Below, piece after piece: positions 1 through 64,000 of a DNA stretch of 64,000 nucleotides. The notes beneath the pieces were generated by a model. That model did not search any database and was not told the origin of the DNA. It saw only the letters and a list, made by a program, of their open reading frames with translations. The first letter of the stretch is position 1; every line of letters begins with the position of its first letter. The stretch is from Bacillus sp. F19 (GTDB lineage Bacteria > Bacillota > Bacilli > Bacillales > Bacillaceae): positions 584,001-648,000 of the forward strand of contig CP085710.1 of assembly GCA_023823795.1 (NCBI GenBank), given 5' to 3'. The translations under genes were made by a program, and so were the position numbers.

Positions 1-34
1 ACATTTGCAGAACTTTTTCATTAGCTTCACTCAT
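1..34 (-). CDS. 5' end of an unidentified minus-strand gene (partial)
   Basis: The complement reads a start codon at 34 followed by MSEANEKVLQM up to the window edge. An AGGAG-type ribosome binding site lies about 9 nt upstream of this ATG. Only 11 codons are visible, so no family can be assigned. It is divergent from the exchanger gene that follows. Confidence 0.5.
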   Translation of the reverse strand, partial: MSEANEKVLQM

Positions 35-162
35 ATTCATTCACTCCTTTCATATCTTTCATTAATCTGCATCAAATACGTCTTTTCATACGCAGCAAAA
101 GCGTGTGGTTTAATTTTTAGCAAAAAAGAGAAAGAATAAGTAGAAGAAAGGGTGAGAATGAA

Positions 163-1215
163 ATGAATCGAATCTTTTTTATTGTTGTAATGGCAGGTGT
201 TCCTCTATCAGTTATAGGGAGTCTAATGCACTGGCCGCAGATCCTCATGTTTGCCGTTTATTGTATTACTATTATTGCTCTTGCCGGCTATATGGGAAGA
301 GCCACAGAAAGCCTTGCAATCGTGACAGGTCCACGGATAGGAGGACTGCTCAATGCTACGTTTGGAAATGCTGTTGAGCTGATAATCTCTATTTTTGCGT
401 TAAAGGCAGGTTTAATTGGAGTGGTGCTTGCCTCTTTAACAGGCTCTGTTCTTGGAAATTTGCTTCTTGTAGCCGGACTGTCGTTTTTCGTAGGCGGATT
501 AAAATTTAAAAGGCAGGAGTTTAATGTATACGACGCGAGGCATAATTCGGGTCTATTAATTTTCGCTGTTGTTGTGGCATTTGTGATCCCTGAAATTTTT
601 GCAATGGACATGGATGAGGCAAAAACGTTAAACTTAAGTATAGGTATTTCAGTTATTTTAATTATTTTATATTTAGCAGCCTTATTCTTTAAGCTTGTTA
701 CTCACCGCGGTGTTTATCAGCATAAAACAGATGAAATCGAAGATCACGAGCAGCCTGAATGGACTGCTAAAAAAGCATTGGTTATTCTATTGCTTGCTAC
801 AATTGCTGTAGCTTACGTTTCGGAGAATCTCGTACATACATTTGAGGCTGTTGGCGAGAGCTTCGGCTGGAGTGAACTCTTCATCGGGGTCATTATCGTT
901 GCAATTGTCGGAAATGCTGCTGAGCATGCATCAGCAATCATTATGGCATATAAAAATAAAATGAATATAGCAGTCGAGATAGCGGTAGGATCCACCCTGC
1001 AGATCGCCATGTTTATAGCACCGCTTCTGGTCCTGATTTCCTTAATGTTCACAAAAAAAATGCCGCTTGTCTTTACAGTGCCGGAATTGATTTCAATGGT
1101 AACGGCCGTTCTGCTGACCATTTCCATTACGAGTGATGGGGACACCAACTGGTTTGAAGGGGCAACCCTTCTGGCAGCTTACTTGATTATGGGCATCGGT
1201 TTTTATCTTTTGTGA
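163..1215 (+). CDS. Calcium/proton exchanger (CAX/ChaA family, YfkE-like)
   Basis: Integral membrane antiporter of 350 residues expected to expel Ca2+ (or other cations) in exchange for protons. The two alpha-repeat signatures of the CAX family are visible: GNAVELI near residue 70 and GNAAEHASAI near residue 245. These carry the conserved acidic residues of the ion path. About ten to eleven hydrophobic segments run through the protein, with an acidic cytoplasmic loop (KTDEIEDHEQPE) near the middle, as in the family. The ATG at 163 follows GAAAGGGTGAG; another ATG at 158 is out of frame. The position beside yfkD matches B. subtilis yfkE. A hairpin terminator follows directly. Confidence 0.9.
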   Translation: MNRIFFIVVMAGVPLSVIGSLMHWPQILMFAVYCITIIALAGYMGRATESLAIVTGPRIGGLLNATFGNAVELIISIFALKAGLIGVVLASLTGSVLGNLLLVAGLSFFVGGLKFKRQEFNVYDARHNSGLLIFAVVVAFVIPEIFAMDMDEAKTLNLSIGISVILIILYLAALFFKLVTHRGVYQHKTDEIEDHEQPEWTAKKALVILLLATIAVAYVSENLVHTFEAVGESFGWSELFIGVIIVAIVGNAAEHASAIIMAYKNKMNIAVEIAVGSTLQIAMFIAPLLVLISLMFTKKMPLVFTVPELISMVTAVLLTISITSDGDTNWFEGATLLAAYLIMGIGFYLL

Positions 1216-1223
1216 AAAAAAGG

Positions 1224-1252
1224 GACTCTGTGCAAAGCACAGAGTCATTTTT
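1224..1252 (+). terminator. Rho-independent terminator of the exchanger gene
   Basis: GACTCTGTGC and GCACAGAGTC form a perfect 10-bp stem around an AAA loop, followed by a short T-run, 8 nt after the stop codon. Confidence 0.85.
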
Positions 1253-1408
1253 ACGTGTAGGACGAAACAATTAGTAAGAAGCTAACCCTCATGAAATCAT
1301 GTGAGTTATTATAAATGTAGCATATCGTTTAAAAAATGTAAATATTCAGTTTTTAATTCTCTGCTGCAAAAGAGGACATACATATAAAGATAAAAGGGGA
1401 TGGAGAGC

Positions 1409-2017
1409 ATGATTTATCGATTGGCCTTTTATGTAATCGGTTTATTTGTTTTGGCATTTGGTATTACACTGACGATTAAAGCAAACCTGGGAGCTGGAGC
1501 ATGGGATGCATTAAATGTGGGATTAACCGATCAAATCGGCTTAACAGTCGGCAGCTGGATTTTTATTGTGGGAATCATAATTATTTTGTTAAACGCTGTT
1601 CTTATGAGAGAAGCTCCAAAGGTACTCGGCGTCGTTACCATTTTATTGATTGGCTTTTTTGTTGATTTCTGGATGCTTTCTATTTTTCAGGATATCATCA
1701 TACAAAATCTATTTTTAAAAGCAGTCATTTTATTTTTGGGGATTTTATTAATAGCAATTGGAGTTTCTATTTATCTTCAAACCAGCTTCCCTGCAAATCC
1801 GATTGACCAGCTCATGCTGACGCTGCATCAGAAGTTTGGACTAAGTCTGATGGCTGCAAAGACGATTGGTGAAGTGGGTGCGCTTGTTCTTGCTCTTTTA
1901 TTTGCAGGTCCTATTGGCCTTGGGACAATCATTATTACCTTCGCAATCGGACCGCTGATTCAGCTGTGCAATAATCCTGTAAACGCGGTTATTGGAAAAT
2001 GGGTGGCGAAAACTTAG
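1409..2017 (+). CDS. YczE/YyaS/YitT-family membrane protein
   Basis: Predicted polytopic membrane protein of about 202 residues with five or so hydrophobic helices. The N-terminal stretch FGITLTIKANLGAGAWDAL matches the YczE/YitT-type family (known from the family; molecular function unclear, possibly transport). An upstream in-frame ATG at 1400 directly abuts the AAAAGGGG ribosome binding site with no spacer, whereas the ATG at 1409 has a 9-nt spacing, so 1409 is preferred. It stands alone between the exchanger and yfkD with an AT-rich upstream region. The substrate cannot be inferred from sequence. Confidence 0.75.
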   Translation: MIYRLAFYVIGLFVLAFGITLTIKANLGAGAWDALNVGLTDQIGLTVGSWIFIVGIIIILLNAVLMREAPKVLGVVTILLIGFFVDFWMLSIFQDIIIQNLFLKAVILFLGILLIAIGVSIYLQTSFPANPIDQLMLTLHQKFGLSLMAAKTIGEVGALVLALLFAGPIGLGTIIITFAIGPLIQLCNNPVNAVIGKWVAKT

Positions 2018-2087
2018 TTAAAAAGTTGGATAAAGAAGTAAGAGCTTGAAAACAATAATTGTAAAGCAACCGAAAGGGGTTTAGGAA

Positions 2088-2873
2088 ATGAGAAAATGGA
2101 TGCTCGTTTCAATGGCTTTGCTCTTATCAATTAGTTTTTCAAGCTCTGTTTTTGCGGCGAACAAAGCAAAAGTGCCAAGCTCTGTTCTGGATATCTCCAA
2201 GGAGAATACGTATCCGAACCCAACTCAGGATCTGCCGTATCTTCAGCCGAGTGAATTTGCTCAAGGCCTGATTGAAACATCTAAAATTCCGATTGAAAAT
2301 CCTAATTTAATTCGTCTCCTGAATGAATCAACAATCTCTGATAATCCGCTGTCAATCGGATACAGAGCAACGATTTTCCTCGGGCAATGGGCATTAAATT
2401 ATGAATCAAGCGAAACCGCTGTTAACTGGGAGTTCCAGAAAATCAATACAAATTTCTTTGATAACCGCGGCGGCAAGGCAACAACTCAAATATATTATAA
2501 GCAAGAAGCCCAAAAGCAGGTAAAAGGCGGATTAACTGCTCATATTCCCAGTGAAGATGATGTGAAAAAAATGATGCTTTTGAAGGCGATGAAAAAGACA
2601 AACCTGCCTTTATCGTTTCAGACAATTATCGGAACAGGATCAAAAAAAGAACAGATCTATAACATCCCGCCAAAAAGAGTCGGATATTTAAATGCATACG
2701 CACCGGCAGTCAATGAAAAGGGCAAAGTAACATACGGCGAAGTCTACTTAGTGTTAAAAGGAAATAAACGAAAAATTGCAGTTCAAAATGTGACATCCCA
2801 GGGAATTGGGGCCTGGATTCCTGTTCAGGATCACGCTTCTTTCGGATTTACCGTTTCAGAACAACCGAGATAA
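2088..2873 (+). CDS. yfkD: YfkD-family secreted protein
   Basis: 261-residue exported protein with a clear N-terminal signal peptide (basic MRKW, then a hydrophobic core, cleavage near VFA-AN around residue 24). The mature part looks like one globular domain without catalytic motifs that I recognise. Length and sequence match the YfkD family found in Bacillus, whose role is not established. The ATG has AAAGGGG 8 nt upstream. Its 3' terminator was originally shared with convergent yfkA but is now split by the insertion sequence that starts 22 nt after the stop. Confidence 0.85.
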   Translation: MRKWMLVSMALLLSISFSSSVFAANKAKVPSSVLDISKENTYPNPTQDLPYLQPSEFAQGLIETSKIPIENPNLIRLLNESTISDNPLSIGYRATIFLGQWALNYESSETAVNWEFQKINTNFFDNRGGKATTQIYYKQEAQKQVKGGLTAHIPSEDDVKKMMLLKAMKKTNLPLSFQTIIGTGSKKEQIYNIPPKRVGYLNAYAPAVNEKGKVTYGEVYLVLKGNKRKIAVQNVTSQGIGAWIPVQDHASFGFTVSEQPR

Positions 2874-2877
2874 TCAG

Positions 2878-2888
2878 AAAAGCGAGCC
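2878..2888 (+). terminator. Left arm of the yfkD/yfkA terminator, separated by the IS
   Basis: AAAAGCGAGCC here is the exact complement of GGCTCGCTTTT at 4351-4361. Removing the insertion sequence and one copy of ACAG restores an 11-bp hairpin with an 8-nt loop and a T-run, i.e. a bidirectional terminator between two convergent genes. The arms are now about 1.46 kb apart. Confidence 0.8.
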
Positions 2889-2930
2889 TTCACAGTGAAG
2901 TGACCCCTAAAAGTTAGACACAAGATTTCG

Positions 2931-3761
2931 TTAAGCTACTTGTTGGGCAAGAGTCCGGTATTGTACCGGGCTCTTGCCTTTTAATTTTGTCTTAATTCGT
3001 TTGTGGTTATAGTAATGGATGTATTTCCTTAGTTCTTCTTTGAAATGTTCCACATTTTTGAAGTCTTGGTAATTAAGGAATTCTGATTTTAGAATGCCAA
3101 AGAAATTTTCAATGACCGCATTGTCATAACAGTTCCCTTTACGAGACATGCTTTGTATGATGTCCTTTTTCTTCAAAGCCAGACGGTATTTCTTCATTTG
3201 ATAGTGCCATCCCTGATCCGAGTAAATGAGTAACGTATCTTCTTTGCGCTTTTTTCTTAGGGCTTTATTTAACATACTCGATACAAGGGAATAGGTCGGT
3301 CTAGAGCCAATCGTATAGGTGAGAATTTCGCCATTGTATAAATCTAGCATAGGTGAAAGATACAGTTTTTCTCCAAATAATTTGAATTCGGTAATATCGG
3401 TTACCCATTTCTCATTCGGCTTGGACGCCTTGAAGTTCCGATTTAGCACATTTTCGGCAACCTTGCCTGCTTCACCTTTGTACGACCGATATTTCTTTAT
3501 GCGGACAAGGCACTTCAATCCTAGTTCTCTCATAAGTCGATAAACTTTCTTATGATTAACATGCAGTCCTCGGTTGGCTAGCTCAGCACGAATACGCCGG
3601 TACCCGTATCGGCCTTTATGTTCATGAAAAATCTCTTTAATCACCGTTTTTAATTCAGCATCTTTATCTGGGCGGTCAAGCTGTTTCGTCAAATGGTAAT
3701 AGGTACTGCGAGGGATACCCGCAAGCTTTAAGAGTGATTTCACCGGGAATTCCTGCCTCAA
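2931..3761 (-). CDS. IS150-type transposase OrfB (DDE integrase)
   Basis: 276-residue catalytic subunit of an IS3-family transposase. N-terminal helix region, HTH_21-like segment (HKGRYGYRRIRAEL), then an rve integrase core with the DDE residues visible: D in KWVTDITEF, D in IYSDQGWHY and E in NAVIENFFGILKSE, the last pair about 35 residues apart as expected. The C-terminal YYNHKRIKTKLKGKSPVQYR is typical. In IS3 elements OrfB is normally made as an OrfAB fusion by -1 frameshifting; here it lies in the -1 frame relative to the 3' part of OrfA. It appears full length and undamaged. Confidence 0.92.
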   Translation of the reverse strand: MRQEFPVKSLLKLAGIPRSTYYHLTKQLDRPDKDAELKTVIKEIFHEHKGRYGYRRIRAELANRGLHVNHKKVYRLMRELGLKCLVRIKKYRSYKGEAGKVAENVLNRNFKASKPNEKWVTDITEFKLFGEKLYLSPMLDLYNGEILTYTIGSRPTYSLVSSMLNKALRKKRKEDTLLIYSDQGWHYQMKKYRLALKKKDIIQSMSRKGNCYDNAVIENFFGILKSEFLNYQDFKNVEHFKEELRKYIHYYNHKRIKTKLKGKSPVQYRTLAQQVA

Positions 3762-3769
3762 TTCATAGA

Positions 3770-4290
3770 CTACTTTCGCTTTGTCTTGTTTGGTGATTTT
3801 TCTTTGTTCTGAACTAAGGCATTCAACTTTTTTATATAAGCAAGCTCCATACGTAATCGTTCATTTTCAGCCTGAAGAGCTTCAATAGATTCTGCCACTG
3901 GTTCTTTTATCTCAGATACTTTTGGGATTTCTTTTTCATCGATGACCGCCCCTTTTCTCTTGGAATAAGGCCGTCCACTCCTTGTGTGTCGAATAATCTC
4001 TTCCATTGAGTAATCGTAGAGGGAGATTGAATTTTAAAGATCGCAGCTGTCTCACTGAGGGACGTCCCGTGTTCGTTCATATAGGTAAGTACCTTTAGTT
4101 TATCGTCCAAAGAATAGGTTGTATATCGTTTTTTAAACGCCTTTTCTCCGTTATATTGATACTGCTGGATCCACCTATGAAAAACCCCGTGAGCTACTCC
4201 TATGGATATTGCGATCGCTTTGTGCCCTTCTGTGCCATTAAGATATCGCTTAACGGCATTTACCTTTTCCTGCTCTGTAAATTTAGCCAT
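3770..4290 (-). pseudogene. IS150-type OrfA, disrupted by a one-base deletion
   Basis: OrfA should be one DNA-binding protein: an N-terminal helix-turn-helix part (MAKFTEQEKVNAVKRYLNG...) and a C-terminal leucine-zipper part (ESIEALQAENERLRMELAYIKKL). They now lie in two frames: 4290-3907 ends early after SSMKKKSQKYLR, and the rest reads from the other frame. Adding one A to the A5 run at 3932-3936 (complement) joins them as SSMKKEIPKVSEIKEP, a perfect continuation. The simplest reading is loss of one A from an A6 run. Slippage on the A-run could still make some full-length protein. Confidence 0.85.
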
Positions 4291-4350
4291 AAAAAAACTG
4301 CACCTCCAAATGTTAGATCGTGTCTAACATTTGGGGGGCAGTTCAACAGC

Positions 4351-4364
4351 GGCTCGCTTTTTTC
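4351..4364 (+). terminator. Right arm and T-run of the split yfkD/yfkA terminator
   Basis: GGCTCGCTTTTTT is the partner of the left arm at 2878-2888. It overlaps the last codons of yfkA on the other strand. See the insertion-sequence entry for the reconstruction. Confidence 0.8.
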
Positions 4365-5490
4365 ATATAACAGATTTTCTTTTTTGAAAGTCAAGATCCT
4401 GATAGTAACTATTCTTCACTAAAAGGTTTGGACCAAGACATGAAACAGCCGGGCAATGGCAGTTAAGCTCGCGGGCAAGCTTAGATTCATTCCAGCGGTT
4501 ATAGGCGGATTGGAGCGTATCATTTTGAATGTTGCCAAGCTCCGGTGTATCTCCAAAGTCTGTTACAATGATATCTCCATTAAAAATATTGACATTAAGC
4601 CTTGAACGGCCGTCAGGATCATTGCGTACTGTTACGTTCTTGCTTTCCCGAAGTCTTCTGATCAGTATTATGTCTTCTTCTTCGTCACTGCAGGCGTAAA
4701 AAGGCAGTGTGCCAAACAGCATCCACACATCTTCATTTCGTATATCAAGCAGCTGATGAATAGCTGCTCTGACTTCTTTTAAAGAAAGTGTCTCTAGGGC
4801 ACTTGCGAAATCAGAGGGATACATTGGATGAATTTCATGACGCTGGCATTTCATATCATTCACGATTTGCTCGTGAATTTTTTCAATATGAGGCAATGTC
4901 CGCTTATTCAGCATCGTTTCTGCAGAGACCATAACTCCTGCATCAACAAGTGCACTGCTGTTTTCAATGATTCGATCAAAATAAGCAGTGCGCTGTTCAT
5001 AAGTTGGCTTGCGGTCCATCATCGCAAATCCGCCTTCTGCAAAATCATCGAGCGTTCCCCAGTTATGAGAGATATGTAAAACGTCCAGGTATGGAGCAAT
5101 TTTTTCGTAACGCGCCAAATCAAGCGTCAAATTTGAGTTTATTTGCGTACGAACCCCACGCGCGCGGGCATACTTTAGTAAAGGAAGCACATAATTGTCT
5201 ACTGATTTAAGCGACATCATTGGTTCTCCGCCAGTAATACTGATCGACCTGAGCGTTTCTGCTTCGTCAAGTCTTTTTAGGATTAAATCAATCGGCAATG
5301 CTTTCGGATCTTTCGGGGAGAGCGTATAGCCTACAGCACAATGCTCACAGCGCATGTTGCACAGAGTCGTTGTCGTAAATTCAACATTTGTTAAGGTTAA
5401 TTTGCCATATTGCTTTATATCTAAATAAGCCTCCCATGGATCATAAGAAGGTGTAATGGGCTGCAGTATATTTCCAGTTGATGCATTCAT
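4363..5490 (-). CDS. yfkA: Radical SAM protein YfkA (YfkAB)
   Basis: 375-residue radical S-adenosylmethionine enzyme. The cluster-binding CxxxCxxC motif is seen as CNMRCEHC near residue 44, followed by the SAM-contacting GGEP motif (SITGGEPMM) near residue 87. A C-terminal Cys group (CHCPAVSC, near 350) may bind an auxiliary iron-sulfur cluster. It matches Bacillus YfkA/YfkAB in full length; the substrate is unknown. The ATG at 5490 follows AAGGAG at 8-nt spacing, and an ATG 4 nt further upstream is out of frame. It is convergent with yfkD, from which it is now separated by the insertion sequence. Confidence 0.88.
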   Translation of the reverse strand: MNASTGNILQPITPSYDPWEAYLDIKQYGKLTLTNVEFTTTTLCNMRCEHCAVGYTLSPKDPKALPIDLILKRLDEAETLRSISITGGEPMMSLKSVDNYVLPLLKYARARGVRTQINSNLTLDLARYEKIAPYLDVLHISHNWGTLDDFAEGGFAMMDRKPTYEQRTAYFDRIIENSSALVDAGVMVSAETMLNKRTLPHIEKIHEQIVNDMKCQRHEIHPMYPSDFASALETLSLKEVRAAIHQLLDIRNEDVWMLFGTLPFYACSDEEEDIILIRRLRESKNVTVRNDPDGRSRLNVNIFNGDIIVTDFGDTPELGNIQNDTLQSAYNRWNESKLARELNCHCPAVSCLGPNLLVKNSYYQDLDFQKRKSVI

Positions 5491-5631
5491 TCATAAAACT
5501 CCTTTTTCAAGTTCACATAGAGAACATTCTATCATGAACATCATATTTTGGAATACCTTCTCCGAATGTACTGTTGTCAAAGAAGGGCGAATAAGCTACG
5601 ATATCACTATCAGTGAAAGGAGAGATACATC

Positions 5632-5823
5632 TTGGGCAACGCCGTTCATGATAAAGACTCACAGTTAAAATATTTAAAAACTCGCTTAAATATGTTTATG
5701 AATGTCATCGATTCAATGGATCCTGAGTCAACAGACGTCGAGGATATTGATCGTTTAATTAAAATGCTTGATGAGCTTGAAGTGAAGCAGGAACAGTTTA
5801 AAAAGGACTGGGATAAAGAATAG
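5632..5823 (+). CDS. SE1561-family small protein
   Basis: 63-residue acidic, helical, cytoplasmic protein (LKYLKTRLNMFMNVIDSMDP...DVEDIDRLIKMLDELE), matching the small SE1561 family of Firmicutes, function unknown. It starts with TTG at 5632, 7 nt after AAAGGAGAG; the N-terminus MGNAVHDKDSQ fits family members, which supports the TTG. A terminator follows the stop. No membrane segment or metal-binding motif is seen. Confidence 0.78.
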   Translation: MGNAVHDKDSQLKYLKTRLNMFMNVIDSMDPESTDVEDIDRLIKMLDELEVKQEQFKKDWDKE

Positions 5824-5830
5824 TGGGAAT

Positions 5831-5856
5831 CAGCTGCTGAGGCAGCTGTTTTTTTT
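5831..5856 (+). terminator. Rho-independent terminator
   Basis: CAGCTGC/GCAGCTG stem with a short loop and a run of eight T, just after the SE1561-family gene. Confidence 0.85.
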
Positions 5857-6065
5857 ATGTAATCACAATTTAGATTAGGTGATGATTGGAAAAAGGTTTA
5901 TGCAAGTAAAAAGAACATTTTGGAAAGTAAATGAATATCCCCTTTTAAATGTTTTTCGGGTAAATTCTTTCCAAGCTGTAAGCCTTTCCAACCAAAACAC
6001 AAAGGAGTATAATAAAAATTGAATGAAATTGACCGAGTTCTATAGACAATAAGGGGAGAAACAGG

Positions 6066-7598
6066 ATGGAAAAATTTTATCAAAGCATGTACGAATTAAT
6101 TGTCGAGACATCTACAAACCTTCCTAAGGATGTCCGCCGTGCAATTTTGAAAGCAAAAATGAAAGAGAATGCTGGTACGCGTGCTGCATTGTCTCTTGCG
6201 ACTATATCTGAAAATATCAAAATGGCTGATGAAAATGTATCGCCAATTTGTCAGGATACGGGTCTTCCGACTTTCAAACTGAAGGTTCCCGTTGGTGCTA
6301 ATCAGCTTCAAATGAAAGAAGAGATCAAACGCGCCATTGCTCAAGCGACAAAAGACGGAAAGCTTCGTCCAAACTCAGTTGATTCGTTAACCGGTGAGAA
6401 CAGCGGAGATAATCTTGGATACGGCACACCCGTCATTAAATTTGAGCAATGGGAAAAAGACTATATTGATGCCCGTTTAATTTTAAAAGGCGGCGGCTGT
6501 GAAAATAAAAATATTCAATACAGTCTTCCATGCGAGCTTGATGGACTTGGAAAAGCTGGCCGGGACTTGGACGGCATCCGCAAATGCATTCTGCATTCTG
6601 TTTATCAGGCACAAGGACAAGGCTGCAGCGCAGGGTTCATTGGAGTGGGAATTGGAGGAGACCGCACTTCCGGGTATGAACTTGCAAAAGAACAGCTTTT
6701 CAGAAGTTCAGAAGATATCAATCCAAACCCGGATCTTCAAAAGCTTGAAGAGTACATTGTGGAAAAAGCCAATCAGCTCGGAATCGGTACAATGGGCTTT
6801 GGCGGGGAAGCTACTCTGTTAGGGTGCAAGGTTGGAGTGATGAACCGGATTCCTGCTAGTTTCTTTGTATCTGTTGCATATAATTGCTGGGCATATCGCC
6901 GTTTAGGGGTAAACATTGATGCAGCAAGCGGTGAAATTCAAAATTGGCTGTACCAAGAGGGTGAGATGCCAAACTTGAATAATGCAGATCAAACGGATGA
7001 AGCACCTCAAGCTTCACGTGAAGTTGTTCTGGAAGCGCCAATTACAGAAGAAAAAATCCGTGAATTAAAAGTTGGGGATGTTGTTCATATCAATGGAATG
7101 ATGTACACGGGCCGCGATGCGATTCACAAATACTTATCTGACAATGACGCCCCGGTCGATCTTGACGGTCAAATTATCTACCATTGCGGTCCAGTTATGC
7201 TGAAGGATGAAGATGGGAATTGGCACGTGAAGGCTGCCGGGCCGACAACAAGTATTCGTGAGGAGCCTTATCAGGGCGATATCATGAAAAAATTCGGTAT
7301 TCGCGCGGTCATTGGAAAAGGAGGTATGGGGCCAAAAACGCTGAAAGCCCTTAATGAACATGGCGGAGTCTATCTGAATGCAATTGGCGGAGCCGCACAA
7401 TACTATGCAGATTGCATTAAATCAGTTGAAGGCGTAGATCTTATGCAGTTCGGCATTCCAGAAGCGATGTGGCACCTGAAGGTTGAAGGATTTACCGCGG
7501 TAGTCACAATGGACTCACACGGCAACAGCCTGCATGCAGATGTTGATCAGTCCTCTCTTGAAAAGCTTTCACAATTCAAAGAACCTGTTTTCAGTTAA
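6066..7598 (+). CDS. fumA: Class I fumarate hydratase
   Basis: 510-residue oxygen-sensitive [4Fe-4S] fumarase (fumarate + H2O to L-malate), TCA cycle, cytoplasm. Class I enzymes bind the cluster with three Cys; candidates here are SPICQDTG near residue 61, GGGCENKN near 143 and QGCSAGF near 186. The N-terminal hydro-lyase alpha domain and C-terminal beta domain are fused as in E. coli FumA/FumB. The beta part begins near KIRELKVGDVVHINGMMYTGRDA (residue ~335, quoted in part). The ATG follows GGGGAGAAACAGG. It is monocistronic, with a terminator after it. Many Bacillus use class II FumC, so this may be an additional isozyme. Confidence 0.93.
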   Translation: MEKFYQSMYELIVETSTNLPKDVRRAILKAKMKENAGTRAALSLATISENIKMADENVSPICQDTGLPTFKLKVPVGANQLQMKEEIKRAIAQATKDGKLRPNSVDSLTGENSGDNLGYGTPVIKFEQWEKDYIDARLILKGGGCENKNIQYSLPCELDGLGKAGRDLDGIRKCILHSVYQAQGQGCSAGFIGVGIGGDRTSGYELAKEQLFRSSEDINPNPDLQKLEEYIVEKANQLGIGTMGFGGEATLLGCKVGVMNRIPASFFVSVAYNCWAYRRLGVNIDAASGEIQNWLYQEGEMPNLNNADQTDEAPQASREVVLEAPITEEKIRELKVGDVVHINGMMYTGRDAIHKYLSDNDAPVDLDGQIIYHCGPVMLKDEDGNWHVKAAGPTTSIREEPYQGDIMKKFGIRAVIGKGGMGPKTLKALNEHGGVYLNAIGGAAQYYADCIKSVEGVDLMQFGIPEAMWHLKVEGFTAVVTMDSHGNSLHADVDQSSLEKLSQFKEPVFS

Positions 7599-7603
7599 GG
7601 AGA

Positions 7604-7627
7604 AGCCGGATTTATTCCGGCTTTTTT
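7604..7627 (+). terminator. Rho-independent terminator of fumA
   Basis: AGCCGGA and TCCGGCT stem, 5-nt loop, then TTTTT. Confidence 0.85.
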
Positions 7628-7734
7628 ATTATGAAAAGGAAACACTAGGCTAGGGTTCTAAAGAGCTTTCAGCATGGTAGTAAAAAATTCTTCCAAATAT
7701 ATATGGTTCGCCAACCTATACTGGAACAATCCCA

Positions 7735-9437
7735 TCTGAATGGGTGCCTTAGAAACCGGAAAAAACGATTCAGATGGTGCCCTAGAAAACAGAAAAAGCG
7801 AAATCCAGGTATCCATACGAGCGGAATGGTGCCCTAGAAACGGGAAAAAGCGAAATGCAGGTACCCATAGGATCGAAATGGTGCCCTAGAAACGGGAAAA
7901 AGCGAAATGCAGGTACCCATAGGATCGGAATGGTGCCCTAGAAAACAGAAAAAGCGAAATGCAGGTACCCATAGAGCGAAATGGTGCCCTAGAAAACAGA
8001 AAAAGCGAAATGCAGGTACCCATAGGATCGAAATGGTGCCCTAGAAACGGGAAAAAGCGAAATCCAGGTACCCATAGGATCGAAATGGTACCCTAGAAAC
8101 GGGAAAAAACGAAATCCAGGTACCCATAGGATCGGAATGGTGCCCTAGAAACGGGAAAAAGCGAAATGCAGGTACCCATAGGAACGGAATGGTGCCCCAG
8201 AAAACAGAAAAAGCGAAATTCAGGTACCCATAAGAGCGGAATGGTACCCTAGAAAACAGAAAAAGCGAAATTCAGGTACCCATTAGGAGCAGAATGGTGC
8301 CCTAGAAACGGGAAAAAGCGAAATGCAGGTACCCATACGAGCAGAATGGTACCCTAGAAATCTGAAAAAGCGAAATCCAGGTATCCATAAGAGCGGAATG
8401 GTGCCCTAGAAAACAGAAAAAGCGAAATCCAGGTACCCATAGGATCGAAATGGTACCCTAGAAACGGGAAAAAACGAAATCCAGGTACCCATAGGAACGG
8501 AATGGTGCCCTAGAAACGGGAAAAAGCGAAATGCAGGTACCCATAGGAACGGAATGGTGCCCTAGAAACGGGAAAAAGCGAAATGCAGGTACCCATACGA
8601 GCAGAATGGTACCCTAGAAATCTGAAAAAGCGAAATCCAGGTATCCATAAGAGCGGAATGGTGCCCTAGAAAACAGAAAAAGCGAAATCCAGGTACCCAT
8701 AGGATCGAAATGGTACCCTAGAAACGGGAAAAAACGAAATCCAGGTACCCATAGGAACGGAATGGTGCCCTAGAAACGGGAAAAAGCGAAATGCAGGTAC
8801 CCATAGGAACGGAATGGTGCCCTAGAAACGGGAAAAAGCGAAATGCAGGTACCCATACGAGCGGAATGGTGCCCTAGAAAACAGAAAAAGCGAAATCCAG
8901 GTCCCTATACGAGCGAAATGGTGCCCTAGAAAACAGAAAAAGCGAAATGCAGGTACCCATAGGAACGGAATGGTGCCCTAGAAAACAGAAAAAGCGAAAT
9001 TCAGGTACCCATAAGAGCGGAATGGTACCCTAGAAAACAGAAAAAGCGAAATTCAGGTACCCATTAGGAGCAGAATGGTGCCCTAGAAACGGGAAAAAGC
9101 GAAATGCAGGTACCCATACGAGCAGAATGGTACCCTAGAAATCTGAAAAAGCGAAATCCAGGTATCCATAAGAGCGGAATGGTGCCCTAGAAAACAGAAA
9201 AAGCGAAATCCAGGTACCCATAGGATCGAAATGGTACCCTAGAAACGGGAAAAAACGAAATGCAGGTACCCATAGGAGCAGAATGGTGCCCTAGAAAACA
9301 GAAAAAGCGAAATGCAGGTACCCATACATAGGAACGGAATGGTGCCCTAGAAAACAGAAAAAGCGAAATCCAGGTATCCATAGGATCGGAATGGTGCCCT
9401 AGAAAACAGAAAAAGCGAAATCCAGGTCCCCATTCGA
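7735..9437. repeat. Tandem array A: about 32 copies of a ~52-bp unit
   Basis: The 1.7 kb between fumA and pdaA is almost wholly a tandem repeat of 51-52 bp (for example GGTGCCCTAG begins every 51-52 nt from 7827). Conserved landmarks per unit are GGTGCCCTAGAAA, GGGAAAAAGCGAAATGCAG and GGTACCCATAGGA. Variants alternate (GGTGCC or GGTACC; AACGGG or AAACAG), and blocks of units recur exactly, e.g. the variant AGAAATCTG unit near 8337, 8597 (260 nt later) and 9118. The period is not a multiple of three, so it does not encode a repeat protein. First and last units are degenerate. No gene is supported inside. Confidence 0.95.
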
Positions 9438-9545
9438 AAAGCTTGCTAAATCATTCCTTCCCATATGTTACCTGCTAAAAAACAGTATGTAATTCACGTT
9501 CTTTCCGACACTATAGATAGAAACTATTTCAGGGGAGCGATTTTT

Positions 9546-10349
9546 TTGAAATACTGTTGCGCTATTTTAAGTGTTCTGCTGTTTTTATCATTCGGAATAC
9601 ATGAAGCAAAAGCGTCTGTCTCTAACCAGCCGATCAACTGGGGCTTTGAAAAAAGCAAAAATCACAAATCAGTAAATCCTGGTTTGCCGCTCGAGAAGCT
9701 GCTGAATAAGTATGATTCTTTTTTTATGGGTGACCCGACTCAAAAATATATTTACTTAACATTTGATAATGGTTACGAAAACGGCTATACGGGAAGAGTC
9801 CTTGATGTGCTGAAAAAAAGAAAAGTACCCGCCGCTTTTTTTGTAACAGGTCATTATTTGCTCGATCAGCCGGAGCTTGTCAAGCGCATGGCAGATGAAG
9901 GCCATATTGTTGGTAACCATTCATGGCATCACCCGGACTTAACAAAAGTCAGTGATGAACGATTTAAGAAAGAGCTGGACTCGGTAAGACTGAAAACAGA
10001 GCAGTTAACAGGCTACCATGGCATCAATTATTTGCGCCCGCCAAGAGGTGTTTTCAGTGAAAGGGTTCTGTCTTTATCAAGAGAACTTGGCTATCAGCCT
10101 GTATTCTGGTCGCTTGCCTTCGTCGACTGGCATACGAATGCACAAAAAGGCTGGAGATACTCATATGATCAAATCATGGCTCAAATTCACCCAGGCTGTA
10201 TTCTATTGCTGCATACTGTCTCTAAAGATAATGCAGAAGCTCTTGACCGTGCGATAGAAGATTTAACAAAACAAGGCTATATCTTTAAAAGCCTTGATGA
10301 TCTGATGATTGACCGAACATTTCACCAGCCATTCTTTTACTCCCTTTGA
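9546..10349 (+). CDS. pdaA: PdaA, delta-lactam-forming peptidoglycan N-acetylmuramic acid deacetylase
   Basis: Polysaccharide deacetylase (NodB fold) needed for muramic delta-lactam in spore cortex peptidoglycan, acting outside the membrane. Conserved motifs: TFDNGYENGYT (motif 1, with the D-to-N change typical of PdaA), HSWHHPDL (motif 2, metal-binding His), LRPPRG (motif 3) and LLLHTVSKDN (motif 5). The open frame extends upstream to 9465, but the TTG at 9546 has GGGGAG 8 nt before it and begins a signal peptide (LKYCCAILSVLLFLSFGI), giving 267 residues, near the family length. The context after array A and before yfjP matches B. subtilis pdaA/yfjS. Confidence 0.92.
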   Translation: MKYCCAILSVLLFLSFGIHEAKASVSNQPINWGFEKSKNHKSVNPGLPLEKLLNKYDSFFMGDPTQKYIYLTFDNGYENGYTGRVLDVLKKRKVPAAFFVTGHYLLDQPELVKRMADEGHIVGNHSWHHPDLTKVSDERFKKELDSVRLKTEQLTGYHGINYLRPPRGVFSERVLSLSRELGYQPVFWSLAFVDWHTNAQKGWRYSYDQIMAQIHPGCILLLHTVSKDNAEALDRAIEDLTKQGYIFKSLDDLMIDRTFHQPFFYSL

Positions 10350-10370
10350 CTTATGCTCGGAGGGAGTTTT
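10339..10370 (+). terminator. Probable terminator of pdaA
   Basis: ACTCCCT and AGGGAGT pair around a 15-nt loop followed by TTTT; the stem begins inside the last codons of pdaA. Confidence 0.55.
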
Positions 10371-10392
10371 GCGTTTCCCGCTTGTGTATTCA

Positions 10393-10401
10393 TGGTATAA
10401 T
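10393..10401 (+). promoter_or_regulatory. Extended -10 promoter for the AlkA-type gene
   Basis: TGGTATAAT is a perfect extended -10 element 29 nt before the ATG at 10430. No good -35 is seen at the usual distance, consistent with an extended -10 promoter. Confidence 0.55.
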
Positions 10402-10429
10402 ACACAGTATCAAAAATAAGGGATTTGAG

Positions 10430-11299
10430 ATGACTATGTGGGAAGAACGTATACGAATAGAACCTCCATATGATTTTGACCGTATGCTTGATCGTTTATC
10501 CATGGATCCGCTTCATCATGTCAGATTAGTGAAGCGTGAGGTTTCCATTCCTCTCCGAAACCAGAACAACGATCCTTTTGTTGTAACCGTAAAAGGACTG
10601 GGTACTAAAACGGCTCCTGAGTTTCTCTTAAGTGGGAAATCAGACAAAGACTATGCGATAAAAGAAACAATGCGCATTTTTCAATGGAATGTATCTTTAG
10701 TTGATGTTCAAACACATTTTCGTTCTTCAAACATTGCAGAAATATTCGAAGCGCATGACGGGACGCCGATTGTCCTTGAATTTAGTCTTTACGGCTGTCT
10801 GATGAAGTGCATTATTCATCAGCAGCTCAATCTGAAATTCGCCCATACACTGACAGAGCGTTTTGTTCATACATTTGGTGAGCAGATTGATGGTGTATGG
10901 TTTTACCCTGCTCCTGAAAAAGTGGCGGAACTTGATTACAGTGATTTAAGGGAGCTTCAGTTCAGCGGCCGCAAAGCAGAGTATGTGATTGATACATCAA
11001 AGCTTATAGCTGAAGGCAAAATAAATCTTGAAGAACTTCAGAATATGGAAGATGCAGATATTCTTAAGGAGCTTGTAAAAATACGCGGTGTAGGTCCCTG
11101 GACCGTCCAGAATCTGCTTTTATTCGGTCTCGGTCGTCCAAACCTTTTTCCGTTTGCAGATATAGGTATACAAAATGCATTAAAAAAGCATTTTCAGCTT
11201 GAACGGAAACCAACCTTTGAAGAAATGGAGATACTAAGCAAAGAGTGGTCACCTTATTTAAGCTATGCATCTCTTTATTTATGGAGAAGCATTGAATAG
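10430..11299 (+). CDS. DNA-3-methyladenine glycosylase (AlkA/HhH-GPD family, YfjP-like)
   Basis: 289-residue base-excision repair glycosylase predicted to remove alkylated purines. The helix-hairpin-helix and GPD region is clear: [16 protein letters not shown] near residue 220, then [11 protein letters not shown] with the catalytic Asp near 247. The N-terminal part resembles the AlkA_N fold. The frame is open from 10346, but ATG 10430 has AAGGG and a good spacing, and the preceding residues are non-conserved; a second ATG lies at 10436. It is followed closely by rlmCD, matching the yfjP-yfjO order in B. subtilis, probably as an operon. Confidence 0.85.
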
Positions 11300-11315
11300 A
11301 AATGGAGCGGCAAAC

Positions 11316-12704
11316 ATGAAGACCAATCAGAAAAACATCGGAATTACCCTTGAAAAAGGACAGACTTTTCCTCTCACAATAAAAAGACTCGGCATTAACG
11401 GAGAAGGGGTAGGCTACTTTAAAAAACAAGTCGTTTTTGTGCCAGGCGCCCTTCCGAACGAGGAAGTTGTGGTAGAAGCAACGAACATCGGACAGAAATT
11501 TGCAGAAGGCAAGATCAAGAAAATCAGAAAGGCATCCCCTCACAGAGTAGATGCGCCGTGTCCGATTTATCATGAGTGCGGGGGCTGCCAGCTTCAGCAT
11601 TTTTCCTATGAACAGCAATTAAAAGAAAAGAGAGACATTATTGTTCAGGCGATGGAGCGGTATTCAGGGCTTGATTTAAGTAAAGTTGAAATCAGACAAA
11701 CAATCGGCATGGATGATCCATGGAATTACCGGAATAAAAGCCAGTTCCAGACTGGTTTACGAAACGGCAAAGTCATTGCCGGCCTTTACAGCAAAAATTC
11801 ACATCATCTTGTAAATATTGATCACTGTATTGTACAGCATGAAGCAACAAATAAAGCGACTCAAACAGTAAAGCAGATTTTGCAGGATTTGAAGGTATCA
11901 ATTTATGATGAACGTAAGCGCAAAGGAATCGTACGTACGATTGTCAGCAGAATTGGCTTTACAAGCGGTGAGGTACAGATTGTCCTGATCACATCACAAG
12001 AGAACCTTCCGCGCAAAGAACTGATTGTAAGTGAAATTCAAAAGCGCCTTCCTGAAGTGAAATCCATTATGCAGAATGTAAACGGCGAAAAAACGTCTTT
12101 GATCTTCGGAGAGAAAACCATTCACTTAGAAGGCGAAGAAGTGATTCAAGAGAAATTGGGCGATCTTTCGTTTGAATTATCAGCACGTGCCTTTTTTCAA
12201 TTAAATCCTGTTCAGACAGTCAAGCTGTACAATGAAGTTAAAAAAGCGGCACAGCTTACAGGTTCTGAAAAAGTAGTTGATGCATATTGCGGAGTCGGCA
12301 CCATCGGCATGTGGCTTTCTGAAGGTGCGAAGGAAATCAGAGGGATGGATACAATCGCGGACTCCATTATAGATGCGAAGAAAAATGCAAAGAAGCATGG
12401 AGTTAAAAATGCAACTTATGTAAAAGGAACGGCTGAGCACTGGCTGCCTAAATGGCTTGGGGAAGGGTGGCGTCCTGATGTTGTGGTAGTGGACCCGCCG
12501 CGTACTGGCTGTGATTCAAAATTATTAGGCGCGATCTTAAAGGTTAAACCGGAGAAATTCGTCTATGTATCATGCAACCCATCAACACTTGCAAAAGATA
12601 TTCAAACACTTTCAAAAGTGTATAAAGTGAAGCACATTCAGCCTGTAGACATGTTCCCGCATACAGCACATGTGGAAAGTGTCACATTGCTAGAAAAGAA
12701 ATAA
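11316..12704 (+). CDS. rlmCD: 23S rRNA (uracil-C5)-methyltransferase RlmCD (YfjO-like)
   Basis: 462-residue RumA/TrmA-type methyltransferase making 5-methyluridine in 23S rRNA with SAM. An N-terminal TRAM domain (about 15-70) is followed by an iron-sulfur Cys set ([10 protein letters not shown] near residue 80, plus a later Cys in HCIVQH). The SAM-binding motif is [12 protein letters not shown] near 320, and the catalytic nucleophile is C in DPPRTGC near 400, with the [11 protein letters not shown] motif after it. ATG 11316 follows GGAG at 8 nt; upstream in-frame residues overlap the glycosylase end. B. subtilis has two such paralogues; synteny points to YfjO. Confidence 0.88.
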
Positions 12705-12730
12705 TCCAAAGAAATGAAAAGGTGAAAATT

Positions 12731-13867
12731 ATGAACGACACATGGTCATTGCTGACAGAAGCGAAGCCATTTTTACAAGAGGCATGGAAGAAAGCAGCAT
12801 ACACAAACCCGACAGCGATACAGGAAAAAGCGATACCAATGATATTGGATGGACGTGATGTTATCGCTGAATCCCCAACCGGTACAGGAAAAACTCTTGC
12901 TTACCTGCTTCCGCTTTTAGAGCGCATCAATTCAGAAAGCAAGGGAGTTCAAGCGTTAATTATGGCTTCTTCGCGCGAGTTAGTCATGCAGATTCATCAG
13001 GAAATTCAAAAATGGTCGGAGGGAAGCGGCATTTTAGGAGCTTCTTTCATCGGCGGAGCAAATGTGAAAAGACAGCAGGAAAAGCTGAAAAAGCGTCCGC
13101 AGATTATTGTCGGTACGCCGGGCCGTGTCTCTGAGCTTATTAAACAAAAGAAAATCAAAATGCATGAAGTAAAAACAATCGTACTTGATGAAGGAGATCA
13201 GCTGCTTCAGCCTGAACATTTATCAGATATTAAAAACATCATTAAAACAACATTGAAGGACAGACAGCTCTTGCTTTTCTCGGCAACTCTCCCGGAAAAA
13301 ACGGAAGCAGAAGCGAGAAGCCTGATGCAGAATCCTGAAGTTATCAAAGTCAGCAGAGATGAAAGCGTGCAGTCTAAAGTCGATCATATCTATTTCACTG
13401 CAGAAGCCAGAGATAAAATTGATTTACTTCAAAAGCTCTCAAGATTAGATGGAGCTAAAGCGATCGCATTTGTTAAAGACATCGGAAATGCAGCTGTTTT
13501 AGCAGAAAAGCTTATGTACAAAGGATTGCCGCTTGGCATTCTTCACGGGGATTCTACAAAGCGAGAGCGGGAAACAGCCATCAAAAGTTTCCGTACAGGA
13601 GAGCTACCGATGCTCCTCGCTACAGATGTAGCAGCAAGGGGCCTCGATATTGAAGGGGTTACACACGTTATTCATTATGACCTTCCCGAAACAGTTGAGC
13701 AGTATGTTCACCGCTCGGGCAGAACAGGACGAAATGGAGCAGACGGAACGGTCGTTTCGCTTGTAACAGAACGAGAAGAGCGTGAACTGAAGCAAATCTG
13801 CAGAGGATTAAAGGTTGAGCTTCATAAAAAGCGTTTTTATAAGGGCGAAATTGTAGAATCTAAATAA
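12731..13867 (+). CDS. DEAD-box-type RNA helicase (YfmL-like)
   Basis: 378-residue ATP-dependent RNA helicase core without a C-terminal RNA-binding extension, like B. subtilis YfmL, which acts in ribosome assembly and cold growth. Motifs in order: Q-motif NPTAIQEKAIP, motif I SPTGTGKT, GTPGR, motif II DEGD (in IVLDEGDQLL; the third residue differs from DEAD), SAT, and the C-terminal ARGLDIEG and HRSGRTGR. A GTG at 12722 is in frame, but ATG 12731 has AAAGGTG at 6-nt spacing. It sits 26 nt after rlmCD, so both rRNA-related genes are likely co-transcribed. A strong terminator follows. Confidence 0.85.
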   Translation: MNDTWSLLTEAKPFLQEAWKKAAYTNPTAIQEKAIPMILDGRDVIAESPTGTGKTLAYLLPLLERINSESKGVQALIMASSRELVMQIHQEIQKWSEGSGILGASFIGGANVKRQQEKLKKRPQIIVGTPGRVSELIKQKKIKMHEVKTIVLDEGDQLLQPEHLSDIKNIIKTTLKDRQLLLFSATLPEKTEAEARSLMQNPEVIKVSRDESVQSKVDHIYFTAEARDKIDLLQKLSRLDGAKAIAFVKDIGNAAVLAEKLMYKGLPLGILHGDSTKRERETAIKSFRTGELPMLLATDVAARGLDIEGVTHVIHYDLPETVEQYVHRSGRTGRNGADGTVVSLVTEREERELKQICRGLKVELHKKRFYKGEIVESK

Positions 13868-13869
13868 AA

Positions 13870-13902
13870 AAATCCCGCAGCCAGATGGCTGCGGGATTTT
13901 TT
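13870..13902 (+). terminator. Strong Rho-independent terminator
   Basis: AATCCCGCAGCC and GGCTGCGGGATT form a 12-bp perfect stem with AGAT loop and T-run. Confidence 0.93.
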
Positions 13903-13937
13903 ATATACTTCTCTCCCCTCCTGCGTATTACAAAACG

Positions 13938-13954
13938 TGTAAGGAAATGTAACA
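13938..13954 (+). promoter_or_regulatory. TnrA/GlnR-type box upstream of the nitrite reductase remnant
   Basis: TGTAAGGAAATGTAACA matches the TnrA/GlnR consensus TGTNANAWWWTMTNACA at all but two specified positions. It lies about 70 nt before the start of a NasB/NasD-like remnant, where nitrogen control of nas genes is expected. Confidence 0.6.
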
Positions 13955-14025
13955 TACTTACTGCATTTTTAAAGGAAATAATGATAATCTCAACTACCAT
14001 TTTGAAGTATGCTGGAGGTTTCAAA

Positions 14026-14624
14026 ATGACTAAACAAAAATTAGTAGTAGTAGGAAACGGAATGGCGGGGGCTCGCTGTGTGGAAGAAATTATTAATACT
14101 GACGCCGAAGCGTTTGATATTACCATTTTCGGAAGTGAACCGCACATTACCTATAATCGAATTTTACTATCAACAGTTATGCAGGGCAGTATGACTACAA
14201 TAAATGATCATAATTGGTATGCAAAACATAATATACAGCTGTTTACAGGTGAAAAGTGATGGATATCGATACTTTGAATCAAATCATTCAAACAGATAAG
14301 GAGAGGGAGTTATCCTATGACAAGCTAATTCTTGCCACTGGTTCTGTTCCTTTTTTTCTTCCTGTCCCAGGAGCTGATAAAGAGGGAGTAATCCCTTTTC
14401 GCACAATTGAAGGTTGCCGGAAAATGATTGAAAGTTCGCTTCAATATAAAAAAGCGGTAGTTATTGGAGGAGGATTATTAGGCTAAAGAGCTGGAAAGGC
14501 AAGGCATGCACTTTTCTATTAAAAAAGGTGACAAAAGAAATCATCGGAAACAGCCGTGCAAAAGGCGTTCGTTTTCAAGATGGAACAAAAACAGAGGCAG
14601 ATTTACTATTATTAATAAATTGAG
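14026..14624 (+). pseudogene. Decayed NAD(P)H nitrite reductase/NasB-like fragment
   Basis: The first 75 codons encode the FAD-binding N-terminus of a nitrite reductase large subunit or nitrate reductase electron-transfer subunit (KLVVVGNGMAGARCVEEI, HITYNRILLS). Translation breaks at GEK-stop near 14256; adding one A restores VMDIDTLNQIIQTD in the +1 frame. That frame gives LATGSVP and VVIGGGLLG, then stops at 14484. Beyond it, ELERQGMHFSIKK and, after another shift, TKEIIGNSRAKGVRFQDGT correspond to a later part of the same domain, so an internal segment is missing. The remaining C-terminal two-thirds is gone. The RBS GGAGG and start ATG are intact. Clear gene remnant. Confidence 0.88.
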
Positions 14625-14637
14625 ATTTCTTTATATA

Positions 14638-14654
14638 TGTAAGGAAACATGACA
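14638..14654 (+). promoter_or_regulatory. Second TnrA/GlnR-like box
   Basis: TGTAAGGAAACATGACA matches the same consensus with two mismatches and shares TGTAAGGAAA with the box at 13938. It sits just after the end of the remnant, where the promoter of a lost neighbouring gene may have been. Confidence 0.45.
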
Positions 14655-14689
14655 TACTTTTAGTTAGAGATGCTATAAATACAAAAAGA

Positions 14690-14712
14690 AGCTGCCTGCT
14701 GGCAGCTCTTTC
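14690..14712 (+). terminator. Weak terminator-like hairpin
   Basis: AGCTGCC/GGCAGCT stem with TGCT loop followed by CTTTC, a poor T-run. Confidence 0.45.
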
Positions 14713-14839
14713 ATAGATATCATGATGTCAATCATTGATGTATAGTTAAAATTTGTAAAAAACTCAAAAAATATGCGCACTATCCATTAAAATATTTAAC
14801 CCGCAATGAAAATCCATAAAATACAAAGGCTCCACAAGT

Positions 14840-14981
14840 TTATACACAGTATCCACAATTTAAATAGAAGTTGTCCACAAAATTATTAAAAAAACTGACA
14901 ATTTTTCATTTAACTGTATTAATAAGTGTCTGATGAAAATTATCCACAAAATACACATAGGTGTTAATAACATTATCCACA
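14840..14981 (+). promoter_or_regulatory. DnaA-box cluster (five boxes, same orientation)
   Basis: Perfect DnaA boxes TTATACACA (14840), TTATCCACA (14940) and TTATCCACA (14973), plus one-mismatch boxes GTATCCACA (14849, abutting the first) and TTGTCCACA (14871). All read on the plus strand within 142 bp of very AT-rich DNA. No dnaA, dnaN or other oriC gene is nearby, so this is an extra-oriC cluster of the kind known in B. subtilis to bind DnaA and affect initiation or nearby promoters. The region 14713-15049 has no gene. Confidence 0.75.
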
Positions 14982-14997
14982 GGTTATCTAAGAAAAA

Positions 14998-15026
14998 TAA
15001 AAAAGAGAGTGCATTAAGCACTCCCC
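14998..15026 (-). terminator. Terminator of yfhD
   Basis: On the complement, GAGTGC and GCACTC pair around a 5-nt loop and are followed by CTTTTTT. Confidence 0.7.
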
Positions 15027-15049
15027 TTTTTGTATTATCCATAAATCGT

Positions 15050-15232
15050 TTATTTTCCCTGACGCTCATCTGCAGCTTTAGCTCTTGCTTGAGCCGTTTT
15101 ATCTGCCTGATCTGCGAGTTCAGCCGAATATTCTTCATAAACTCCGTCAGATTCTTTTTTAAGGTTTTTTGGAACCTGCGCTAAATTATTTTTGCTTTTG
15201 CTTCTAGAATGCTGGCTGTTTGCTCTGCCCAT
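15050..15232 (-). CDS. yfhD: YfhD-family small protein
   Basis: 60-residue basic, polar protein (LAQVPKNLKKESDGVYEEYSAELAD, ending ARAKAADERQGK) matching the YfhD family of spore-formers, function unknown but often considered spore-related. The ATG at 15232 follows GGGGGG at 7-nt spacing. It lies next to yfhE as in B. subtilis. No hydrophobic segment. A terminator follows. Confidence 0.82.
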   Translation of the reverse strand: MGRANSQHSRSKSKNNLAQVPKNLKKESDGVYEEYSAELADQADKTAQARAKAADERQGK

Positions 15233-15314
15233 TTTTTAGCCCCCCTGAAGTTAGCTTGAACATCACATGTTCATTGATTAGTTTTATCTTAACTGGAGGA
15301 AGGTATGCTGGCAG

Positions 15315-15443
15315 TTAATGACTCGATTTGCTGTTTATGTATCCGCCTGCACGGTCAGCCCTTTTAAATTCTCTTGAATAGGTTACTTCCTGTGCACCGC
15401 TTAAAGAATTGCGGGTTTTTTCGCGTTTTCTTTTATCAGCCAT
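15315..15443 (-). CDS. yfhE: YfhE-family small protein
   Basis: A 42-codon frame on the complement: MADKRKREKTRNSLSGAQEV, then TYSREFKRADRAGGYINSKS. This fits the short, basic YfhE family of Bacillus (function unknown). The ribosome binding site AAGGGTG is 8 nt before the ATG at 15443. It is immediately upstream of yfhD on the same strand, the B. subtilis arrangement. Confidence 0.8.
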   Translation of the reverse strand: MADKRKREKTRNSLSGAQEVTYSREFKRADRAGGYINSKSSH

Positions 15444-15507
15444 TTTAAGTTCACCCTTTCTTTTGTCTGTCTGCACTATTTTGGTCATCTTTCAGGAATC
15501 TCATACA

Positions 15508-15543
15508 AAAAAACCTGCTCAGGAATGAAGTGAGCAGGTTTTG
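15508..15543 (-). terminator. Terminator of the GNAT gene
   Basis: On the complement AACCTGCTCA and TGAGCAGGTT pair around a short loop and are followed by TTTTTG. Confidence 0.88.
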
Positions 15544-15548
15544 CATCA

Positions 15549-16106
15549 TTACGCTTCTTTAAGATGCTGTTCCTCTGGCGATGCAGCAGTACGCATTGTA
15601 TAGAAGGTGTATAGGTCTTTTGAAATTTCGTATAAGTTATAAATATCCTCGCCCTGATTGATTTCGTCCAGAAGAGGTTTTCTTGTTTCATTGGCATTTA
15701 CTACGTAAGGCAGCTTTTCAGCGGCTTTTGTTGAGCGGATGTTTTTCTTTCTGATGCGGAGAAAAATCCGTTCAATGTCAAGCTCAAAAAAGAGTTCATT
15801 GAAAAAAGCATCTTTAGCAGCCTGGTTATAGCCTTTTCCGTGAAATGGCTTCCCAAGCCATGTTCCTAGAAACCCGGCATTGTCCTGAATATCAAATAAA
15901 CTGATCGTTCCGATTGGAGAGCCCCATTCATCGAGAATGGTACGTGAAATCAATTCCCCGCGCTCTTCTGCTTCAATCGTTTGTTTTGTTAAAAATAGAT
16001 ATTCATCAATTGATGCAGCTTTGTGGCGCACAAAAGGGAAGACATCAGGGTGAACCATTTGATCATAGAGCGGCTGACTGTCTTGAATATCACGTTTTTT
16101 TAGCAT
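15549..16106 (-). CDS. GNAT-family N-acetyltransferase (RimJ/RimL type)
   Basis: 185-residue acetyl-CoA-dependent transferase. The acetyl-CoA pyrophosphate-binding loop is seen as KPFHGKGYNQAAKDAF near residue 90, and the preceding beta strands (GTISLFDIQDNAGFLGTWLG) fit the RimJ/RimL fold. The substrate (protein N-terminus, polyamine or drug) cannot be told. The C-terminal ~45 residues after the core are family-variable. The ATG at 16106 has GGAGGG at 7-nt spacing, but that site can be sequestered in a hairpin of an unusual leader (16114-16243). Monocistronic, with its own terminator. Confidence 0.82.
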   Translation of the reverse strand: MLKKRDIQDSQPLYDQMVHPDVFPFVRHKAASIDEYLFLTKQTIEAEERGELISRTILDEWGSPIGTISLFDIQDNAGFLGTWLGKPFHGKGYNQAAKDAFFNELFFELDIERIFLRIRKKNIRSTKAAEKLPYVVNANETRKPLLDEINQGEDIYNLYEISKDLYTFYTMRTAASPEEQHLKEA

Positions 16107-16113
16107 CTGCTAT

Positions 16114-16243
16114 CCCTCCAACCAGAGGGCAGACTTACAGACTTGTCGTGTTGAAGTCCCACCCTCGAAATTTTTTAAATTAGATAAAAAAATTTCGGGG
16201 TGGGAATCGAACCCACTAGGACCAGTTTACTGGTGGCGCACCA
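16114..16243 (-). promoter_or_regulatory. Structured leader RNA with tRNA T-arm-like hairpin before the GNAT gene
   Basis: On the complement, 5' to 3': TGGTG-CGC-CACCA (16243-16231) overlaps ACCAG-TAAA-CTGGT (16234-16221). Next is a canonical T-arm GTGGG-TTCGATT-CCCAC (16216-16200). The T-arm's CCCAC also begins a long arm (16204-16186) that pairs with 16176-16158. Last, CCCTC-N6-GAGGG (16129-16114) covers the Shine-Dalgarno of the GNAT gene. Several stems are mutually exclusive, the usual design of an attenuator or riboswitch. No acceptor stem closes, so it is not an ordinary tRNA. Regulation is inferred from structure only. Confidence 0.45.
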
Positions 16244-16414
16244 TTTGCCTTCCCACGCATTTGCATCATTCGGTTTTTAGTAATTATTTTATTACTCTAT
16301 CCTCTCGTATCATACTCGATTTTTTTTCAAAATGAAACTATTTTTTTGTTATTTTTTTATGAATTTAAACACATTTTTTTATGCGGGAAAATGCGTATAT
16401 TTCAAGAGGGGAAT

Positions 16415-17542
16415 TCAGGTTTTTTGAAAGACGATTTTCCCGTTAATCATTGTCAGCTCGGGCTTTGCAAGGTAGTGAAAAGGGTGATGACTCCATAGCA
16501 CTATGTCTGCGTCTTTTCCTATTTCAAGACTCCCTGTCCGGTCATCAATTAACAGGTTTTTGGCAGCAGTAATGGTAATGGCTTCTAGCGCCAATTTTTC
16601 CTCAAAACCTTCTCTTACGGCGATGGATGCCACAACATTTAAGTACTGAATAGGTGTATATGGATGATCTGTTGTAATGGAGACCTCAACGCCGCGGTCT
16701 GCTAATGCCTGATAAGTAAGCCAGCTTTTATTTTTAAGCTCTACTTTAGACTTTCTTGTTAGCGTAGGACCTACGCTAACCTTTATTTTTTTGCCTATAA
16801 ACTCATCTGCAATAAGATGTCCTTCTGTACAATGTTCAATTCTGAAATCAAGATTGAATTCTTCAGCAAATCGGATGGCTGAAAGGATATCATCTGCGCG
16901 GTGAGCATGAATACGTACCGGTATTTCGCGATTAAGCACTTTGCGGATGGAAATCGATCTGAAATCATCTGGTTCTTTGCTGCACTGTGCTTTGTAAAAA
17001 GCCTCTCTGAGCATCCCCATAATACCCATTCTCGTAATGGAATCTTTATTGCCATGACTGTGAATACGTTTGGGATTTTCCCCAAGTGCGATTTTCAAAG
17101 CGGCTGTTTCAACGACGATCATGTCCTTAATATTTACGCCATGTGTTTTAATGACAGATGTTGTGCCTCCGATCACATTTGCACTTCCAGGCATAATATG
17201 AACGGTGGTAATGCCGTACTGAACGGCATCCTTAAAACCTTGATCAAGAGGATGAACCCCGTCAAGAGCGCGAATGTGCGGAGAGAGCACTTCAATGGTT
17301 TCATTGGCATCATTTCCTGCCCATCCTGTACCTTCATCATAAAGGCCAAGATGTGTATGAACATCAATGAAGCCAGGGAACAAAAATTGCTCCTTGCAGT
17401 CGATTATTTTAGTTCCTTCCGGGCATGGCAGCTGTTTGCCGATTGCCATAATTTTACCGCGGGAAACATAGAGATCGGATTGATAAAGTGGTTTTGATGT
17501 AACAGGATAAATTGTTGCATTCCTAAATAAAAAGCTATCCAT
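16415..17542 (-). CDS. Amidohydrolase-superfamily protein
   Basis: 375-residue metal-dependent hydrolase of the imidazolonepropionase-like amidohydrolase group. Metal-ligand motif DVHTHLG near residue 60, PGSANVIGG (near 118), HAHRADD with a metal His near 210, EHCTEGH near 233 and TTDHPYTP with the conserved Asp near 287. The N-terminal small beta domain and C-terminal DADIVLWSHHPFHY are typical of dihydroorotase/allantoinase-like enzymes. The substrate is not identifiable. Start ATG 17542 with AGGAGT upstream. It lies 23 nt downstream of yfhF on the same strand, so the two may be co-transcribed. Confidence 0.82.
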   Translation of the reverse strand: MDSFLFRNATIYPVTSKPLYQSDLYVSRGKIMAIGKQLPCPEGTKIIDCKEQFLFPGFIDVHTHLGLYDEGTGWAGNDANETIEVLSPHIRALDGVHPLDQGFKDAVQYGITTVHIMPGSANVIGGTTSVIKTHGVNIKDMIVVETAALKIALGENPKRIHSHGNKDSITRMGIMGMLREAFYKAQCSKEPDDFRSISIRKVLNREIPVRIHAHRADDILSAIRFAEEFNLDFRIEHCTEGHLIADEFIGKKIKVSVGPTLTRKSKVELKNKSWLTYQALADRGVEVSITTDHPYTPIQYLNVVASIAVREGFEEKLALEAITITAAKNLLIDDRTGSLEIGKDADIVLWSHHPFHYLAKPELTMINGKIVFQKT

Positions 17543-17565
17543 GATAAACTCCTATTCTCGTGTCC

Positions 17566-18468
17566 TTATGAGGATTTTAATATGTCAGATAGAGCTTCTT
17601 TAAGCACTGAATGTGAAAATTGAAAGTTATTTTCCAGTGCGACTTTCGGAATCACCCGCTGTCCTTCAAGAACAAGAATGCTTTTTTCTCCGAGTGCAAG
17701 CTTTAAAGCAAAGCTTGGAGCAGGAATCCAATGAGGACGGTGCAGCACTTTGGCAACCGTTTTTCCGAAATCCTTCATTTGAACAGGATTTGGAGATGCT
17801 GCATTAACAGGACCTTCAATCGATTTTTGAAGAAGCAAAAAGTGAATAAGTTTCACTACATCATTTATATGAATCCAAGACAGCCATTGTGTGCCGGAGC
17901 CAACCGTTCCTCCAGCAAATAATTTATAAGGCAGTATAATAGAAGGAAGAGCGCCTTTCTCTCCTAATATAATACCGAAGCGCGTAATTACAGTCCGCAC
18001 ATCAAGCTCTGATATCCTGGCTGCTTCCTGCTCCCATTTAATAACCGTTTCTGAGAGAAAGTCTGATCCAATCGGATGTGATTCCTCTGTAAATATTTCG
18101 TCTTCCGATGTCCCGTAAATTCCTGCTGCGCTGGCGTTTATCAGCACTTCTGGCTTTGTTTCCAAATTTTCAATGATTCTGTATACTTCACGTGTCGTTT
18201 TAACGCGGCTCTCAACAATCTGTTTTTTAGTTTCTTCTGTCCAGCGGTCATTAATTGATTTTCCTGCAAGGTTAATGAAAGCATTTATTCCATCCAGTTC
18301 GCGTTCCGGAGCTGCATCCTCTGACATCCATTCAACGTATCTAAGCCCGGATTTCTGGCTTTCTTTTTTCGATCTGCTTAATATCAGCACTTCGTTTCCG
18401 TTTTCTAAGAGGTAGTCCGTGAGCTTTTTGCCTACAAAACCGGTTCCGCCAGCAATCGCAATTTTCAT
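17566..18468 (-). CDS. yfhF: TIGR01777-family NAD(P)-binding epimerase-like protein YfhF
   Basis: 300-residue SDR-like protein: Rossmann motif GGTGFVGKKL at the N-terminus, INLAGKSI near 85, ITRFGIILG near 165 and GSGTQWLSWIHINDV near 200, all characteristic of the SulA-related/TIGR01777 family. The C-terminal DUF1731-like end (WIPAPSFALKLALGEKSILVLEGQRV, here in part) is complete. The biochemical role is unknown. ATG 18468 follows AAGGAGTG. Divergent from recX, the same arrangement as yfhF/yfhG in B. subtilis. Confidence 0.87.
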   Translation of the reverse strand: MKIAIAGGTGFVGKKLTDYLLENGNEVLILSRSKKESQKSGLRYVEWMSEDAAPERELDGINAFINLAGKSINDRWTEETKKQIVESRVKTTREVYRIIENLETKPEVLINASAAGIYGTSEDEIFTEESHPIGSDFLSETVIKWEQEAARISELDVRTVITRFGIILGEKGALPSIILPYKLFAGGTVGSGTQWLSWIHINDVVKLIHFLLLQKSIEGPVNAASPNPVQMKDFGKTVAKVLHRPHWIPAPSFALKLALGEKSILVLEGQRVIPKVALENNFQFSHSVLKEALSDILKSS

Positions 18469-18629
18469 CGTATCACTCCTTGTTATTCTCTATCCTTATA
18501 TTTCATCAATCATACCCCGATAATCCTTCTTAATATGCTGAGAAAGATAAGTCTCTTCAAATTGTGTCCCAGCGCTTACATTAAGCCGTCTGAAAGCGAA
18601 ATATGATAAGATGAAGGAGAGGTGTCAAT

Positions 18630-19439
18630 ATGCCAATAATAACGAAAATTACGGTTCAAAAAAGCAGTGAAGAGCGTTTTAATGTCTTTTTGAATGAGGG
18701 CAGCGGCGAAAAATTCGCATTCAGTGTCGATCAGAATGTCCTTTTAAAATTCGGTCTTAGAAAAGGTCTTGAACTGGACGAGATGGAAATCCTGGAAATT
18801 CAATATGGAGATTCAGTGAAAAAAGCGTTCAATAAAGCCATTGAATATTTAGGATTCCGAATGCGCTCTGAAAAAGAAGTAGCGGACATGCTGCTGAAAA
18901 AAGAGTATGAAGAAGCCGTTGTTTCTGAAGTGATGCACCAGCTGCGCCACTATGAGTATGTAAACGATGAAGAGTTTGCAGATGCATATATCCGCACGCA
19001 CTGGAAAACCGGCGGAAAAGGTCCTGGTGTAATGAAGCAGGAGCTTTCATTAAAAGGCATCAGCAAGGACATTGCCGAAAAAGCTCTTTTGCAGTATTCA
19101 AAAGAAGATCAAGTGGAACAAGCGATGGTCCACGCCGAAAAGGTCGTTCGGAAAGAAACGAAGATCTCAACTGTAAAGATTAAGCAAAAAGTGGAACAGA
19201 CACTTATGAGAAAAGGCTTCAGCTATGATGTCATCTCTATTGTAAAAGAAGAATTAATGTATGAAAATAATGATGATGAAGAGTGGAATTCCCTTGTTCT
19301 TCAGGCAGAAAAACTGAAAAGGAAGTATGCCAAAGGAGCACAGGCTCAATATAAAATGAAAATGAAGCAGGCTTTATACAGAAAGGGTTTCTCAATTGAA
19401 AACATCGACCGTTATTTAAACGAAGAAGAGCAGGATTGA
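18630..19439 (+). CDS. recX: Recombination regulator RecX (YfhG)
   Basis: 269-residue RecA modulator, close to the ~264 residues of B. subtilis RecX. RecX three-helix repeats are visible: AIEYLGFRMRSEKEVADML, then YVNDEEFADAYI and the GPGVMKQELSLKGIS segment, then a third set near the C-terminus (KMKQALYRKGFSIENIDRYL). Charged and helical throughout; no membrane segment. ATG 18630 has AGGAGAGGTG upstream. It meets the convergent SDR gene with only 4 nt between them. Confidence 0.92.
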   Translation: MPIITKITVQKSSEERFNVFLNEGSGEKFAFSVDQNVLLKFGLRKGLELDEMEILEIQYGDSVKKAFNKAIEYLGFRMRSEKEVADMLLKKEYEEAVVSEVMHQLRHYEYVNDEEFADAYIRTHWKTGGKGPGVMKQELSLKGISKDIAEKALLQYSKEDQVEQAMVHAEKVVRKETKISTVKIKQKVEQTLMRKGFSYDVISIVKEELMYENNDDEEWNSLVLQAEKLKRKYAKGAQAQYKMKMKQALYRKGFSIENIDRYLNEEEQD

Positions 19440-19443
19440 TATC

Positions 19444-20115
19444 CTACTCTACAATGATTTCTGTTCTGCCGTCATCAAGACGATAAATCTTTTCTGCAAT
19501 AACTGCCGGTGATTTAAGACGGGTTTTATCTTTAATGTGTTCATTATTGTCCCAAAAGGGTGTATCCATGCCGCCCATATAAGCTCCGGCAATCGTAATG
19601 TCCGTTCCGTCCAGCTCTTTTACAAGACTTTCTGTAAAACCCCTGACGGCGAACTTCGATGCAACGTACACACTTTCGTTTACCTTGCCCCGCAGTCCGG
19701 CGGTAGAGATAATATTTAGAATTTTACCTGTACCTTTTTTCGTGAATTCTTTTATAAAAGCCTGGGTTAAAAAAATAGTGCCTTTTACATTTGTATCCAG
19801 CATTTCACTGATTTCTTCAGCTGATAATAAAGTGACGGGCCCGAAGTGGCCTACTCCCGCATTGTTAATGAGTGCAGCTGCATCGTGCTTGGTGAACAAC
19901 GATGTGCATAAGGATTGCACTTCATCATGATTTTGGATATTCACGGTATATGTAAAGACTTTAAGCTCTCGGCTTTGCTGCAGAATGTCTTTCGTTTGCT
20001 GAAGACGTTCTTGATTTCTCCCGATTAAAATGATTTCATTAAAATCTTTGCTGTATTGCAGAGCGAGTGCTCGCCCAAGCCCTGAACCGGCGCCTGTAAT
20101 AACTATAGCTGACAT
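19444..20115 (-). CDS. Short-chain dehydrogenase/reductase
   Basis: 223-residue classical SDR. Cofactor motif TGAGSGLGRAL at the N-terminus, NNAGVGHFG near 88, catalytic Ser in NIISTAGLRG and catalytic YVASK near 150. It is slightly shorter than most SDRs, lacking part of the C-terminal substrate loop. An Arg-rich stretch after beta-2 (GRNQERL) suggests NADP. The substrate is unknown. Start ATG 20115 with AAGGAGTG upstream. B. subtilis lacks this gene between recX and yfhH, so it is a lineage-specific insertion in the syntenic block. Confidence 0.85.
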   Translation of the reverse strand: MSAIVITGAGSGLGRALALQYSKDFNEIILIGRNQERLQQTKDILQQSRELKVFTYTVNIQNHDEVQSLCTSLFTKHDAAALINNAGVGHFGPVTLLSAEEISEMLDTNVKGTIFLTQAFIKEFTKKGTGKILNIISTAGLRGKVNESVYVASKFAVRGFTESLVKELDGTDITIAGAYMGGMDTPFWDNNEHIKDKTRLKSPAVIAEKIYRLDDGRTEIIVE

Positions 20116-20184
20116 TGGCTCACTCCTTCTAATTATTACTTATATTCTATACTTATTTTTACGAAATGTGAAAGGATGATCATT

Positions 20185-20523
20185 TTGCAGACAAAACGAT
20201 ACAGTACTCTGACTGAATATGAGCTAAAAACAGAAATCGCCCAGCTGCGTGAAAAAGCGCGTAAAGCGGAACAATTGGGAATGATTAATGAGTTTGCTGT
20301 TTTAGATCGTAAAATGACAATGGCGCAAGCCTATTTACTGAATCCGGACAGCTTCTTGCCTGGAGAGGTTTATGAAATAGAAGGGGCACCCGGAACGTTT
20401 TTCAAAATCTCCTATATGAATGGTGTCTTTGCCTGGGGCTATCGTCTGGAAAGCCCAAGTGATGAAGAGGGTATTCCGATTTCAATGCTCGGTGAGAAAA
20501 AGGATGAAAACGAACCACACTGA
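20185..20523 (+). CDS. yfhH: YfhH-family protein (DUF1811)
   Basis: 112-residue cytoplasmic protein. Helical N-terminus (YSTLTEYELKTEIAQLREKARKAEQ) and small beta domain (SFLPGEVYEIEGAPGTFFKISYM) match YfhH, function unknown. A TTG at 20185 is 6 nt after AAAGGATG and gives the N-terminus MQTKRYSTLT that fits the family; the ATG at 20176 is part of the ribosome binding site, so TTG is chosen. Downstream of recX as in B. subtilis, apart from the inserted SDR gene. Confidence 0.82.
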   Translation: MQTKRYSTLTEYELKTEIAQLREKARKAEQLGMINEFAVLDRKMTMAQAYLLNPDSFLPGEVYEIEGAPGTFFKISYMNGVFAWGYRLESPSDEEGIPISMLGEKKDENEPH

Positions 20524-20561
20524 ATACTTTCATTCAGCATGATTCGTTATTCTTTAAAAAT

Positions 20562-20720
20562 CTATGATCTTTTTCTTGTTTGTGCTTCTAAAATAATTAA
20601 GTCCTGGGTCAGCTGTGTCTGTCCATTTACCTGAGAATGTGCATGCTTAGGATTAGCCCAGGGCTGCTGAAACGGATTTTCATATCTGTTGTTATAGAAC
20701 TTCTTATGGTTTGAACCCAT
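20562..20720 (-). CDS. YpzG-like small protein
   Basis: A 52-residue frame on the complement: MGSNHKKFYNNRYENPFQQP, then WANPKHAHSQVNGQTQ and DLIILEAQTRKRS. The NPKHAxxQVNG core is that of the YpzG family of short Bacillus proteins, often spore-associated. The ribosome binding site GGAGGTG is 6 nt from the ATG at 20720. It follows sspK on the same strand, so expression in the forespore is plausible but not shown. Confidence 0.75.
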   Translation of the reverse strand: MGSNHKKFYNNRYENPFQQPWANPKHAHSQVNGQTQLTQDLIILEAQTRKRS

Positions 20721-20750
20721 TATAAGCACCTCCGCAAAATTTGTGCAAAA

Positions 20751-20915
20751 TCAAGAACCAATATCATTGCGTTCGCCTGAAGCTCTCATTCTTTCCTGCG
20801 GGTTAGTGTTGATTGTACCATTCGCTCTTTTTGAAGCGAAGTCATCTTTTGCTCTTGGTTCTCCCTCAAACTTGTTGCTGGATTGAATCGGAAAGTCTTT
20901 TGCTTTATTCCGCAT
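20751..20915 (-). CDS. sspK: Small acid-soluble spore protein K
   Basis: 54-residue minor SASP. The sequence [20 protein letters not shown] followed by [16 protein letters not shown] and [12 protein letters not shown] matches SspK along its whole length. The frame is open further upstream, but the ATG at 20915 has GGAGGTC at the proper distance and gives the family N-terminus. Expected to be made in the forespore under sigma-G. A YpzG-like gene follows 30 nt downstream. Confidence 0.9.
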
Positions 20916-21028
20916 GCGTATGACCTCCAATGGGTTTAAAATAGCTTCAATAACTGAAGCGTATTTATAGTATGTGATGCTGCTGCTAAAACTATAAGCA
21001 TGAATCAATGCCCCCGAGGTGATGAAAA

Positions 21029-21295
21029 ATGGAAACATATTATGAACGTTTAACTAAGCTGCTGATGGAAAAAAATCCGTCCTTAAGCTATGAAAAAGCC
21101 CGGACCTGGATTGAACTCCTTTGGGAGGATTTTGAAGCAACCTACGCCAAAGCTGGCGAAAAGTACCGCGGAAAAAATGTAACGGAGAAAATAGTGACGC
21201 AGTGGATTACCAACTACGGTGAGCATTTGCATGAGTTTTTAGCAACAAATCCTAAATACAAGCATTTACTGAATGATGATCATTTGCTGCATTAA
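21029..21295 (+). CDS. yfhJ: YfhJ (WVELL-family) protein
   Basis: 88-residue cytoplasmic protein with the family signature [20 protein letters not shown] near residue 25, helical overall, function unknown. ATG 21029 follows GAGGTG. Synteny matches yfhJ; the csbB and yfhO genes that follow it in B. subtilis are missing here. It ends at a terminator shared with yfhP. Confidence 0.85.
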
Positions 21296-21297
21296 AA

Positions 21298-21328
21298 AAC
21301 TTGGCTCCGACTGGGGCCAAGTTTTTGT
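21298..21328. terminator. Bidirectional terminator between yfhJ and yfhP
   Basis: AACTTGGC and GCCAAGTT pair, with A-rich and T-rich flanks on both sides, between convergent genes. Confidence 0.88.
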
Positions 21329-21330
21329 AT

Positions 21331-22311
21331 TTATTCGGGAAAAAGATCTAATTTTTTTCTGAGCTTTTCCTCACTGAATATCCAGCCTGTATACGAACTG
21401 ACAATGTTTAAATCCTGATCGAGCTGGACGATGGCAACAAAGGGATAATGCCCTTTGCTCCGGTAGCGCAAGTCGATAAATTTCACCTCGTAATGGTCTG
21501 TGTATTCATCAACCTCCCACCTGTAAACAGGGGAGAAAGATAAGAACGCAGAAATATTTTCATCCCGTTCAGCAGCTTTGATAACATCTGTTTGAGGTAC
21601 GGGAACCCGGTTATATTCATCAAGGATTGTCAGTTCATTATTAAGTGAACGTCCCACGTAGTAATGGTTTTTTGAAATGATCGCGATCCGCAATTTTCTG
21701 AATTTCATCGTTGGGGAAATAATGATTTTTTCTACATCGCCATATTTCTCATGGATTTTATGAACAATTCTTCTCTTCATAATAAATCTGAGAATGTAGT
21801 ACCCGAATGCAACGATAAAGACTGTTAAAAATGTATAGCCTGCAGGTGCTCCAAATATCCAAACCACAATTCCTGCTGTATAAATCAAGAACAAGATAGG
21901 ATCAAAGGTATTGATCATGCCAAGTGCGATCCACTTTTGTGAAAATGGACGAAGTGCCTGGGTTCCGTAAGCATTAAAAATATCAACAAATACATGAAGT
22001 ACAACAGCGACTGAGGTCCATATGGCCAAATGCAGCAAATCAGCTCGCGGGAAGATCCAGTACAAAAGAGCAGTAATCAAAACGGACCAAAGAATTACAG
22101 CAGGTATAGAGTGAGTAATCCCGCGATGATTGCGAATATATTTAGCGTTATTTCTAAACTTTAATACGGTATCAAGATCGGGAGCCTGAGACCCTGCAAT
22201 GGCTCCGATCATAACAGCCTGTGCAGTCACAGGATCTGTGCCTACTGAGGGATCAAGTGTTGCAAGCCCGCCGAGAGCAATACCCATCACAACATGTGTG
22301 CCTGTATCCAC
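21331..22311 (-). CDS. yfhP: YfhP, membrane-bound metal-dependent hydrolase (YdjM/DUF457 family)
   Basis: 326-residue membrane protein. The N-terminal GTHVVMGIALGG and RNHRGITHS (near 80) carry the His residues of the LexA-regulated YdjM-type hydrolase family; four or five hydrophobic helices follow, and a C-terminal soluble domain of about 130 residues. In B. subtilis, YfhP is reported as a negative regulator of the yfhQ/mutY region, an uncertain role. It starts at GTG 22311, 9 nt after AGGAGG; a nearby ATG at 22315 is out of frame. Divergent from mutY. Confidence 0.82.
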   Translation of the reverse strand: MDTGTHVVMGIALGGLATLDPSVGTDPVTAQAVMIGAIAGSQAPDLDTVLKFRNNAKYIRNHRGITHSIPAVILWSVLITALLYWIFPRADLLHLAIWTSVAVVLHVFVDIFNAYGTQALRPFSQKWIALGMINTFDPILFLIYTAGIVVWIFGAPAGYTFLTVFIVAFGYYILRFIMKRRIVHKIHEKYGDVEKIIISPTMKFRKLRIAIISKNHYYVGRSLNNELTILDEYNRVPVPQTDVIKAAERDENISAFLSFSPVYRWEVDEYTDHYEVKFIDLRYRSKGHYPFVAIVQLDQDLNIVSSYTGWIFSEEKLRKKLDLFPE

Positions 22312-22470
22312 TCATTAAAACCTCCTGTCACTATCATATGATGAAATAAGGTTTTCTCATCCCTTTATTTTATAGGATACATTACTGATTATTATAGTTT
22401 TTTGTGAGAAGGCATGCCTGCCTCTTTTTAATTTGCGGCGAATGCTGTATGATTTTTTAGTTGAAATAAG

Positions 22471-22600
22471 AAAAGCGCAATCGCCCGTTTAGCTCCAACA
22501 GAGAGATATGAAATCACCCGAAAAGTCCGGGCTTGACTTTTTGGGGGATTTTGTTGTGGCCGAGGAGTTGGGCGCTGGAGCTAGACATCAAAGCGCAAAA
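22471..22600. repeat. Intergenic hairpin element between yfhP and mutY
   Basis: AAAAGCGCAATCGCCC and TTTAGCTCCAAC at the left face GGGCGCTGGAGCTAGAC at the right, and inside, AAATC-CCC and AAAAGTC pair with GACTTTT and GGG-GATTT. The whole 130 bp folds into nested stems. It resembles short repeated palindromic elements seen between genes in Bacillus; whether it recurs in this genome cannot be seen from one copy. An accidental frame (22508-22705) runs through it and is not supported as a gene. Confidence 0.55.
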
Positions 22601-22688
22601 TTTTTATACTGTCTTAAAACTCAAATGAAAGCCTACCATCTATTTTCCCAAATTTCCTATAAAAATAACATGCGGAGGATATTTAAAT

Positions 22689-23783
22689 ATGCTCGACTCA
22701 ATTGATAAAAATTTACATTCATTGAATATAGACGAATTTAGAAAAGATTTAATTTCGTGGTATTTGCTTGAGAAAAGAGATCTGCCTTGGAGACTTGATC
22801 AGGATCCTTATAAAATATGGGTTTCTGAAATTATGCTTCAGCAGACAAGAGTTGATACAGTTATTCCGTATTTTCTTGCCTTCACAGAAAAGTTCCCGAC
22901 ACTTGAAACCCTGGCTGATGCGGATGAAGAAGATGTTCTGAAAGCGTGGGAGGGACTTGGCTATTATTCAAGAGTACGTAACTTGCATTCGGCTGTTAAA
23001 GAGGTCATGAGCAGCTACGGGGGCATTGTACCTGATACACCTGAGGAGATCAGTAAACTAAAAGGAGTGGGTCCTTATACAAAAGGGGCAATTTTGAGTA
23101 TTGCCTATAACGTGCCGGAGCCGGCAGTAGATGGAAATGTGATGAGAGTGATGTCGCGTATTCTATCTATTTGGGAGGATATCGCAAAGCCGAAAACCCG
23201 CAAGATTTTTGAAAACATTCTATATGAGGTAATCTCAAAGGAACAGCCTTCAGAATTTAATCAGGCATTAATGGAGCTTGGCGCGATTATTTGCACTCCG
23301 ACGTCACCAACATGTCTTATGTGCCCTGTCAGAGAGCATTGCCACGCGTTCCATGAAGGTGTGCAAAGAGAACTCCCTGTCAAAAGCAAGAAGAAAAAGC
23401 CTAAACAAGTCACTATGGCCGCTGCCGTTCTGAAAGATGAAGATGGCCATTATTACATCCATAAACGCAATTCTTCAGGACTTCTCGCTAATTTATGGGA
23501 GTTTCCAAACTGTGAAACATCGATTGACATCGTCTCGCAAAAAGAACAGCTTGTAAATTTCCTGAATGATGAATATGAGACAGATGCTGAGCTTGAACCG
23601 CTTGCAGGCACCATTCAGCATATATTTTCTCATTTAGTCTGGAACATTTCCGTCTATACAGGTCAGCTTAAACCTGGCGGCAGCAGCAGCTATAAAGATC
23701 TTGTAAAAGTGACAGAAACTGAAATGCAGCGATACGCGTTTCCTGTTTCACATCAGAAGATTTATCAGATGTCAATTCAGTGA
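22689..23783 (+). CDS. mutY: A/G-specific adenine glycosylase MutY
   Basis: 364-residue base-excision enzyme removing A opposite 8-oxoguanine. HhH motif [14 protein letters not shown] near residue 118 with catalytic Asp in VDGNVMRV near 140, preceded by the catalytic Glu in [13 protein letters not shown] near 40. The [4Fe-4S] loop C-x6-C-x2-C-x5-C is [17 protein letters not shown] near 198-214. The C-terminal NUDIX-like domain ([18 protein letters not shown]) recognises 8-oxoG. ATG 22689 follows GGAGG. Matches yfhQ in position. Confidence 0.95.
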
Positions 23784-23883
23784 TTTTGAAATCGTATGAA
23801 CGTGCAGAAAATTGAGTGAGTTTGCAAAAATTCACCCGTGAACAAATAAATTGATATGCATGCTCCATTTAAAAACACACAAA

Positions 23884-23908
23884 ACCGGCCTGATTACGGC
23901 CGATTGGT
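23884..23908 (-). terminator. Possible terminator of yfhS
   Basis: On the complement, CGGCC and GGCCG pair and are followed by GTTTTG just after the yfhS stop. Confidence 0.45.
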
Positions 23909-23909
23909 G

Positions 23910-24134
23910 TTAGTCATAGCTTATTTTTGTCCCGTGTGTGTAATTAGCTTCATTGCGTTTTAAACCGCCCCGTTCTTCAATTTCCTGTATGATATCACGG
24001 TGTATTGTTTGTCCTTCGGCGTTTAAATATAGCATCATTTGCTGAAGTCCATGATGAAAGTAAGCTAATTCATTGTCCTTCCACTCATGAATGGACATCA
24101 TGGATAATTCAGTCATATCACGGCCTGCATACAT
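23910..24134 (-). CDS. yfhS: YfhS-like small protein
   Basis: 74-residue protein, helical (MTELSMMSIHEWKDNELAYF, HHGLQQMMLYLNAEGQTIHR) with a polar C-terminus. Length, start and the position between mutY and fabL match B. subtilis yfhS (74 residues, sporulation-linked, function unknown). An upstream in-frame ATG would add 18 residues, but the ATG at 24134 has GGAGG at proper spacing. Confidence 0.7.
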   Translation of the reverse strand: MYAGRDMTELSMMSIHEWKDNELAYFHHGLQQMMLYLNAEGQTIHRDIIQEIEERGGLKRNEANYTHGTKISYD

Positions 24135-24210
24135 ATGCAATCCTCCTCTACTACTCGCTTGTCCTATTGTTTGATACAATAAAGGCAACTATACGATTAA
24201 CAGCAAATAA

Positions 24211-24975
<765 letters not shown>

Positions 24976-25019
24976 AAAAAAAATTGCACCTCAAAAATCA
25001 AAAAAAAATTTAAAACCTT

Positions 25020-25050
25020 TGGATATTAATTTCACCTTCGGGACATGATA
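25020..25050 (+). promoter_or_regulatory. Sigma-G-like promoter of the gamma SASP gene
   Basis: TGGATA (25020) and CATGATA (25044) are 18 nt apart, close to the sigma-G consensus TGAATA-N17/18-CATACTA, 22 nt before the ATG at 25072. Confidence 0.5.
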
Positions 25051-25071
25051 AATTTCGTGGAGGTGATAATC

Positions 25072-25248
25072 ATGGCAAATCAACAACAACCAAACAAAAC
25101 TCAAGCTGGCACTAACGTACAACAAGTGAGACAACAAAACGCTCAAGCTGCGCAAGGTCAACAACAATTCGGAGCTGAGTTCGCTACCGAAACAGATGCT
25201 CAACAAGTGAAAAAACAAAATCAACAAGCTGAAGCTAAGAAAAGCTAA
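25072..25248 (+). CDS. sspE: Gamma-type small acid-soluble spore protein (short form)
   Basis: 58-residue Gln/Ala/Asn-rich spore storage protein, degraded at germination. It shows QQVRQQNAQAA, GQQQFGAEFATET (the protease-cut-like EFATET) and QQVKKQNQQAEAKKS. B. subtilis SspE has 84 residues with two long repeats; here only about one and a half are present, so it is a short form. The GGAGGTG site precedes ATG 25072. The position between fabL and ygaB matches sspE in B. subtilis. It ends in a terminator. Confidence 0.9.
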   Translation: MANQQQPNKTQAGTNVQQVRQQNAQAAQGQQQFGAEFATETDAQQVKKQNQQAEAKKS

Positions 25249-25273
25249 AACTCTTAATTTAAAAACCGCTTAA

Positions 25274-25312
25274 AAAAAGACACTTCTTCCTTGTGAGAAT
25301 AAGTGTCTTTTC
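25274..25312 (+). terminator. Terminator of sspE
   Basis: AAAAGACACTT and AAGTGTCTTTT pair around a 15-nt loop, with a T-rich tail. Confidence 0.85.
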
Positions 25313-25317
25313 TATTT

Positions 25318-25464
25318 TTATTTAGCGCCTGACAAGCCCTTCAACGTTATAAGATCAGCGGTCAACTGGCCCGGCAATGCAACGAACGGCATCCGCCCCC
25401 AGAATGAGCAGATCCACCAGCGAAATACAATCCTTCGTATATATCGCTAAATTCGGACTGTTTA
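25318..25464 (-). pseudogene. C-terminal remnant of a CrtI/CrtN-type carotenoid desaturase or oxygenase
   Basis: On the complement one frame reads NVKQSEFSDIYEGLYFAGGS then AHSGGG, and after a one-base shift MPFVALPGQLTADLITLKGL to a stop at 25318. Together they are the conserved end of FAD-dependent phytoene desaturase-type proteins (GLYFAGGSxHPGGGMP...LSGQLTADLI). One missing A at GGCGG(A)ATG accounts for the shift. Upstream, towards 25480, stops appear in that frame and similarity is lost. Only the end of the gene survives between sspE and ygaB. No other carotenoid gene is in the window. Confidence 0.75.
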
Positions 25465-25644
25465 ACGTTTTCCCTATTTTAATGGATACAAACCAAATCA
25501 GGCATCTCAATGTGCTGAAAAACACAATTCTGCATCCGACAAAACCTCTTATTCCTCAACATATAAAGTCAAAGGAAAATGATTTATGAAGAAGAAAAAG
25601 TATGTGTACAAATCAGCAAGACGGTAGAGAGAGGTGTAGTTGGA

Positions 25645-25899
25645 TTGAAAGATTTTGATCAATTAGTCGGCAATCAGCTCCAGACGATGGAAAAGCTGCT
25701 GTGCCTGCAATCTGAAATTGAGAGATGTCAGCAGTTAAAGGAGCAGCTGAGCAATCTTCCGGATGAAATAAAATGCAAGGAGATTGAGTCAGAGATTGAC
25801 TTTATGAAGGATGAACTGCATGTGATTCAGAAAGTGTTTGAAAAGCAGACAGAAGAGGTGATTCTTTCTTATCAGGCTGTTGAGCCATTACGCAAATAA
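25645..25899 (+). CDS. ygaB: YgaB-like coiled-coil protein
   Basis: 84-residue helical protein: FDQLVGNQLQTMEKLLCLQS, heptad-like segments (EIERCQQLKEQLSNL, EIESEIDFMKDELHVIQKVF) and a short polar tail. Length and position match B. subtilis ygaB (83 residues, function unknown). The frame is open from 25579, but a TTG at 25645 has AGAGGTG at 8-nt spacing and gives the family length, so it is preferred. Confidence 0.75.
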   Translation: MKDFDQLVGNQLQTMEKLLCLQSEIERCQQLKEQLSNLPDEIKCKEIESEIDFMKDELHVIQKVFEKQTEEVILSYQAVEPLRK

Positions 25900-26044
25900 A
25901 GGGCTATTACGAGAGTCTCCCAAAACCTCAGGGGCGGCTCTTTTATTTTCTTTTTTTTCCTGCAAACGGTATAATAGTAAAAACAATTAGTTGAAGATCT
26001 TTGCTTTTTCAGCAAAGCGGCGATACGGAAAGTAGGGGAGTAAA

Positions 26045-26575
26045 ATGGGATTTCCCAAGGAAGGAGATAACATACAAATTCATAGCTACAAACATGATGG
26101 GCATATTCACCGAATTTGGGATGAAACAACAGTATTAAAGGCTAGTCAGCATTGTATTATCGGCGGAAATGACAGGACGGTTGTGACAGAATCCGATGGC
26201 CGAACCTGGATTACCCGTGAACCTGCCATTTGTTACTTCCATACTAAGTACTGGTTTAACGTAATAGGTATGATCCGTGAAGACGGCATTTATTATTATT
26301 GCAACATAAGCTCGCCATTCGCATGGGATGATGAAGCGCTGAAATACATAGATTATGACCTTGATGTTAAAATTTTTCCTGATATGACCTATATCATCTT
26401 AGATGAAGATGAATATGAATATCACCGTAAAAAAATGAAATATCCTGATGTCATCGATCTTATTTTAAAGAGCAACCTTGAAAAATTGCTGCGCTGGATC
26501 AGACAGCAAAAAGGTCCGTTCTCAGCAGAATTTATCGATGAGTGGTATGAACGTTATTTAACACATGTAAAATGA
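26045..26575 (+). CDS. ygaC: DUF402 nucleoside tri-/diphosphate phosphatase (YgaC/Ntdp-like)
   Basis: 176-residue FomD/DUF402-fold protein expected to hydrolyse nucleoside tri- and diphosphates with a divalent metal, as shown for the staphylococcal homologue. The core has [20 protein letters not shown] and [20 protein letters not shown] near 95-130, with the conserved Asp/Glu cluster typical of metal binding. The N-terminal beta barrel ([19 protein letters not shown]) and the HTKYWFNVI segment are intact. ATG 26045 follows GGGGAG. Syntenic with ygaC, and it may be coupled to a small overlapping frame downstream. Confidence 0.85.
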
Positions 26576-26745
26576 TTTGTTATCCGTTCACACTTCCTGA
26601 TGTACAGCACTTAGATAGCAGATTTGGGGATGTACAGCCTGACAGCCTGTTTGATAAACAGGCTTATTCTTTTTGCCGGGATATTTCTAAAGCCAATCAT
26701 GCGCTGCAGGGGAGGGTATTAGATGCTCTGCTGCGCGCAAAATAG
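26572..26745 (+). CDS. Possible small protein overlapping the end of ygaC
   Basis: A 57-codon frame starts ATG at 26572, sharing ATGA with the ygaC stop, and runs [20 protein letters not shown] to ...[16 protein letters not shown]. The ATGA overlap suggests translational coupling. Against it, the terminator-like hairpin at 26643 lies inside the frame, there is no separate ribosome binding site, and I do not recognise a family. It may be a chance frame. Confidence 0.3.
26643..26675 (+). terminator. Probable terminator after ygaC
   Basis: AGCCTGTTT and AAACAGGCT pair around GAT, followed by TATTCTTTTT. Confidence 0.7.
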
Positions 26746-26771
26746 ACAAAGAAAGGGGGAGACAAAGGCCC

Positions 26772-28514
26772 TTGAGTTCTGTAAAGCGTTACATGAAATT
26801 CGTCAAACCATATAAATTTCAAATAGCAGGAACGATATTAATTGGAATTATAAAATTCTCTATTCCTTTATTAACACCACTGCTGCTTAAGTATGTAGTA
26901 GATGATATATTAGGCGGAAAAATGTCAGCTGATGAAAAAACGGCTAAGCTGCTGACTATAATGGGAATCATGTTTGCCATTTTCCTAATAGTAAGGCCGC
27001 CAATTGAATATTATCGTCAATATTTTGCACAATGGACAGGCAGCAAAATCCTTTATGATATAAGGGACAGCCTGTTTACACATCTGCAAAAACTCAGTCT
27101 CCGCTACTATGCAAACACAAGAGCGGGAGAAATTATCTCGAGAATCGTCAACGATGTTGAACAAACGAAAAACTTTGTCATCACCGGTCTAATGAACGTA
27201 TGGCTTGATATTTTTACAATCGTGATCGCAGTGATCATCATGTTTACAATGGATATCAAACTTACACTGGTATCAATTATTCTGTTTCCTCTTTACGGCT
27301 TTTCCGTCAAGTACTTTTACGGAAAGCTGAGACATCTGACTAGAGTCAGATCTCAAGCTCTGGCGCAAGTGCAGGGACATCTTCATGAGCGAGTTCAGGG
27401 GATGCCTGTCATACGAAGCTTTGCCATTGAAGAACATGAGCAGGCTGAATTTGATAAAGAAAACCATAACTTTTTAACGAAAGCGCTCGATCATACAAGC
27501 TGGAATGCTAAGACGTTTGCAGTTGTGAATACAATTACGGATGTTGCCCCCCTGCTTGTTATATCATATGCAGCCTATCAAGTTATTCATGGGAACATGA
27601 CAGTTGGGACAATGGTAGCATTTATCGCTTATATTGATCAGCTTTATAATCCGCTCAGACGTCTTGTTACTTCGTCAACTACTCTCACTCAGGCCCTCGC
27701 ATCCATGGACCGTGTGTTTGAACTAATTGATGAAAAGTATGATATCACAGACAAACCGAATGCAATAGAAGCAAAAGCGGTAAATGGAACAATTGAATTT
27801 GAAGATGTGTCGTTCAAATATGACGAGAAAGAACCGATGATCCTTGATCATGTCTCTTTAAAAGTGAACAGAGGGGAAACGGTTGCCCTAGTAGGCATGA
27901 GCGGAGGAGGAAAATCCACCTTCATCAGCTTGATTCCGCGTTTTTACGATGTTTCAGAAGGGAGCATTCTTCTTGATGGGATTGATATCAGAAACTACCG
28001 GGCTCAAAGCCTGAGAGATCAAATTGGCATGGTTTTGCAGGATACGTTTTTATTCAGTCAGTCTGTTAAAGAAAATATTCTGATCGGCAAGCCTGGAGCA
28101 ACGGATGAAGAAGTGTTTGAAGCCGCAAGAGCAGCTAACGCCCATGATTTCATTTTAGGCTTTCCTGATGGCTATGATACAAAAGTCGGTGAACGCGGTG
28201 TTAAGCTTTCAGGCGGACAAAAACAAAGACTTGCCATTGCAAGAGTTTTCTTGAAGAATCCTCCAATTCTTGTTCTAGATGAAGCAACGTCAGCTCTTGA
28301 TTTGGAAAGCGAGCACCTCATACAAGAAGCGCTGGAGAAGCTTGCTCAGGACAGAACTACGTTTATCGTAGCTCATCGACTTTCAACCATTACACATGCT
28401 GATAAAATTGTTGTCGTAGAAAACGGGAAAATTGCAGAACAGGGGACTCATTCTGAGCTAATGGAGAAACAAGGCCATTATTATTCTCTATTCCAGATTC
28501 AGCAATTAGATTAG
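26772..28514 (+). CDS. ygaD: ABC exporter, fused membrane and ATPase domains (YgaD)
   Basis: 580-residue half-transporter of the multidrug/lipid exporter type. Six hydrophobic segments in the first ~310 residues, then an ATPase domain with Walker [10 protein letters not shown] near 376, LSGGQKQR near 480, Walker [13 protein letters not shown] near 500 and H-loop VAHRLST near 535. Works as a homodimer or with a partner. A TTG at 26772 follows GGGGGAG with a 10-nt gap; an ATG at 26793 is a second candidate. Syntenic with ygaD. The substrate is unknown. A terminator follows. Confidence 0.87.
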
Positions 28515-28580
28515 TCCATGTTTTTCTATCATAATAAAATCATATCTTTAGGAAAAAAGAATTCCATAATAAGTAAAATA

Positions 28581-28610
28581 AGCAATCCTTTCGGGATTGC
28601 TATTTTTTTT
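28581..28610 (+). terminator. Rho-independent terminator of ygaD
   Basis: AGCAATCC and GGGATTGCT stem with a TTTC loop, then eight T. Confidence 0.9.
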
Positions 28611-28715
28611 GCTTCAAAAATGATTCAAAAGTGCTTCAAAGGACATGAATTTAATTAACATAATCACTTTATCAAAGTAATGCAATAAAACTATTTAGGC
28701 ACAAAGGACTATTTT

Positions 28716-28741
28716 AATATTTAGAATATTTAGTCTATAAT
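28716..28741 (+). promoter_or_regulatory. CodY-like box and -10 element of the peptide transporter operon
   Basis: AATATTTAGAATATT (28716-28730) matches the CodY consensus AATTTTCWGAAAATT at 12 of 15 positions. TATAAT follows at 28736, so the box is placed to block the promoter. Peptide ABC operons are well-known CodY targets. The rest of 28611-28849 is AT-rich with nothing else recognised. Confidence 0.4.
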
Positions 28742-28849
28742 TTGTACATATCCAATTTTTTTGTATTTTGAATAATATCTTACAGAAATATCAAGAGAGA
28801 GCATAGAGGATGATCCGACATCATATGTTTTTAAGGTGTTGGAAAAAAA

Positions 28850-29875
28850 GTGTCCTCACTGGGGGTGAACGGTCTGACACGGGAAAAAATTTTAGAAATC
28901 AGGGATTTAAGCATTACATTTATGCAAAGCAAAGAAGAAACGCGTGTTGTGGATTCCATTCGCTTTGACGTACATAAGGGAGAAGTTTTAGGAATTGTAG
29001 GAGAATCGGGATGCGGAAAAAGTGTGACTTCGCTTTCGATTATGGGGCTATTGCCAAAGAAAACATCAAAGCTTACAGGAGAAGTGCTGTTTCAAGGGAA
29101 GGATCTTCTGAAGCTGAATGAAAAATCACTCCGGAAAATGCGCGGAAATGAAATTGCGATGGTCTTTCAGGAGCCAATGACTTCGCTCAATCCATTATTT
29201 AAAATAGGCAACCAGCTTGAAGAGTCACTTCGTGTTCATCAGAACTTAACTAAAAAACAGGCAAAGGACCGGGTCATTCAAATTCTAAAACTGGTAGGAC
29301 TGCCGAGACCTGAGGAGTTATACGGAGAATATCCCCATCAGCTGTCCGGAGGTATGAGGCAGCGTGTCATGATTGCGATGGCGATGATCTGTGATCCGAA
29401 GGTGCTGATAGCCGACGAGCCGACAACTGCACTTGATGTAACGATTCAGGCACAAATACTGAAATTAATGAAAGACCTAAATGAAAAGCTGGAAACGTCC
29501 ATTGTCTTCATTACACATGATCTTGGTGTGGTAGCAGAAATGTGTGACCGAGTCATGGTCATGTATGCAGGACAAGTTGTGGAAGAGGGAAGCGTCAAAA
29601 CCATCTTCAAAAATCCTAAGCATCCTTACACAAAAGGGCTTATGAAATCAGTGCCTGATATCCGGCATAAAAATGACAGGTTATATTCCATTTCAGGGCA
29701 GGTGCCGCGCCCTGGCACGGTTCAACAGGGATGCCTGTTTGCAGGGCGCTGTGAATATGCAATGGCTGAGTGCATGAATGATTCACCTCCGATGTACAAG
29801 TTAGAGGATTCCCATCAATCAAGATGCTTTCTGGCACGAGAGGAGGCTATTCATCATGACGAAGCCTTTGCTTAA
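28850..29875 (+). CDS. Oligopeptide/dipeptide ABC transporter ATPase (OppD/DppD-like)
   Basis: 341-residue ATPase energising peptide uptake. Walker A GESGCGKSV near 56, Q-loop VFQEPMTSLNP near 110, signature LSGGMRQRV near 165, Walker B VLIADEPTTALDVT near 185. The C-terminal Opp extension has the Cys-rich GCLFAGRCEYAMAEC (near 300) that in related proteins binds an iron-sulfur cluster. GTG at 28850 is used; the AAGGTG site is 11 nt upstream, rather distant. First gene of a five-gene operon; overlaps the next by 20 nt. Confidence 0.9.
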   Translation: MSSLGVNGLTREKILEIRDLSITFMQSKEETRVVDSIRFDVHKGEVLGIVGESGCGKSVTSLSIMGLLPKKTSKLTGEVLFQGKDLLKLNEKSLRKMRGNEIAMVFQEPMTSLNPLFKIGNQLEESLRVHQNLTKKQAKDRVIQILKLVGLPRPEELYGEYPHQLSGGMRQRVMIAMAMICDPKVLIADEPTTALDVTIQAQILKLMKDLNEKLETSIVFITHDLGVVAEMCDRVMVMYAGQVVEEGSVKTIFKNPKHPYTKGLMKSVPDIRHKNDRLYSISGQVPRPGTVQQGCLFAGRCEYAMAECMNDSPPMYKLEDSHQSRCFLAREEAIHHDEAFA

Positions 29876-30824
29876 AGTGGACAAGCTGTCAAAGCATTTT
29901 CCGATAAATGGAGGAGTGTTTGGCAGACAAGTTGGTGCAGTCAAGGCGGTAAATGATTTGTCTTTTGAAGTATATGAAGGAGAAACACTTGGAATCGTCG
30001 GTGAATCGGGCTGCGGGAAGTCAACTATGGGCCGGCTTTTGCTGAAACTGATCGATGCTACAGAAGGATCTGTTACTTTTCAGGAAGAACAGCTGCTCTC
30101 TAAGTCTTCAAAAGAGATGAGAAAGATGAGGCGGGAGCTGCAGATGGTTTTTCAGGATCCTTATGCATCGCTGAATCCTAGAATGACTGTAGAGCGAATT
30201 CTTGAAGAGCCGCTTATCGTACATAAAATTGGAAACAAGGAGCAGCGCAGGCAAAAAGTAAAAACGATGCTGAAAATTGTCGGTCTCGATGAAGCTTACG
30301 GAAAAAGATACCCGCATCAGTTCAGCGGAGGACAGCGGCAAAGAATCGGGATTGCAAGAGCCTTGATGACGAATCCGAAGCTGATCATTGCAGATGAGCC
30401 AGTTTCTGCTCTGGATGTTTCCATTCAATCTCAAATTCTGAATCTATTAAAAGACCTGCAAAAGGAATTTTCATTAACTTATATTTTCATTTCCCATGAC
30501 CTGGGAGTTGTTCGCCACATCAGTGACCGGCTTGGAGTCATGTATTTGGGAAGTTTAGTAGAGCTTGCAGACAGCGAGCAGGTGTACGCTGAACCGCTGC
30601 ATCCGTATACAAGAGCGCTGCTTTCTGCCGTGCCTCTCCCGGATCCTGAGGCAGTTAAAGAACAGATTGTTTTAAAAGGGGATCTTCCGAGTCCGTCTGA
30701 TCCGCCTAAAGGGTGTGCTTTTCATACTAGATGCCCTGCCTGCTTTGAACCATGCAAGGTGAAAAAGCCCGCATGGACTGAAGTAAAAGAAGGTCATTAT
30801 GTCGCGTGTCATTTATATCAATAA
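29856..30824 (+). CDS. Oligopeptide/dipeptide ABC transporter ATPase (OppF/DppF-like)
   Basis: 322-residue partner ATPase. Walker A GESGCGKST near 51, VFQDPYASLNPR near 100, FSGGQRQRIGIAR near 153, Walker B LIIADEPVSALDVS near 173, H-loop FISHDLGVV. The C-terminal Cys set GCAFHTRCPACFEPC suggests the same cluster-binding tail as in OppF. ATG 29856 has GGAGG 9 nt before it, inside the end of the preceding gene, so translation is coupled. Confidence 0.91.
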   Translation: MTKPLLKVDKLSKHFPINGGVFGRQVGAVKAVNDLSFEVYEGETLGIVGESGCGKSTMGRLLLKLIDATEGSVTFQEEQLLSKSSKEMRKMRRELQMVFQDPYASLNPRMTVERILEEPLIVHKIGNKEQRRQKVKTMLKIVGLDEAYGKRYPHQFSGGQRQRIGIARALMTNPKLIIADEPVSALDVSIQSQILNLLKDLQKEFSLTYIFISHDLGVVRHISDRLGVMYLGSLVELADSEQVYAEPLHPYTRALLSAVPLPDPEAVKEQIVLKGDLPSPSDPPKGCAFHTRCPACFEPCKVKKPAWTEVKEGHYVACHLYQ

Positions 30825-30876
30825 TGGCACAGATATGATTGATAGATTGATAAATAGGAAATAGGGGGATGTATGC

Positions 30877-32487
30877 GTGAAAAAGAAAAGCCTGTTGGTC
30901 TCAATTATGTTTGTGCTGCTGTTATCAGCGGCATTGATGGGATGCAGCTCAAATGACACCTCATCAGAAGGTAAATCAGAAGGCGGAAGCAGTGAAAAGA
31001 AACAGGACAGTCTTGTTTTTGGACGTGGCGGGGATTCTACATCACTTGATCCAATTACAACAACAGAGGGAGAAGCATTTAAAGTAACTGTCAACGTATT
31101 TGAAACACTGTTGAATTACGGTGAGCAGGATACAACTGTTCAGGAAGGTCTTGCAACAAAATGGGAAGTTTCTGAAGATAACCTGACGTATACTTTTACA
31201 TTAAGAGAAGGCGTTAAATTCCATGACGGCACGGACTTCAACGCTGAAGCTGTTGTGTTCAACTTCGAGCGCTGGATGAACGGGGATGCCGATAAATTCC
31301 CTTACTACACAATGTTTGGCGGATTTAAAAAAGATGAAGGCCATGTAATTAAAGAAGTGAAAGCAGAAGGCGAGAATAAAGTTGTTTTCACACTAAAGCG
31401 TCCTCAAGCTCCGTTCTTAAAGAACCTTGCGATGTCTCCATTTGGAATTGCAAGTCCTGCTGCTATTGAAAAGCACGGAGATAAATTCAGAGAAAATCCT
31501 GTTGGAACAGGTCCATTTAAATTTGTAGAGTGGAAGCCGAACGACAGAATCGTTCTTGAGAAAAATGAAGACTACTGGATGAAAGGATACCCGAAATTAA
31601 ATCAGGTAATCTTTAAATCCATTCCGGAAAACTCAGCCCGCTTAAATGCATTGCAGACGGGAGAAATTGATTTAATGGATGGAGTGAATCCATCTGATAC
31701 TGCATCTATTACAAGCAATAAAGATTTACAGACGTTTGAGCGTCCGTCCATGAACATAGGGTATGTCGGATTAACGACAAACCGCAAGCCTCTTGATAAC
31801 AAACTTGTGCGTCAAGCATTGAACCATGCAGTAGATAAACAGGCGATTATTGATTCTTTCTATGGCGGCCTTGCTGAACCTGCGAAAAATCCAATGCCGC
31901 CTTCATTAGAAGGCTATAACGATGAGATCGAGCCATACCCATATGATTTGGAAAAAGCAAAAGCGCTTCTTGCTGAAGCTGGACATCCTGATGGCTTTAA
32001 AATGGAGCTTTGGGCAATGCCTGTACCGCGTCCGTATATGCCAGAGGGTATGAAAGTGGCTGAAGTTCTTAAATCAAGCTTTGCAAAAATCGGTGTTGAA
32101 GCCGAAATCAAAACATATGACTGGGCAACTTATTTAGACAAAGCAAGCAAAGGGGAAGCGGATTCCTTTATGCTCGGCTGGACTGGAGATAATGGAGATG
32201 CTGACAACTTCCTTTATACTCTTTTAGACAAAGACAGCATCGGCAGCAATAACTATACGTACTACAGCAATGATGAACTTCATGACATTCTGATTGAAGC
32301 TCAGTCTAATGCTGACCAGGAAAAACGCAATGAGCTCTATAAAAAAGCGCAGGAAATCATTAAAGAAGATGCACCTTGGATCCCGATTGCCCACTCAACG
32401 CCAATTTTGGCCGGAAGCAGCAGCTTAACTGGATTCATGCCGCATCCAACTGGATCTGACATTTTAACAAAGGTTGAATTTAAGTAA
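30877..32487 (+). CDS. Peptide ABC transporter substrate-binding lipoprotein
   Basis: 536-residue SBP_bac_5 family lipoprotein anchored outside the membrane. Signal peptide with lipobox LMGC (Cys 23), then a Ser/Gly/Lys linker. Typical motifs: FGRGGDSTSLDPITTTEGEA, KWEVSEDNLTYTFTLREGVKF and VGTGPFKFVEWKPNDRIVLE (each in part), ending in IAHSTPILA. The type suggests di/oligopeptides. GTG 30877 follows GGGG at 8-9 nt. A strong terminator just after it separates it from the permeases. Confidence 0.93.
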   Translation: MKKKSLLVSIMFVLLLSAALMGCSSNDTSSEGKSEGGSSEKKQDSLVFGRGGDSTSLDPITTTEGEAFKVTVNVFETLLNYGEQDTTVQEGLATKWEVSEDNLTYTFTLREGVKFHDGTDFNAEAVVFNFERWMNGDADKFPYYTMFGGFKKDEGHVIKEVKAEGENKVVFTLKRPQAPFLKNLAMSPFGIASPAAIEKHGDKFRENPVGTGPFKFVEWKPNDRIVLEKNEDYWMKGYPKLNQVIFKSIPENSARLNALQTGEIDLMDGVNPSDTASITSNKDLQTFERPSMNIGYVGLTTNRKPLDNKLVRQALNHAVDKQAIIDSFYGGLAEPAKNPMPPSLEGYNDEIEPYPYDLEKAKALLAEAGHPDGFKMELWAMPVPRPYMPEGMKVAEVLKSSFAKIGVEAEIKTYDWATYLDKASKGEADSFMLGWTGDNGDADNFLYTLLDKDSIGSNNYTYYSNDELHDILIEAQSNADQEKRNELYKKAQEIIKEDAPWIPIAHSTPILAGSSSLTGFMPHPTGSDILTKVEFK

Positions 32488-32492
32488 TCTTG

Positions 32493-32522
32493 AAGGAGGA
32501 GGACAAGTCCTCCTCCTTTTTT
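32493..32522 (+). terminator. Internal terminator between binding protein and permease genes
   Basis: AAGGAGGAGGA and TCCTCCTCCTT form an 11-bp perfect stem, CAAG loop, then TTTTTT. It should end many transcripts after the binding protein, lowering permease levels. Confidence 0.9.
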
Positions 32523-32546
32523 CAGAAATAAATGCGAGGTGAGACG

Positions 32547-33548
32547 ATGGTTTCATACACAGTAAGAAGAATTGGATTGCTTATACCGGTTTTAATTGGG
32601 ATGACACTAGTCGTTTTTTCTATAATCAGAGCCATTCCGGGCAACCCGGCACAGGTCATTCTCGGGCAGCGCGCTACACAGGAAGCAATCGAAAAATTAA
32701 CGCAGCAGCTTGGTCTTGATCAGCCTTGGTACTTACAATATTTTGATTATGTTGGAGGACTTCTGACGGGTGATCTTGGTCAGTCCATCCGAACAGGAGC
32801 ACAAATCAGCCAGGAAATGACTCCTTATTTGGCTGCAACAATGGAACTGACGATTTTTGCTATGATGATTGCAATCGTGGTAGGGGTCAATGCAGGAATC
32901 ATCAGTGCCTGGTTCCGGAATTCGTGGTTTGATTATACAGCAATGGTTATCGCATTAGTCGGAGTGTCGATGCCGATATTCTGGCTTGGACTAATGGAGC
33001 AGTATGTCTTCTCCATTCAGCTTGGCTGGCTTCCTACGACAGGGCGGGAGGAAATTCGGAATCCGATAGATTCTATCACAAATCTTTACTTGCTCGACAC
33101 CCTTCTGCATGGCAGATTTGATCAATTTATAGAAGTTCTCAAACATATACTTCTGCCGGGAATTGCGCTCGCGACGATTCCAATGGCGATCATTGCCAGG
33201 ATTACCCGTTCAACCATGATTGAAGCAATGGAGTCGGATTTTATCCGTACAGCACGCGCTAAAGGTCTTCATATGTTCTGGGTTGTATACAAGCATGCTT
33301 TAAAAAATGCCATCATTCCGATTTTAACAATTATTGGACTGCAAACTGGATTATTGCTTGGCGGAGCCATTTTAACAGAAACCATTTTCGGCTGGCCGGG
33401 GATGGGAAGGTATATTTTTGATGCCATCAGCTATCGCGATTATCCGGTTATCCAATCCGGAATCTTAATTATCGCAACGATTTTTGTATTTATTAACCTG
33501 ATTGTTGATCTTTTATATGCTGCAATTGATCCAAGGATTAAATATTAG
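32547..33548 (+). CDS. Peptide ABC transporter permease (DppB/OppB-like)
   Basis: 333-residue inner-membrane permease with six hydrophobic segments. The EAA-loop FIRTARAKGLHMFWVVYKHALKN near residue 240 (in part) contacts the ATPases. N-terminal MVSYTVRRIGLLIPVL is typical. ATG 32532 is open but ATG 32547 has AGGTG upstream and fits the family start. It pairs with the next permease. Confidence 0.91.
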   Translation: MVSYTVRRIGLLIPVLIGMTLVVFSIIRAIPGNPAQVILGQRATQEAIEKLTQQLGLDQPWYLQYFDYVGGLLTGDLGQSIRTGAQISQEMTPYLAATMELTIFAMMIAIVVGVNAGIISAWFRNSWFDYTAMVIALVGVSMPIFWLGLMEQYVFSIQLGWLPTTGREEIRNPIDSITNLYLLDTLLHGRFDQFIEVLKHILLPGIALATIPMAIIARITRSTMIEAMESDFIRTARAKGLHMFWVVYKHALKNAIIPILTIIGLQTGLLLGGAILTETIFGWPGMGRYIFDAISYRDYPVIQSGILIIATIFVFINLIVDLLYAAIDPRIKY

Positions 33549-33565
33549 GAAAGGGGGAGACTGCT

Positions 33566-34462
33566 ATGTCACTACCATCGCTGCAGGAGCAGCAGACTGC
33601 CATTATAAAACAGGAGAAGGTTGTCACTCCTTTTCAGCAGAAGCTGCGCGTCTTTTTACAAAATAAATTAGCAATCGCAGGAAGCTTTCTCGTCCTTTTC
33701 TTTGTTATTATTGCAATCACAGCACCGCTGATTGCCCCTCAAGGCATTGATGAGCAGGAGCTCTCAAAGAGATTGCTTCCTCCTTCATCTGAGCATTGGT
33801 TTGGAACGGACGATTTTGGCCGGGATATTTTTTCAAGAGTCCTGTTTGGGGCAAGAATTTCCCTGTGGGTTGGCTTTTTCTCAGTCCTTGGATCAGCAAT
33901 AGTGGGAACACTTCTTGGTATTATGGCAGGCTATTACGGCCGTGTCATTGATACCATCATTTCAAGGATTTTTGATATCATGCTTGCCTTTCCGAGCATC
34001 CTGCTTGCCATTGCGATTGTTGCTATTTTAGGACCTTCCCTGCAGAATGCACTGATCGCCATTGCTGTCATTAACATTCCGAACTTTGGCAGGCTGATCA
34101 GAGCGAAAGTGCTATGTGTAAAAGAAGAAGAGTACATACATGCAGCAAAAGCGGTCGGAACAAGCGATACCCGAATTCTGCTTGTTCATGTTCTGCCGAA
34201 TAGCCTTTCGCCGATTATTGTACAAGCTTCTCTTGCAATTGCAACTGCCATTATTGAAGCGGCTGCTCTTGGATTCCTTGGACTTGGCGCACAGGCTCCA
34301 AATCCTGAATGGGGGAAAATGCTTGCCGATTCCAAGCAATATTTAGTTCAGGCTCCGTGGACACTGTTTTTCCCCGGCCTTGCCATTATGCTTACCGTTC
34401 TTGGGTTTAACTTAATGGGTGACGGACTTCGGGATGCACTCGATCCAAAAGGGAAGCATTAA
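33566..34462 (+). CDS. Peptide ABC transporter permease (DppC/OppC-like)
   Basis: 298-residue permease: an N-terminal hydrophobic segment, the periplasmic-type loop HWFGTDDFGRDIFSRVLFGA near 80 characteristic of DppC/OppC, and the EAA loop EYIHAAKAVGTSDTRILLVH near 190. ATG follows GGGGGAG. Last gene of the operon; a terminator follows. Confidence 0.91.
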   Translation: MSLPSLQEQQTAIIKQEKVVTPFQQKLRVFLQNKLAIAGSFLVLFFVIIAITAPLIAPQGIDEQELSKRLLPPSSEHWFGTDDFGRDIFSRVLFGARISLWVGFFSVLGSAIVGTLLGIMAGYYGRVIDTIISRIFDIMLAFPSILLAIAIVAILGPSLQNALIAIAVINIPNFGRLIRAKVLCVKEEEYIHAAKAVGTSDTRILLVHVLPNSLSPIIVQASLAIATAIIEAAALGFLGLGAQAPNPEWGKMLADSKQYLVQAPWTLFFPGLAIMLTVLGFNLMGDGLRDALDPKGKH

Positions 34463-34477
34463 TAAAGCAATATACAT

Positions 34478-34518
34478 GAAGAGTCCAGATCTAAGAGATT
34501 TGGGCTCTTTGTATTTTA
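34478..34518 (+). terminator. Terminator of the peptide transporter operon
   Basis: AAGAGTCCAGATCT and GATTTGGGCTCTT form a stem with minor mismatches, followed by TTGTATTTT. Confidence 0.65.
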
Positions 34519-34637
34519 GGGAATATGAACATAGCAAAAGAGTCATATTGATGATTAGTCAGTTTTTTATGCTTGCACAAATTCTGCACAATTCTTTTGT
34601 ATGATGTGATCAAAGCTTATGGGAGGATGAGGAAAAT

Positions 34638-35207
34638 ATGAAGAAAAAGAAACTGACTATCTTTTTATCGCTGATCATGGCCGTTTCATTGTCACTTGGT
34701 GCTTGCGGGAACAGTGCAGGGGATCAAGGAGAAAAAAAGGAAGTTTCGGAACATATGGATCATGGCAGTATGAACCACTCAAGCTCTGGAGAAGTGCCTG
34801 AAGGGTTAAAAGAGGCGGAAAGTCCATCTTATGAAGTAGGAAGTAAAGCCATTATCAAAACCGATCATATGGAAGGTATGAATGGTGCCGAAGCTGTGAT
34901 TTCGGGTGCATTTGATACAACTGTTTATGCCATCTCCTATACTCCTGAAGGCGGCGGAGATCCTGTTGTGAATCATAAATGGATTATTCATGAAGAAATC
35001 AAGAATGCTCCTGAACAACCGTTAAAAGCAGGAGATGAAGTAACTGTCGAGGCGAGCCATATGGAAGGCATGGAGGGCGCGGAGTCTGTCATTGATTCTG
35101 CTGAAAAAACAACGGTATATATGGTCGATTACACCCCTGAAGGCGGCGGTGAAGAAGTAAAAAATCACAAATGGGTGACAGAAAGTGAGTTAGCCAAAGC
35201 TGAATAA
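34638..35207 (+). CDS. YdhK-like lipoprotein with two DUF1541 repeats
   Basis: 189-residue lipoprotein (lipobox LGAC, Cys near 23). A His/Met-rich linker EHMDHGSMNHSSS follows, then two DUF1541 repeats, each with DHMEGMNGAEAVI or SHMEGMEGAESVI and YTPEGGG(D/E)...VNHKW. The repeated HMEGM and HKW residues suggest copper or other metal binding (inference). Known YdhK homologues are often next to copper or membrane-stress genes; here it stands alone. ATG 34638 follows GGGAGG. Confidence 0.83.
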   Translation: MKKKKLTIFLSLIMAVSLSLGACGNSAGDQGEKKEVSEHMDHGSMNHSSSGEVPEGLKEAESPSYEVGSKAIIKTDHMEGMNGAEAVISGAFDTTVYAISYTPEGGGDPVVNHKWIIHEEIKNAPEQPLKAGDEVTVEASHMEGMEGAESVIDSAEKTTVYMVDYTPEGGGEEVKNHKWVTESELAKAE

Positions 35208-35249
35208 TAAAAAAGACTGTGTTCGCATTGATTGTTGCTATTCGTAAGG

Positions 35250-35267
35250 TTATTGCACCTGCAATAA
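35250..35267. other. Perfect palindrome between ydhK-like gene and array B
   Basis: TTATTGCACCTGCAATAA is an 8-bp inverted repeat with a CC centre. It has no T-run, so it may be an operator or remnant rather than a terminator. Confidence 0.35.
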
Positions 35268-35299
35268 GGTAACAGCCGTGCTCTTTTCAAATTTAAGCA

Positions 35300-35535
35300 G
35301 GGATTGGAGCAGAAAAATCGCTTCCCCCCTGAAAAAAGTGCGTCAAAGCGGGAAATGGAGCAGAAAAATCGTCCCTCGCTCTTAAAAAAGTGCGTCAAAG
35401 CGGGGAATGGAGCAGGAAAATCGTCTCTCCCCTGAAAAAAGTGCGTCAAAGCTGGGAATTGAGCAGAAAAATTGTCTCACCTCTGAAAAAAGTGCGCCAA
35501 AGAGGGGAATTGAGCAGAAAAATCAACTCCACCGT
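35300..35535. repeat. Tandem array B: five copies of a ~51-bp unit
   Basis: The unit begins at the GAGCAGAAAAATCG landmark (preceding base at 35306, 35357, 35409, 35460, 35511; steps 51, 52, 51, 51) and continues with CTGAAAAAAGTGCGTCAAAGCGGGAAATG, here described in parts. Period equals that of arrays A and C, and AAAGCGGGAAATGGAGCAG resembles their core. Copies differ at several positions, so the array is older or less homogenised than array A. No gene inside. Confidence 0.85.
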
Positions 35536-35601
35536 GAAAAATTAGTTTAGACGATGTACTTATATTGAAAAATCTAAAAACCCAAAGAAAGTTCCTAAAA
35601 A

Positions 35602-35640
35602 AGAGGACTAACCATTATCGGTTAGTCCTCTCTTATTTTT
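35602..35640. terminator. Terminator of ygaE (minus strand), possibly bidirectional
   Basis: AGAGGACTAACC and GGTTAGTCCTCT form a 12-bp perfect stem with a 6-nt loop, A-rich on the left and T-rich on the right. Confidence 0.85.
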
Positions 35641-35650
35641 GGAATGAAAA

Positions 35651-36733
35651 TCAGCTGTTTTCTTCGATTTCATTAATTTGAAGCTCATTTTCATCTTTAT
35701 GATAATTATGGAAGCTGTTTATTAGAGTATCCAAATGTTCCAGCTGCTCGCTATAGTCAATGATGATAGCGATAAGAGGGAGCAGGTGATAGAAGCATTC
35801 CTGATCAATGCAGTTTCCTTTAAATTTCATAAAAGTATCGACGAGCTCCTGCTTGTTAAACTGGCCTTCCTTAATGAGGTCATTTGTGGACTGCGGTTTA
35901 ATTTTGCCTATAAATTTCAGGAGGCTTCTTTCATGAAAATCGATCAAATAGTCCAGCTCATTGACAAGAATCTCTTTAAAATCCTCTGGAAGGTGATGCA
36001 ATTCATTTTCCAGCCTGTGGAGCTTTTTCAGGGTATCCAGGGAACGATTCGATGTAACAAGCATTTGCCTGAACAGGACGAGCTTGCGCGATTTTGCATA
36101 GATATTTCTTTTGAAATAAGCCCGTTCTTCCTTATACAGCAGATAAAGCTGATCAAGCTTAATCATTTTATCTTTTATTTTCTCAATGTCTGTTTTCAGT
36201 TCGCTGTAATCGGAAACCTCCCTCATGTTAATGCGGATCCATTTGATTATTTCCTCCGTATTGTCCACAATCCTGTAATATAGCTTTGTTTCGTATTTAG
36301 GCGGGATAAAGATTAAGTTGACTATGAAGGCCGATAAAACTCCGAGCAGGACCGTTCCAAAACGGATGAGAGAAAATTCAATGAAATCTTCCCCAGGACT
36401 TTCTAAGATCGCAATAACTGTAACGATGGATACAGGAATCGTATTTTCAATTTTTATTTTTAAATTAATCGCTATGACAATAATCACAGTTAAACCTATA
36501 ACAAACGGGTGGGGACCAAAGATCAGCCCGAACAATATGGCAAAGGCTGCTCCGATGATATTTGCCTGAACTTGCTCAATGACAGTTAGATAAGAGCGAT
36601 ATATGGTTGGCTGGATCGCAAAAATGGCTGCGATACCTGCAAACGCGGGAGACGGTATTTTTAATAACGTGGCTAAGTATAGAGCCAGCGTAATGGCAAT
36701 CCCCGTTTTTATAATGCGGGCACCAAGTTTCAT
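35651..36733 (-). CDS. ygaE: UPF0421/DUF939 membrane protein YgaE (aromatic-acid exporter family)
   Basis: 360-residue protein: six hydrophobic segments in the first ~150 residues (KLGARIIKTGIAITLALYLA, ...), then a ~210-residue helical cytoplasmic domain rich in charged residues. This is the FUSC/ArAE architecture; the exporter role is from the family, unproven here. The frame opens at a TTG (36793), but family members begin near MKLGARIIKTG, so ATG 36733 is used; neither has a good ribosome binding site, and the start is uncertain. Syntenic with B. subtilis ygaE before gsaB. Confidence 0.75.
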   Translation of the reverse strand: MKLGARIIKTGIAITLALYLATLLKIPSPAFAGIAAIFAIQPTIYRSYLTVIEQVQANIIGAAFAILFGLIFGPHPFVIGLTVIIVIAINLKIKIENTIPVSIVTVIAILESPGEDFIEFSLIRFGTVLLGVLSAFIVNLIFIPPKYETKLYYRIVDNTEEIIKWIRINMREVSDYSELKTDIEKIKDKMIKLDQLYLLYKEERAYFKRNIYAKSRKLVLFRQMLVTSNRSLDTLKKLHRLENELHHLPEDFKEILVNELDYLIDFHERSLLKFIGKIKPQSTNDLIKEGQFNKQELVDTFMKFKGNCIDQECFYHLLPLIAIIIDYSEQLEHLDTLINSFHNYHKDENELQINEIEENS

Positions 36734-36879
36734 GAGGTGTGTATGGACATTCCCTTCTTTTGTTGGCTGTTTCGCACAAATGAAAAAGAACAATGTTTGC
36801 AGAAAAGCCTTCTTGTTAAATAATTAATGACTATACAACGTTTAAACAAATTATTCAAGTTACATTTTCCCGTTTTGGT

Positions 36880-36912
36880 AAAAAAAAATAACACCTGACA
36901 GGCAGGTGTTAT
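36880..36912 (-). terminator. Terminator of the glutamate synthase gene
   Basis: On the complement ATAACACCTG and CAGGTGTTAT pair around a 5-nt loop and are followed by TTTTTTTT. Confidence 0.9.
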
Positions 36913-36924
36913 TTGGAAGAAGTT

Positions 36925-39900
36925 TTATTCAGTTGATACAGATGGATCTGCCTGCTCTTTAACAGGCACCAGCTGAATAAAGTTATTTTTTAAATCCTGT
37001 AAAAGTGGTTTTAGTTCTTCAGCTTCATCATTTTGACCATGACGCTTTAGAGCCTCGATGTATGTTGTAAGCAATTCTGATACATCACTCAGGCCTTTTG
37101 AATTTAGAGGTGAAATATCAATTTTAGCGCCTTTTGCAATTCGGCGTTCTATGGCCTGCTTTGTTAATCCAAGCTCAGGCTGATGTCTGACATACACAAC
37201 CCCGCCAGTCATCCCTGCACAAATCCATGGGCCTGGATCTCCCATGACAAGTCCTCTGCCGTTTGTCATGTATTCAAACGCAAATCCTTTAATATTGGCG
37301 TTTACTCCAATATTACCCTTCTCATTTGCAGGAATTGGCTTATCAATCTTACCGCCAATAATCATGTCTGCTCCTGAGAGGCGAATTCCAGCGCGTGCAT
37401 CCGCATTGCCTTGTACAAGCAGCAGGCCGCTTTGCGCGCCATAGCCAAATCCTTTACCGACTGAACCGTTGTAGTACTTTCCGTCAGTTCCTTTAGATTT
37501 GAATACTTGGATACTGCCTCCAAATGACGTTTTGCCTGTGCCATCCTGCGCTCCGCCTTCAACACGGATATTAATGCCGCTTGAATTATAGGCGCCAAGA
37601 CCGTTTCCTGGAATAGAGCCTTCTTTATAATAAAGCTCAACGTCATCCAGTTTTTTGTAAGAGCCATCGAGACGGCCGCGCACTCTGTGACAGGAAACCC
37701 GGCTGCCGAGGATGCGCTGTTCAGATGTAACGCTCGAGAATTCTCTTGAATCATGAAGTTCATTGTCATCGTAATCTAAATACTCAGCTCCGGCTGCAAC
37801 AGCGAGACGTTTGCTTTCTAAGCTTGCTGCAACTTCTTTATGAGAAAGATTTTGAATATCCAATGTTTCAAGCAAGAGTGAAAGATCCATTTCTTCTTTG
37901 CCGCGCGTTTGCTCAAGCAAGTCAGATCTTCCGACAAGTTCCTGAAGATTTGTAAATCCAAGTGATGCTGTCAGTGCCTGAAGCTCTGAACCGAATGCGC
38001 TGAACATATTAACAAGGCCCTGTACAGCAGGATCGTATTTTCTTGGAACAAAGCGTCTTAAGCCATGCTCTTTTGCCTGTGCTTCTGATTCAATTTGAGT
38101 GGCAATCCCCACGTGGCATGTATCTAAATGACAGCCGCGGCATGTTGTACAGCCGATTGCAATCATCGATAATGTTCCAAAACCGACGCGGTTCGCTCCA
38201 AGCAGAACGACTTTCATAACGTCGAGTGCACTTTTAATTCCGCCGTCTGCCCAAAGCTCTACTTTTTCACGCAATCCAGCTTCGAGTAATGCGTTATGTG
38301 CTGCTTTAACACCGATTTCAACAGGCAGCCCAACATGCTGAAGTGCATGGATGCGGGCTGCACCAGTACCGCCGTCAAATCCGCTCAGCGTGATGATGTC
38401 AGCTCCGGCTTTTGCAATTCCTACTGCTATCGTTCCGATGTTAGGAACAACAGGAACTTTAACGGAAACCTTTGCCTGATCATTAGCTGTTTTCAGTTCA
38501 GAAATCATTTGCGCCAAATCCTCAATCGAGTAGATATCGTGGTTATTTGACGGCGAGATGAGATCTGATCCGATCGTGGCATTCCTGGATTCTGCAATTT
38601 TCGCAGTTACTTTTGAACCCGGCAAGTGACCGCCTTCACCAGGCTTCGCTCCCTGGCCGATTTTAATTTCCAGGAGGTTGGAAGAGTTCAGAAGCTCTGC
38701 ATTTACGCCAAATCTTCCTGATGCGATTTGCTGTCCGCGTGTGCGCGGATATTTACCGAGCATATCTTTAATTTCTCCGCCTTCACCGTTTAGACTTACC
38801 ATATTTAATTGTTCAGCGGCTTCTGCATAAGCACGGAATGCTGTTTCATTTTGTGAACCGAAGGACATGGAGGCGATCACGAATGGAAGACTGTGCTCTC
38901 CGACTCCGATATTTACTTTTTCTTTTGGCACGGCAGTTTTAGCTGTTTTTAAGTCAGTTAAATGACGAATGGTAATCGGATTGCTTTCTTCCTGCTCTGT
39001 CAGTTTTTCGCGATAACCGTCATAACTGCCCGTTTTTGCAACATCGCCAATCGCTTTCCAGATTCTCGGGAAAATGTGGAACGTCTTGCTCGGACGGGCT
39101 TTTTCATTTTCAAAGTCCTGGCTTCGTTCAAGTGCATCCGCTTTGAGGCTTTCAAAATTGTATTTAAGAGAACGAGAGCCTAAGAAGTTTACAATGTTAA
39201 GCTCTTTTTCGATTTCCTCATTCAATCCGATAGCCGAGAAGAGTCGTCCATATCCTCTTAGCTCATGAATGCCGATTGTAGAAATGACCTTCTCAAGTCC
39301 TTTGTTCAATGATTCATACAAGTTAACAGCAGGTTTTGCTGATTCTTCCTCAACAACAGTAGCAAAAAGGATATATGGACTGATTAAATTTGCTCCAAGA
39401 CCGTATGCAATCATAATGTCATGCAGGGATCTGATGGCTCCTGTGCGAAGAACGATCGAGCAGTTTCTTCGCAGGCTTGCTTTAACCAATGCCTGATCAA
39501 TAACGGAAGTAATCAAGTGAGGATCAATCCACAGCTTTCCGTTTTGATGGGCTTCCTGATCGTCAAGCACAAGTAATACAGCGCCTTCGTTTACAGCTTG
39601 AATAGCTTCAAGCTTCAGACGGTCAAGAGCGTCTTTCAGGCTCTCACTTTCAGAGTACACAGCAGATAGGACATACAGCTGTTTTTCCTTAGAGAATGTC
39701 TCGATAACTTCTTCATATGGAAGCTGTTCAATATGCTCAGATGCCATTATTCCAAGCTTGCCTTCAAGCAATAATGGTGAAGGAAGCTCAATCATAGCTG
39801 TTTTTTCCTGCTGCTCAGTCAGTGAAGGGCGTTTCCCGATTACAGAGCGGATGGAGAAATGCTCTGACTCGCGATCACGGTCAATCGCCGGATTGGTAAC

Positions 39901-41397
39901 AACAGCAACACTTTCTTTAATAAAGTCAGCAATGTTTTTCCGGTCTGGATGAATTGCTGCAAGTGGGCCATCATGGCCGAGTGAGCGAATCGGCTCTGCT
40001 CCTTTTTCAGCCATTTGCTCAAGCAGCTGAATGTGCTCGCGATCCCAGCCGAATGCAGCGTAATGTCCATTGTGAACCTTGAAAATAGGAGACGCTGAAC
40101 ATTTGCCTTTGCTGACTGGATGCGCCAATCTTCTGCGGTACCCGTCAATATCTGTTCTGCCTGAAAATCTTTTATAGACTTCCTCCTGAAGAGAAGGATA
40201 CTCAAACAGTTCGATAACATCCTTGTTCCATTTAAGGCCAAGCTTCTCGCCAGGTCCAAGCGGTTTAGGCTCGCCTGCATAAAGAGAAGCCGGAATGATT
40301 CCCGGTTCAGATGCAAATATATAGGAAGATTTTGATTCTACCTTCCATAATGGTCTGAGTCCCAAAGCATCTACGCTGAATACTGCTTCATCTGCGAATC
40401 TCGAGATAATGCCTGCAGGACCTTGTGCGAAATGGCCCCAAGCTTCACGAATATACGTGTATAAGTCCTGAAGGTGGTCTGGATATGCTTTAATTTCATT
40501 AATAATGGGAGGAAAAAGAACGTCCAGTGCTTCAAACAGGCTATAGCCGTCTCTTGCCACCAATGTTTCAATCGTTCTGTTCAAGTCTTGAGAATCACTT
40601 CCGCCGTCTGTAAGCGGAACATTCATCATTCTTGCTTCGTCACGAAGCTTTGCAATTGTATTGATTTCACCGTTATGACCTAACAGGCTAAATGGCTGCA
40701 CACGAAAAAAAGTAGATAATGTATTAGTAGAATACCTGTTATGGCCAAGAGTCATCGTTGATGCTGCAAGCGGATTTGCAAGATCATGATAAAACTTCGG
40801 AAGGACATCTCCCGCACCCATAACCTTATAAACAGCAGCATGCTGACTGAGTGATGCGACATGTACATTGAGGTTTTTCTCAATCTGAATCGTCAGCTCA
40901 AAAAGATCCTTATTAAGAGAATCATGCTTGCCGGCTGGAATCATGGCAAATTGCCAAAAGAGAGGTTCTTCTTGCAGGGCGATGGGTCCTAATGCAGATG
41001 ATGTTGTGACTTTATCTGTTTCGAAAACAAGTTCGAAATTCTTTTCGGATAGAAGGTTTTTAATTTCTTTTTTCAATTTATCAGGGCTTTCGTTTTTAGA
41101 CAAAAAGAGGTGTCCGACGATAAAATCGCCACGCTCGGCTAGTTGCTGATCAAGATTTGCGTCTGCAAGCTTCTGCTTCCACAGGGCTCTAGGAATATCA
41201 ATATGAATGCCGACACCGTCTCCTTCGCCGTTTATAAACCCGGCGCGGTGATTCATCGTAATCAATGCATCTATACATAAATCAATGTTTTCTTTAGTCG
41301 GCACGTTCCGTTTTTCGATGACTGATACAATGCCGCAAGCGTCATGCTCTGCGTTGTAATATTCCTTAAACTTACTTGGGCTCCAATTTTCTTTCAT
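36925..41397 (-). CDS. Glutamate synthase large subunit (GOGAT, alpha-type)
   Basis: About 1490 residues. The N-terminal class II amidotransferase domain is preceded by a short propeptide cleaved before Cys in HDACGIVS (Cys 21 from this ATG). Then come a central domain, an FMN-binding synthase domain with GEGGHLPGSKV and DIITLSGFDGGTGAARI, the cluster Cys set CTTCRGCHLDTCHVG, and a C-terminal beta-helix domain (SVGKGFGYGAQSGLLLVQGNAD). It makes glutamate from glutamine and 2-oxoglutarate. It differs clearly from typical GltA, so no symbol is given; the small subunit is not adjacent. The ATG at 41397 has no good ribosome binding site; see the ATA finding. Confidence 0.88.
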   Translation of the reverse strand: MKENWSPSKFKEYYNAEHDACGIVSVIEKRNVPTKENIDLCIDALITMNHRAGFINGEGDGVGIHIDIPRALWKQKLADANLDQQLAERGDFIVGHLFLSKNESPDKLKKEIKNLLSEKNFELVFETDKVTTSSALGPIALQEEPLFWQFAMIPAGKHDSLNKDLFELTIQIEKNLNVHVASLSQHAAVYKVMGAGDVLPKFYHDLANPLAASTMTLGHNRYSTNTLSTFFRVQPFSLLGHNGEINTIAKLRDEARMMNVPLTDGGSDSQDLNRTIETLVARDGYSLFEALDVLFPPIINEIKAYPDHLQDLYTYIREAWGHFAQGPAGIISRFADEAVFSVDALGLRPLWKVESKSSYIFASEPGIIPASLYAGEPKPLGPGEKLGLKWNKDVIELFEYPSLQEEVYKRFSGRTDIDGYRRRLAHPVSKGKCSASPIFKVHNGHYAAFGWDREHIQLLEQMAEKGAEPIRSLGHDGPLAAIHPDRKNIADFIKESVAVVTNPAIDRDRESEHFSIRSVIGKRPSLTEQQEKTAMIELPSPLLLEGKLGIMASEHIEQLPYEEVIETFSKEKQLYVLSAVYSESESLKDALDRLKLEAIQAVNEGAVLLVLDDQEAHQNGKLWIDPHLITSVIDQALVKASLRRNCSIVLRTGAIRSLHDIMIAYGLGANLISPYILFATVVEEESAKPAVNLYESLNKGLEKVISTIGIHELRGYGRLFSAIGLNEEIEKELNIVNFLGSRSLKYNFESLKADALERSQDFENEKARPSKTFHIFPRIWKAIGDVAKTGSYDGYREKLTEQEESNPITIRHLTDLKTAKTAVPKEKVNIGVGEHSLPFVIASMSFGSQNETAFRAYAEAAEQLNMVSLNGEGGEIKDMLGKYPRTRGQQIASGRFGVNAELLNSSNLLEIKIGQGAKPGEGGHLPGSKVTAKIAESRNATIGSDLISPSNNHDIYSIEDLAQMISELKTANDQAKVSVKVPVVPNIGTIAVGIAKAGADIITLSGFDGGTGAARIHALQHVGLPVEIGVKAAHNALLEAGLREKVELWADGGIKSALDVMKVVLLGANRVGFGTLSMIAIGCTTCRGCHLDTCHVGIATQIESEAQAKEHGLRRFVPRKYDPAVQGLVNMFSAFGSELQALTASLGFTNLQELVGRSDLLEQTRGKEEMDLSLLLETLDIQNLSHKEVAASLESKRLAVAAGAEYLDYDDNELHDSREFSSVTSEQRILGSRVSCHRVRGRLDGSYKKLDDVELYYKEGSIPGNGLGAYNSSGINIRVEGGAQDGTGKTSFGGSIQVFKSKGTDGKYYNGSVGKGFGYGAQSGLLLVQGNADARAGIRLSGADMIIGGKIDKPIPANEKGNIGVNANIKGFAFEYMTNGRGLVMGDPGPWICAGMTGGVVYVRHQPELGLTKQAIERRIAKGAKIDISPLNSKGLSDVSELLTTYIEALKRHGQNDEAEELKPLLQDLKNNFIQLVPVKEQADPSVSTE

Positions 41398-41487
41398 AAA
41401 AGCGGCTTGAAAGGGGAATGTGTTCCCTCTTATAGCCTTCACCTCCCGATAAAATATGAATCTATCATTTAAAACTATAGATTTCTT

Positions 41488-41504
41488 TGTAAGATTTAAT
41501 AACC
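41488..41504 (+). promoter_or_regulatory. GlnR/TnrA-like box upstream of glutamate synthase
   Basis: TGTAAGATTTAATAACC matches TGTNANAWWWTMTNACA with two mismatches. It lies 55-90 nt upstream of the coding start. TnrA represses gltAB in B. subtilis, so such a site is plausible. Confidence 0.4.
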
Positions 41505-41634
41505 AAATTTTCAGAAATGTAATACTTATCATATCATTTAGATTAAAAAAATTCAATTATTTATGCATGTTTTTGGGGTGCATATACAAGATTGAAAAGT
41601 TTAAATATTTATAAAAAACGTACAGGTGCTTATT

Positions 41635-41648
41635 TGTAAACGTTTTCA
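41635..41648 (+). promoter_or_regulatory. Catabolite-responsive element (cre), perfect consensus
   Basis: TGTAAACGTTTTCA matches TGWAANCGNTNWCA at every specified position. It is about 200 nt upstream of the glutamate synthase gene and near the gsaB terminator. CcpA control of glutamate synthesis is known in B. subtilis; the direct site here is inferred. Confidence 0.65.
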
Positions 41649-41663
41649 ATAATAATTAAATAA

Positions 41664-41693
41664 ATAAAAAAACAGGGACTAAAATCCCTGTTT
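41664..41693 (-). terminator. Terminator of gsaB
   Basis: On the complement AACAGGGA and TCCCTGTT pair around a 6-nt loop, followed by TTTTTTATTT. Confidence 0.85.
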
Positions 41694-41708
41694 GAATAAA
41701 TTGTATAT

Positions 41709-43004
41709 TTATACATTTCGCAACTGCTTGAACGAGCGCTCGACTGCAAGCAATGTATCCTTGATATCTTCTTCTGTATGAGCTGTTGTAAGGAACCATG
41801 CCTCGTACTTAGAAGGAGCAAGATTAACCCCTTCATGAAGCATCAGTTTAAAGAACTTGGCGAACATTTCGCCATCCGTTCTTTCCGCCTGTTCATAATT
41901 GACAACCTTCTCTGTCGTAAAGTAGATGGTCAAAGCACCTTTCAATCGGTTCATCGTAATTGGAATTTGATAGGTTTCTGCATGTTTTTGAATGCCTTCT
42001 TCAAGTATTTGTCCAAGTTTATCAAGGTTTTCATATACACCTTTTTCCTGAAGCACTTCAAGACAGGCGATGCCTGATAAGATAGAAGCGGGGTTGCCGG
42101 CCATTGTCCCGGCTTGATAGGCAGGACCAAGAGGTGCAACTTGTTCCATGATCTCTTTTTTCCCGCCGTATGCACCAATTGGCAGACCGCCGCCAATGAT
42201 TTTCCCGAGGGCAGTCAAGTCAGGTGTGACACCAAGCATATCCTGTGCTCCTCCGTACATAAAGCGGAATGCTGTGATGACTTCATCATAGATGACAAGA
42301 GCTCCGGCATCATGAGCAAGCTCGTTAATTGCTTCTAAAAAACCTGGATAAGGTTCAACAATCCCGAAGTTTCCTACGATTGGTTCAACTAGAACAGCTG
42401 CAACCTCGTCTCCCCATTTCTCAAGTGCTTCTTTAAAAGGTTCAATATCATTAAAAGGAACCGTGATCACTTCATTTGCAATGCTTTTTGGAACTCCAGC
42501 AGAATCGGGTGTGCCGAGAGTCGAAGGTCCGGAGCCCGCCGCAACAAGCACAAGATCTGAGTGACCGTGGTAGCATCCTGCAAATTTAATGATTTTATCC
42601 CGGCCAGTATACGCCCTTGCAACACGGATCGTTGTCATAACGGCCTCTGTTCCGGAGTTGACAAAACGTACCTTGTCCATTGCCGGCATTGCCTCTTTCA
42701 GCATTTTAGCGAACTTCACCTCATGGGGAGTCGGAGTTCCGTAAAGTACGCCATCTTCTGCTGCTTTTTGAATGGCCTTTGTAATGTGCGGGTGAGCATG
42801 TCCGGTAATGATTGGCCCGTATGCTGCGAGGTAATCAATGTATTTATTGCCGTCAACATCCCAGAAATAAGCTCCTTTTGCTCTTTCCATCACGACTGGA
42901 GATCCGCCGCCGACCGCTTTATAAGAACGGGAAGGACTATTAACCCCGCCTACAATATGCTGCAACGCTTCTTCTTGAAGCTCTTCAGATTTAGTGAATT
43001 TCAT
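41709..43004 (-). CDS. gsaB: Glutamate-1-semialdehyde 2,1-aminomutase (GsaB)
   Basis: 431-residue PLP enzyme converting glutamate-1-semialdehyde to 5-aminolevulinate for haem. Motifs: [21 protein letters not shown] near 115 (in part), [11 protein letters not shown] near 145, LIYDEV-type [12 protein letters not shown] near 238 and the PLP lysine in [18 protein letters not shown] near 265. B. subtilis has hemL and a second copy gsaB; the position next to ygaE and bcp fits gsaB. ATG 43004 follows AGGAGG. Confidence 0.92.
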
Positions 43005-43134
43005 GTCTTCCTCCTGAAAAAAATTTCTAAAGTCTATTCTAGCATGTTTAAAAAGGATGAAAAACTTTTGCGCATTTTTTTAGTATAATAGAAAGAAATA
43101 GATGATTCAGTAAGTAAAGGGTGGACGCTGACAA

Positions 43135-43923
43135 GTGCTGAAAAAATACCTGGCTTTTCTTATTAGTATAGTTTTCTTAACATCATGCGCATCACAGCAG
43201 AGCGGTCCTGAAAAGAAAACCGTTTTGGTCGTTTCGGCTGCAGTAAGTTTAAAAGATTCATTGAATGAGATAAAAAAACAATTTGAGGAAGAGAATCCTT
43301 CTATTGAAGTTCGTTATAATTTCAGTTCGACCGGCGCTCTAAAGCGTCAAATAGAACAAGGGGCTCCAGTAGATGTCTTTTTTTCTGCTTCAAAAGATCT
43401 TTTTGAACAGCTGGATAAAAAAGGTTTACTAAACGAATCTCTTCAAATGGATTATTTGGGAAACAGTTTAGTGCTTATTACAAATAAAGAGAATGAAGCA
43501 TTAAAAATGCAGGACCTCGCTTTAGGTGATTTTGGCAAGTTAGCAATAGGCACACCGGAAACAGTTCCTGCCGGCAAGTATGCTAAAGAAGCTCTTATGC
43601 ATGATGATTTGTGGGAAAGAAACAAAGACCGAATTGTATATGCCAAAGATGTGCGGCAGGTCCTGTCCTATGTTGAAACAGGCAATGTTCAGGCGGGAAT
43701 TGTTTACAAGACAGATGCCGAGACTTCAGAAAAAGTGAATCAGACCCCAATAGAACCGGCTTCATATGAGAGCATTATCTATCCAGCGGGTGTGCTGAAT
43801 GAAATTGAACACGAAAAAGAAGCCGAAGCTTTTTTTCACTTTCTGCAGAAAGAACAATCGATAAACGTATTTGAGCAGCAGGGGTTTAAGGTGCTTCATA
43901 AAGGTGATCGAGATGTGGAGTGA
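43135..43923 (+). CDS. modA: Molybdate ABC transporter binding lipoprotein ModA
   Basis: 262-residue lipoprotein. Signal peptide with LTSC lipobox (Cys 18), then VLVVSAAVSLKDSLNEIKKQ, FSSTGALKRQIEQGAPVDVF (near 65) and IGTPETVPAGKYAKEAL (near 138), the ModA oxyanion-binding signatures with the Ser/Thr residues. GTG 43135 follows AAGGGTGG with a 10-nt gap. Overlaps modB, so the two are coupled. Confidence 0.9.
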   Translation: MLKKYLAFLISIVFLTSCASQQSGPEKKTVLVVSAAVSLKDSLNEIKKQFEEENPSIEVRYNFSSTGALKRQIEQGAPVDVFFSASKDLFEQLDKKGLLNESLQMDYLGNSLVLITNKENEALKMQDLALGDFGKLAIGTPETVPAGKYAKEALMHDDLWERNKDRIVYAKDVRQVLSYVETGNVQAGIVYKTDAETSEKVNQTPIEPASYESIIYPAGVLNEIEHEKEAEAFFHFLQKEQSINVFEQQGFKVLHKGDRDVE

Positions 43924-44569
43924 ATTCAGTCAGCCTATTGAGCTGTCACTTCAGGTTGCAATGGTATCGAGTGTATTAGTCATAATAAGCGGAACGTTCA
44001 TTGGCAGGATCATGGCAAGAACCTCTTTTAAAGGGAAGACAGTGATTGAGACGCTCCTGATGCTGCCGCTTGTTCTTCCGCCTACAGTTGTTGGTTTTCT
44101 TCTGATCGTCATTTTCGGCATGAATAGTCCGGCTGGTCAACTTATTGAACGCATTGCAGGCTTTCCAGTCATTTTCACTTGGTGGGCAGCCGTTATAGCC
44201 GCATGCGTTGTTTCTTTTCCGCTGATGTATCAGGCCGCCAAGCTTGGATTTCAAATGATTGACCGTGAAATCGAGGATGCTTCGAGGATAGATGGAGCGG
44301 ATGAACGTCAGGTTTTCAGGCATGTTTCGATCCCGCTCGCGATCCCGTCACTCGTCACGGGGGCGGTTCTTGCGTTTACAAGAGCTCTCGGTGAGTTCGG
44401 GGCAAGCCTGATGTTTGCCGGGAATATTCCGGGGCAGACGCAGACAGCTGCAACTGCTATATATGTAGCGATCGATTCAGGGGATATGGAGATGGCGTGG
44501 CTTTGGGCTGGAGCGCTTGTCTTGCTTTCTTTCAGTCTTTTGCTCGTTGTCCAGCTTATAAGAAAATAG
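43913..44569 (+). CDS. modB: Molybdate ABC transporter permease ModB
   Basis: 218-residue permease with five hydrophobic segments. The EAA-like loop EIEDASRIDGADERQVFRHV (near 120) and LPLVLPPTVVGFLL near 52 are typical of ModB/CysT. The track-open start at 43871 would overlap modA by 53 nt; ATG 43913 has AAAGGTG 6 nt upstream and is used (11-nt overlap). No modC ATPase follows, so the ATPase must be supplied from elsewhere. Confidence 0.9.
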   Translation: MWSEFSQPIELSLQVAMVSSVLVIISGTFIGRIMARTSFKGKTVIETLLMLPLVLPPTVVGFLLIVIFGMNSPAGQLIERIAGFPVIFTWWAAVIAACVVSFPLMYQAAKLGFQMIDREIEDASRIDGADERQVFRHVSIPLAIPSLVTGAVLAFTRALGEFGASLMFAGNIPGQTQTAATAIYVAIDSGDMEMAWLWAGALVLLSFSLLLVVQLIRK

Positions 44570-44657
44570 ATGCGAAATTTAAGACAGGCCGAATATTAAA
44601 GAACTTCTTGTATATATTGTACCATTACGTGTTTTGGACATGGGGTGCTGCTCATAT

Positions 44658-45062
44658 ATGGGAGGGTTATTTGCTATAGCTGTATCGCTGTGTTTGCTGA
44701 TGAGCTTTACCATCTTCATCCGCACATTTAAGGAACGAAATTTTCTATCTATAGATACATTGTTAATTGTCATCTTCTTATATATTTCAATTTTGATTGG
44801 CTTTAGTATGATTTTCTTAATTTTGGACACAAGCGGGTTTGAGGTGCTTGTTGATAATGGGGTTATTATGGAAGGAACCTATCTTGAGCGTTTGCATACT
44901 TGCCTGTATTTCAGCGCCGTTACTCTTTTTTCATTAGGATATGGAGATGTCATTCCGATTGGGTTTGGCAGACTGCTTGCCGTTCTCGAAGCGCTTATAG
45001 GATATGTTCTGCCTGCTGTTTTTGTTGCAAGAACGGTGTGGGGACTGGAAAAAGGGTCATAA
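44658..45062 (+). CDS. Two-TM potassium channel
   Basis: 134-residue protein with hydrophobic segments near residues 1-20 and 32-57, a re-entrant loop with the selectivity filter TLFSLGYGD near residue 88, and a final hydrophobic segment. It is the Ion_trans_2 pore module without a regulator domain; it likely tetramerises and conducts K+. A TTG at 44634 is open, but ATG 44658 has GGGGTG at 10 nt and gives a cleaner N-terminus. It sits between modB and bcp. The regulating signal is unknown. Confidence 0.8.
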   Translation: MGGLFAIAVSLCLLMSFTIFIRTFKERNFLSIDTLLIVIFLYISILIGFSMIFLILDTSGFEVLVDNGVIMEGTYLERLHTCLYFSAVTLFSLGYGDVIPIGFGRLLAVLEALIGYVLPAVFVARTVWGLEKGS

Positions 45063-45125
45063 GTTGAATCATTCTTTAGAATTGGGTAGTCTTAGACTAA
45101 ACCAATTTTTGCGGAGGCTGATAGT

Positions 45126-45596
45126 ATGACAACTCAAATCGGACAAACTGCACCAGATTTTGAACTGACAGCTGATAACGGGGAAAAAGTGAAGCTTTCA
45201 GATTTTAAAGGAAAGCATGTCATTCTTTATTTTTACCCAAAAGATATGACCCCGGGCTGCACAACGCAGGCATGTGACTTCAGAGATCAGCACAAAAGCT
45301 TTGAGGAGCTTGATGCTGTCATCCTTGGAGTCAGTACAGATGCACAGAGCAAGCATGAAAAATTCAAAGCCAAATACGATCTTCCATTTCTTTTATTAGT
45401 TGACGAAGATCACGAAGCTGCTGAAAAATACGGAGTATGGAAGCTGAAGAAAAACTTTGGAAAAGAATATATGGGGATTGAACGTTCAACTTTCCTTATC
45501 AATAAGGACGGCGAGCTTGTCAAAGAGTGGCGGAAAGTTAAAGTGAAAGGCCATGTTGAAGAAGCCCTTCAATATATGAAAGAAAATTTGTCATAA
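45126..45596 (+). CDS. bcp: Thiol peroxidase Bcp (peroxiredoxin Q)
   Basis: 156-residue atypical peroxiredoxin (YgaF in B. subtilis). The peroxidatic Cys is in DMTPGCTTQACDFRD near residue 45, with the resolving Cys five residues later as in BCP/PrxQ; LILFYPKDMTPG-like LYFYPKDMTPG precedes it. Reduces H2O2 and organic peroxides with thioredoxin. ATG 45126 follows GGAGG. Its place near perR fits peroxide defence. Confidence 0.93.
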   Translation: MTTQIGQTAPDFELTADNGEKVKLSDFKGKHVILYFYPKDMTPGCTTQACDFRDQHKSFEELDAVILGVSTDAQSKHEKFKAKYDLPFLLLVDEDHEAAEKYGVWKLKKNFGKEYMGIERSTFLINKDGELVKEWRKVKVKGHVEEALQYMKENLS

Positions 45597-45697
45597 CAGG
45601 ACTTTTTTTAGGAACTGAGTCAAACGTCCAGACAAAAAATAAGAATCGGAGTATGTTGTAAAGAAGGCATAACCTCCTCATTCGTTAGCGCAATTAA

Positions 45698-45731
45698 GTG
45701 CAGGAACTTTGGTTCCTGCACTCTTTTTATT
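45698..45731 (+). terminator. Rho-independent terminator before the dehydrogenase gene
   Basis: GTGCAGGAAC and GTTCCTGCAC form a perfect 10-bp stem, TTTG loop, then TCTTTTT. It is about 100 nt after bcp, so a short transcript may end here. Confidence 0.9.
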
Positions 45732-45766
45732 TCTGATAAAATAAAAGGAAAAAGGGGAATTTGAAT

Positions 45767-46720
45767 GTGAAGATTTTATCAACAGTAAAGCTGCCCGGTT
45801 ATTTGAAGGAAGAATTAATAAATAAATTTCCAGATGTGAATTTTCATTTTGACAACAGGATCAATGAAGTCATGGACGAAGTAAAAGAAGCAGAAGTGAT
45901 TTTGACATACGGTGAAGATCTGACAGCTGACATTATTGGACAAGCAAAAGAACTGAAATGGCTGATGGTTGCGTCTGCAGGGATGGATAAACTCCCTTTT
46001 GATGCGTTAATTCATCAGAATATACTGGTCACCAACTCTAAAGGTGTGCATAAGATTCCAATGGCTGAATATACACTATCAATGATGCTGCAAATTTCAA
46101 GGGAGTCACAGCAGCTGTATGGGAATCAGCAGGAGAGAAAATGGGACCGCAGAGTCAAAATGCATGAACTCCATGGGAAAACTGTCTTTATTTTAGGAGC
46201 AGGTGCCATCGGAACTGAAATTGCAAGGCTCGCTAAAGCTTTCGGAATGACAACGAAAGGGATGAACAGATCCGGCAGAATCGTTGAATATTTTGATATA
46301 ATCTATACATACAATGGCTTGGAAGAAGGAATGAAAAAAGCAGACTTTGTTGTTTCTGTTCTGCCTAGTACAAAAGAAACAAAAGGGATAATGGAGTATA
46401 AAGCATTCAGCTTGATGAAACCGGAAGGCGTCTTCATTAACATTGGGCGCGGAGATGCGGTATGCGAAGCTGATTTAGTAAAAGCGCTGAACGAGGGAAA
46501 GCTAAAGCATGCAGTACTTGATGTGTTCAGAGAGGAACCATTGAGACAAGATCATCCCTTCTGGGGAATGAAGAATGTAACAGTAACACCGCATTTGTCC
46601 GGCATCACAGAGAACTATCTGCCTAGAGCGATGGATATTTTTAAAACAAACTTGGCGTTATATATAGATGGAGATTATGCATCCATGGAAAATGCAATTG
46701 AATTAATACAAGGATACTGA
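45767..46720 (+). CDS. D-isomer-specific 2-hydroxyacid dehydrogenase family protein
   Basis: 317-residue NAD(P)-dependent dehydrogenase. Rossmann motif ILGAGAIGTEIARLAKAFG near 145, catalytic Arg in INIGRGDAV near 225, Glu in DVFREEP and His in TPHLSG near 277. The substrate (a 2-hydroxyacid or oxoacid) is not determined. A TTG at 45761 is open, but GTG 45767 has a 9-nt gap from GGGG and gives MKILSTVKLPG, so it is used. It is followed by perR with its own promoter. Confidence 0.85.
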   Translation: MKILSTVKLPGYLKEELINKFPDVNFHFDNRINEVMDEVKEAEVILTYGEDLTADIIGQAKELKWLMVASAGMDKLPFDALIHQNILVTNSKGVHKIPMAEYTLSMMLQISRESQQLYGNQQERKWDRRVKMHELHGKTVFILGAGAIGTEIARLAKAFGMTTKGMNRSGRIVEYFDIIYTYNGLEEGMKKADFVVSVLPSTKETKGIMEYKAFSLMKPEGVFINIGRGDAVCEADLVKALNEGKLKHAVLDVFREEPLRQDHPFWGMKNVTVTPHLSGITENYLPRAMDIFKTNLALYIDGDYASMENAIELIQGY

Positions 46721-46750
46721 GGCAATCACAGCCAGGCTGTCTAACAGCAA

Positions 46751-46797
46751 TTGACAAAAGTCTCAATCACAATGTACACTATTTATAAATATTATAA
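46751..46797 (+). promoter_or_regulatory. perR promoter with PerR box
   Basis: TTGACA (46751) and TACACT (46775) are 18 nt apart. TTATAAATATTATAA (46783-46797) differs from the PerR consensus TTATAATNATTATAA at one position and lies over the likely start of transcription, which suggests autorepression. Confidence 0.8.
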
Positions 46798-46833
46798 AGT
46801 AAGAATGTTTTTCAGGAAAGAGGTGCATAGCGG

Positions 46834-47271
46834 ATGTCTGAACATCAGTTAAAAGAAGCACTTGACACGCTGAAGCAGACTGGAGTGCGCATTACTCCCC
46901 AGCGGCATGCCATTTTAGAATACCTTATTCAATCTATGACTCACCCTACAGCTGATGATATTTATAAATCCCTGGAAAGCAAGTTTCCAAATATGAGCGT
47001 TGCAACGGTCTATAACAATTTGCGTGTATTTCGCGAGGTAGGCCTTGTCAAAGAATTAACGTACGGGGATGCTTCGAGCAGATTTGATTTTGTCACAACG
47101 GAGCATTACCATGTTATTTGTGAAAAATGCGGAAAGATTGTAGATTTTCATTATCCGGGACTAGATGAGGTAGAACATCTTGCTTCACACGTGACAGGTT
47201 TCAAAGTAAGTCATCATCGCATGGAGATCTACGGAGTGTGCGGAAGCTGCGAAAAGAAAGAAACGCATTAA
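46834..47271 (+). CDS. perR: Peroxide-sensing repressor PerR
   Basis: 145-residue Fur-family regulator. Winged helix ([11 protein letters not shown]...[22 protein letters not shown]), regulatory-metal residues in [19 protein letters not shown] and the two CxxC pairs (CEKC and CGSC) that hold structural Zn. Iron-loaded PerR is oxidised on His by H2O2. ATG 46834 has GAGGTG upstream. Preceded by a promoter with a PerR box. Confidence 0.95.
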
Positions 47272-47275
47272 ACGG

Positions 47276-47309
47276 ACTGAATGACTTTATAAGCATTCAG
47301 TTTTTTTTT
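47276..47309 (+). terminator. Terminator of perR
   Basis: ACTGAATG and CATTCAGT pair, followed by nine T. Confidence 0.85.
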
Positions 47310-47320
47310 CTGAAATATAA

Positions 47321-47351
47321 GCGGGGTGCAGTATATGCACCCCGCTTTTTT
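47321..47351. terminator. Bidirectional hairpin between perR and ygzB
   Basis: GCGGGGTGCA and TGCACCCCGC form a 10-bp stem with GTATA loop, T-run on the plus side; its end overlaps the ygzB stop. Confidence 0.8.
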
Positions 47352-47703
47352 ATTCGACCGTTGTGCGATTGTATTTTTCATCAAAGTCTTTGCCTTCCAG
47401 ATTCGGATCCAGTGTCAGCGGTTCGTTGCAATACATGCATATATCAACCCTGCCGAGAATCTTCGTTGTTTTGCTGCATGAAGGGCATGTTACTTGAACA
47501 GCTTTAGTCGAGAGCATGCCGATCCAGAAGTAAACCACCGTGCTTCCTACTATAGATAATAACCCGAGCATCATGAATATGGTCATGACAATCGGAGAAG
47601 TTCTGAAGAAAATACCAATATACATAATGAAAAATCCAATAAAGACTAAACTCAATGCAAACGTGCGGATTTTATTAATCTTGCTAGAATATTTCGCTGC
47701 CAT
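47350..47703 (-). CDS. ygzB: YgzB, small membrane protein with C-terminal zinc ribbon
   Basis: 117 residues, same as B. subtilis YgzB. Two hydrophobic segments ([38 protein letters not shown]), then a zinc-ribbon-like pair CPSC and CMYC. Function unknown. The frame is open to 47736 but ATG 47703 has GGGAGG and the family N-terminus [16 protein letters not shown]. Convergent with perR. Confidence 0.85.
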
Positions 47704-47917
47704 TATTCCAACCTCCCAAATACAAATATAGCACAAATGTAAGGGATTTCGCAGAAAATATCCAATGGTGCCTTAAATAAAAACGACAGGAAATCTTAGA
47801 AAATAATAGATTCTCTCTCAGCATTCACTTATAATTTTGAGGTGCTGTATTTGAAAGGGATTTTATCACTTATGTAGAATTCTGATATATAGTCATAAAT
47901 TAAATGGGGGAATCACA

Positions 47918-48790
47918 ATGGAAAATCTTCTCCGTCCTATTTATCAAGAGAGAGCAAGTCATCCAGACACATTAGCAATCGTCATGATTGAAAAGAGAAA
48001 TCAAACATCACCGCTTACAGATAATTTGGATGTCGCCCTGCTTGTTATTGTAAAAGAAGCGAAGCAGCCTGTTTATATTAAGCATTATGAATTTGACAAT
48101 CAAAAGGCTTCACTGAATATAGTGACTGATGAACAGATTCAGCAGTGGATCCTGCTTGGAACTAACCGCCGCATTGTAGAATGGATTTTAAACGGGAAAG
48201 TTCTATTTGACAGAAATGAATACCTTGGCAAGCTTTTGGATCGTCTAAAAATGTTTCCTTTCTCAGAACGCAGATTAAAAATCGGCCTCGAGTATGGCAA
48301 GCTTATTAGAAGATACTTGGAAGGCAAGGTGTTTTTTGAATCAAAGCAGTTCCTTGATGCGTACAATCATATCGTTCATGCCCTTCATCATCTGGCCAGA
48401 CTTGAAGTAATTGATCATGGATTTTATCCTGAGGTTACAGTCTGGAATCAAGTGAGGCAGATGGAACCGCAGGTTTATAAGCTGTATAAAGAGCTGGTTG
48501 AAAGTGAAGAGTCACTTGAAAAAAGACTTGAACTCCTCTTTTTGGCGAGTGATTTCCTGATCCACTCCAAATCAGAAATTGGTGCAGGACACCTGTTAAG
48601 CATCCTTTCTGAAAAAGAAGTGTGGCACTATGCAGAGCTTCTAGAGCATCCGGAAGCTAAATATTATTCGGTAGATTTAAGTGTGTTATTAGAGTTTCTT
48701 GTAGATAAAAATTTCGTTGAAGTTGTTCAGATTGAGACGAAAGGACAGAGAATTTTCCATCGCGGATATTCTGTTACAAAAAAGTATTGA
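47918..48790 (+). CDS. ygxA: YgxA-like nucleotidyltransferase-fold protein
   Basis: 290-residue cytoplasmic protein with an N-terminal region resembling a nucleotidyltransferase fold (ERASHPDTLAIVMIEKRNQT...DNLDVALLVIV) and a helical C-terminal domain. The last gene before the rrn operon in B. subtilis is ygxA, and length and order match. Function unknown. ATG 47918 follows GGGGGAA. Confidence 0.82.
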   Translation: MENLLRPIYQERASHPDTLAIVMIEKRNQTSPLTDNLDVALLVIVKEAKQPVYIKHYEFDNQKASLNIVTDEQIQQWILLGTNRRIVEWILNGKVLFDRNEYLGKLLDRLKMFPFSERRLKIGLEYGKLIRRYLEGKVFFESKQFLDAYNHIVHALHHLARLEVIDHGFYPEVTVWNQVRQMEPQVYKLYKELVESEESLEKRLELLFLASDFLIHSKSEIGAGHLLSILSEKEVWHYAELLEHPEAKYYSVDLSVLLEFLVDKNFVEVVQIETKGQRIFHRGYSVTKKY

Positions 48791-48895
48791 CTTTAGTTTT
48801 TTACGATGATATATTAATAAGCGTCGCTGCTGAAGCAAGTTCAAACATGACGGCGCAGACAGCGACTTTCAATTAAAAAAACTTCTTAAAAAATG

Positions 48896-48924
48896 TTGAC
48901 ACCGAGTTAACGAAATGTTATATT
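48896..48924 (+). promoter_or_regulatory. rRNA operon promoter
   Basis: TTGACA (48896) and TATATT (48919) are separated by exactly 17 nt, after A/T-rich tracts that could act as an UP element. Transcription should start near 48931. A boxA-like ATCTTTGAAAACTAAACAAA follows at about 48951 for antitermination. The rest of 48791-49030 is leader. Confidence 0.85.
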
Positions 48925-49029
48925 AAGAAGGTCGCTTCAAGAGTGAAAATGATCTTTGAAAACTAAACAAAACCAAAAGCGTACCAAACGTTTTAAATTT
49001 TTAAGTCAGCAACAAATTGAGTCACAAAT

Positions 49030-53729
<4,700 letters not shown>

Positions 53730-53769
53730 CATCTAATATGTGTAAATGTAAGTGAATCTTGTTATCAAA

Positions 53770-53855
53770 CGTTATTTAGTTTTGAAAGAATAACTTCTTT
53801 CAAAAAAAAGCTTGAAATCTTTTGATTTCATAGTATAATAATTTTTGTCACTATG
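53770..53855 (+). other. 23S-5S spacer with an 11-bp hairpin and promoter-like sequence
   Basis: TTTTGAAAGAA and TTCTTTCAAAA form a perfect stem. TTGAAA (53812) and TATAAT (53834) are 16 nt apart, an internal promoter candidate ahead of 5S and the tRNAs. Confidence 0.5.
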
Positions 53856-53971
<116 letters not shown>

Positions 53972-53986
53972 TGGTGAAAATATTAT

Positions 53987-54061
53987 TCCGCAGTAGCTCA
54001 GTGGTAGAGCTATCGGCTGTTAACCGATCGGTCGTAGGTTCGAGTCCTACCTGCGGAGCCA
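53987..54061 (+). tRNA. tRNA-Asn (GTT)
   Basis: Cloverleaf with 7-bp acceptor TCCGCAG/CTGCGGA, anticodon GTT, encoded CCA. First of 16 tRNAs in the B. subtilis trnD order. Confidence 0.95.
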
Positions 54062-54065
54062 TTTT

Positions 54066-54155
54066 GGAGAGCTGTCCGAGTGGCCGAAGGAGCACGATTG
54101 GAAATCGTGTAGGCGGTAACCCGTCTCAAGGGTTCGAATCCCTTGCTCTCCGCCA
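54066..54155 (+). tRNA. tRNA-Ser (GGA)
   Basis: Long variable arm typical of Ser, acceptor GGAGAGC/GCTCTCC, anticodon GGA in TTGGAAA, encoded CCA. Confidence 0.95.
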
Positions 54156-54169
54156 CTACTTATATAAAT

Positions 54170-54244
54170 GGCCCGTTGGTCAAGCGGTTAAGACACCGCC
54201 CTTTCACGGCGGTAACACGGGTTCGAATCCCGTACGGGTCACCA
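54170..54244 (+). tRNA. tRNA-Glu (TTC)
   Basis: Anticodon loop CTTTCAC with TTC; acceptor GGCCCGT/ACGGGTC, CCA encoded. Confidence 0.95.
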
Positions 54245-54260
54245 ACATCATTTTCACTGC

Positions 54261-54336
54261 GGAGGATTAGCTCAGCTGGGAGAGCATCTGCCTTACAAGC
54301 AGAGGGTCGGCGGTTCGAGCCCGTCATCCTCCACCA
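54261..54336 (+). tRNA. tRNA-Val (TAC)
   Basis: Anticodon TAC in CTTACAA; acceptor GGAGGAT/ATCCTCC, CCA encoded. Confidence 0.95.
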
Positions 54337-54394
54337 TCTTTACTAAATTGCTGCTGTACTGAATTTAGCAGCACAAAACTTCATTTATTATTAT

Positions 54395-54471
<77 letters not shown>

Positions 54472-54474
54472 AAT

Positions 54475-54550
54475 GGTCCCGTGGTGTAGCGGTTAACATG
54501 CCTGCCTGTCACGCAGGAGATCGCCGGTTCGATCCCGGTCGGGACCGCCA
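54475..54550 (+). tRNA. tRNA-Asp (GTC)
   Basis: Anticodon GTC in CTGTCAC; acceptor GGTCCCG/CGGGACC, CCA encoded. Confidence 0.95.
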
Positions 54551-54574
54551 TTCTTAATTAAAAAAGAAAAAAAT

Positions 54575-54650
54575 GGCTTGGTAGCTCAGTCGGTAGAGCA
54601 AAGGACTGAAAATCCTTGTGTCGGCGGTTCGATTCCGTCCCAAGCCACCA
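54575..54650 (+). tRNA. tRNA-Phe (GAA)
   Basis: Anticodon GAA in CTGAAAA; acceptor GGCTTGG/CCAAGCC, CCA encoded. Confidence 0.95.
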
Positions 54651-54663
54651 TTTACACTTAAAT

Positions 54664-54739
<76 letters not shown>

Positions 54740-54749
54740 CTTACAGTGT

Positions 54750-54834
54750 GGAGGGGTAGCGAAGTGGCTAAACGCGGCGGACTGTAAATCCGCTCCCTCC
54801 GGGTTCGGCGGTTCGAATCCGTCCCCCTCCACCA
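54750..54834 (+). tRNA. tRNA-Tyr (GTA)
   Basis: Long variable arm, anticodon GTA in CTGTAAA; acceptor GGAGGGG/CCCCTCC, CCA encoded. Confidence 0.95.
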
Positions 54835-54851
54835 TTTTATAAAAAGAATAT

Positions 54852-54925
54852 AGGGGCATAGTTTAAAGGTAGAACAGAGGTCTCCAAAACCTCCGGTGTG
54901 GGTTCGATTCCTACTGCCCCTGCCA
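54852..54925 (+). tRNA. tRNA-Trp (CCA)
   Basis: Anticodon CCA in CTCCAAA; acceptor AGGGGCA/TGCCCCT, CCA end encoded. Confidence 0.95.
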
Positions 54926-54951
54926 ATAATTTAAATCTTATATAGTATAAT

Positions 54952-55028
54952 GGCGGTTGTGGCGAAGTGGTTAACGCACCAGATTGTGGCTCTGGCATTC
55001 GTGGGTTCGATTCCCATCAGTCGCCCCA
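54952..55028 (+). tRNA. tRNA-His (GTG)
   Basis: Anticodon GTG in TTGTGGC; extra 5' G as expected for His; CCA encoded. TATAAT just upstream (54945) is promoter-like. Confidence 0.94.
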
Positions 55029-55059
55029 TTTTTTACTTAATAGGTTTTTTGTTCTGTTT

Positions 55060-55134
55060 TGGGCTATAGCCAAGCGGTAAGGCAACGGACTTTGACTCCG
55101 TCATGCGCTGGTTCGAATCCAGCTAGCCCAGCCA
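55060..55134 (+). tRNA. tRNA-Gln (TTG)
   Basis: Anticodon TTG in CTTTGAC; acceptor TGGGCTA/TAGCCCA, CCA encoded. Confidence 0.95.
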
Positions 55135-55193
55135 TTTTTCAATAAGAGTCATCTTTGTGCAGCTCCTGCATAAAATACATTACGATACGATTT

Positions 55194-55268
55194 GCGGAAG
55201 TAGTTCAGTGGTAGAACACCACCTTGCCAAGGTGGGGGTCGCGGGTTCGAATCCCGTCTTCCGCTCCA
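55194..55268 (+). tRNA. tRNA-Gly (GCC)
   Basis: Anticodon GCC in TTGCCAA; acceptor GCGGAAG/CTTCCGC, CCA encoded. Confidence 0.95.
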
Positions 55269-55276
55269 ATAGTTGA

Positions 55277-55350
<74 letters not shown>

Positions 55351-55369
55351 ATTTTTATTTATCACCCTT

Positions 55370-55458
55370 GCCGGGGTGGCGGAACTGGCAGACGCACAGG
55401 ACTTAAAATCCTGCGGTAGGTGACTACCGTACCGGTTCGATTCCGGTCCTCGGCACCA
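55370..55458 (+). tRNA. tRNA-Leu (TAA)
   Basis: Long variable arm GGTAGGTGACTACC, anticodon TAA in CTTAAAA, CCA encoded. Confidence 0.95.
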
Positions 55459-55478
55459 TCTTCATCACAATTTCATTT

Positions 55479-55559
55479 GCCGGTGTGGCGGAATTGGCAG
55501 ACGCGCACGACTCAAAATCGTGTTCCTCTGGAGTGTCGGTTCGACCCCGACCACCGGTA
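55479..55559 (+). tRNA. tRNA-Leu (CAA), without encoded CCA
   Basis: Anticodon CAA in CTCAAAA, long variable arm, acceptor GCCGGTG/CACCGGT. The discriminator A is followed by TCA rather than CCA, so the end must be added after transcription. Last tRNA of the array. Confidence 0.92.
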
Positions 55560-55587
55560 TCATTTTACTTAAAAACTAGCTAATTAT

Positions 55588-55636
55588 AAAGGATTGTGAG
55601 TTCAGTTTATATGCTGAGCACGCAGTCCTTTTTTGT
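55588..55636 (+). terminator. Terminator of the rRNA-tRNA operon
   Basis: AAAGGATTGTGAGTTCAG pairs with CTGAGCACGCAGTCCTTT using G-U pairs, 7-nt loop, and TTTTTT follows. Confidence 0.88.
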
Positions 55637-55737
55637 TTATATCGTGTGCGTATTTAATATCTTGCAGCATTTAATTTATAATTAGATGATCACATCGTAT
55701 TGCTTATGGTCTGGTCAGTAACAATGGTTTACGACAA

Positions 55738-55767
55738 ATAAAACCACCCGTTGCCCGGATGGTTTTA
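55738..55767 (-). terminator. Terminator of the P-type ATPase operon
   Basis: On the complement AAAACCATCCG and CGGGTGGTTTT pair around a short loop, then TATTT. The rest of 55637-55737 shows nothing recognisable. Confidence 0.7.
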
Positions 55768-55774
55768 TAGAAAA

Positions 55775-56005
55775 TTATCTTGATCCGACCGCTTGCTTTT
55801 CTGCAATTAAATCTTCCAGTCTCTCTTTCTGTGTCACAAGATCCTCTATGGTGAGCTCCGCCTTGGCTGGGGAAAAGGTTACTTGAGGAGCCTGCTGAAT
55901 CAGATTTTTGAGCTGTCCGTTATTTTGCTCATACACCCGGTAACCGACAGCCCCAAATACTGTTCCAGATACAAAACCCATTAAAAAGTCGCGATTAAAA
56001 TTCAT
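55775..56005 (-). CDS. Small single-TM glycine-zipper protein (PacL-like architecture)
   Basis: 76 residues: NFNRDFL, then one transmembrane helix with spaced glycines (Gly 10, 14, 18, 21, giving GxxxGxxxGxxG), a short loop, and an amphipathic helix ELTIEDLVTQKERLEDLIAE. The architecture resembles mycobacterial PacL (DUF1490) partners of P1B-ATPases, but the metal-binding His/Asp tail of PacL1 is absent. It is the last gene of the metal-transport operon, 28 nt after the HMA_2 protein. ATG 56005 is 9 nt from AGGAGG; an ATG at 56014 abuts the site and is rejected. Function inferred from context. Confidence 0.65.
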   Translation of the reverse strand: MNFNRDFLMGFVSGTVFGAVGYRVYEQNNGQLKNLIQQAPQVTFSPAKAELTIEDLVTQKERLEDLIAEKQAVGSR

Positions 56006-56033
56006 TTTCTTCATCCTCCTGTATGTTTTGTAT

Positions 56034-56606
56034 TTATATTTGGAGAAGCAGAGAGCTTCTTCGCATATCATTAAAAACCTCGAGTAAGTTTACAACCCAA
56101 GTAACCATCGCTACCTGCAGGATGTTTTCTGCCCCTAGGGAGAGCATTGAAATAATTCCAGTTATCACATCCGGATGACTTAGCTTGTTTTCTCCATGTG
56201 ATAAGACAGTATATGACGTTGAAATAACCACTAAATAGTCAAATGCGTCTGGGCGGCGTTTAGTATGCTTCCTTAGAAAAGCCGCAATCAACAAGGCACC
56301 CGAGATAAACGATCTCAGAAGATCTGCTGCTATTTTTTTCTTGCTGCCGAGCATCATCGGATTTGTTCCATCAAAGCTTTGAAAAAACAGGCCGACATAC
56401 CGGAGCACATTTTTGCTGTTAAGTATGTGCTGATCATAGTTGATAACAAGAGATTGAACAATCGGTTCGATCCTGACATTTACAATTCCTCTAATTGATT
56501 CAAACATTTCTTTAATAGCTGAGTGCTCGGTTGTTACTGCCAGCGCCGGAACCGATAATCTCATTCTGCCTGCTATGGAATGTAGGATTCGGTATCTGAA
56601 ATACAT
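56034..56606 (-). CDS. HMA_2-like domain protein with membrane segments
   Basis: 190 residues. N-terminal ferredoxin-like HMA_2 domain: RILHSIAGRMRLSVPAL (the xxGRxRxx motif) and VNVRIEPIVQSLVINYD. It lacks the CxxC of classic metal chaperones. Two or three hydrophobic segments follow (FISGALLIAAFL; DAFDYLVVISTSYTVL; LQVAMVTWVVNLLEVF). ATG 56606 has AGGAGG 8 nt upstream; the frame is open to 56654 within the ATPase. It overlaps the end of the ATPase frame by 95 nt. Confidence 0.72.
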   Translation of the reverse strand: MYFRYRILHSIAGRMRLSVPALAVTTEHSAIKEMFESIRGIVNVRIEPIVQSLVINYDQHILNSKNVLRYVGLFFQSFDGTNPMMLGSKKKIAADLLRSFISGALLIAAFLRKHTKRRPDAFDYLVVISTSYTVLSHGENKLSHPDVITGIISMLSLGAENILQVAMVTWVVNLLEVFNDMRRSSLLLQI

Positions 56607-58683
56607 TCGATTTGCCTCCTGTAAAAATAAGTTTGGCACTATTGAGGACAACACCTATTGTTGCCGCATTATGAATGGCAGCACCTACAACAGGTCTTAT
56701 GATTCCGAACGTCCCGAGTAATATGGCGCCGGTATTAATAAGAAGGGTAGCAGTGATGTTTTGTTTCATGATCTTCATCGTTTCTTTAGAAATATTAATG
56801 GCTTCGCTCACCAGCAAAGGGTTGTCGGAATGAATAACCACATCTGCAGTTTCCATTGCAATATCCGTTTTTTTGGAACCGATTGTAACACCGATGTCTG
56901 CATAGGCAAGGGCAGGTGCATCATTGATCCCGTCCCCGACCATCATGATAGTCCGTTCCTGATCTTTTTTGAGGTGCCGGACAATGCTGGCTTTATCCTG
57001 GGGCATGGCCTCTGAGATGTATTCGTCTACAGAGATGCGGGCAGCTACTTTTTTTGCAGCTTGTTCATAGTCACCGGTCAGCATGATGCATTCATCAATT
57101 CCATTCCGTTTCAGCTGATTGATTGAACGATTCATACCATTTCTGATTTTATCTTCAATTTCAATTACACCCATCAGCTGGAGGTTCATTGCTACATATA
57201 CCCCTGTTTGAAGACGGCCGGGTACATCTACACCATGATCATCCATAAAATTCCTGCTTCCTACGATGACATGTTTCCCATTAACAAAAACAGAAACGCC
57301 TTTTCCTACGTAATTTTCTAACGATTCGTCTTCATGATCAGGTATGGAGATACCCCTGATCTCGGCTTCCGCTAAAATGGCCTCGGCAATTGGATGAGAG
57401 GAATGCTCCTCAGCGGAAGCAGCATAAGCCAGCAGCTGGTCTTCTGAACAGCCGTTAACGGTATGAATTTCTGTAACAATCGGCTTTCCTTCTGTGACGG
57501 TTCCTGTTTTATCAAAAATTACTGTATCTGTTTTAGCCAGTTTCTCGATTGTATGGCCGCCTTTTATTAAAATTCCTTTTTGGGCTGCCTTCCCGATTGC
57601 TCCTGAAATGGCGGCTGCTGTCGATAGCTTTACTCCGCACACATAATCAATTACAAGCATATTCAGCACCCGGTTCCAGTCTCTTGTAAAAACGAAAATA
57701 AAGCCAGCCAGCATAAATGATAAAGGAACCATCTTATTCGTAAAGCGCTCAGATATTGTTTGTATTGGTGCTTGCTTATCCTGAGCCTCTTCGATTAATT
57801 TGATCATCCTGTTAACTGTCAGATCCTCACCAATTTTGTCTACCTCAAGAACGATGTTCCCTTCAGTGACGATGCTTCCGGCATACACATAAGAACCTTC
57901 TGAAACATGAACATGTGTATATTCTCCCGTTATAGAGGATTGATCAACTTGAGCATGATGGCTTACAATTCTACCGTCAAAAGGGATCTTTTCCCCTTGG
58001 AAAACAGCAACTTGATCACCGGCTTTTACTTTGTCTGTTTCGACTTTAATTTCTTGTTGATTTCCGGTGACCAGCCAAGCATAAGGTGTTTTAACTTCCA
58101 TCATTTCCCTTATGTGTCCTCTTGTCCTGTTTAACGTATAATCCATGAGCCATTCACTGATGGACGACATGACATAGATAACCAGTGCGGATTGCGGACT
58201 TCCTTTTAATAAAGATGCAATCAGAGCGGAAGCAGTAAGGGTATCTGGATTAGGTTTTCTCAAAGATTTTAAACCATTGATGATTATTTCCCTTGAAGCG
58301 TACAAAACTGCAAAAGCAGAAGGAGTAAAGAAGTTTGCAAAAGGCCCTTTGAAAAGAGGCGGTAAACCAAACATTCTCTCCGCAATATAAGTTGATGCCA
58401 CCAGCCCGAAACCGCTAAAAGCCTGCAGTGGTGAAGAGGTTTTTCTTGCAGATTGGGCATGAACAGATTTTTCAGGAGAAGGAAATAATTCCAATTTTAG
58501 ATTAATGCAGGCTGAAGAATGGTGAAGCACAGCAGTACGGCTTATTGGAGAATATAAGGCTGATATGACTCCGGGAATCGACCTGAGCTTTGCTTCAATA
58601 ACGGAAATGGACTCCCCGCTGCCAGTCCATCTGACTCTTGTTCTTCCTGGAATGGAATGCAAAATCTCAATGGCTAAATTCAT
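56512..58683 (-). CDS. P1B-type metal ATPase, CtpC-like, with atypical metal motif
   Basis: 723-residue P-type ATPase. N-terminal HMA_2 domain (LHSIPGRTRVRW), about six to eight membrane segments, actuator SSITGEY near 240, phosphorylation motif DKTGTVTEG near 390, SSHPIAEA near 440, TGDYEQAA near 560 and MVGDGINDAPALAYAD near 590. The usual CPC of the metal-site helix is replaced by YVC (in VIDYVCGVKL; codons 57637-57645). Whole-length resemblance to mycobacterial CtpC is clear (SEWLMDYTLNRTR, IHNAATIGVVLNSAKL). Substrate unknown. ATG 58683 follows AGAGGGG, 2 nt after the previous stop. The C-terminus may extend past its natural end. Confidence 0.85.
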   Translation of the reverse strand: MNLAIEILHSIPGRTRVRWTGSGESISVIEAKLRSIPGVISALYSPISRTAVLHHSSACINLKLELFPSPEKSVHAQSARKTSSPLQAFSGFGLVASTYIAERMFGLPPLFKGPFANFFTPSAFAVLYASREIIINGLKSLRKPNPDTLTASALIASLLKGSPQSALVIYVMSSISEWLMDYTLNRTRGHIREMMEVKTPYAWLVTGNQQEIKVETDKVKAGDQVAVFQGEKIPFDGRIVSHHAQVDQSSITGEYTHVHVSEGSYVYAGSIVTEGNIVLEVDKIGEDLTVNRMIKLIEEAQDKQAPIQTISERFTNKMVPLSFMLAGFIFVFTRDWNRVLNMLVIDYVCGVKLSTAAAISGAIGKAAQKGILIKGGHTIEKLAKTDTVIFDKTGTVTEGKPIVTEIHTVNGCSEDQLLAYAASAEEHSSHPIAEAILAEAEIRGISIPDHEDESLENYVGKGVSVFVNGKHVIVGSRNFMDDHGVDVPGRLQTGVYVAMNLQLMGVIEIEDKIRNGMNRSINQLKRNGIDECIMLTGDYEQAAKKVAARISVDEYISEAMPQDKASIVRHLKKDQERTIMMVGDGINDAPALAYADIGVTIGSKKTDIAMETADVVIHSDNPLLVSEAINISKETMKIMKQNITATLLINTGAILLGTFGIIRPVVGAAIHNAATIGVVLNSAKLIFTGGKSNVFQIPNPTFHSRQNEIIGSGAGSNNRALSY

Positions 58684-58685
58684 GG

Positions 58686-59219
58686 TCAACCCCTCTCTTT
58701 TTTGTTTTTTGATATAATTGTGTAAGCCCAATAGAGAAGGCTGCTCGAATAAACTGGATTTGCAGGCAGCTTTAATATACCGCTTACAATCAGCACAACC
58801 GACAATAAAGAGTCCGTATCCACTCTCCCTGCTGTCTGTTTTTTTAGTCCAGTATCAAGGTTTTGCATCAAATTAGATAGAATCTGAGAAAGGTCCGACT
58901 GGATCCCCGGATAAGAAGCAACGGAGATTTCAACCGCTCCCTTTACTATCTCATCAAACTGTTCCTGTGTAATCATCTGCTCATAAAATTCGATCAATAG
59001 CGTACCTGTAATAGAGGATGCTTCAGCTCTCTTCACTGTTGGAACGTCATTAAAGACTTTTGTTAGATTGGAAGCTGTATACTCATTTTTCCACCTGTCG
59101 CATTTCAAGCGCACCCTCCCAGGAATAGCGTGAACAACATGAACTTTTTGATCCTTTATTGCTGAAATGATTTTAGGAGCGGCTAAGGAAGCTCCAATTC
59201 CAAGCATTGTTTTAAGCAT
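58686..59219 (-). CDS. HMA_2-like domain protein with C-terminal membrane segments
   Basis: 177 residues: short hydrophobic N-terminus (MLGIGASLAAPKII), HMA_2 domain with VVHAIPGRVRLKCDRW and a second half SSITGTLLIEFYEQ, then two hydrophobic helices (LLSVVLIVSGILKL; YSSSLLYWAYTII). No CxxC. Predicted partner of the downstream ATPase, perhaps a metal relay or assembly subunit (inference). ATG 59219 follows GGGAG. The stop is 2 nt from the ATPase start, so translation is coupled. Confidence 0.75.
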   Translation of the reverse strand: MLKTMLGIGASLAAPKIISAIKDQKVHVVHAIPGRVRLKCDRWKNEYTASNLTKVFNDVPTVKRAEASSITGTLLIEFYEQMITQEQFDEIVKGAVEISVASYPGIQSDLSQILSNLMQNLDTGLKKQTAGRVDTDSLLSVVLIVSGILKLPANPVYSSSLLYWAYTIISKNKKERG

Positions 59220-59237
59220 ATGATTTCTCCCAGCTTA

Positions 59238-59540
59238 TCATGTATATTTTTCTATGATTTTCAGCCAGCGTTTAATAGAAAGCGGCTGTGCAGCAGACTC
59301 CGGTTTAAATAGAATGAGAGCAGAGCCCGTCTCTTTCGTAAATTCTATTGAATTAATATCTGGATCCTGTTTCATTTCGTCAATCAGCAACCACATATTC
59401 TTCTCATTGTCTCTCCAATTTGGAAAAGACAGACGCATGCGTCCTGGAATATAATGCTTAAGGAAAATCCCATTCCTCTGCAGCAGCGTATTCACCCTTC
59501 TTGTAAAAAAATAATCCTGTACAGCATTCAGCAAATCCAT
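59238..59540 (-). CDS. Small HMA_2-like domain protein
   Basis: 100 residues, soluble: helix (LLNAVQDYFFTRRVNTLLQR), then KHYIPGRMRLSFPNW, and a beta/alpha tail ending in SIKRWLKIIEKYT. It is the isolated HMA_2 fold of the operon, again without CxxC. First gene of the set, 18 nt ahead of the next. ATG 59540 with GAGGGG close upstream. Confidence 0.7.
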   Translation of the reverse strand: MDLLNAVQDYFFTRRVNTLLQRNGIFLKHYIPGRMRLSFPNWRDNEKNMWLLIDEMKQDPDINSIEFTKETGSALILFKPESAAQPLSIKRWLKIIEKYT

Positions 59541-59622
59541 ACCCCTCTACTAAATATTGTATTTATTCTTTTTTTTGAATTTTATAACTATCATCTTATA
59601 TAGTCAATAATTTCCTATTATA

Positions 59623-59640
59623 ACAGGATAATAGTCCTGT
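59623..59640. promoter_or_regulatory. Inverted repeat upstream of the P-type ATPase operon
   Basis: ACAGGA-TAATAG-TCCTGT is a perfect 6-bp inverted repeat about 83-100 nt before the first gene. A metal-responsive repressor operator is possible. 59541-59816 otherwise has only AT-rich promoter-type sequence for both divergent operons. Confidence 0.35.
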
Positions 59641-59816
59641 CTCTTTCAACAAAGAAAGATAAAGTTAGCCAGATCTATGGTTCGGGCCTTCAATCTATAG
59701 ATATGTTTTACTTTCTTAAATAATTTAACTGTTCAGCTACCCGGCTGTCTTTTTCACTAGCAAGATCATATAGTCAAAATATTGCACCTTCTTCGTCAAT
59801 TTAGTCTCCCTATATA

Positions 59817-59854
59817 AGTAAGCGCTGCCATTATAATAAAAGAAAGCGATTACA
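59817..59854 (+). promoter_or_regulatory. Two cre-like sites around a -10 of the sugar transporter operon
   Basis: AGTAAGCGCTGCCA (59817) and AGAAAGCGATTACA (59841) match the CcpA consensus TGWAANCGNTNWCA with two and one mismatches. TATAAT (59832) lies between them. CcpA binding here would repress the operon when glucose is present. Confidence 0.6.
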
Positions 59855-59875
59855 TTAAAAGGGGTGGTGATACGG

Positions 59876-60817
59876 TTGGAAACGAAAATTCAGACGGATC
59901 CGGTAAGCACGAAATCTCATTTGGAGGCAGTACCTAAAAAGAAATTTAAGTATAAGAGTTTACTAACATACGCTGCCTTTGTTGGACCGGCACTTTTATT
60001 TTTCTTAGTTATTCAGATTCTTCCTTTCTTAATGGGTCTTTATTATTCATTTACTTCATGGAATGGAGTCAGCTCGGCTGTTGAGTGGGTAGGAATTGAG
60101 AATTATAAGAAAATCTTTACGAACGATCCGGCCTTTTTTAATTCTTTTATGTTTACGACGAAATTTATGTTTGCGGCTGTTATTATTAGTAACTTAATAG
60201 GTTTTGCGTTTGCGCTGATTTTAAATGCTGCGCTTAAAACCAAAAACATATTGCGGACTGTGTTTTTTATTCCTAACGTGATCGGCGGGTTATTGCTCGG
60301 ATTTATCTGGCAGTTTATTTTTGTAAAAGGGTTTGCTTCGATCGGGAACATGACGGGCATCGAATTTTTCAAAATGCCGTGGCTTGGGGATGAAACGACA
60401 GCGTTCTGGGGAATTGTCATTGTATTTGCATGGCAGACCAGCGGTTATATGATGGTCATCTATATTGCAGCGCTTCAAGGTGTGGATAATTCCCTGCTGG
60501 AGGCTGCGAAAATGGATGGTGCATCAAGCTTCACACTTTTAACAAAAATCATTATTCCTTTAATATTACCGGCATTTACGATTTGTCTGTTCTTAACGAT
60601 TTCGATGGCATTCAAGATCTTTGACCTGAATATTTCCCTGACAGGCGGAGGGCCATTCAATTCAACTCAGTCTGTAGCGATTAATATTTATCAGGAAGCC
60701 TTCCAGAACAACCGTTATGGATTAGGTACAGCGAAGTCCATTCTGTTCTTTGTAGTAGTTGCAATCTTTACTACAGTTCAGGTTATGATGACGAAGAAGA
60801 GGGAGGTTGAGGCTTAA
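59876..60817 (+). CDS. Sugar ABC transporter permease (MalF/UgpA-like)
   Basis: 313-residue CUT1-type permease: a hydrophilic N-terminus, six hydrophobic segments, and the EAA loop NSLLEAAKMDGASSFTLLTK near residue 208. Motif FNSTQSVAINIYQEAF near 265. The frame opens at GTG 59864; the TTG at 59876 is 8 nt from AAGGGGTGG and begins METKIQT, so it is preferred. Its stop overlaps the next start (TAATG). The substrate is a sugar or oligosaccharide, not identifiable. Confidence 0.87.
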   Translation: METKIQTDPVSTKSHLEAVPKKKFKYKSLLTYAAFVGPALLFFLVIQILPFLMGLYYSFTSWNGVSSAVEWVGIENYKKIFTNDPAFFNSFMFTTKFMFAAVIISNLIGFAFALILNAALKTKNILRTVFFIPNVIGGLLLGFIWQFIFVKGFASIGNMTGIEFFKMPWLGDETTAFWGIVIVFAWQTSGYMMVIYIAALQGVDNSLLEAAKMDGASSFTLLTKIIIPLILPAFTICLFLTISMAFKIFDLNISLTGGGPFNSTQSVAINIYQEAFQNNRYGLGTAKSILFFVVVAIFTTVQVMMTKKREVEA

Positions 60818-61644
60818 TGGGTAACCGGTATACAAGCAGGACGTTTATATTAGAGATAATAGCCATTGCCGTCGCGCTCATTTTCCTTGTTCCTTTTTAC
60901 TTCGTGCTGATCAACTCTGTCAAGCCGTTTGCGGCAATCCTCATTGATGCTGCAGCATGGCCGAAGGAATTCATGTTTTCTAACTATGCCAAGGTGTGGG
61001 AGATCATCAACTTCCCTCGTGCATTCTGGAACTCCCTTGTGATTACGGTTTTCAGTAACATTGGTTTAGTTATCATAAGTTCGATGGCTGCGTGGAAAAT
61101 GGTCCGCACGCCAGGAAAGTTCAGCAAGATTTTATTCATTCTCTTCGTAGCTGCCATGGTCATCCCGTTCCAGACGGTCATGATCCCGCTTATGAAGCTT
61201 GGCGGTACGCTCGGGATAACAAATAGTATTCCAGGCTTAATCATGATGTATTTTGGATTTGGTGTTCCGCTGTCGCTGTTCTTATATCATGGATTCGTAA
61301 AAACAGTTCCTGTGGAAATTGAAGAATCAGCGAAAATAGACGGGTGCAGCGAGTTCGGAGTATTTTGGAGAATTGTTTTCCCTCTTCTAAAACCGATAAC
61401 TGTCACGGTCGTTATTTTGAACACGCTATGGATCTGGAATGATTATCTGCTTCCATTGCTGGTTCTTCAGGATGCAGAGCTGCGGACGATTCCGCTTGCA
61501 GCAAGCTCATTCTTTGCTCAGTATACGAAGCAGTGGGATATGGGTCTTGCCGCGTTAGTGCTTGGTATTACACCAGTCGTCATCTTCTTCTTATTCTTAC
61601 AGAAGCACATTATCAAGGGCATTGCTTCTGGCTCAATCAAGTAG
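60817..61644 (+). CDS. Sugar ABC transporter permease (MalG/UgpE-like)
   Basis: 275-residue CUT1 permease with six hydrophobic segments and EAA loop EIEESAKIDGCSEFGVFWRI near residue 168. ATG overlaps the previous stop, so translation is coupled. No ATPase gene is present in the operon; such systems share an MsmX-type ATPase. Confidence 0.9.
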   Translation: MGNRYTSRTFILEIIAIAVALIFLVPFYFVLINSVKPFAAILIDAAAWPKEFMFSNYAKVWEIINFPRAFWNSLVITVFSNIGLVIISSMAAWKMVRTPGKFSKILFILFVAAMVIPFQTVMIPLMKLGGTLGITNSIPGLIMMYFGFGVPLSLFLYHGFVKTVPVEIEESAKIDGCSEFGVFWRIVFPLLKPITVTVVILNTLWIWNDYLLPLLVLQDAELRTIPLAASSFFAQYTKQWDMGLAALVLGITPVVIFFLFLQKHIIKGIASGSIK

Positions 61645-61726
61645 ATATAAAGTTTCTGCATTCATTGGATGTAATGGGTGCAGAAAATTATATAATATTA
61701 TAGTTATCAAGGAGGTCAATCCATTA

Positions 61727-63010
61727 ATGAAACGCTTTCTGTTATTATGTATGTCTTTGGTATTCGTATTTGGTATTATGGCTGGCTGTTCTTCAAAGGA
61801 AACGGCTAAAGATGGGGAATCAGGCGGAGATTCTAAGTCTGGTGATGAAGTAGTAACGCTTAATTTCTTCCAATTCAAGGTTGAAATTGCTGATCAGCTT
61901 CAAGAGATGATTAAAGAATTCGAAGCTGAGCATCCAAACATTAAAGTAAAGCTTGAAACAGTTGGCGGAGGTGCCGATTACGGTGCAGCGCTTAAAGCAA
62001 AATTCGCTTCAGGTGAAGAGCCGGATATTTTCAACAACGGCGGATTTAAAGAATTAGAGCTTTGGAAAGAAAAGTTAGCTGATCTATCAGGCGAGCCATG
62101 GGTTGAGCATGTTCTTCCAATCGGAAAAGTGCCAATGACAGATGCAGACGGCAAGCTTTATGGTATGCCTGTAAACCTTGAAGGATATGGATTTGTTTAC
62201 AACAAAGATTTATTTAAAAAAGCGGGTATTACAGAGCCGCCTAAAACGATTGACGAATTAAAAGCCGCTGCGAAAAAGCTTGAAGCTAAAAAGATCACTC
62301 CATTCTCTGCCGGTTATGGCGAGTGGTGGGTAATTGGACAGCATTTACTTAACATTCCATTTGCTCAGCAAGAAGATCCAGAAGCATTTATCGCTGGATT
62401 ATATGATGGTTCTGAGAAAATCCCAGGCAACAAGCAGTTTAAAGAATTTAAAGAAGTATTAGACACAGAGCTTAAATATGCAAACGATAATCCATTAACA
62501 ACAGATTACAATACTCAAGTTACACTGTTTGCTTCTGGTGAAACAGCAATGCTTCAACAAGGAAACTGGACTGAGAACATGATCACTGAAATCAATCCTG
62601 AAATCAACATGGGCTTCCTTCCAATTCCAATCAGCAATGATGATAGTGCAGGAAACCTTCCTGTAGGCGTTCCGAATAACTGGGTATTGAATAAAAACTC
62701 AGAGCACCTTGAAGAAGCTAAAACATTCTTAAACTGGATGGTTTCTTCTGAAACTGGTAAACGCTTCATCACAGAAGAATTTGCATTCATTCCAGCATTT
62801 GATAACATTGAGCCAGCAGGTCTTGGCGATCTGGGAACATCAATCCTTGATTACTCTAAGGAAGAAAAAACAATTCCTTGGACTTGGTTCAAATGGCCGG
62901 ATGGAGCGAATAAAGAATTCGCAGCAGCTATACAGGAATACGCTGCAGGCAAAATTGATTATGATACACTGCTTGAGAGATTCCAGACCTCATGGGATAA
63001 CTTGAAGTAA
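61727..63010 (+). CDS. Sugar ABC transporter substrate-binding lipoprotein
   Basis: 427-residue family 1 solute-binding lipoprotein: lipobox MAGC near residue 23, Gly/Asp/Ser linker, then LNFFQFKVEIADQLQEMIKE and EAEHPNIKVKLETVGGG, and the SASGEEPDIF-type ASGEEPDIFNNGG near 100. ATG 61727 follows GGAGG at 11 nt; the longer open frame from 61562 overlaps the permease and is not used. The sugar is unknown. A terminator follows. Confidence 0.9.
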   Translation: MKRFLLLCMSLVFVFGIMAGCSSKETAKDGESGGDSKSGDEVVTLNFFQFKVEIADQLQEMIKEFEAEHPNIKVKLETVGGGADYGAALKAKFASGEEPDIFNNGGFKELELWKEKLADLSGEPWVEHVLPIGKVPMTDADGKLYGMPVNLEGYGFVYNKDLFKKAGITEPPKTIDELKAAAKKLEAKKITPFSAGYGEWWVIGQHLLNIPFAQQEDPEAFIAGLYDGSEKIPGNKQFKEFKEVLDTELKYANDNPLTTDYNTQVTLFASGETAMLQQGNWTENMITEINPEINMGFLPIPISNDDSAGNLPVGVPNNWVLNKNSEHLEEAKTFLNWMVSSETGKRFITEEFAFIPAFDNIEPAGLGDLGTSILDYSKEEKTIPWTWFKWPDGANKEFAAAIQEYAAGKIDYDTLLERFQTSWDNLK

Positions 63011-63018
63011 TAGATTGA

Positions 63019-63055
63019 AAGAAAGCATGCCTGTTAGAGGTATGCTTTCTTTTCT
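63019..63055 (+). terminator. Terminator of the sugar transporter operon
   Basis: AAGAAAGCATGCCT and AGGTATGCTTTCTT pair with a small loop, then TTTCTTG. Confidence 0.85.
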
Positions 63056-63064
63056 TGCCAACCC

Positions 63065-63770
63065 ATATTGTTGATTCAATAGGCGCGATGCAGCACTTTC
63101 TAGAGAAGTCAGTATCGAGTTGTGGTATCAAAAAGCGAAATGCAGCACTTTCCTAAGCAGTCAACATCGATTTGTGGTATTAAAAAGCGAAATGCAGCAC
63201 TTTCTAAAGAAGAAAGCATCGATTTGTTGTATCAAAAAGCGAAATGCAGCACTTTCCAAAGCAGTCAACATCGAGTTGTGGTATTAAAAAGCGAAATGCA
63301 GCCCTTTCCAAAGCAGTCAGCATCGATTTGTGGTATCAAAAACCAAAATGCAGCACTTTCTAAAGAAGAAAGCATCGAGTTGTGGTATCAAAAAGCGAAA
63401 AGCAGCACTTTCTGAAGAAGTCAGCATCGATTTGTGGTATCAAAAAGCGAAAAGCAGCACTTTCTGAAGAAGTCAGCATCAAGTTGTGGTATCAAAAACC
63501 AAAATGCAGCCCTTTCTGAAGAAGTCAGCATCAAGTTGTGGTATCAAAAACCAAAATGCAGCCCTTTCTAAAGAAGTCAGCATCGAGTTGTGGTATCAAA
63601 AACCAAAATGCAGCACTTTCAGAAGAAGTCAGCATCAAGTTGTGTTATCAAAAACCAAAATGCAGCCCTTTCTAAAGAAGTCAGTATCGAGTTGTGGTAA
63701 CAAAAACCGAAATGCCGCACTTACCAAAGGAGTCTTATCAAGTTGTTGCATCAACTCAATCCGCACTTAT
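63065..63770. repeat. Tandem array C: about 13 copies of a 52-bp unit
   Basis: Units with landmark GTGGTATCAAAAAGCGAAATG and GCAGCACTTTCTGAAGAAGT follow each other every 52 nt (start positions 63122, 63174, 63226 and on; the unit is described in parts). Variants: AAAGCGAAATGCAG or AACCAAAATGCAG. The core AAAAAGCGAAATGCAG is identical to that of array A, 55 kb away. The end is degenerate near 63720-63770. It fills most of the space between the binding protein and the following gene. Confidence 0.93.
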
Positions 63771-63895
63771 CACACCAAATAGAATATCCCCATTCAAACC
63801 TCGAGGTATTTGCAGGAAGATTCAAAAAAGTCCTTTTAAGAGTATGAACCTCACTATATACTAAAAGTTAAGTATGACCTGGGAGGTCCGTCCCC

Positions 63896-64000
63896 ATGCT
63901 GAAGAAAAGCATCCGGAATAAGCTAATTGTTTTATTAATGATTACGACAATTGTGCCTTTTGGCAGTTCGATCATTATTACCTATTTATATACGAAAGGC
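63896..64000 (+). CDS. Start of a probable membrane sensor kinase (partial)
   Basis: 35 codons visible: MLKKSIRNKLIVLLMITTIV then PFGSSIIITYLYTKG, a basic N-terminus and a transmembrane segment, as in YesM-type histidine kinases that sit beside sugar ABC operons. GGGAGG is 9 nt upstream. It continues beyond the window, so the identity is inferred from the first segment and the neighbours. Confidence 0.55.
   Translation, partial: MLKKSIRNKLIVLLMITTIVPFGSSIIITYLYTKG

Follow-up and report, generated by a model that had tools for sequence, protein, structure and literature searches.

Fixed-length 52-bp tandem arrays in Bacillus and the NERD-domain protein family beside them: a candidate RAYT/REP-like gene-plus-repeat system

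Tandem repeats of constant unit size have been published for Bacillus: Subirana and Messeguer described repeats of 52 nt, and others of 20-21 nt, in two studies (2019, PMC6749651; 2021, PMC8161180). As far as the available text of these papers goes, the 52-nt repeats are non-coding, have units of 51-53 nt, form several families per genome, and vary in sequence between and within species with partial conservation between strains. Arrays of 52 nt have also been published for Heyndrickxia coagulans; B. subtilis 168, according to PMC8161180, is poor in tandem repeats. That some bacteria carry many tandem repeats of one exact length and unrelated sequence is a published puzzle. Which protein, then, could be their partner? 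The 2021 paper states that nothing points to a Cas-like protein interacting with the 52-nt repeats; its available text contains no palindrome register, arm constraint or NERD protein, and has no occurrence of 'nuclease', 'NERD', 'palindrom' or 'transpos'. A link between NERD proteins and 52-nt repeats was not found in the open-access literature, to the extent of its available text, and a literature search by unit sequence gave nothing relevant among the matches listed. Constant 52-nt size with variable sequence in Bacillus is already known; what is new here, at the level of sequence, is a unit palindrome with constrained arms, the adjacency of NERD genes and arrays, their co-occurrence and their own-genome matching.

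A second system, REP/BIME palindromes with RAYT transposases (PMC2817692), offers a useful comparison. RAYT genes are flanked by their own REP repeats. The REP/BIME sequences are extragenic imperfect palindromes that are dispersed and form several families, and the repeats studied here are likewise; a cognate gene also stands beside its own palindromic repeats here, with NERD in the place of RAYT. The two differ in that the enzyme here is a NERD protein and not a Y1/HUH transposase, and in that the repeats here are tandem arrays of fixed length. The Y1 (HUH) transposase profile PF01797 had no match in G000, G001, G002, G005, G006 and G007, that is, in six of eight same-genus genomes, in a search whose control was positive in 5 of 14 genomes. 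As a driver of the arrays, RAYT/IS200 was rejected on the absence of PF01797 from G000, G002 and G006; it is present in G003 and G004. The arrays also recall CRISPR in lying next to a gene and in combining a conserved, semi-palindromic part with a stretch of constant length, but their linkers are near-identical within an array, no acquired unique spacers were seen, and there are many arrays per genome.

The window analysed is a stretch of 64,000 nt (positions 584,001-648,000) on a contig of 5.09 Mb, the genome measuring 5.59 Mb in all; the arrays, headers and flanking genes described next lie on the window's plus strand. Among plasmid records, only one from Metabacillus dongyingensis matches a stretch of the genome's second contig (7% covered, 94%), so that the species is probably Metabacillus-like. 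A sequence-only reading had described three intergenic arrays of about 52 bp, and TRF finds all three between flanking genes. Array A (7774-9433; period 52, 31.8 copies) has a 52-bp unit made of the dyad GGTACCCAtaggagcggaATGGTGCCC and a linker; one copy of this imperfect dyad of about 27 bp, in the register of an alignment of 77 arrays, occupies 7860-7886. The array lies between a gene for a class I fumarate hydratase-like protein of the Fe-S type (6066-7598) and that for the delta-lactam-biosynthetic de-N-acetylase PdaA (9465-10349). Immediately 5' of it is a header (7700-7773) containing TTCGCCAACCTATACTGG which, judged by eye, is partly common to array C and to an array at 1.967 Mb of contig C1 (stretch L040). 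Array B (35295-35541; period 51, also 103; 4.8 copies) follows a YhcN/YlaJ-like sporulation lipoprotein gene (34638-35207; a weak match, below cut-off). Array C (63088-63734; period 52, 12.4 copies), whose dyad is weak, follows a carbohydrate ABC substrate-binding-like gene (61562-63010; below cut-offs) and has its own header, TTGCCAACCCATATTG, at 63056-63074, again by eye. Start-to-start spacings are 52 in 26 of 30 in A (the remainder 51, 53, 53 and 56), 51/52/51/51 in B and 52 in all 12 in C. The window holds no gene of the NERD family. It also carries an rRNA operon (16S, 23S, 5S) followed by 16 tRNA genes at 49032-55561.

Do the three arrays share a core as well as a length? The earlier reading had claimed both a common period of 51-52 bp and a common sequence core. 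The period proved to be the real invariant, with B at 51 bp, and most of the unit sequence is not shared. The 16-mer AAAAAGCGAAATGCAG does occur in exact copies in both A and C: a search of the whole 5.59-Mb genome gives 17 copies, 13 in A, four in C and none elsewhere, and allowing up to two mismatches adds one further array (C1:1,967,692-1,968,066). Its place, however, is the linker in A units but the loop and right arm in C units; because the registers differ, it is a shared motif and not one aligned core, and a single shared core was ruled out. Nor is the resemblance a matter of chance. A pair of 11-mers from the family, spaced by 52 and allowed up to three mismatches, matched 140 times in this genome, 78 in G002, 67 in G006 and 15 in G003; its reversed control gave none in 61 genomes.

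The arrays belong to a dispersed, genome-wide class of constant length, as the proposal of a repeat family spreading within the genome had implied. Like the published class, it has a period of 51-53 with units of varying sequence, comprises several families in one genome and, by a stop-free-frame test, is non-coding. Among non-coding arrays with a period of at least 40, 14 of 22 have a period of 52 or a multiple of it in the window plus 60 own-genome stretches of 20 kb, of which 14 had been picked near core matches (13 of the first 20 and one later); the figure is 13 of 20 in 24 stretches from five same-genus genomes picked without regard to such matches. With the spacing left free between 38 and 68, 13 of 299 genomes of the order were positive, the reversed control matching only G054 (two matches), and among the matches listed 84 of 88 spacings were 52, three 51 and one 50. 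Across a wider collection, members turned up in Cytobacillus, Neobacillus, Peribacillus, Schinkia, Fredinandcohnia, an Alkalihalobacillus MAG and others, and also in Ammoniphilus (Paenibacillaceae), with the pattern fixed at 52, so that the period of these arrays is ascertained; the free-spacing scan, the stretch survey and both batches of NERD flanks described below are free of this. The constancy agrees with the earlier remark that 52 bp is about five helical turns. Phage and plasmid collections gave no match to an array (one array as query) or to the NERD family, which led to the rejection of a phage or plasmid origin, and nine pattern matches in IMG/VR had spacings of 51, 53 and 54, none of 52.

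The anatomy of the unit emerges when arrays are set side by side. The 77 arrays with a 52-bp consensus were placed in one gapless register of 52 columns, which some of them, C included, fit weakly; further duplicate loci were skipped in building it, and the main-family set omits 10 of the 77 rows (nine below a score cut-off of 20 and one same-locus duplicate). Over 43 representatives of less than 80% identity, each of columns 1-27 carries 1.29 bits, compared with only 0.31 for each of columns 28-52. The former make an imperfect dyad, in the main family roughly GGKNAYCA-N11-TGATNCCC, whose arms reach outward with varying sequence: when one array is taken from each of 20 genomes, the complementarity of the outer arms reaches 0.50 where 0.30 is expected, and 0.18-0.30 on slid diagonals. 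Neighbouring units are spaced by 52 in 703 of 757 instances, part of the arrays having been found with the 52-spaced pattern. Within 55 arrays, the rate of change is 0.044 in conserved dyad columns, 0.066 in other arm columns, 0.118 in the loop and 0.130 in the linker, and the arms change less than the linker in 49 of the 55 (p=2e-9). Constraint on the arms within an array while loop and linker drift is new here, as judged from the sequences.

Such arms could be constrained as RNA or as DNA. Transcribed arrays whose units are small structured RNAs, which we regard as improbable, would fit the outer-arm complementarity, a fold z of -1.56 for the dyad segment and the satellite transcripts in RNA-seq of B. 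coagulans (PMC8625621, in its available text). The two strands fold equally, however, G-U changes do not clearly exceed A-C changes (185 to 152, p=0.08), only five double changes are compensated against 14 uncompensated, and the window arrays have no Rfam match at gathering score. A hairpin followed by a T run, terminator-like by eye, also separates gene and array at several loci, which speaks against transcription into the array; before array A it was not called by the terminator scan, and scans for promoter-like and terminator-like sites in and around A and C found none. Genes are called on either side of 45 main-family arrays; the one upstream of the unit is co-directional in 34, and only three of the spacers are divergent. 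Given the lack of strand preference in folding and the G-U to A-C ratio, the constraint is read as acting on DNA recognised by a protein.

Which protein might that be? When gene neighbours within 3 kb of arrays were clustered into families, the commonest encoded a protein of about 304 residues with an N-terminal NERD (nuclease-related) domain. E, D and K are presumably the catalytic residues of the NERD motif, and E48, D80 and K95 are invariant in three aligned family sequences. The PF08378 (NERD) profile scores 65-72 bits against a cut-off of 22.1 in four of four proteins. The domain is thus over cut-off as in other PF08378 proteins, and the subfamily differs from them in its predicted winged-helix C-terminus, which rests on modelling, and in the adjacent 52-bp array. 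The structure model is poor over the nuclease half, a zinc-ribbon signature is weak, and a number of copies have internal stops. Three genes of the family are present in the window's genome (C1:3,025,339, 3,428,458 and 4,635,562), and the array beside each is different; since the search scored at most seven candidates a genome, copy numbers are minimum values. A class-wide search also returns matches of 24-33% identity, taken as distant NERD proteins outside the family. Elsewhere in the same genome, L101:5478-5600 holds a 41-residue family remnant (63% identity) with no array found behind it, and in G002 a NERD gene is flanked on both sides by 52-bp arrays (L158:4540-7156).

The linkage of gene and array was also approached from the protein, by collecting the sequence 3' of NERD genes whether or not an array was known there. 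In a first batch, comprising 20 of the 25 best-ranked NERD rows (omitting the query and four more, some of them close to a contig end), all 20 flanks, from 15 genomes, held a 51-53-bp array starting 19-178 bp past the stop (median 67). A second batch of 20 genes from 20 other genomes, chosen before looking and with flanks of at most 471 bp, gave 17 arrays by TRF (one of them in L337, despite 211 N), one by autocorrelation only, one flank with none and one lost to a contig end (L340, 158 bp, excluded as not evaluable). In sum, an array lies just 3' of the stop in 38 of 39 evaluable family genes, which come from 34 genomes. None of eight distant paralogues (25-29% identity) has one in flanks reaching only 152-209 bases past the stop, lengths that leave the family itself with 20 to 32 of 39; if the distant paralogues were alike, about six of eight would be expected. 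Two further distant paralogues also lack a 52-bp array. Equal windows of 291 bp give 37 of 39 against 0 of 8, an unfair comparison, since those distant genes extend beyond the match.

The linkage is strong, and the mechanism behind it is one that we infer. The NERD family becomes the first candidate partner for the 52-bp repeats, and a position directly before the array in nearly every evaluable case makes the partner question testable. A different role, that of a nucleoid scaffold, was proposed for the 52-nt repeats by Subirana and Messeguer, with no NERD protein in the available text. A host DNA-binding protein would polymerise on sites phased by 52 bp, and the NERD genes would be adjacent for some other reason. 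The constant five-turn length, the constrained arms and the scatter of arrays across the chromosome would suit such a scaffold. Palindromes that differ among arrays of one genome are nevertheless hard to reconcile with a single host protein, occurrence is patchy (13 of 299 by one pattern), and adjacency to one gene family in 38 of 39 cases is not predicted, which leaves the scaffold rather unlikely, if less improbable than structured RNAs.

Co-occurrence points again to the NERD family. It is present in 111 of the 299 order genomes, and in 12 of the 13 pattern-positive ones against 99 of 286 others (p=4e-5), the pattern detecting only one array type, so that array bearers such as G005 are counted among the 'others'. 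In the exception, G263, a broken NERD fragment remains. All 16 named array-bearing genomes have the family, 15 at full length and one as a remnant only, at least six of these genomes being identical, by coordinates, to some of the 13. Units behind different NERD genes mostly differ in sequence; an inverted repeat with arms of at least 9 occurs in 20 of 44 NERD-adjacent units, where 0.4 would be expected. For the 30 units measuring exactly 52 bp, a dyad axis on a base is significant in 16 and one between bases in a single unit. When dispersed arrays of four genomes were compared with the 44 NERD-adjacent arrays, 18 of 32 matched best an array of their own genome, a partial cognacy as far as sequence similarity can tell. 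Array B matches the array behind the second NERD gene of its own genome (score 22, null maximum 11), A scores 15 to that of the first and 19 to a foreign array, and C, at 10, equals the null maximum and has no NERD assignment.

These comparisons establish a constant period, a palindrome with constrained arms, adjacency, co-occurrence and a partial own-genome match; we lean towards explaining them by a RAYT/REP-like system of a NERD protein and its cognate array, of which A, B and C would be dispersed members. Binding, cutting, amplification and dispersal by the NERD protein are what we infer. A NERD gene would immediately precede a master array whose units measure 51-53 bp, and the gene's product, as a dimer or multimer, would recognise its own palindrome, the 52-bp spacing (five helical turns) setting all sites on one DNA face. 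The protein would cut or nick the DNA there, and copying during repair would then expand and homogenise the arrays and seed related ones in gene-free spacers, much as RAYT transposases accompany REP palindromes; A, B and C would be orphan arrays with no adjoining NERD gene. That different NERD copies carry different palindromes would account for the presence in a genome of several array families with the same length. The idea of a protein-binding platform, raised in the earlier reading as one possible role, is favoured by the constrained arms and now has a candidate protein, the binding itself being presumed. If true, the enzyme of a REP/RAYT-like system would here be one unrelated to RAYT, and the length of a DNA repeat would be fixed by a protein through helical phase.

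More broadly, we hold the case evenly balanced for a new gene-repeat class, NERD-52, in which palindrome-specific nucleases with diverging targets and a five-turn ruler imposed by the protein would write as well as maintain arrays across Bacillales, either as selfish elements, then independent of HUH transposases, or as a self-marking guard, then chromosome-encoded and marking self DNA. A purely defensive version, in which host arrays sequester or guide the nuclease, docking it on the chromosome for release against invading DNA, and are kept for immunity instead of being spread, seems unlikely, though somewhat less so than the scaffold. It would draw on the close NERD-array adjacency (38 of 39), the lack of matches in plasmid and phage collections and a weak resemblance of the NERD domain, far below cut-offs, to domains of BREX PglW and MADS6; the PADLOC matches are weak, however, and the internal stops in a number of copies resemble turnover.

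The distant paralogues bring in other repeats. One (L352, in G007) has a 21-bp array on its 3' side and another (L119:2298-4347) is preceded, about 170 bp ahead of its start, by an array of 266-bp period. With 2 of 10 distant paralogues next to such repeats, the 21-bp class may have a second NERD subfamily as its partner. The window's genome has a second constant-length class with units of 20-21 bp, or two helical turns, for example CCAATTCGCAAAAA, at L039:9017-10128, L087:15879-16771, L091:11595-11699, L095:4285-4542 and L120:4552-5516, some units being embedded in composite repeats of 181-228 bp. A separate tandem family has repeats of 120-123 bp (L036:12260, L112:15984, L294:10622 and L305:19710).

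Comparison of orthologous loci, which the sequence-only reading had recommended, reveals differences in presence or copy number for A and B among same-genus genomes. Array A is absent from the orthologous spacer in six of them, and among 30 pdaA loci used as a control the only 52-bp array is A itself; the spacer of B has about one unit in G006 against 4.8 here. For five array loci of G002, the G000 orthologue also has an array in three cases and none in two, with no clear target-site duplication at these G002/G000 empty sites. Large copy-number change and missing arrays are what a neutral satellite would produce by slippage and unequal crossing-over, its 52 bp inherited from a single ancestor. 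We consider this the least probable of the explanations, and very improbable: the sequence of the linker hardly departs from random when arrays are compared (0.31 bits per column), yet its length is fixed, equal rates of change in arm and linker were looked for and not seen, the arms being constrained, and the arrays adjoin one gene family. In G002, the orthologues of the spacers of A and C (L053 and L220) contain AT-rich stretches with a common ATGGTGATTTT(C/G)GC, perhaps another intergenic repeat occupying the same spacers.
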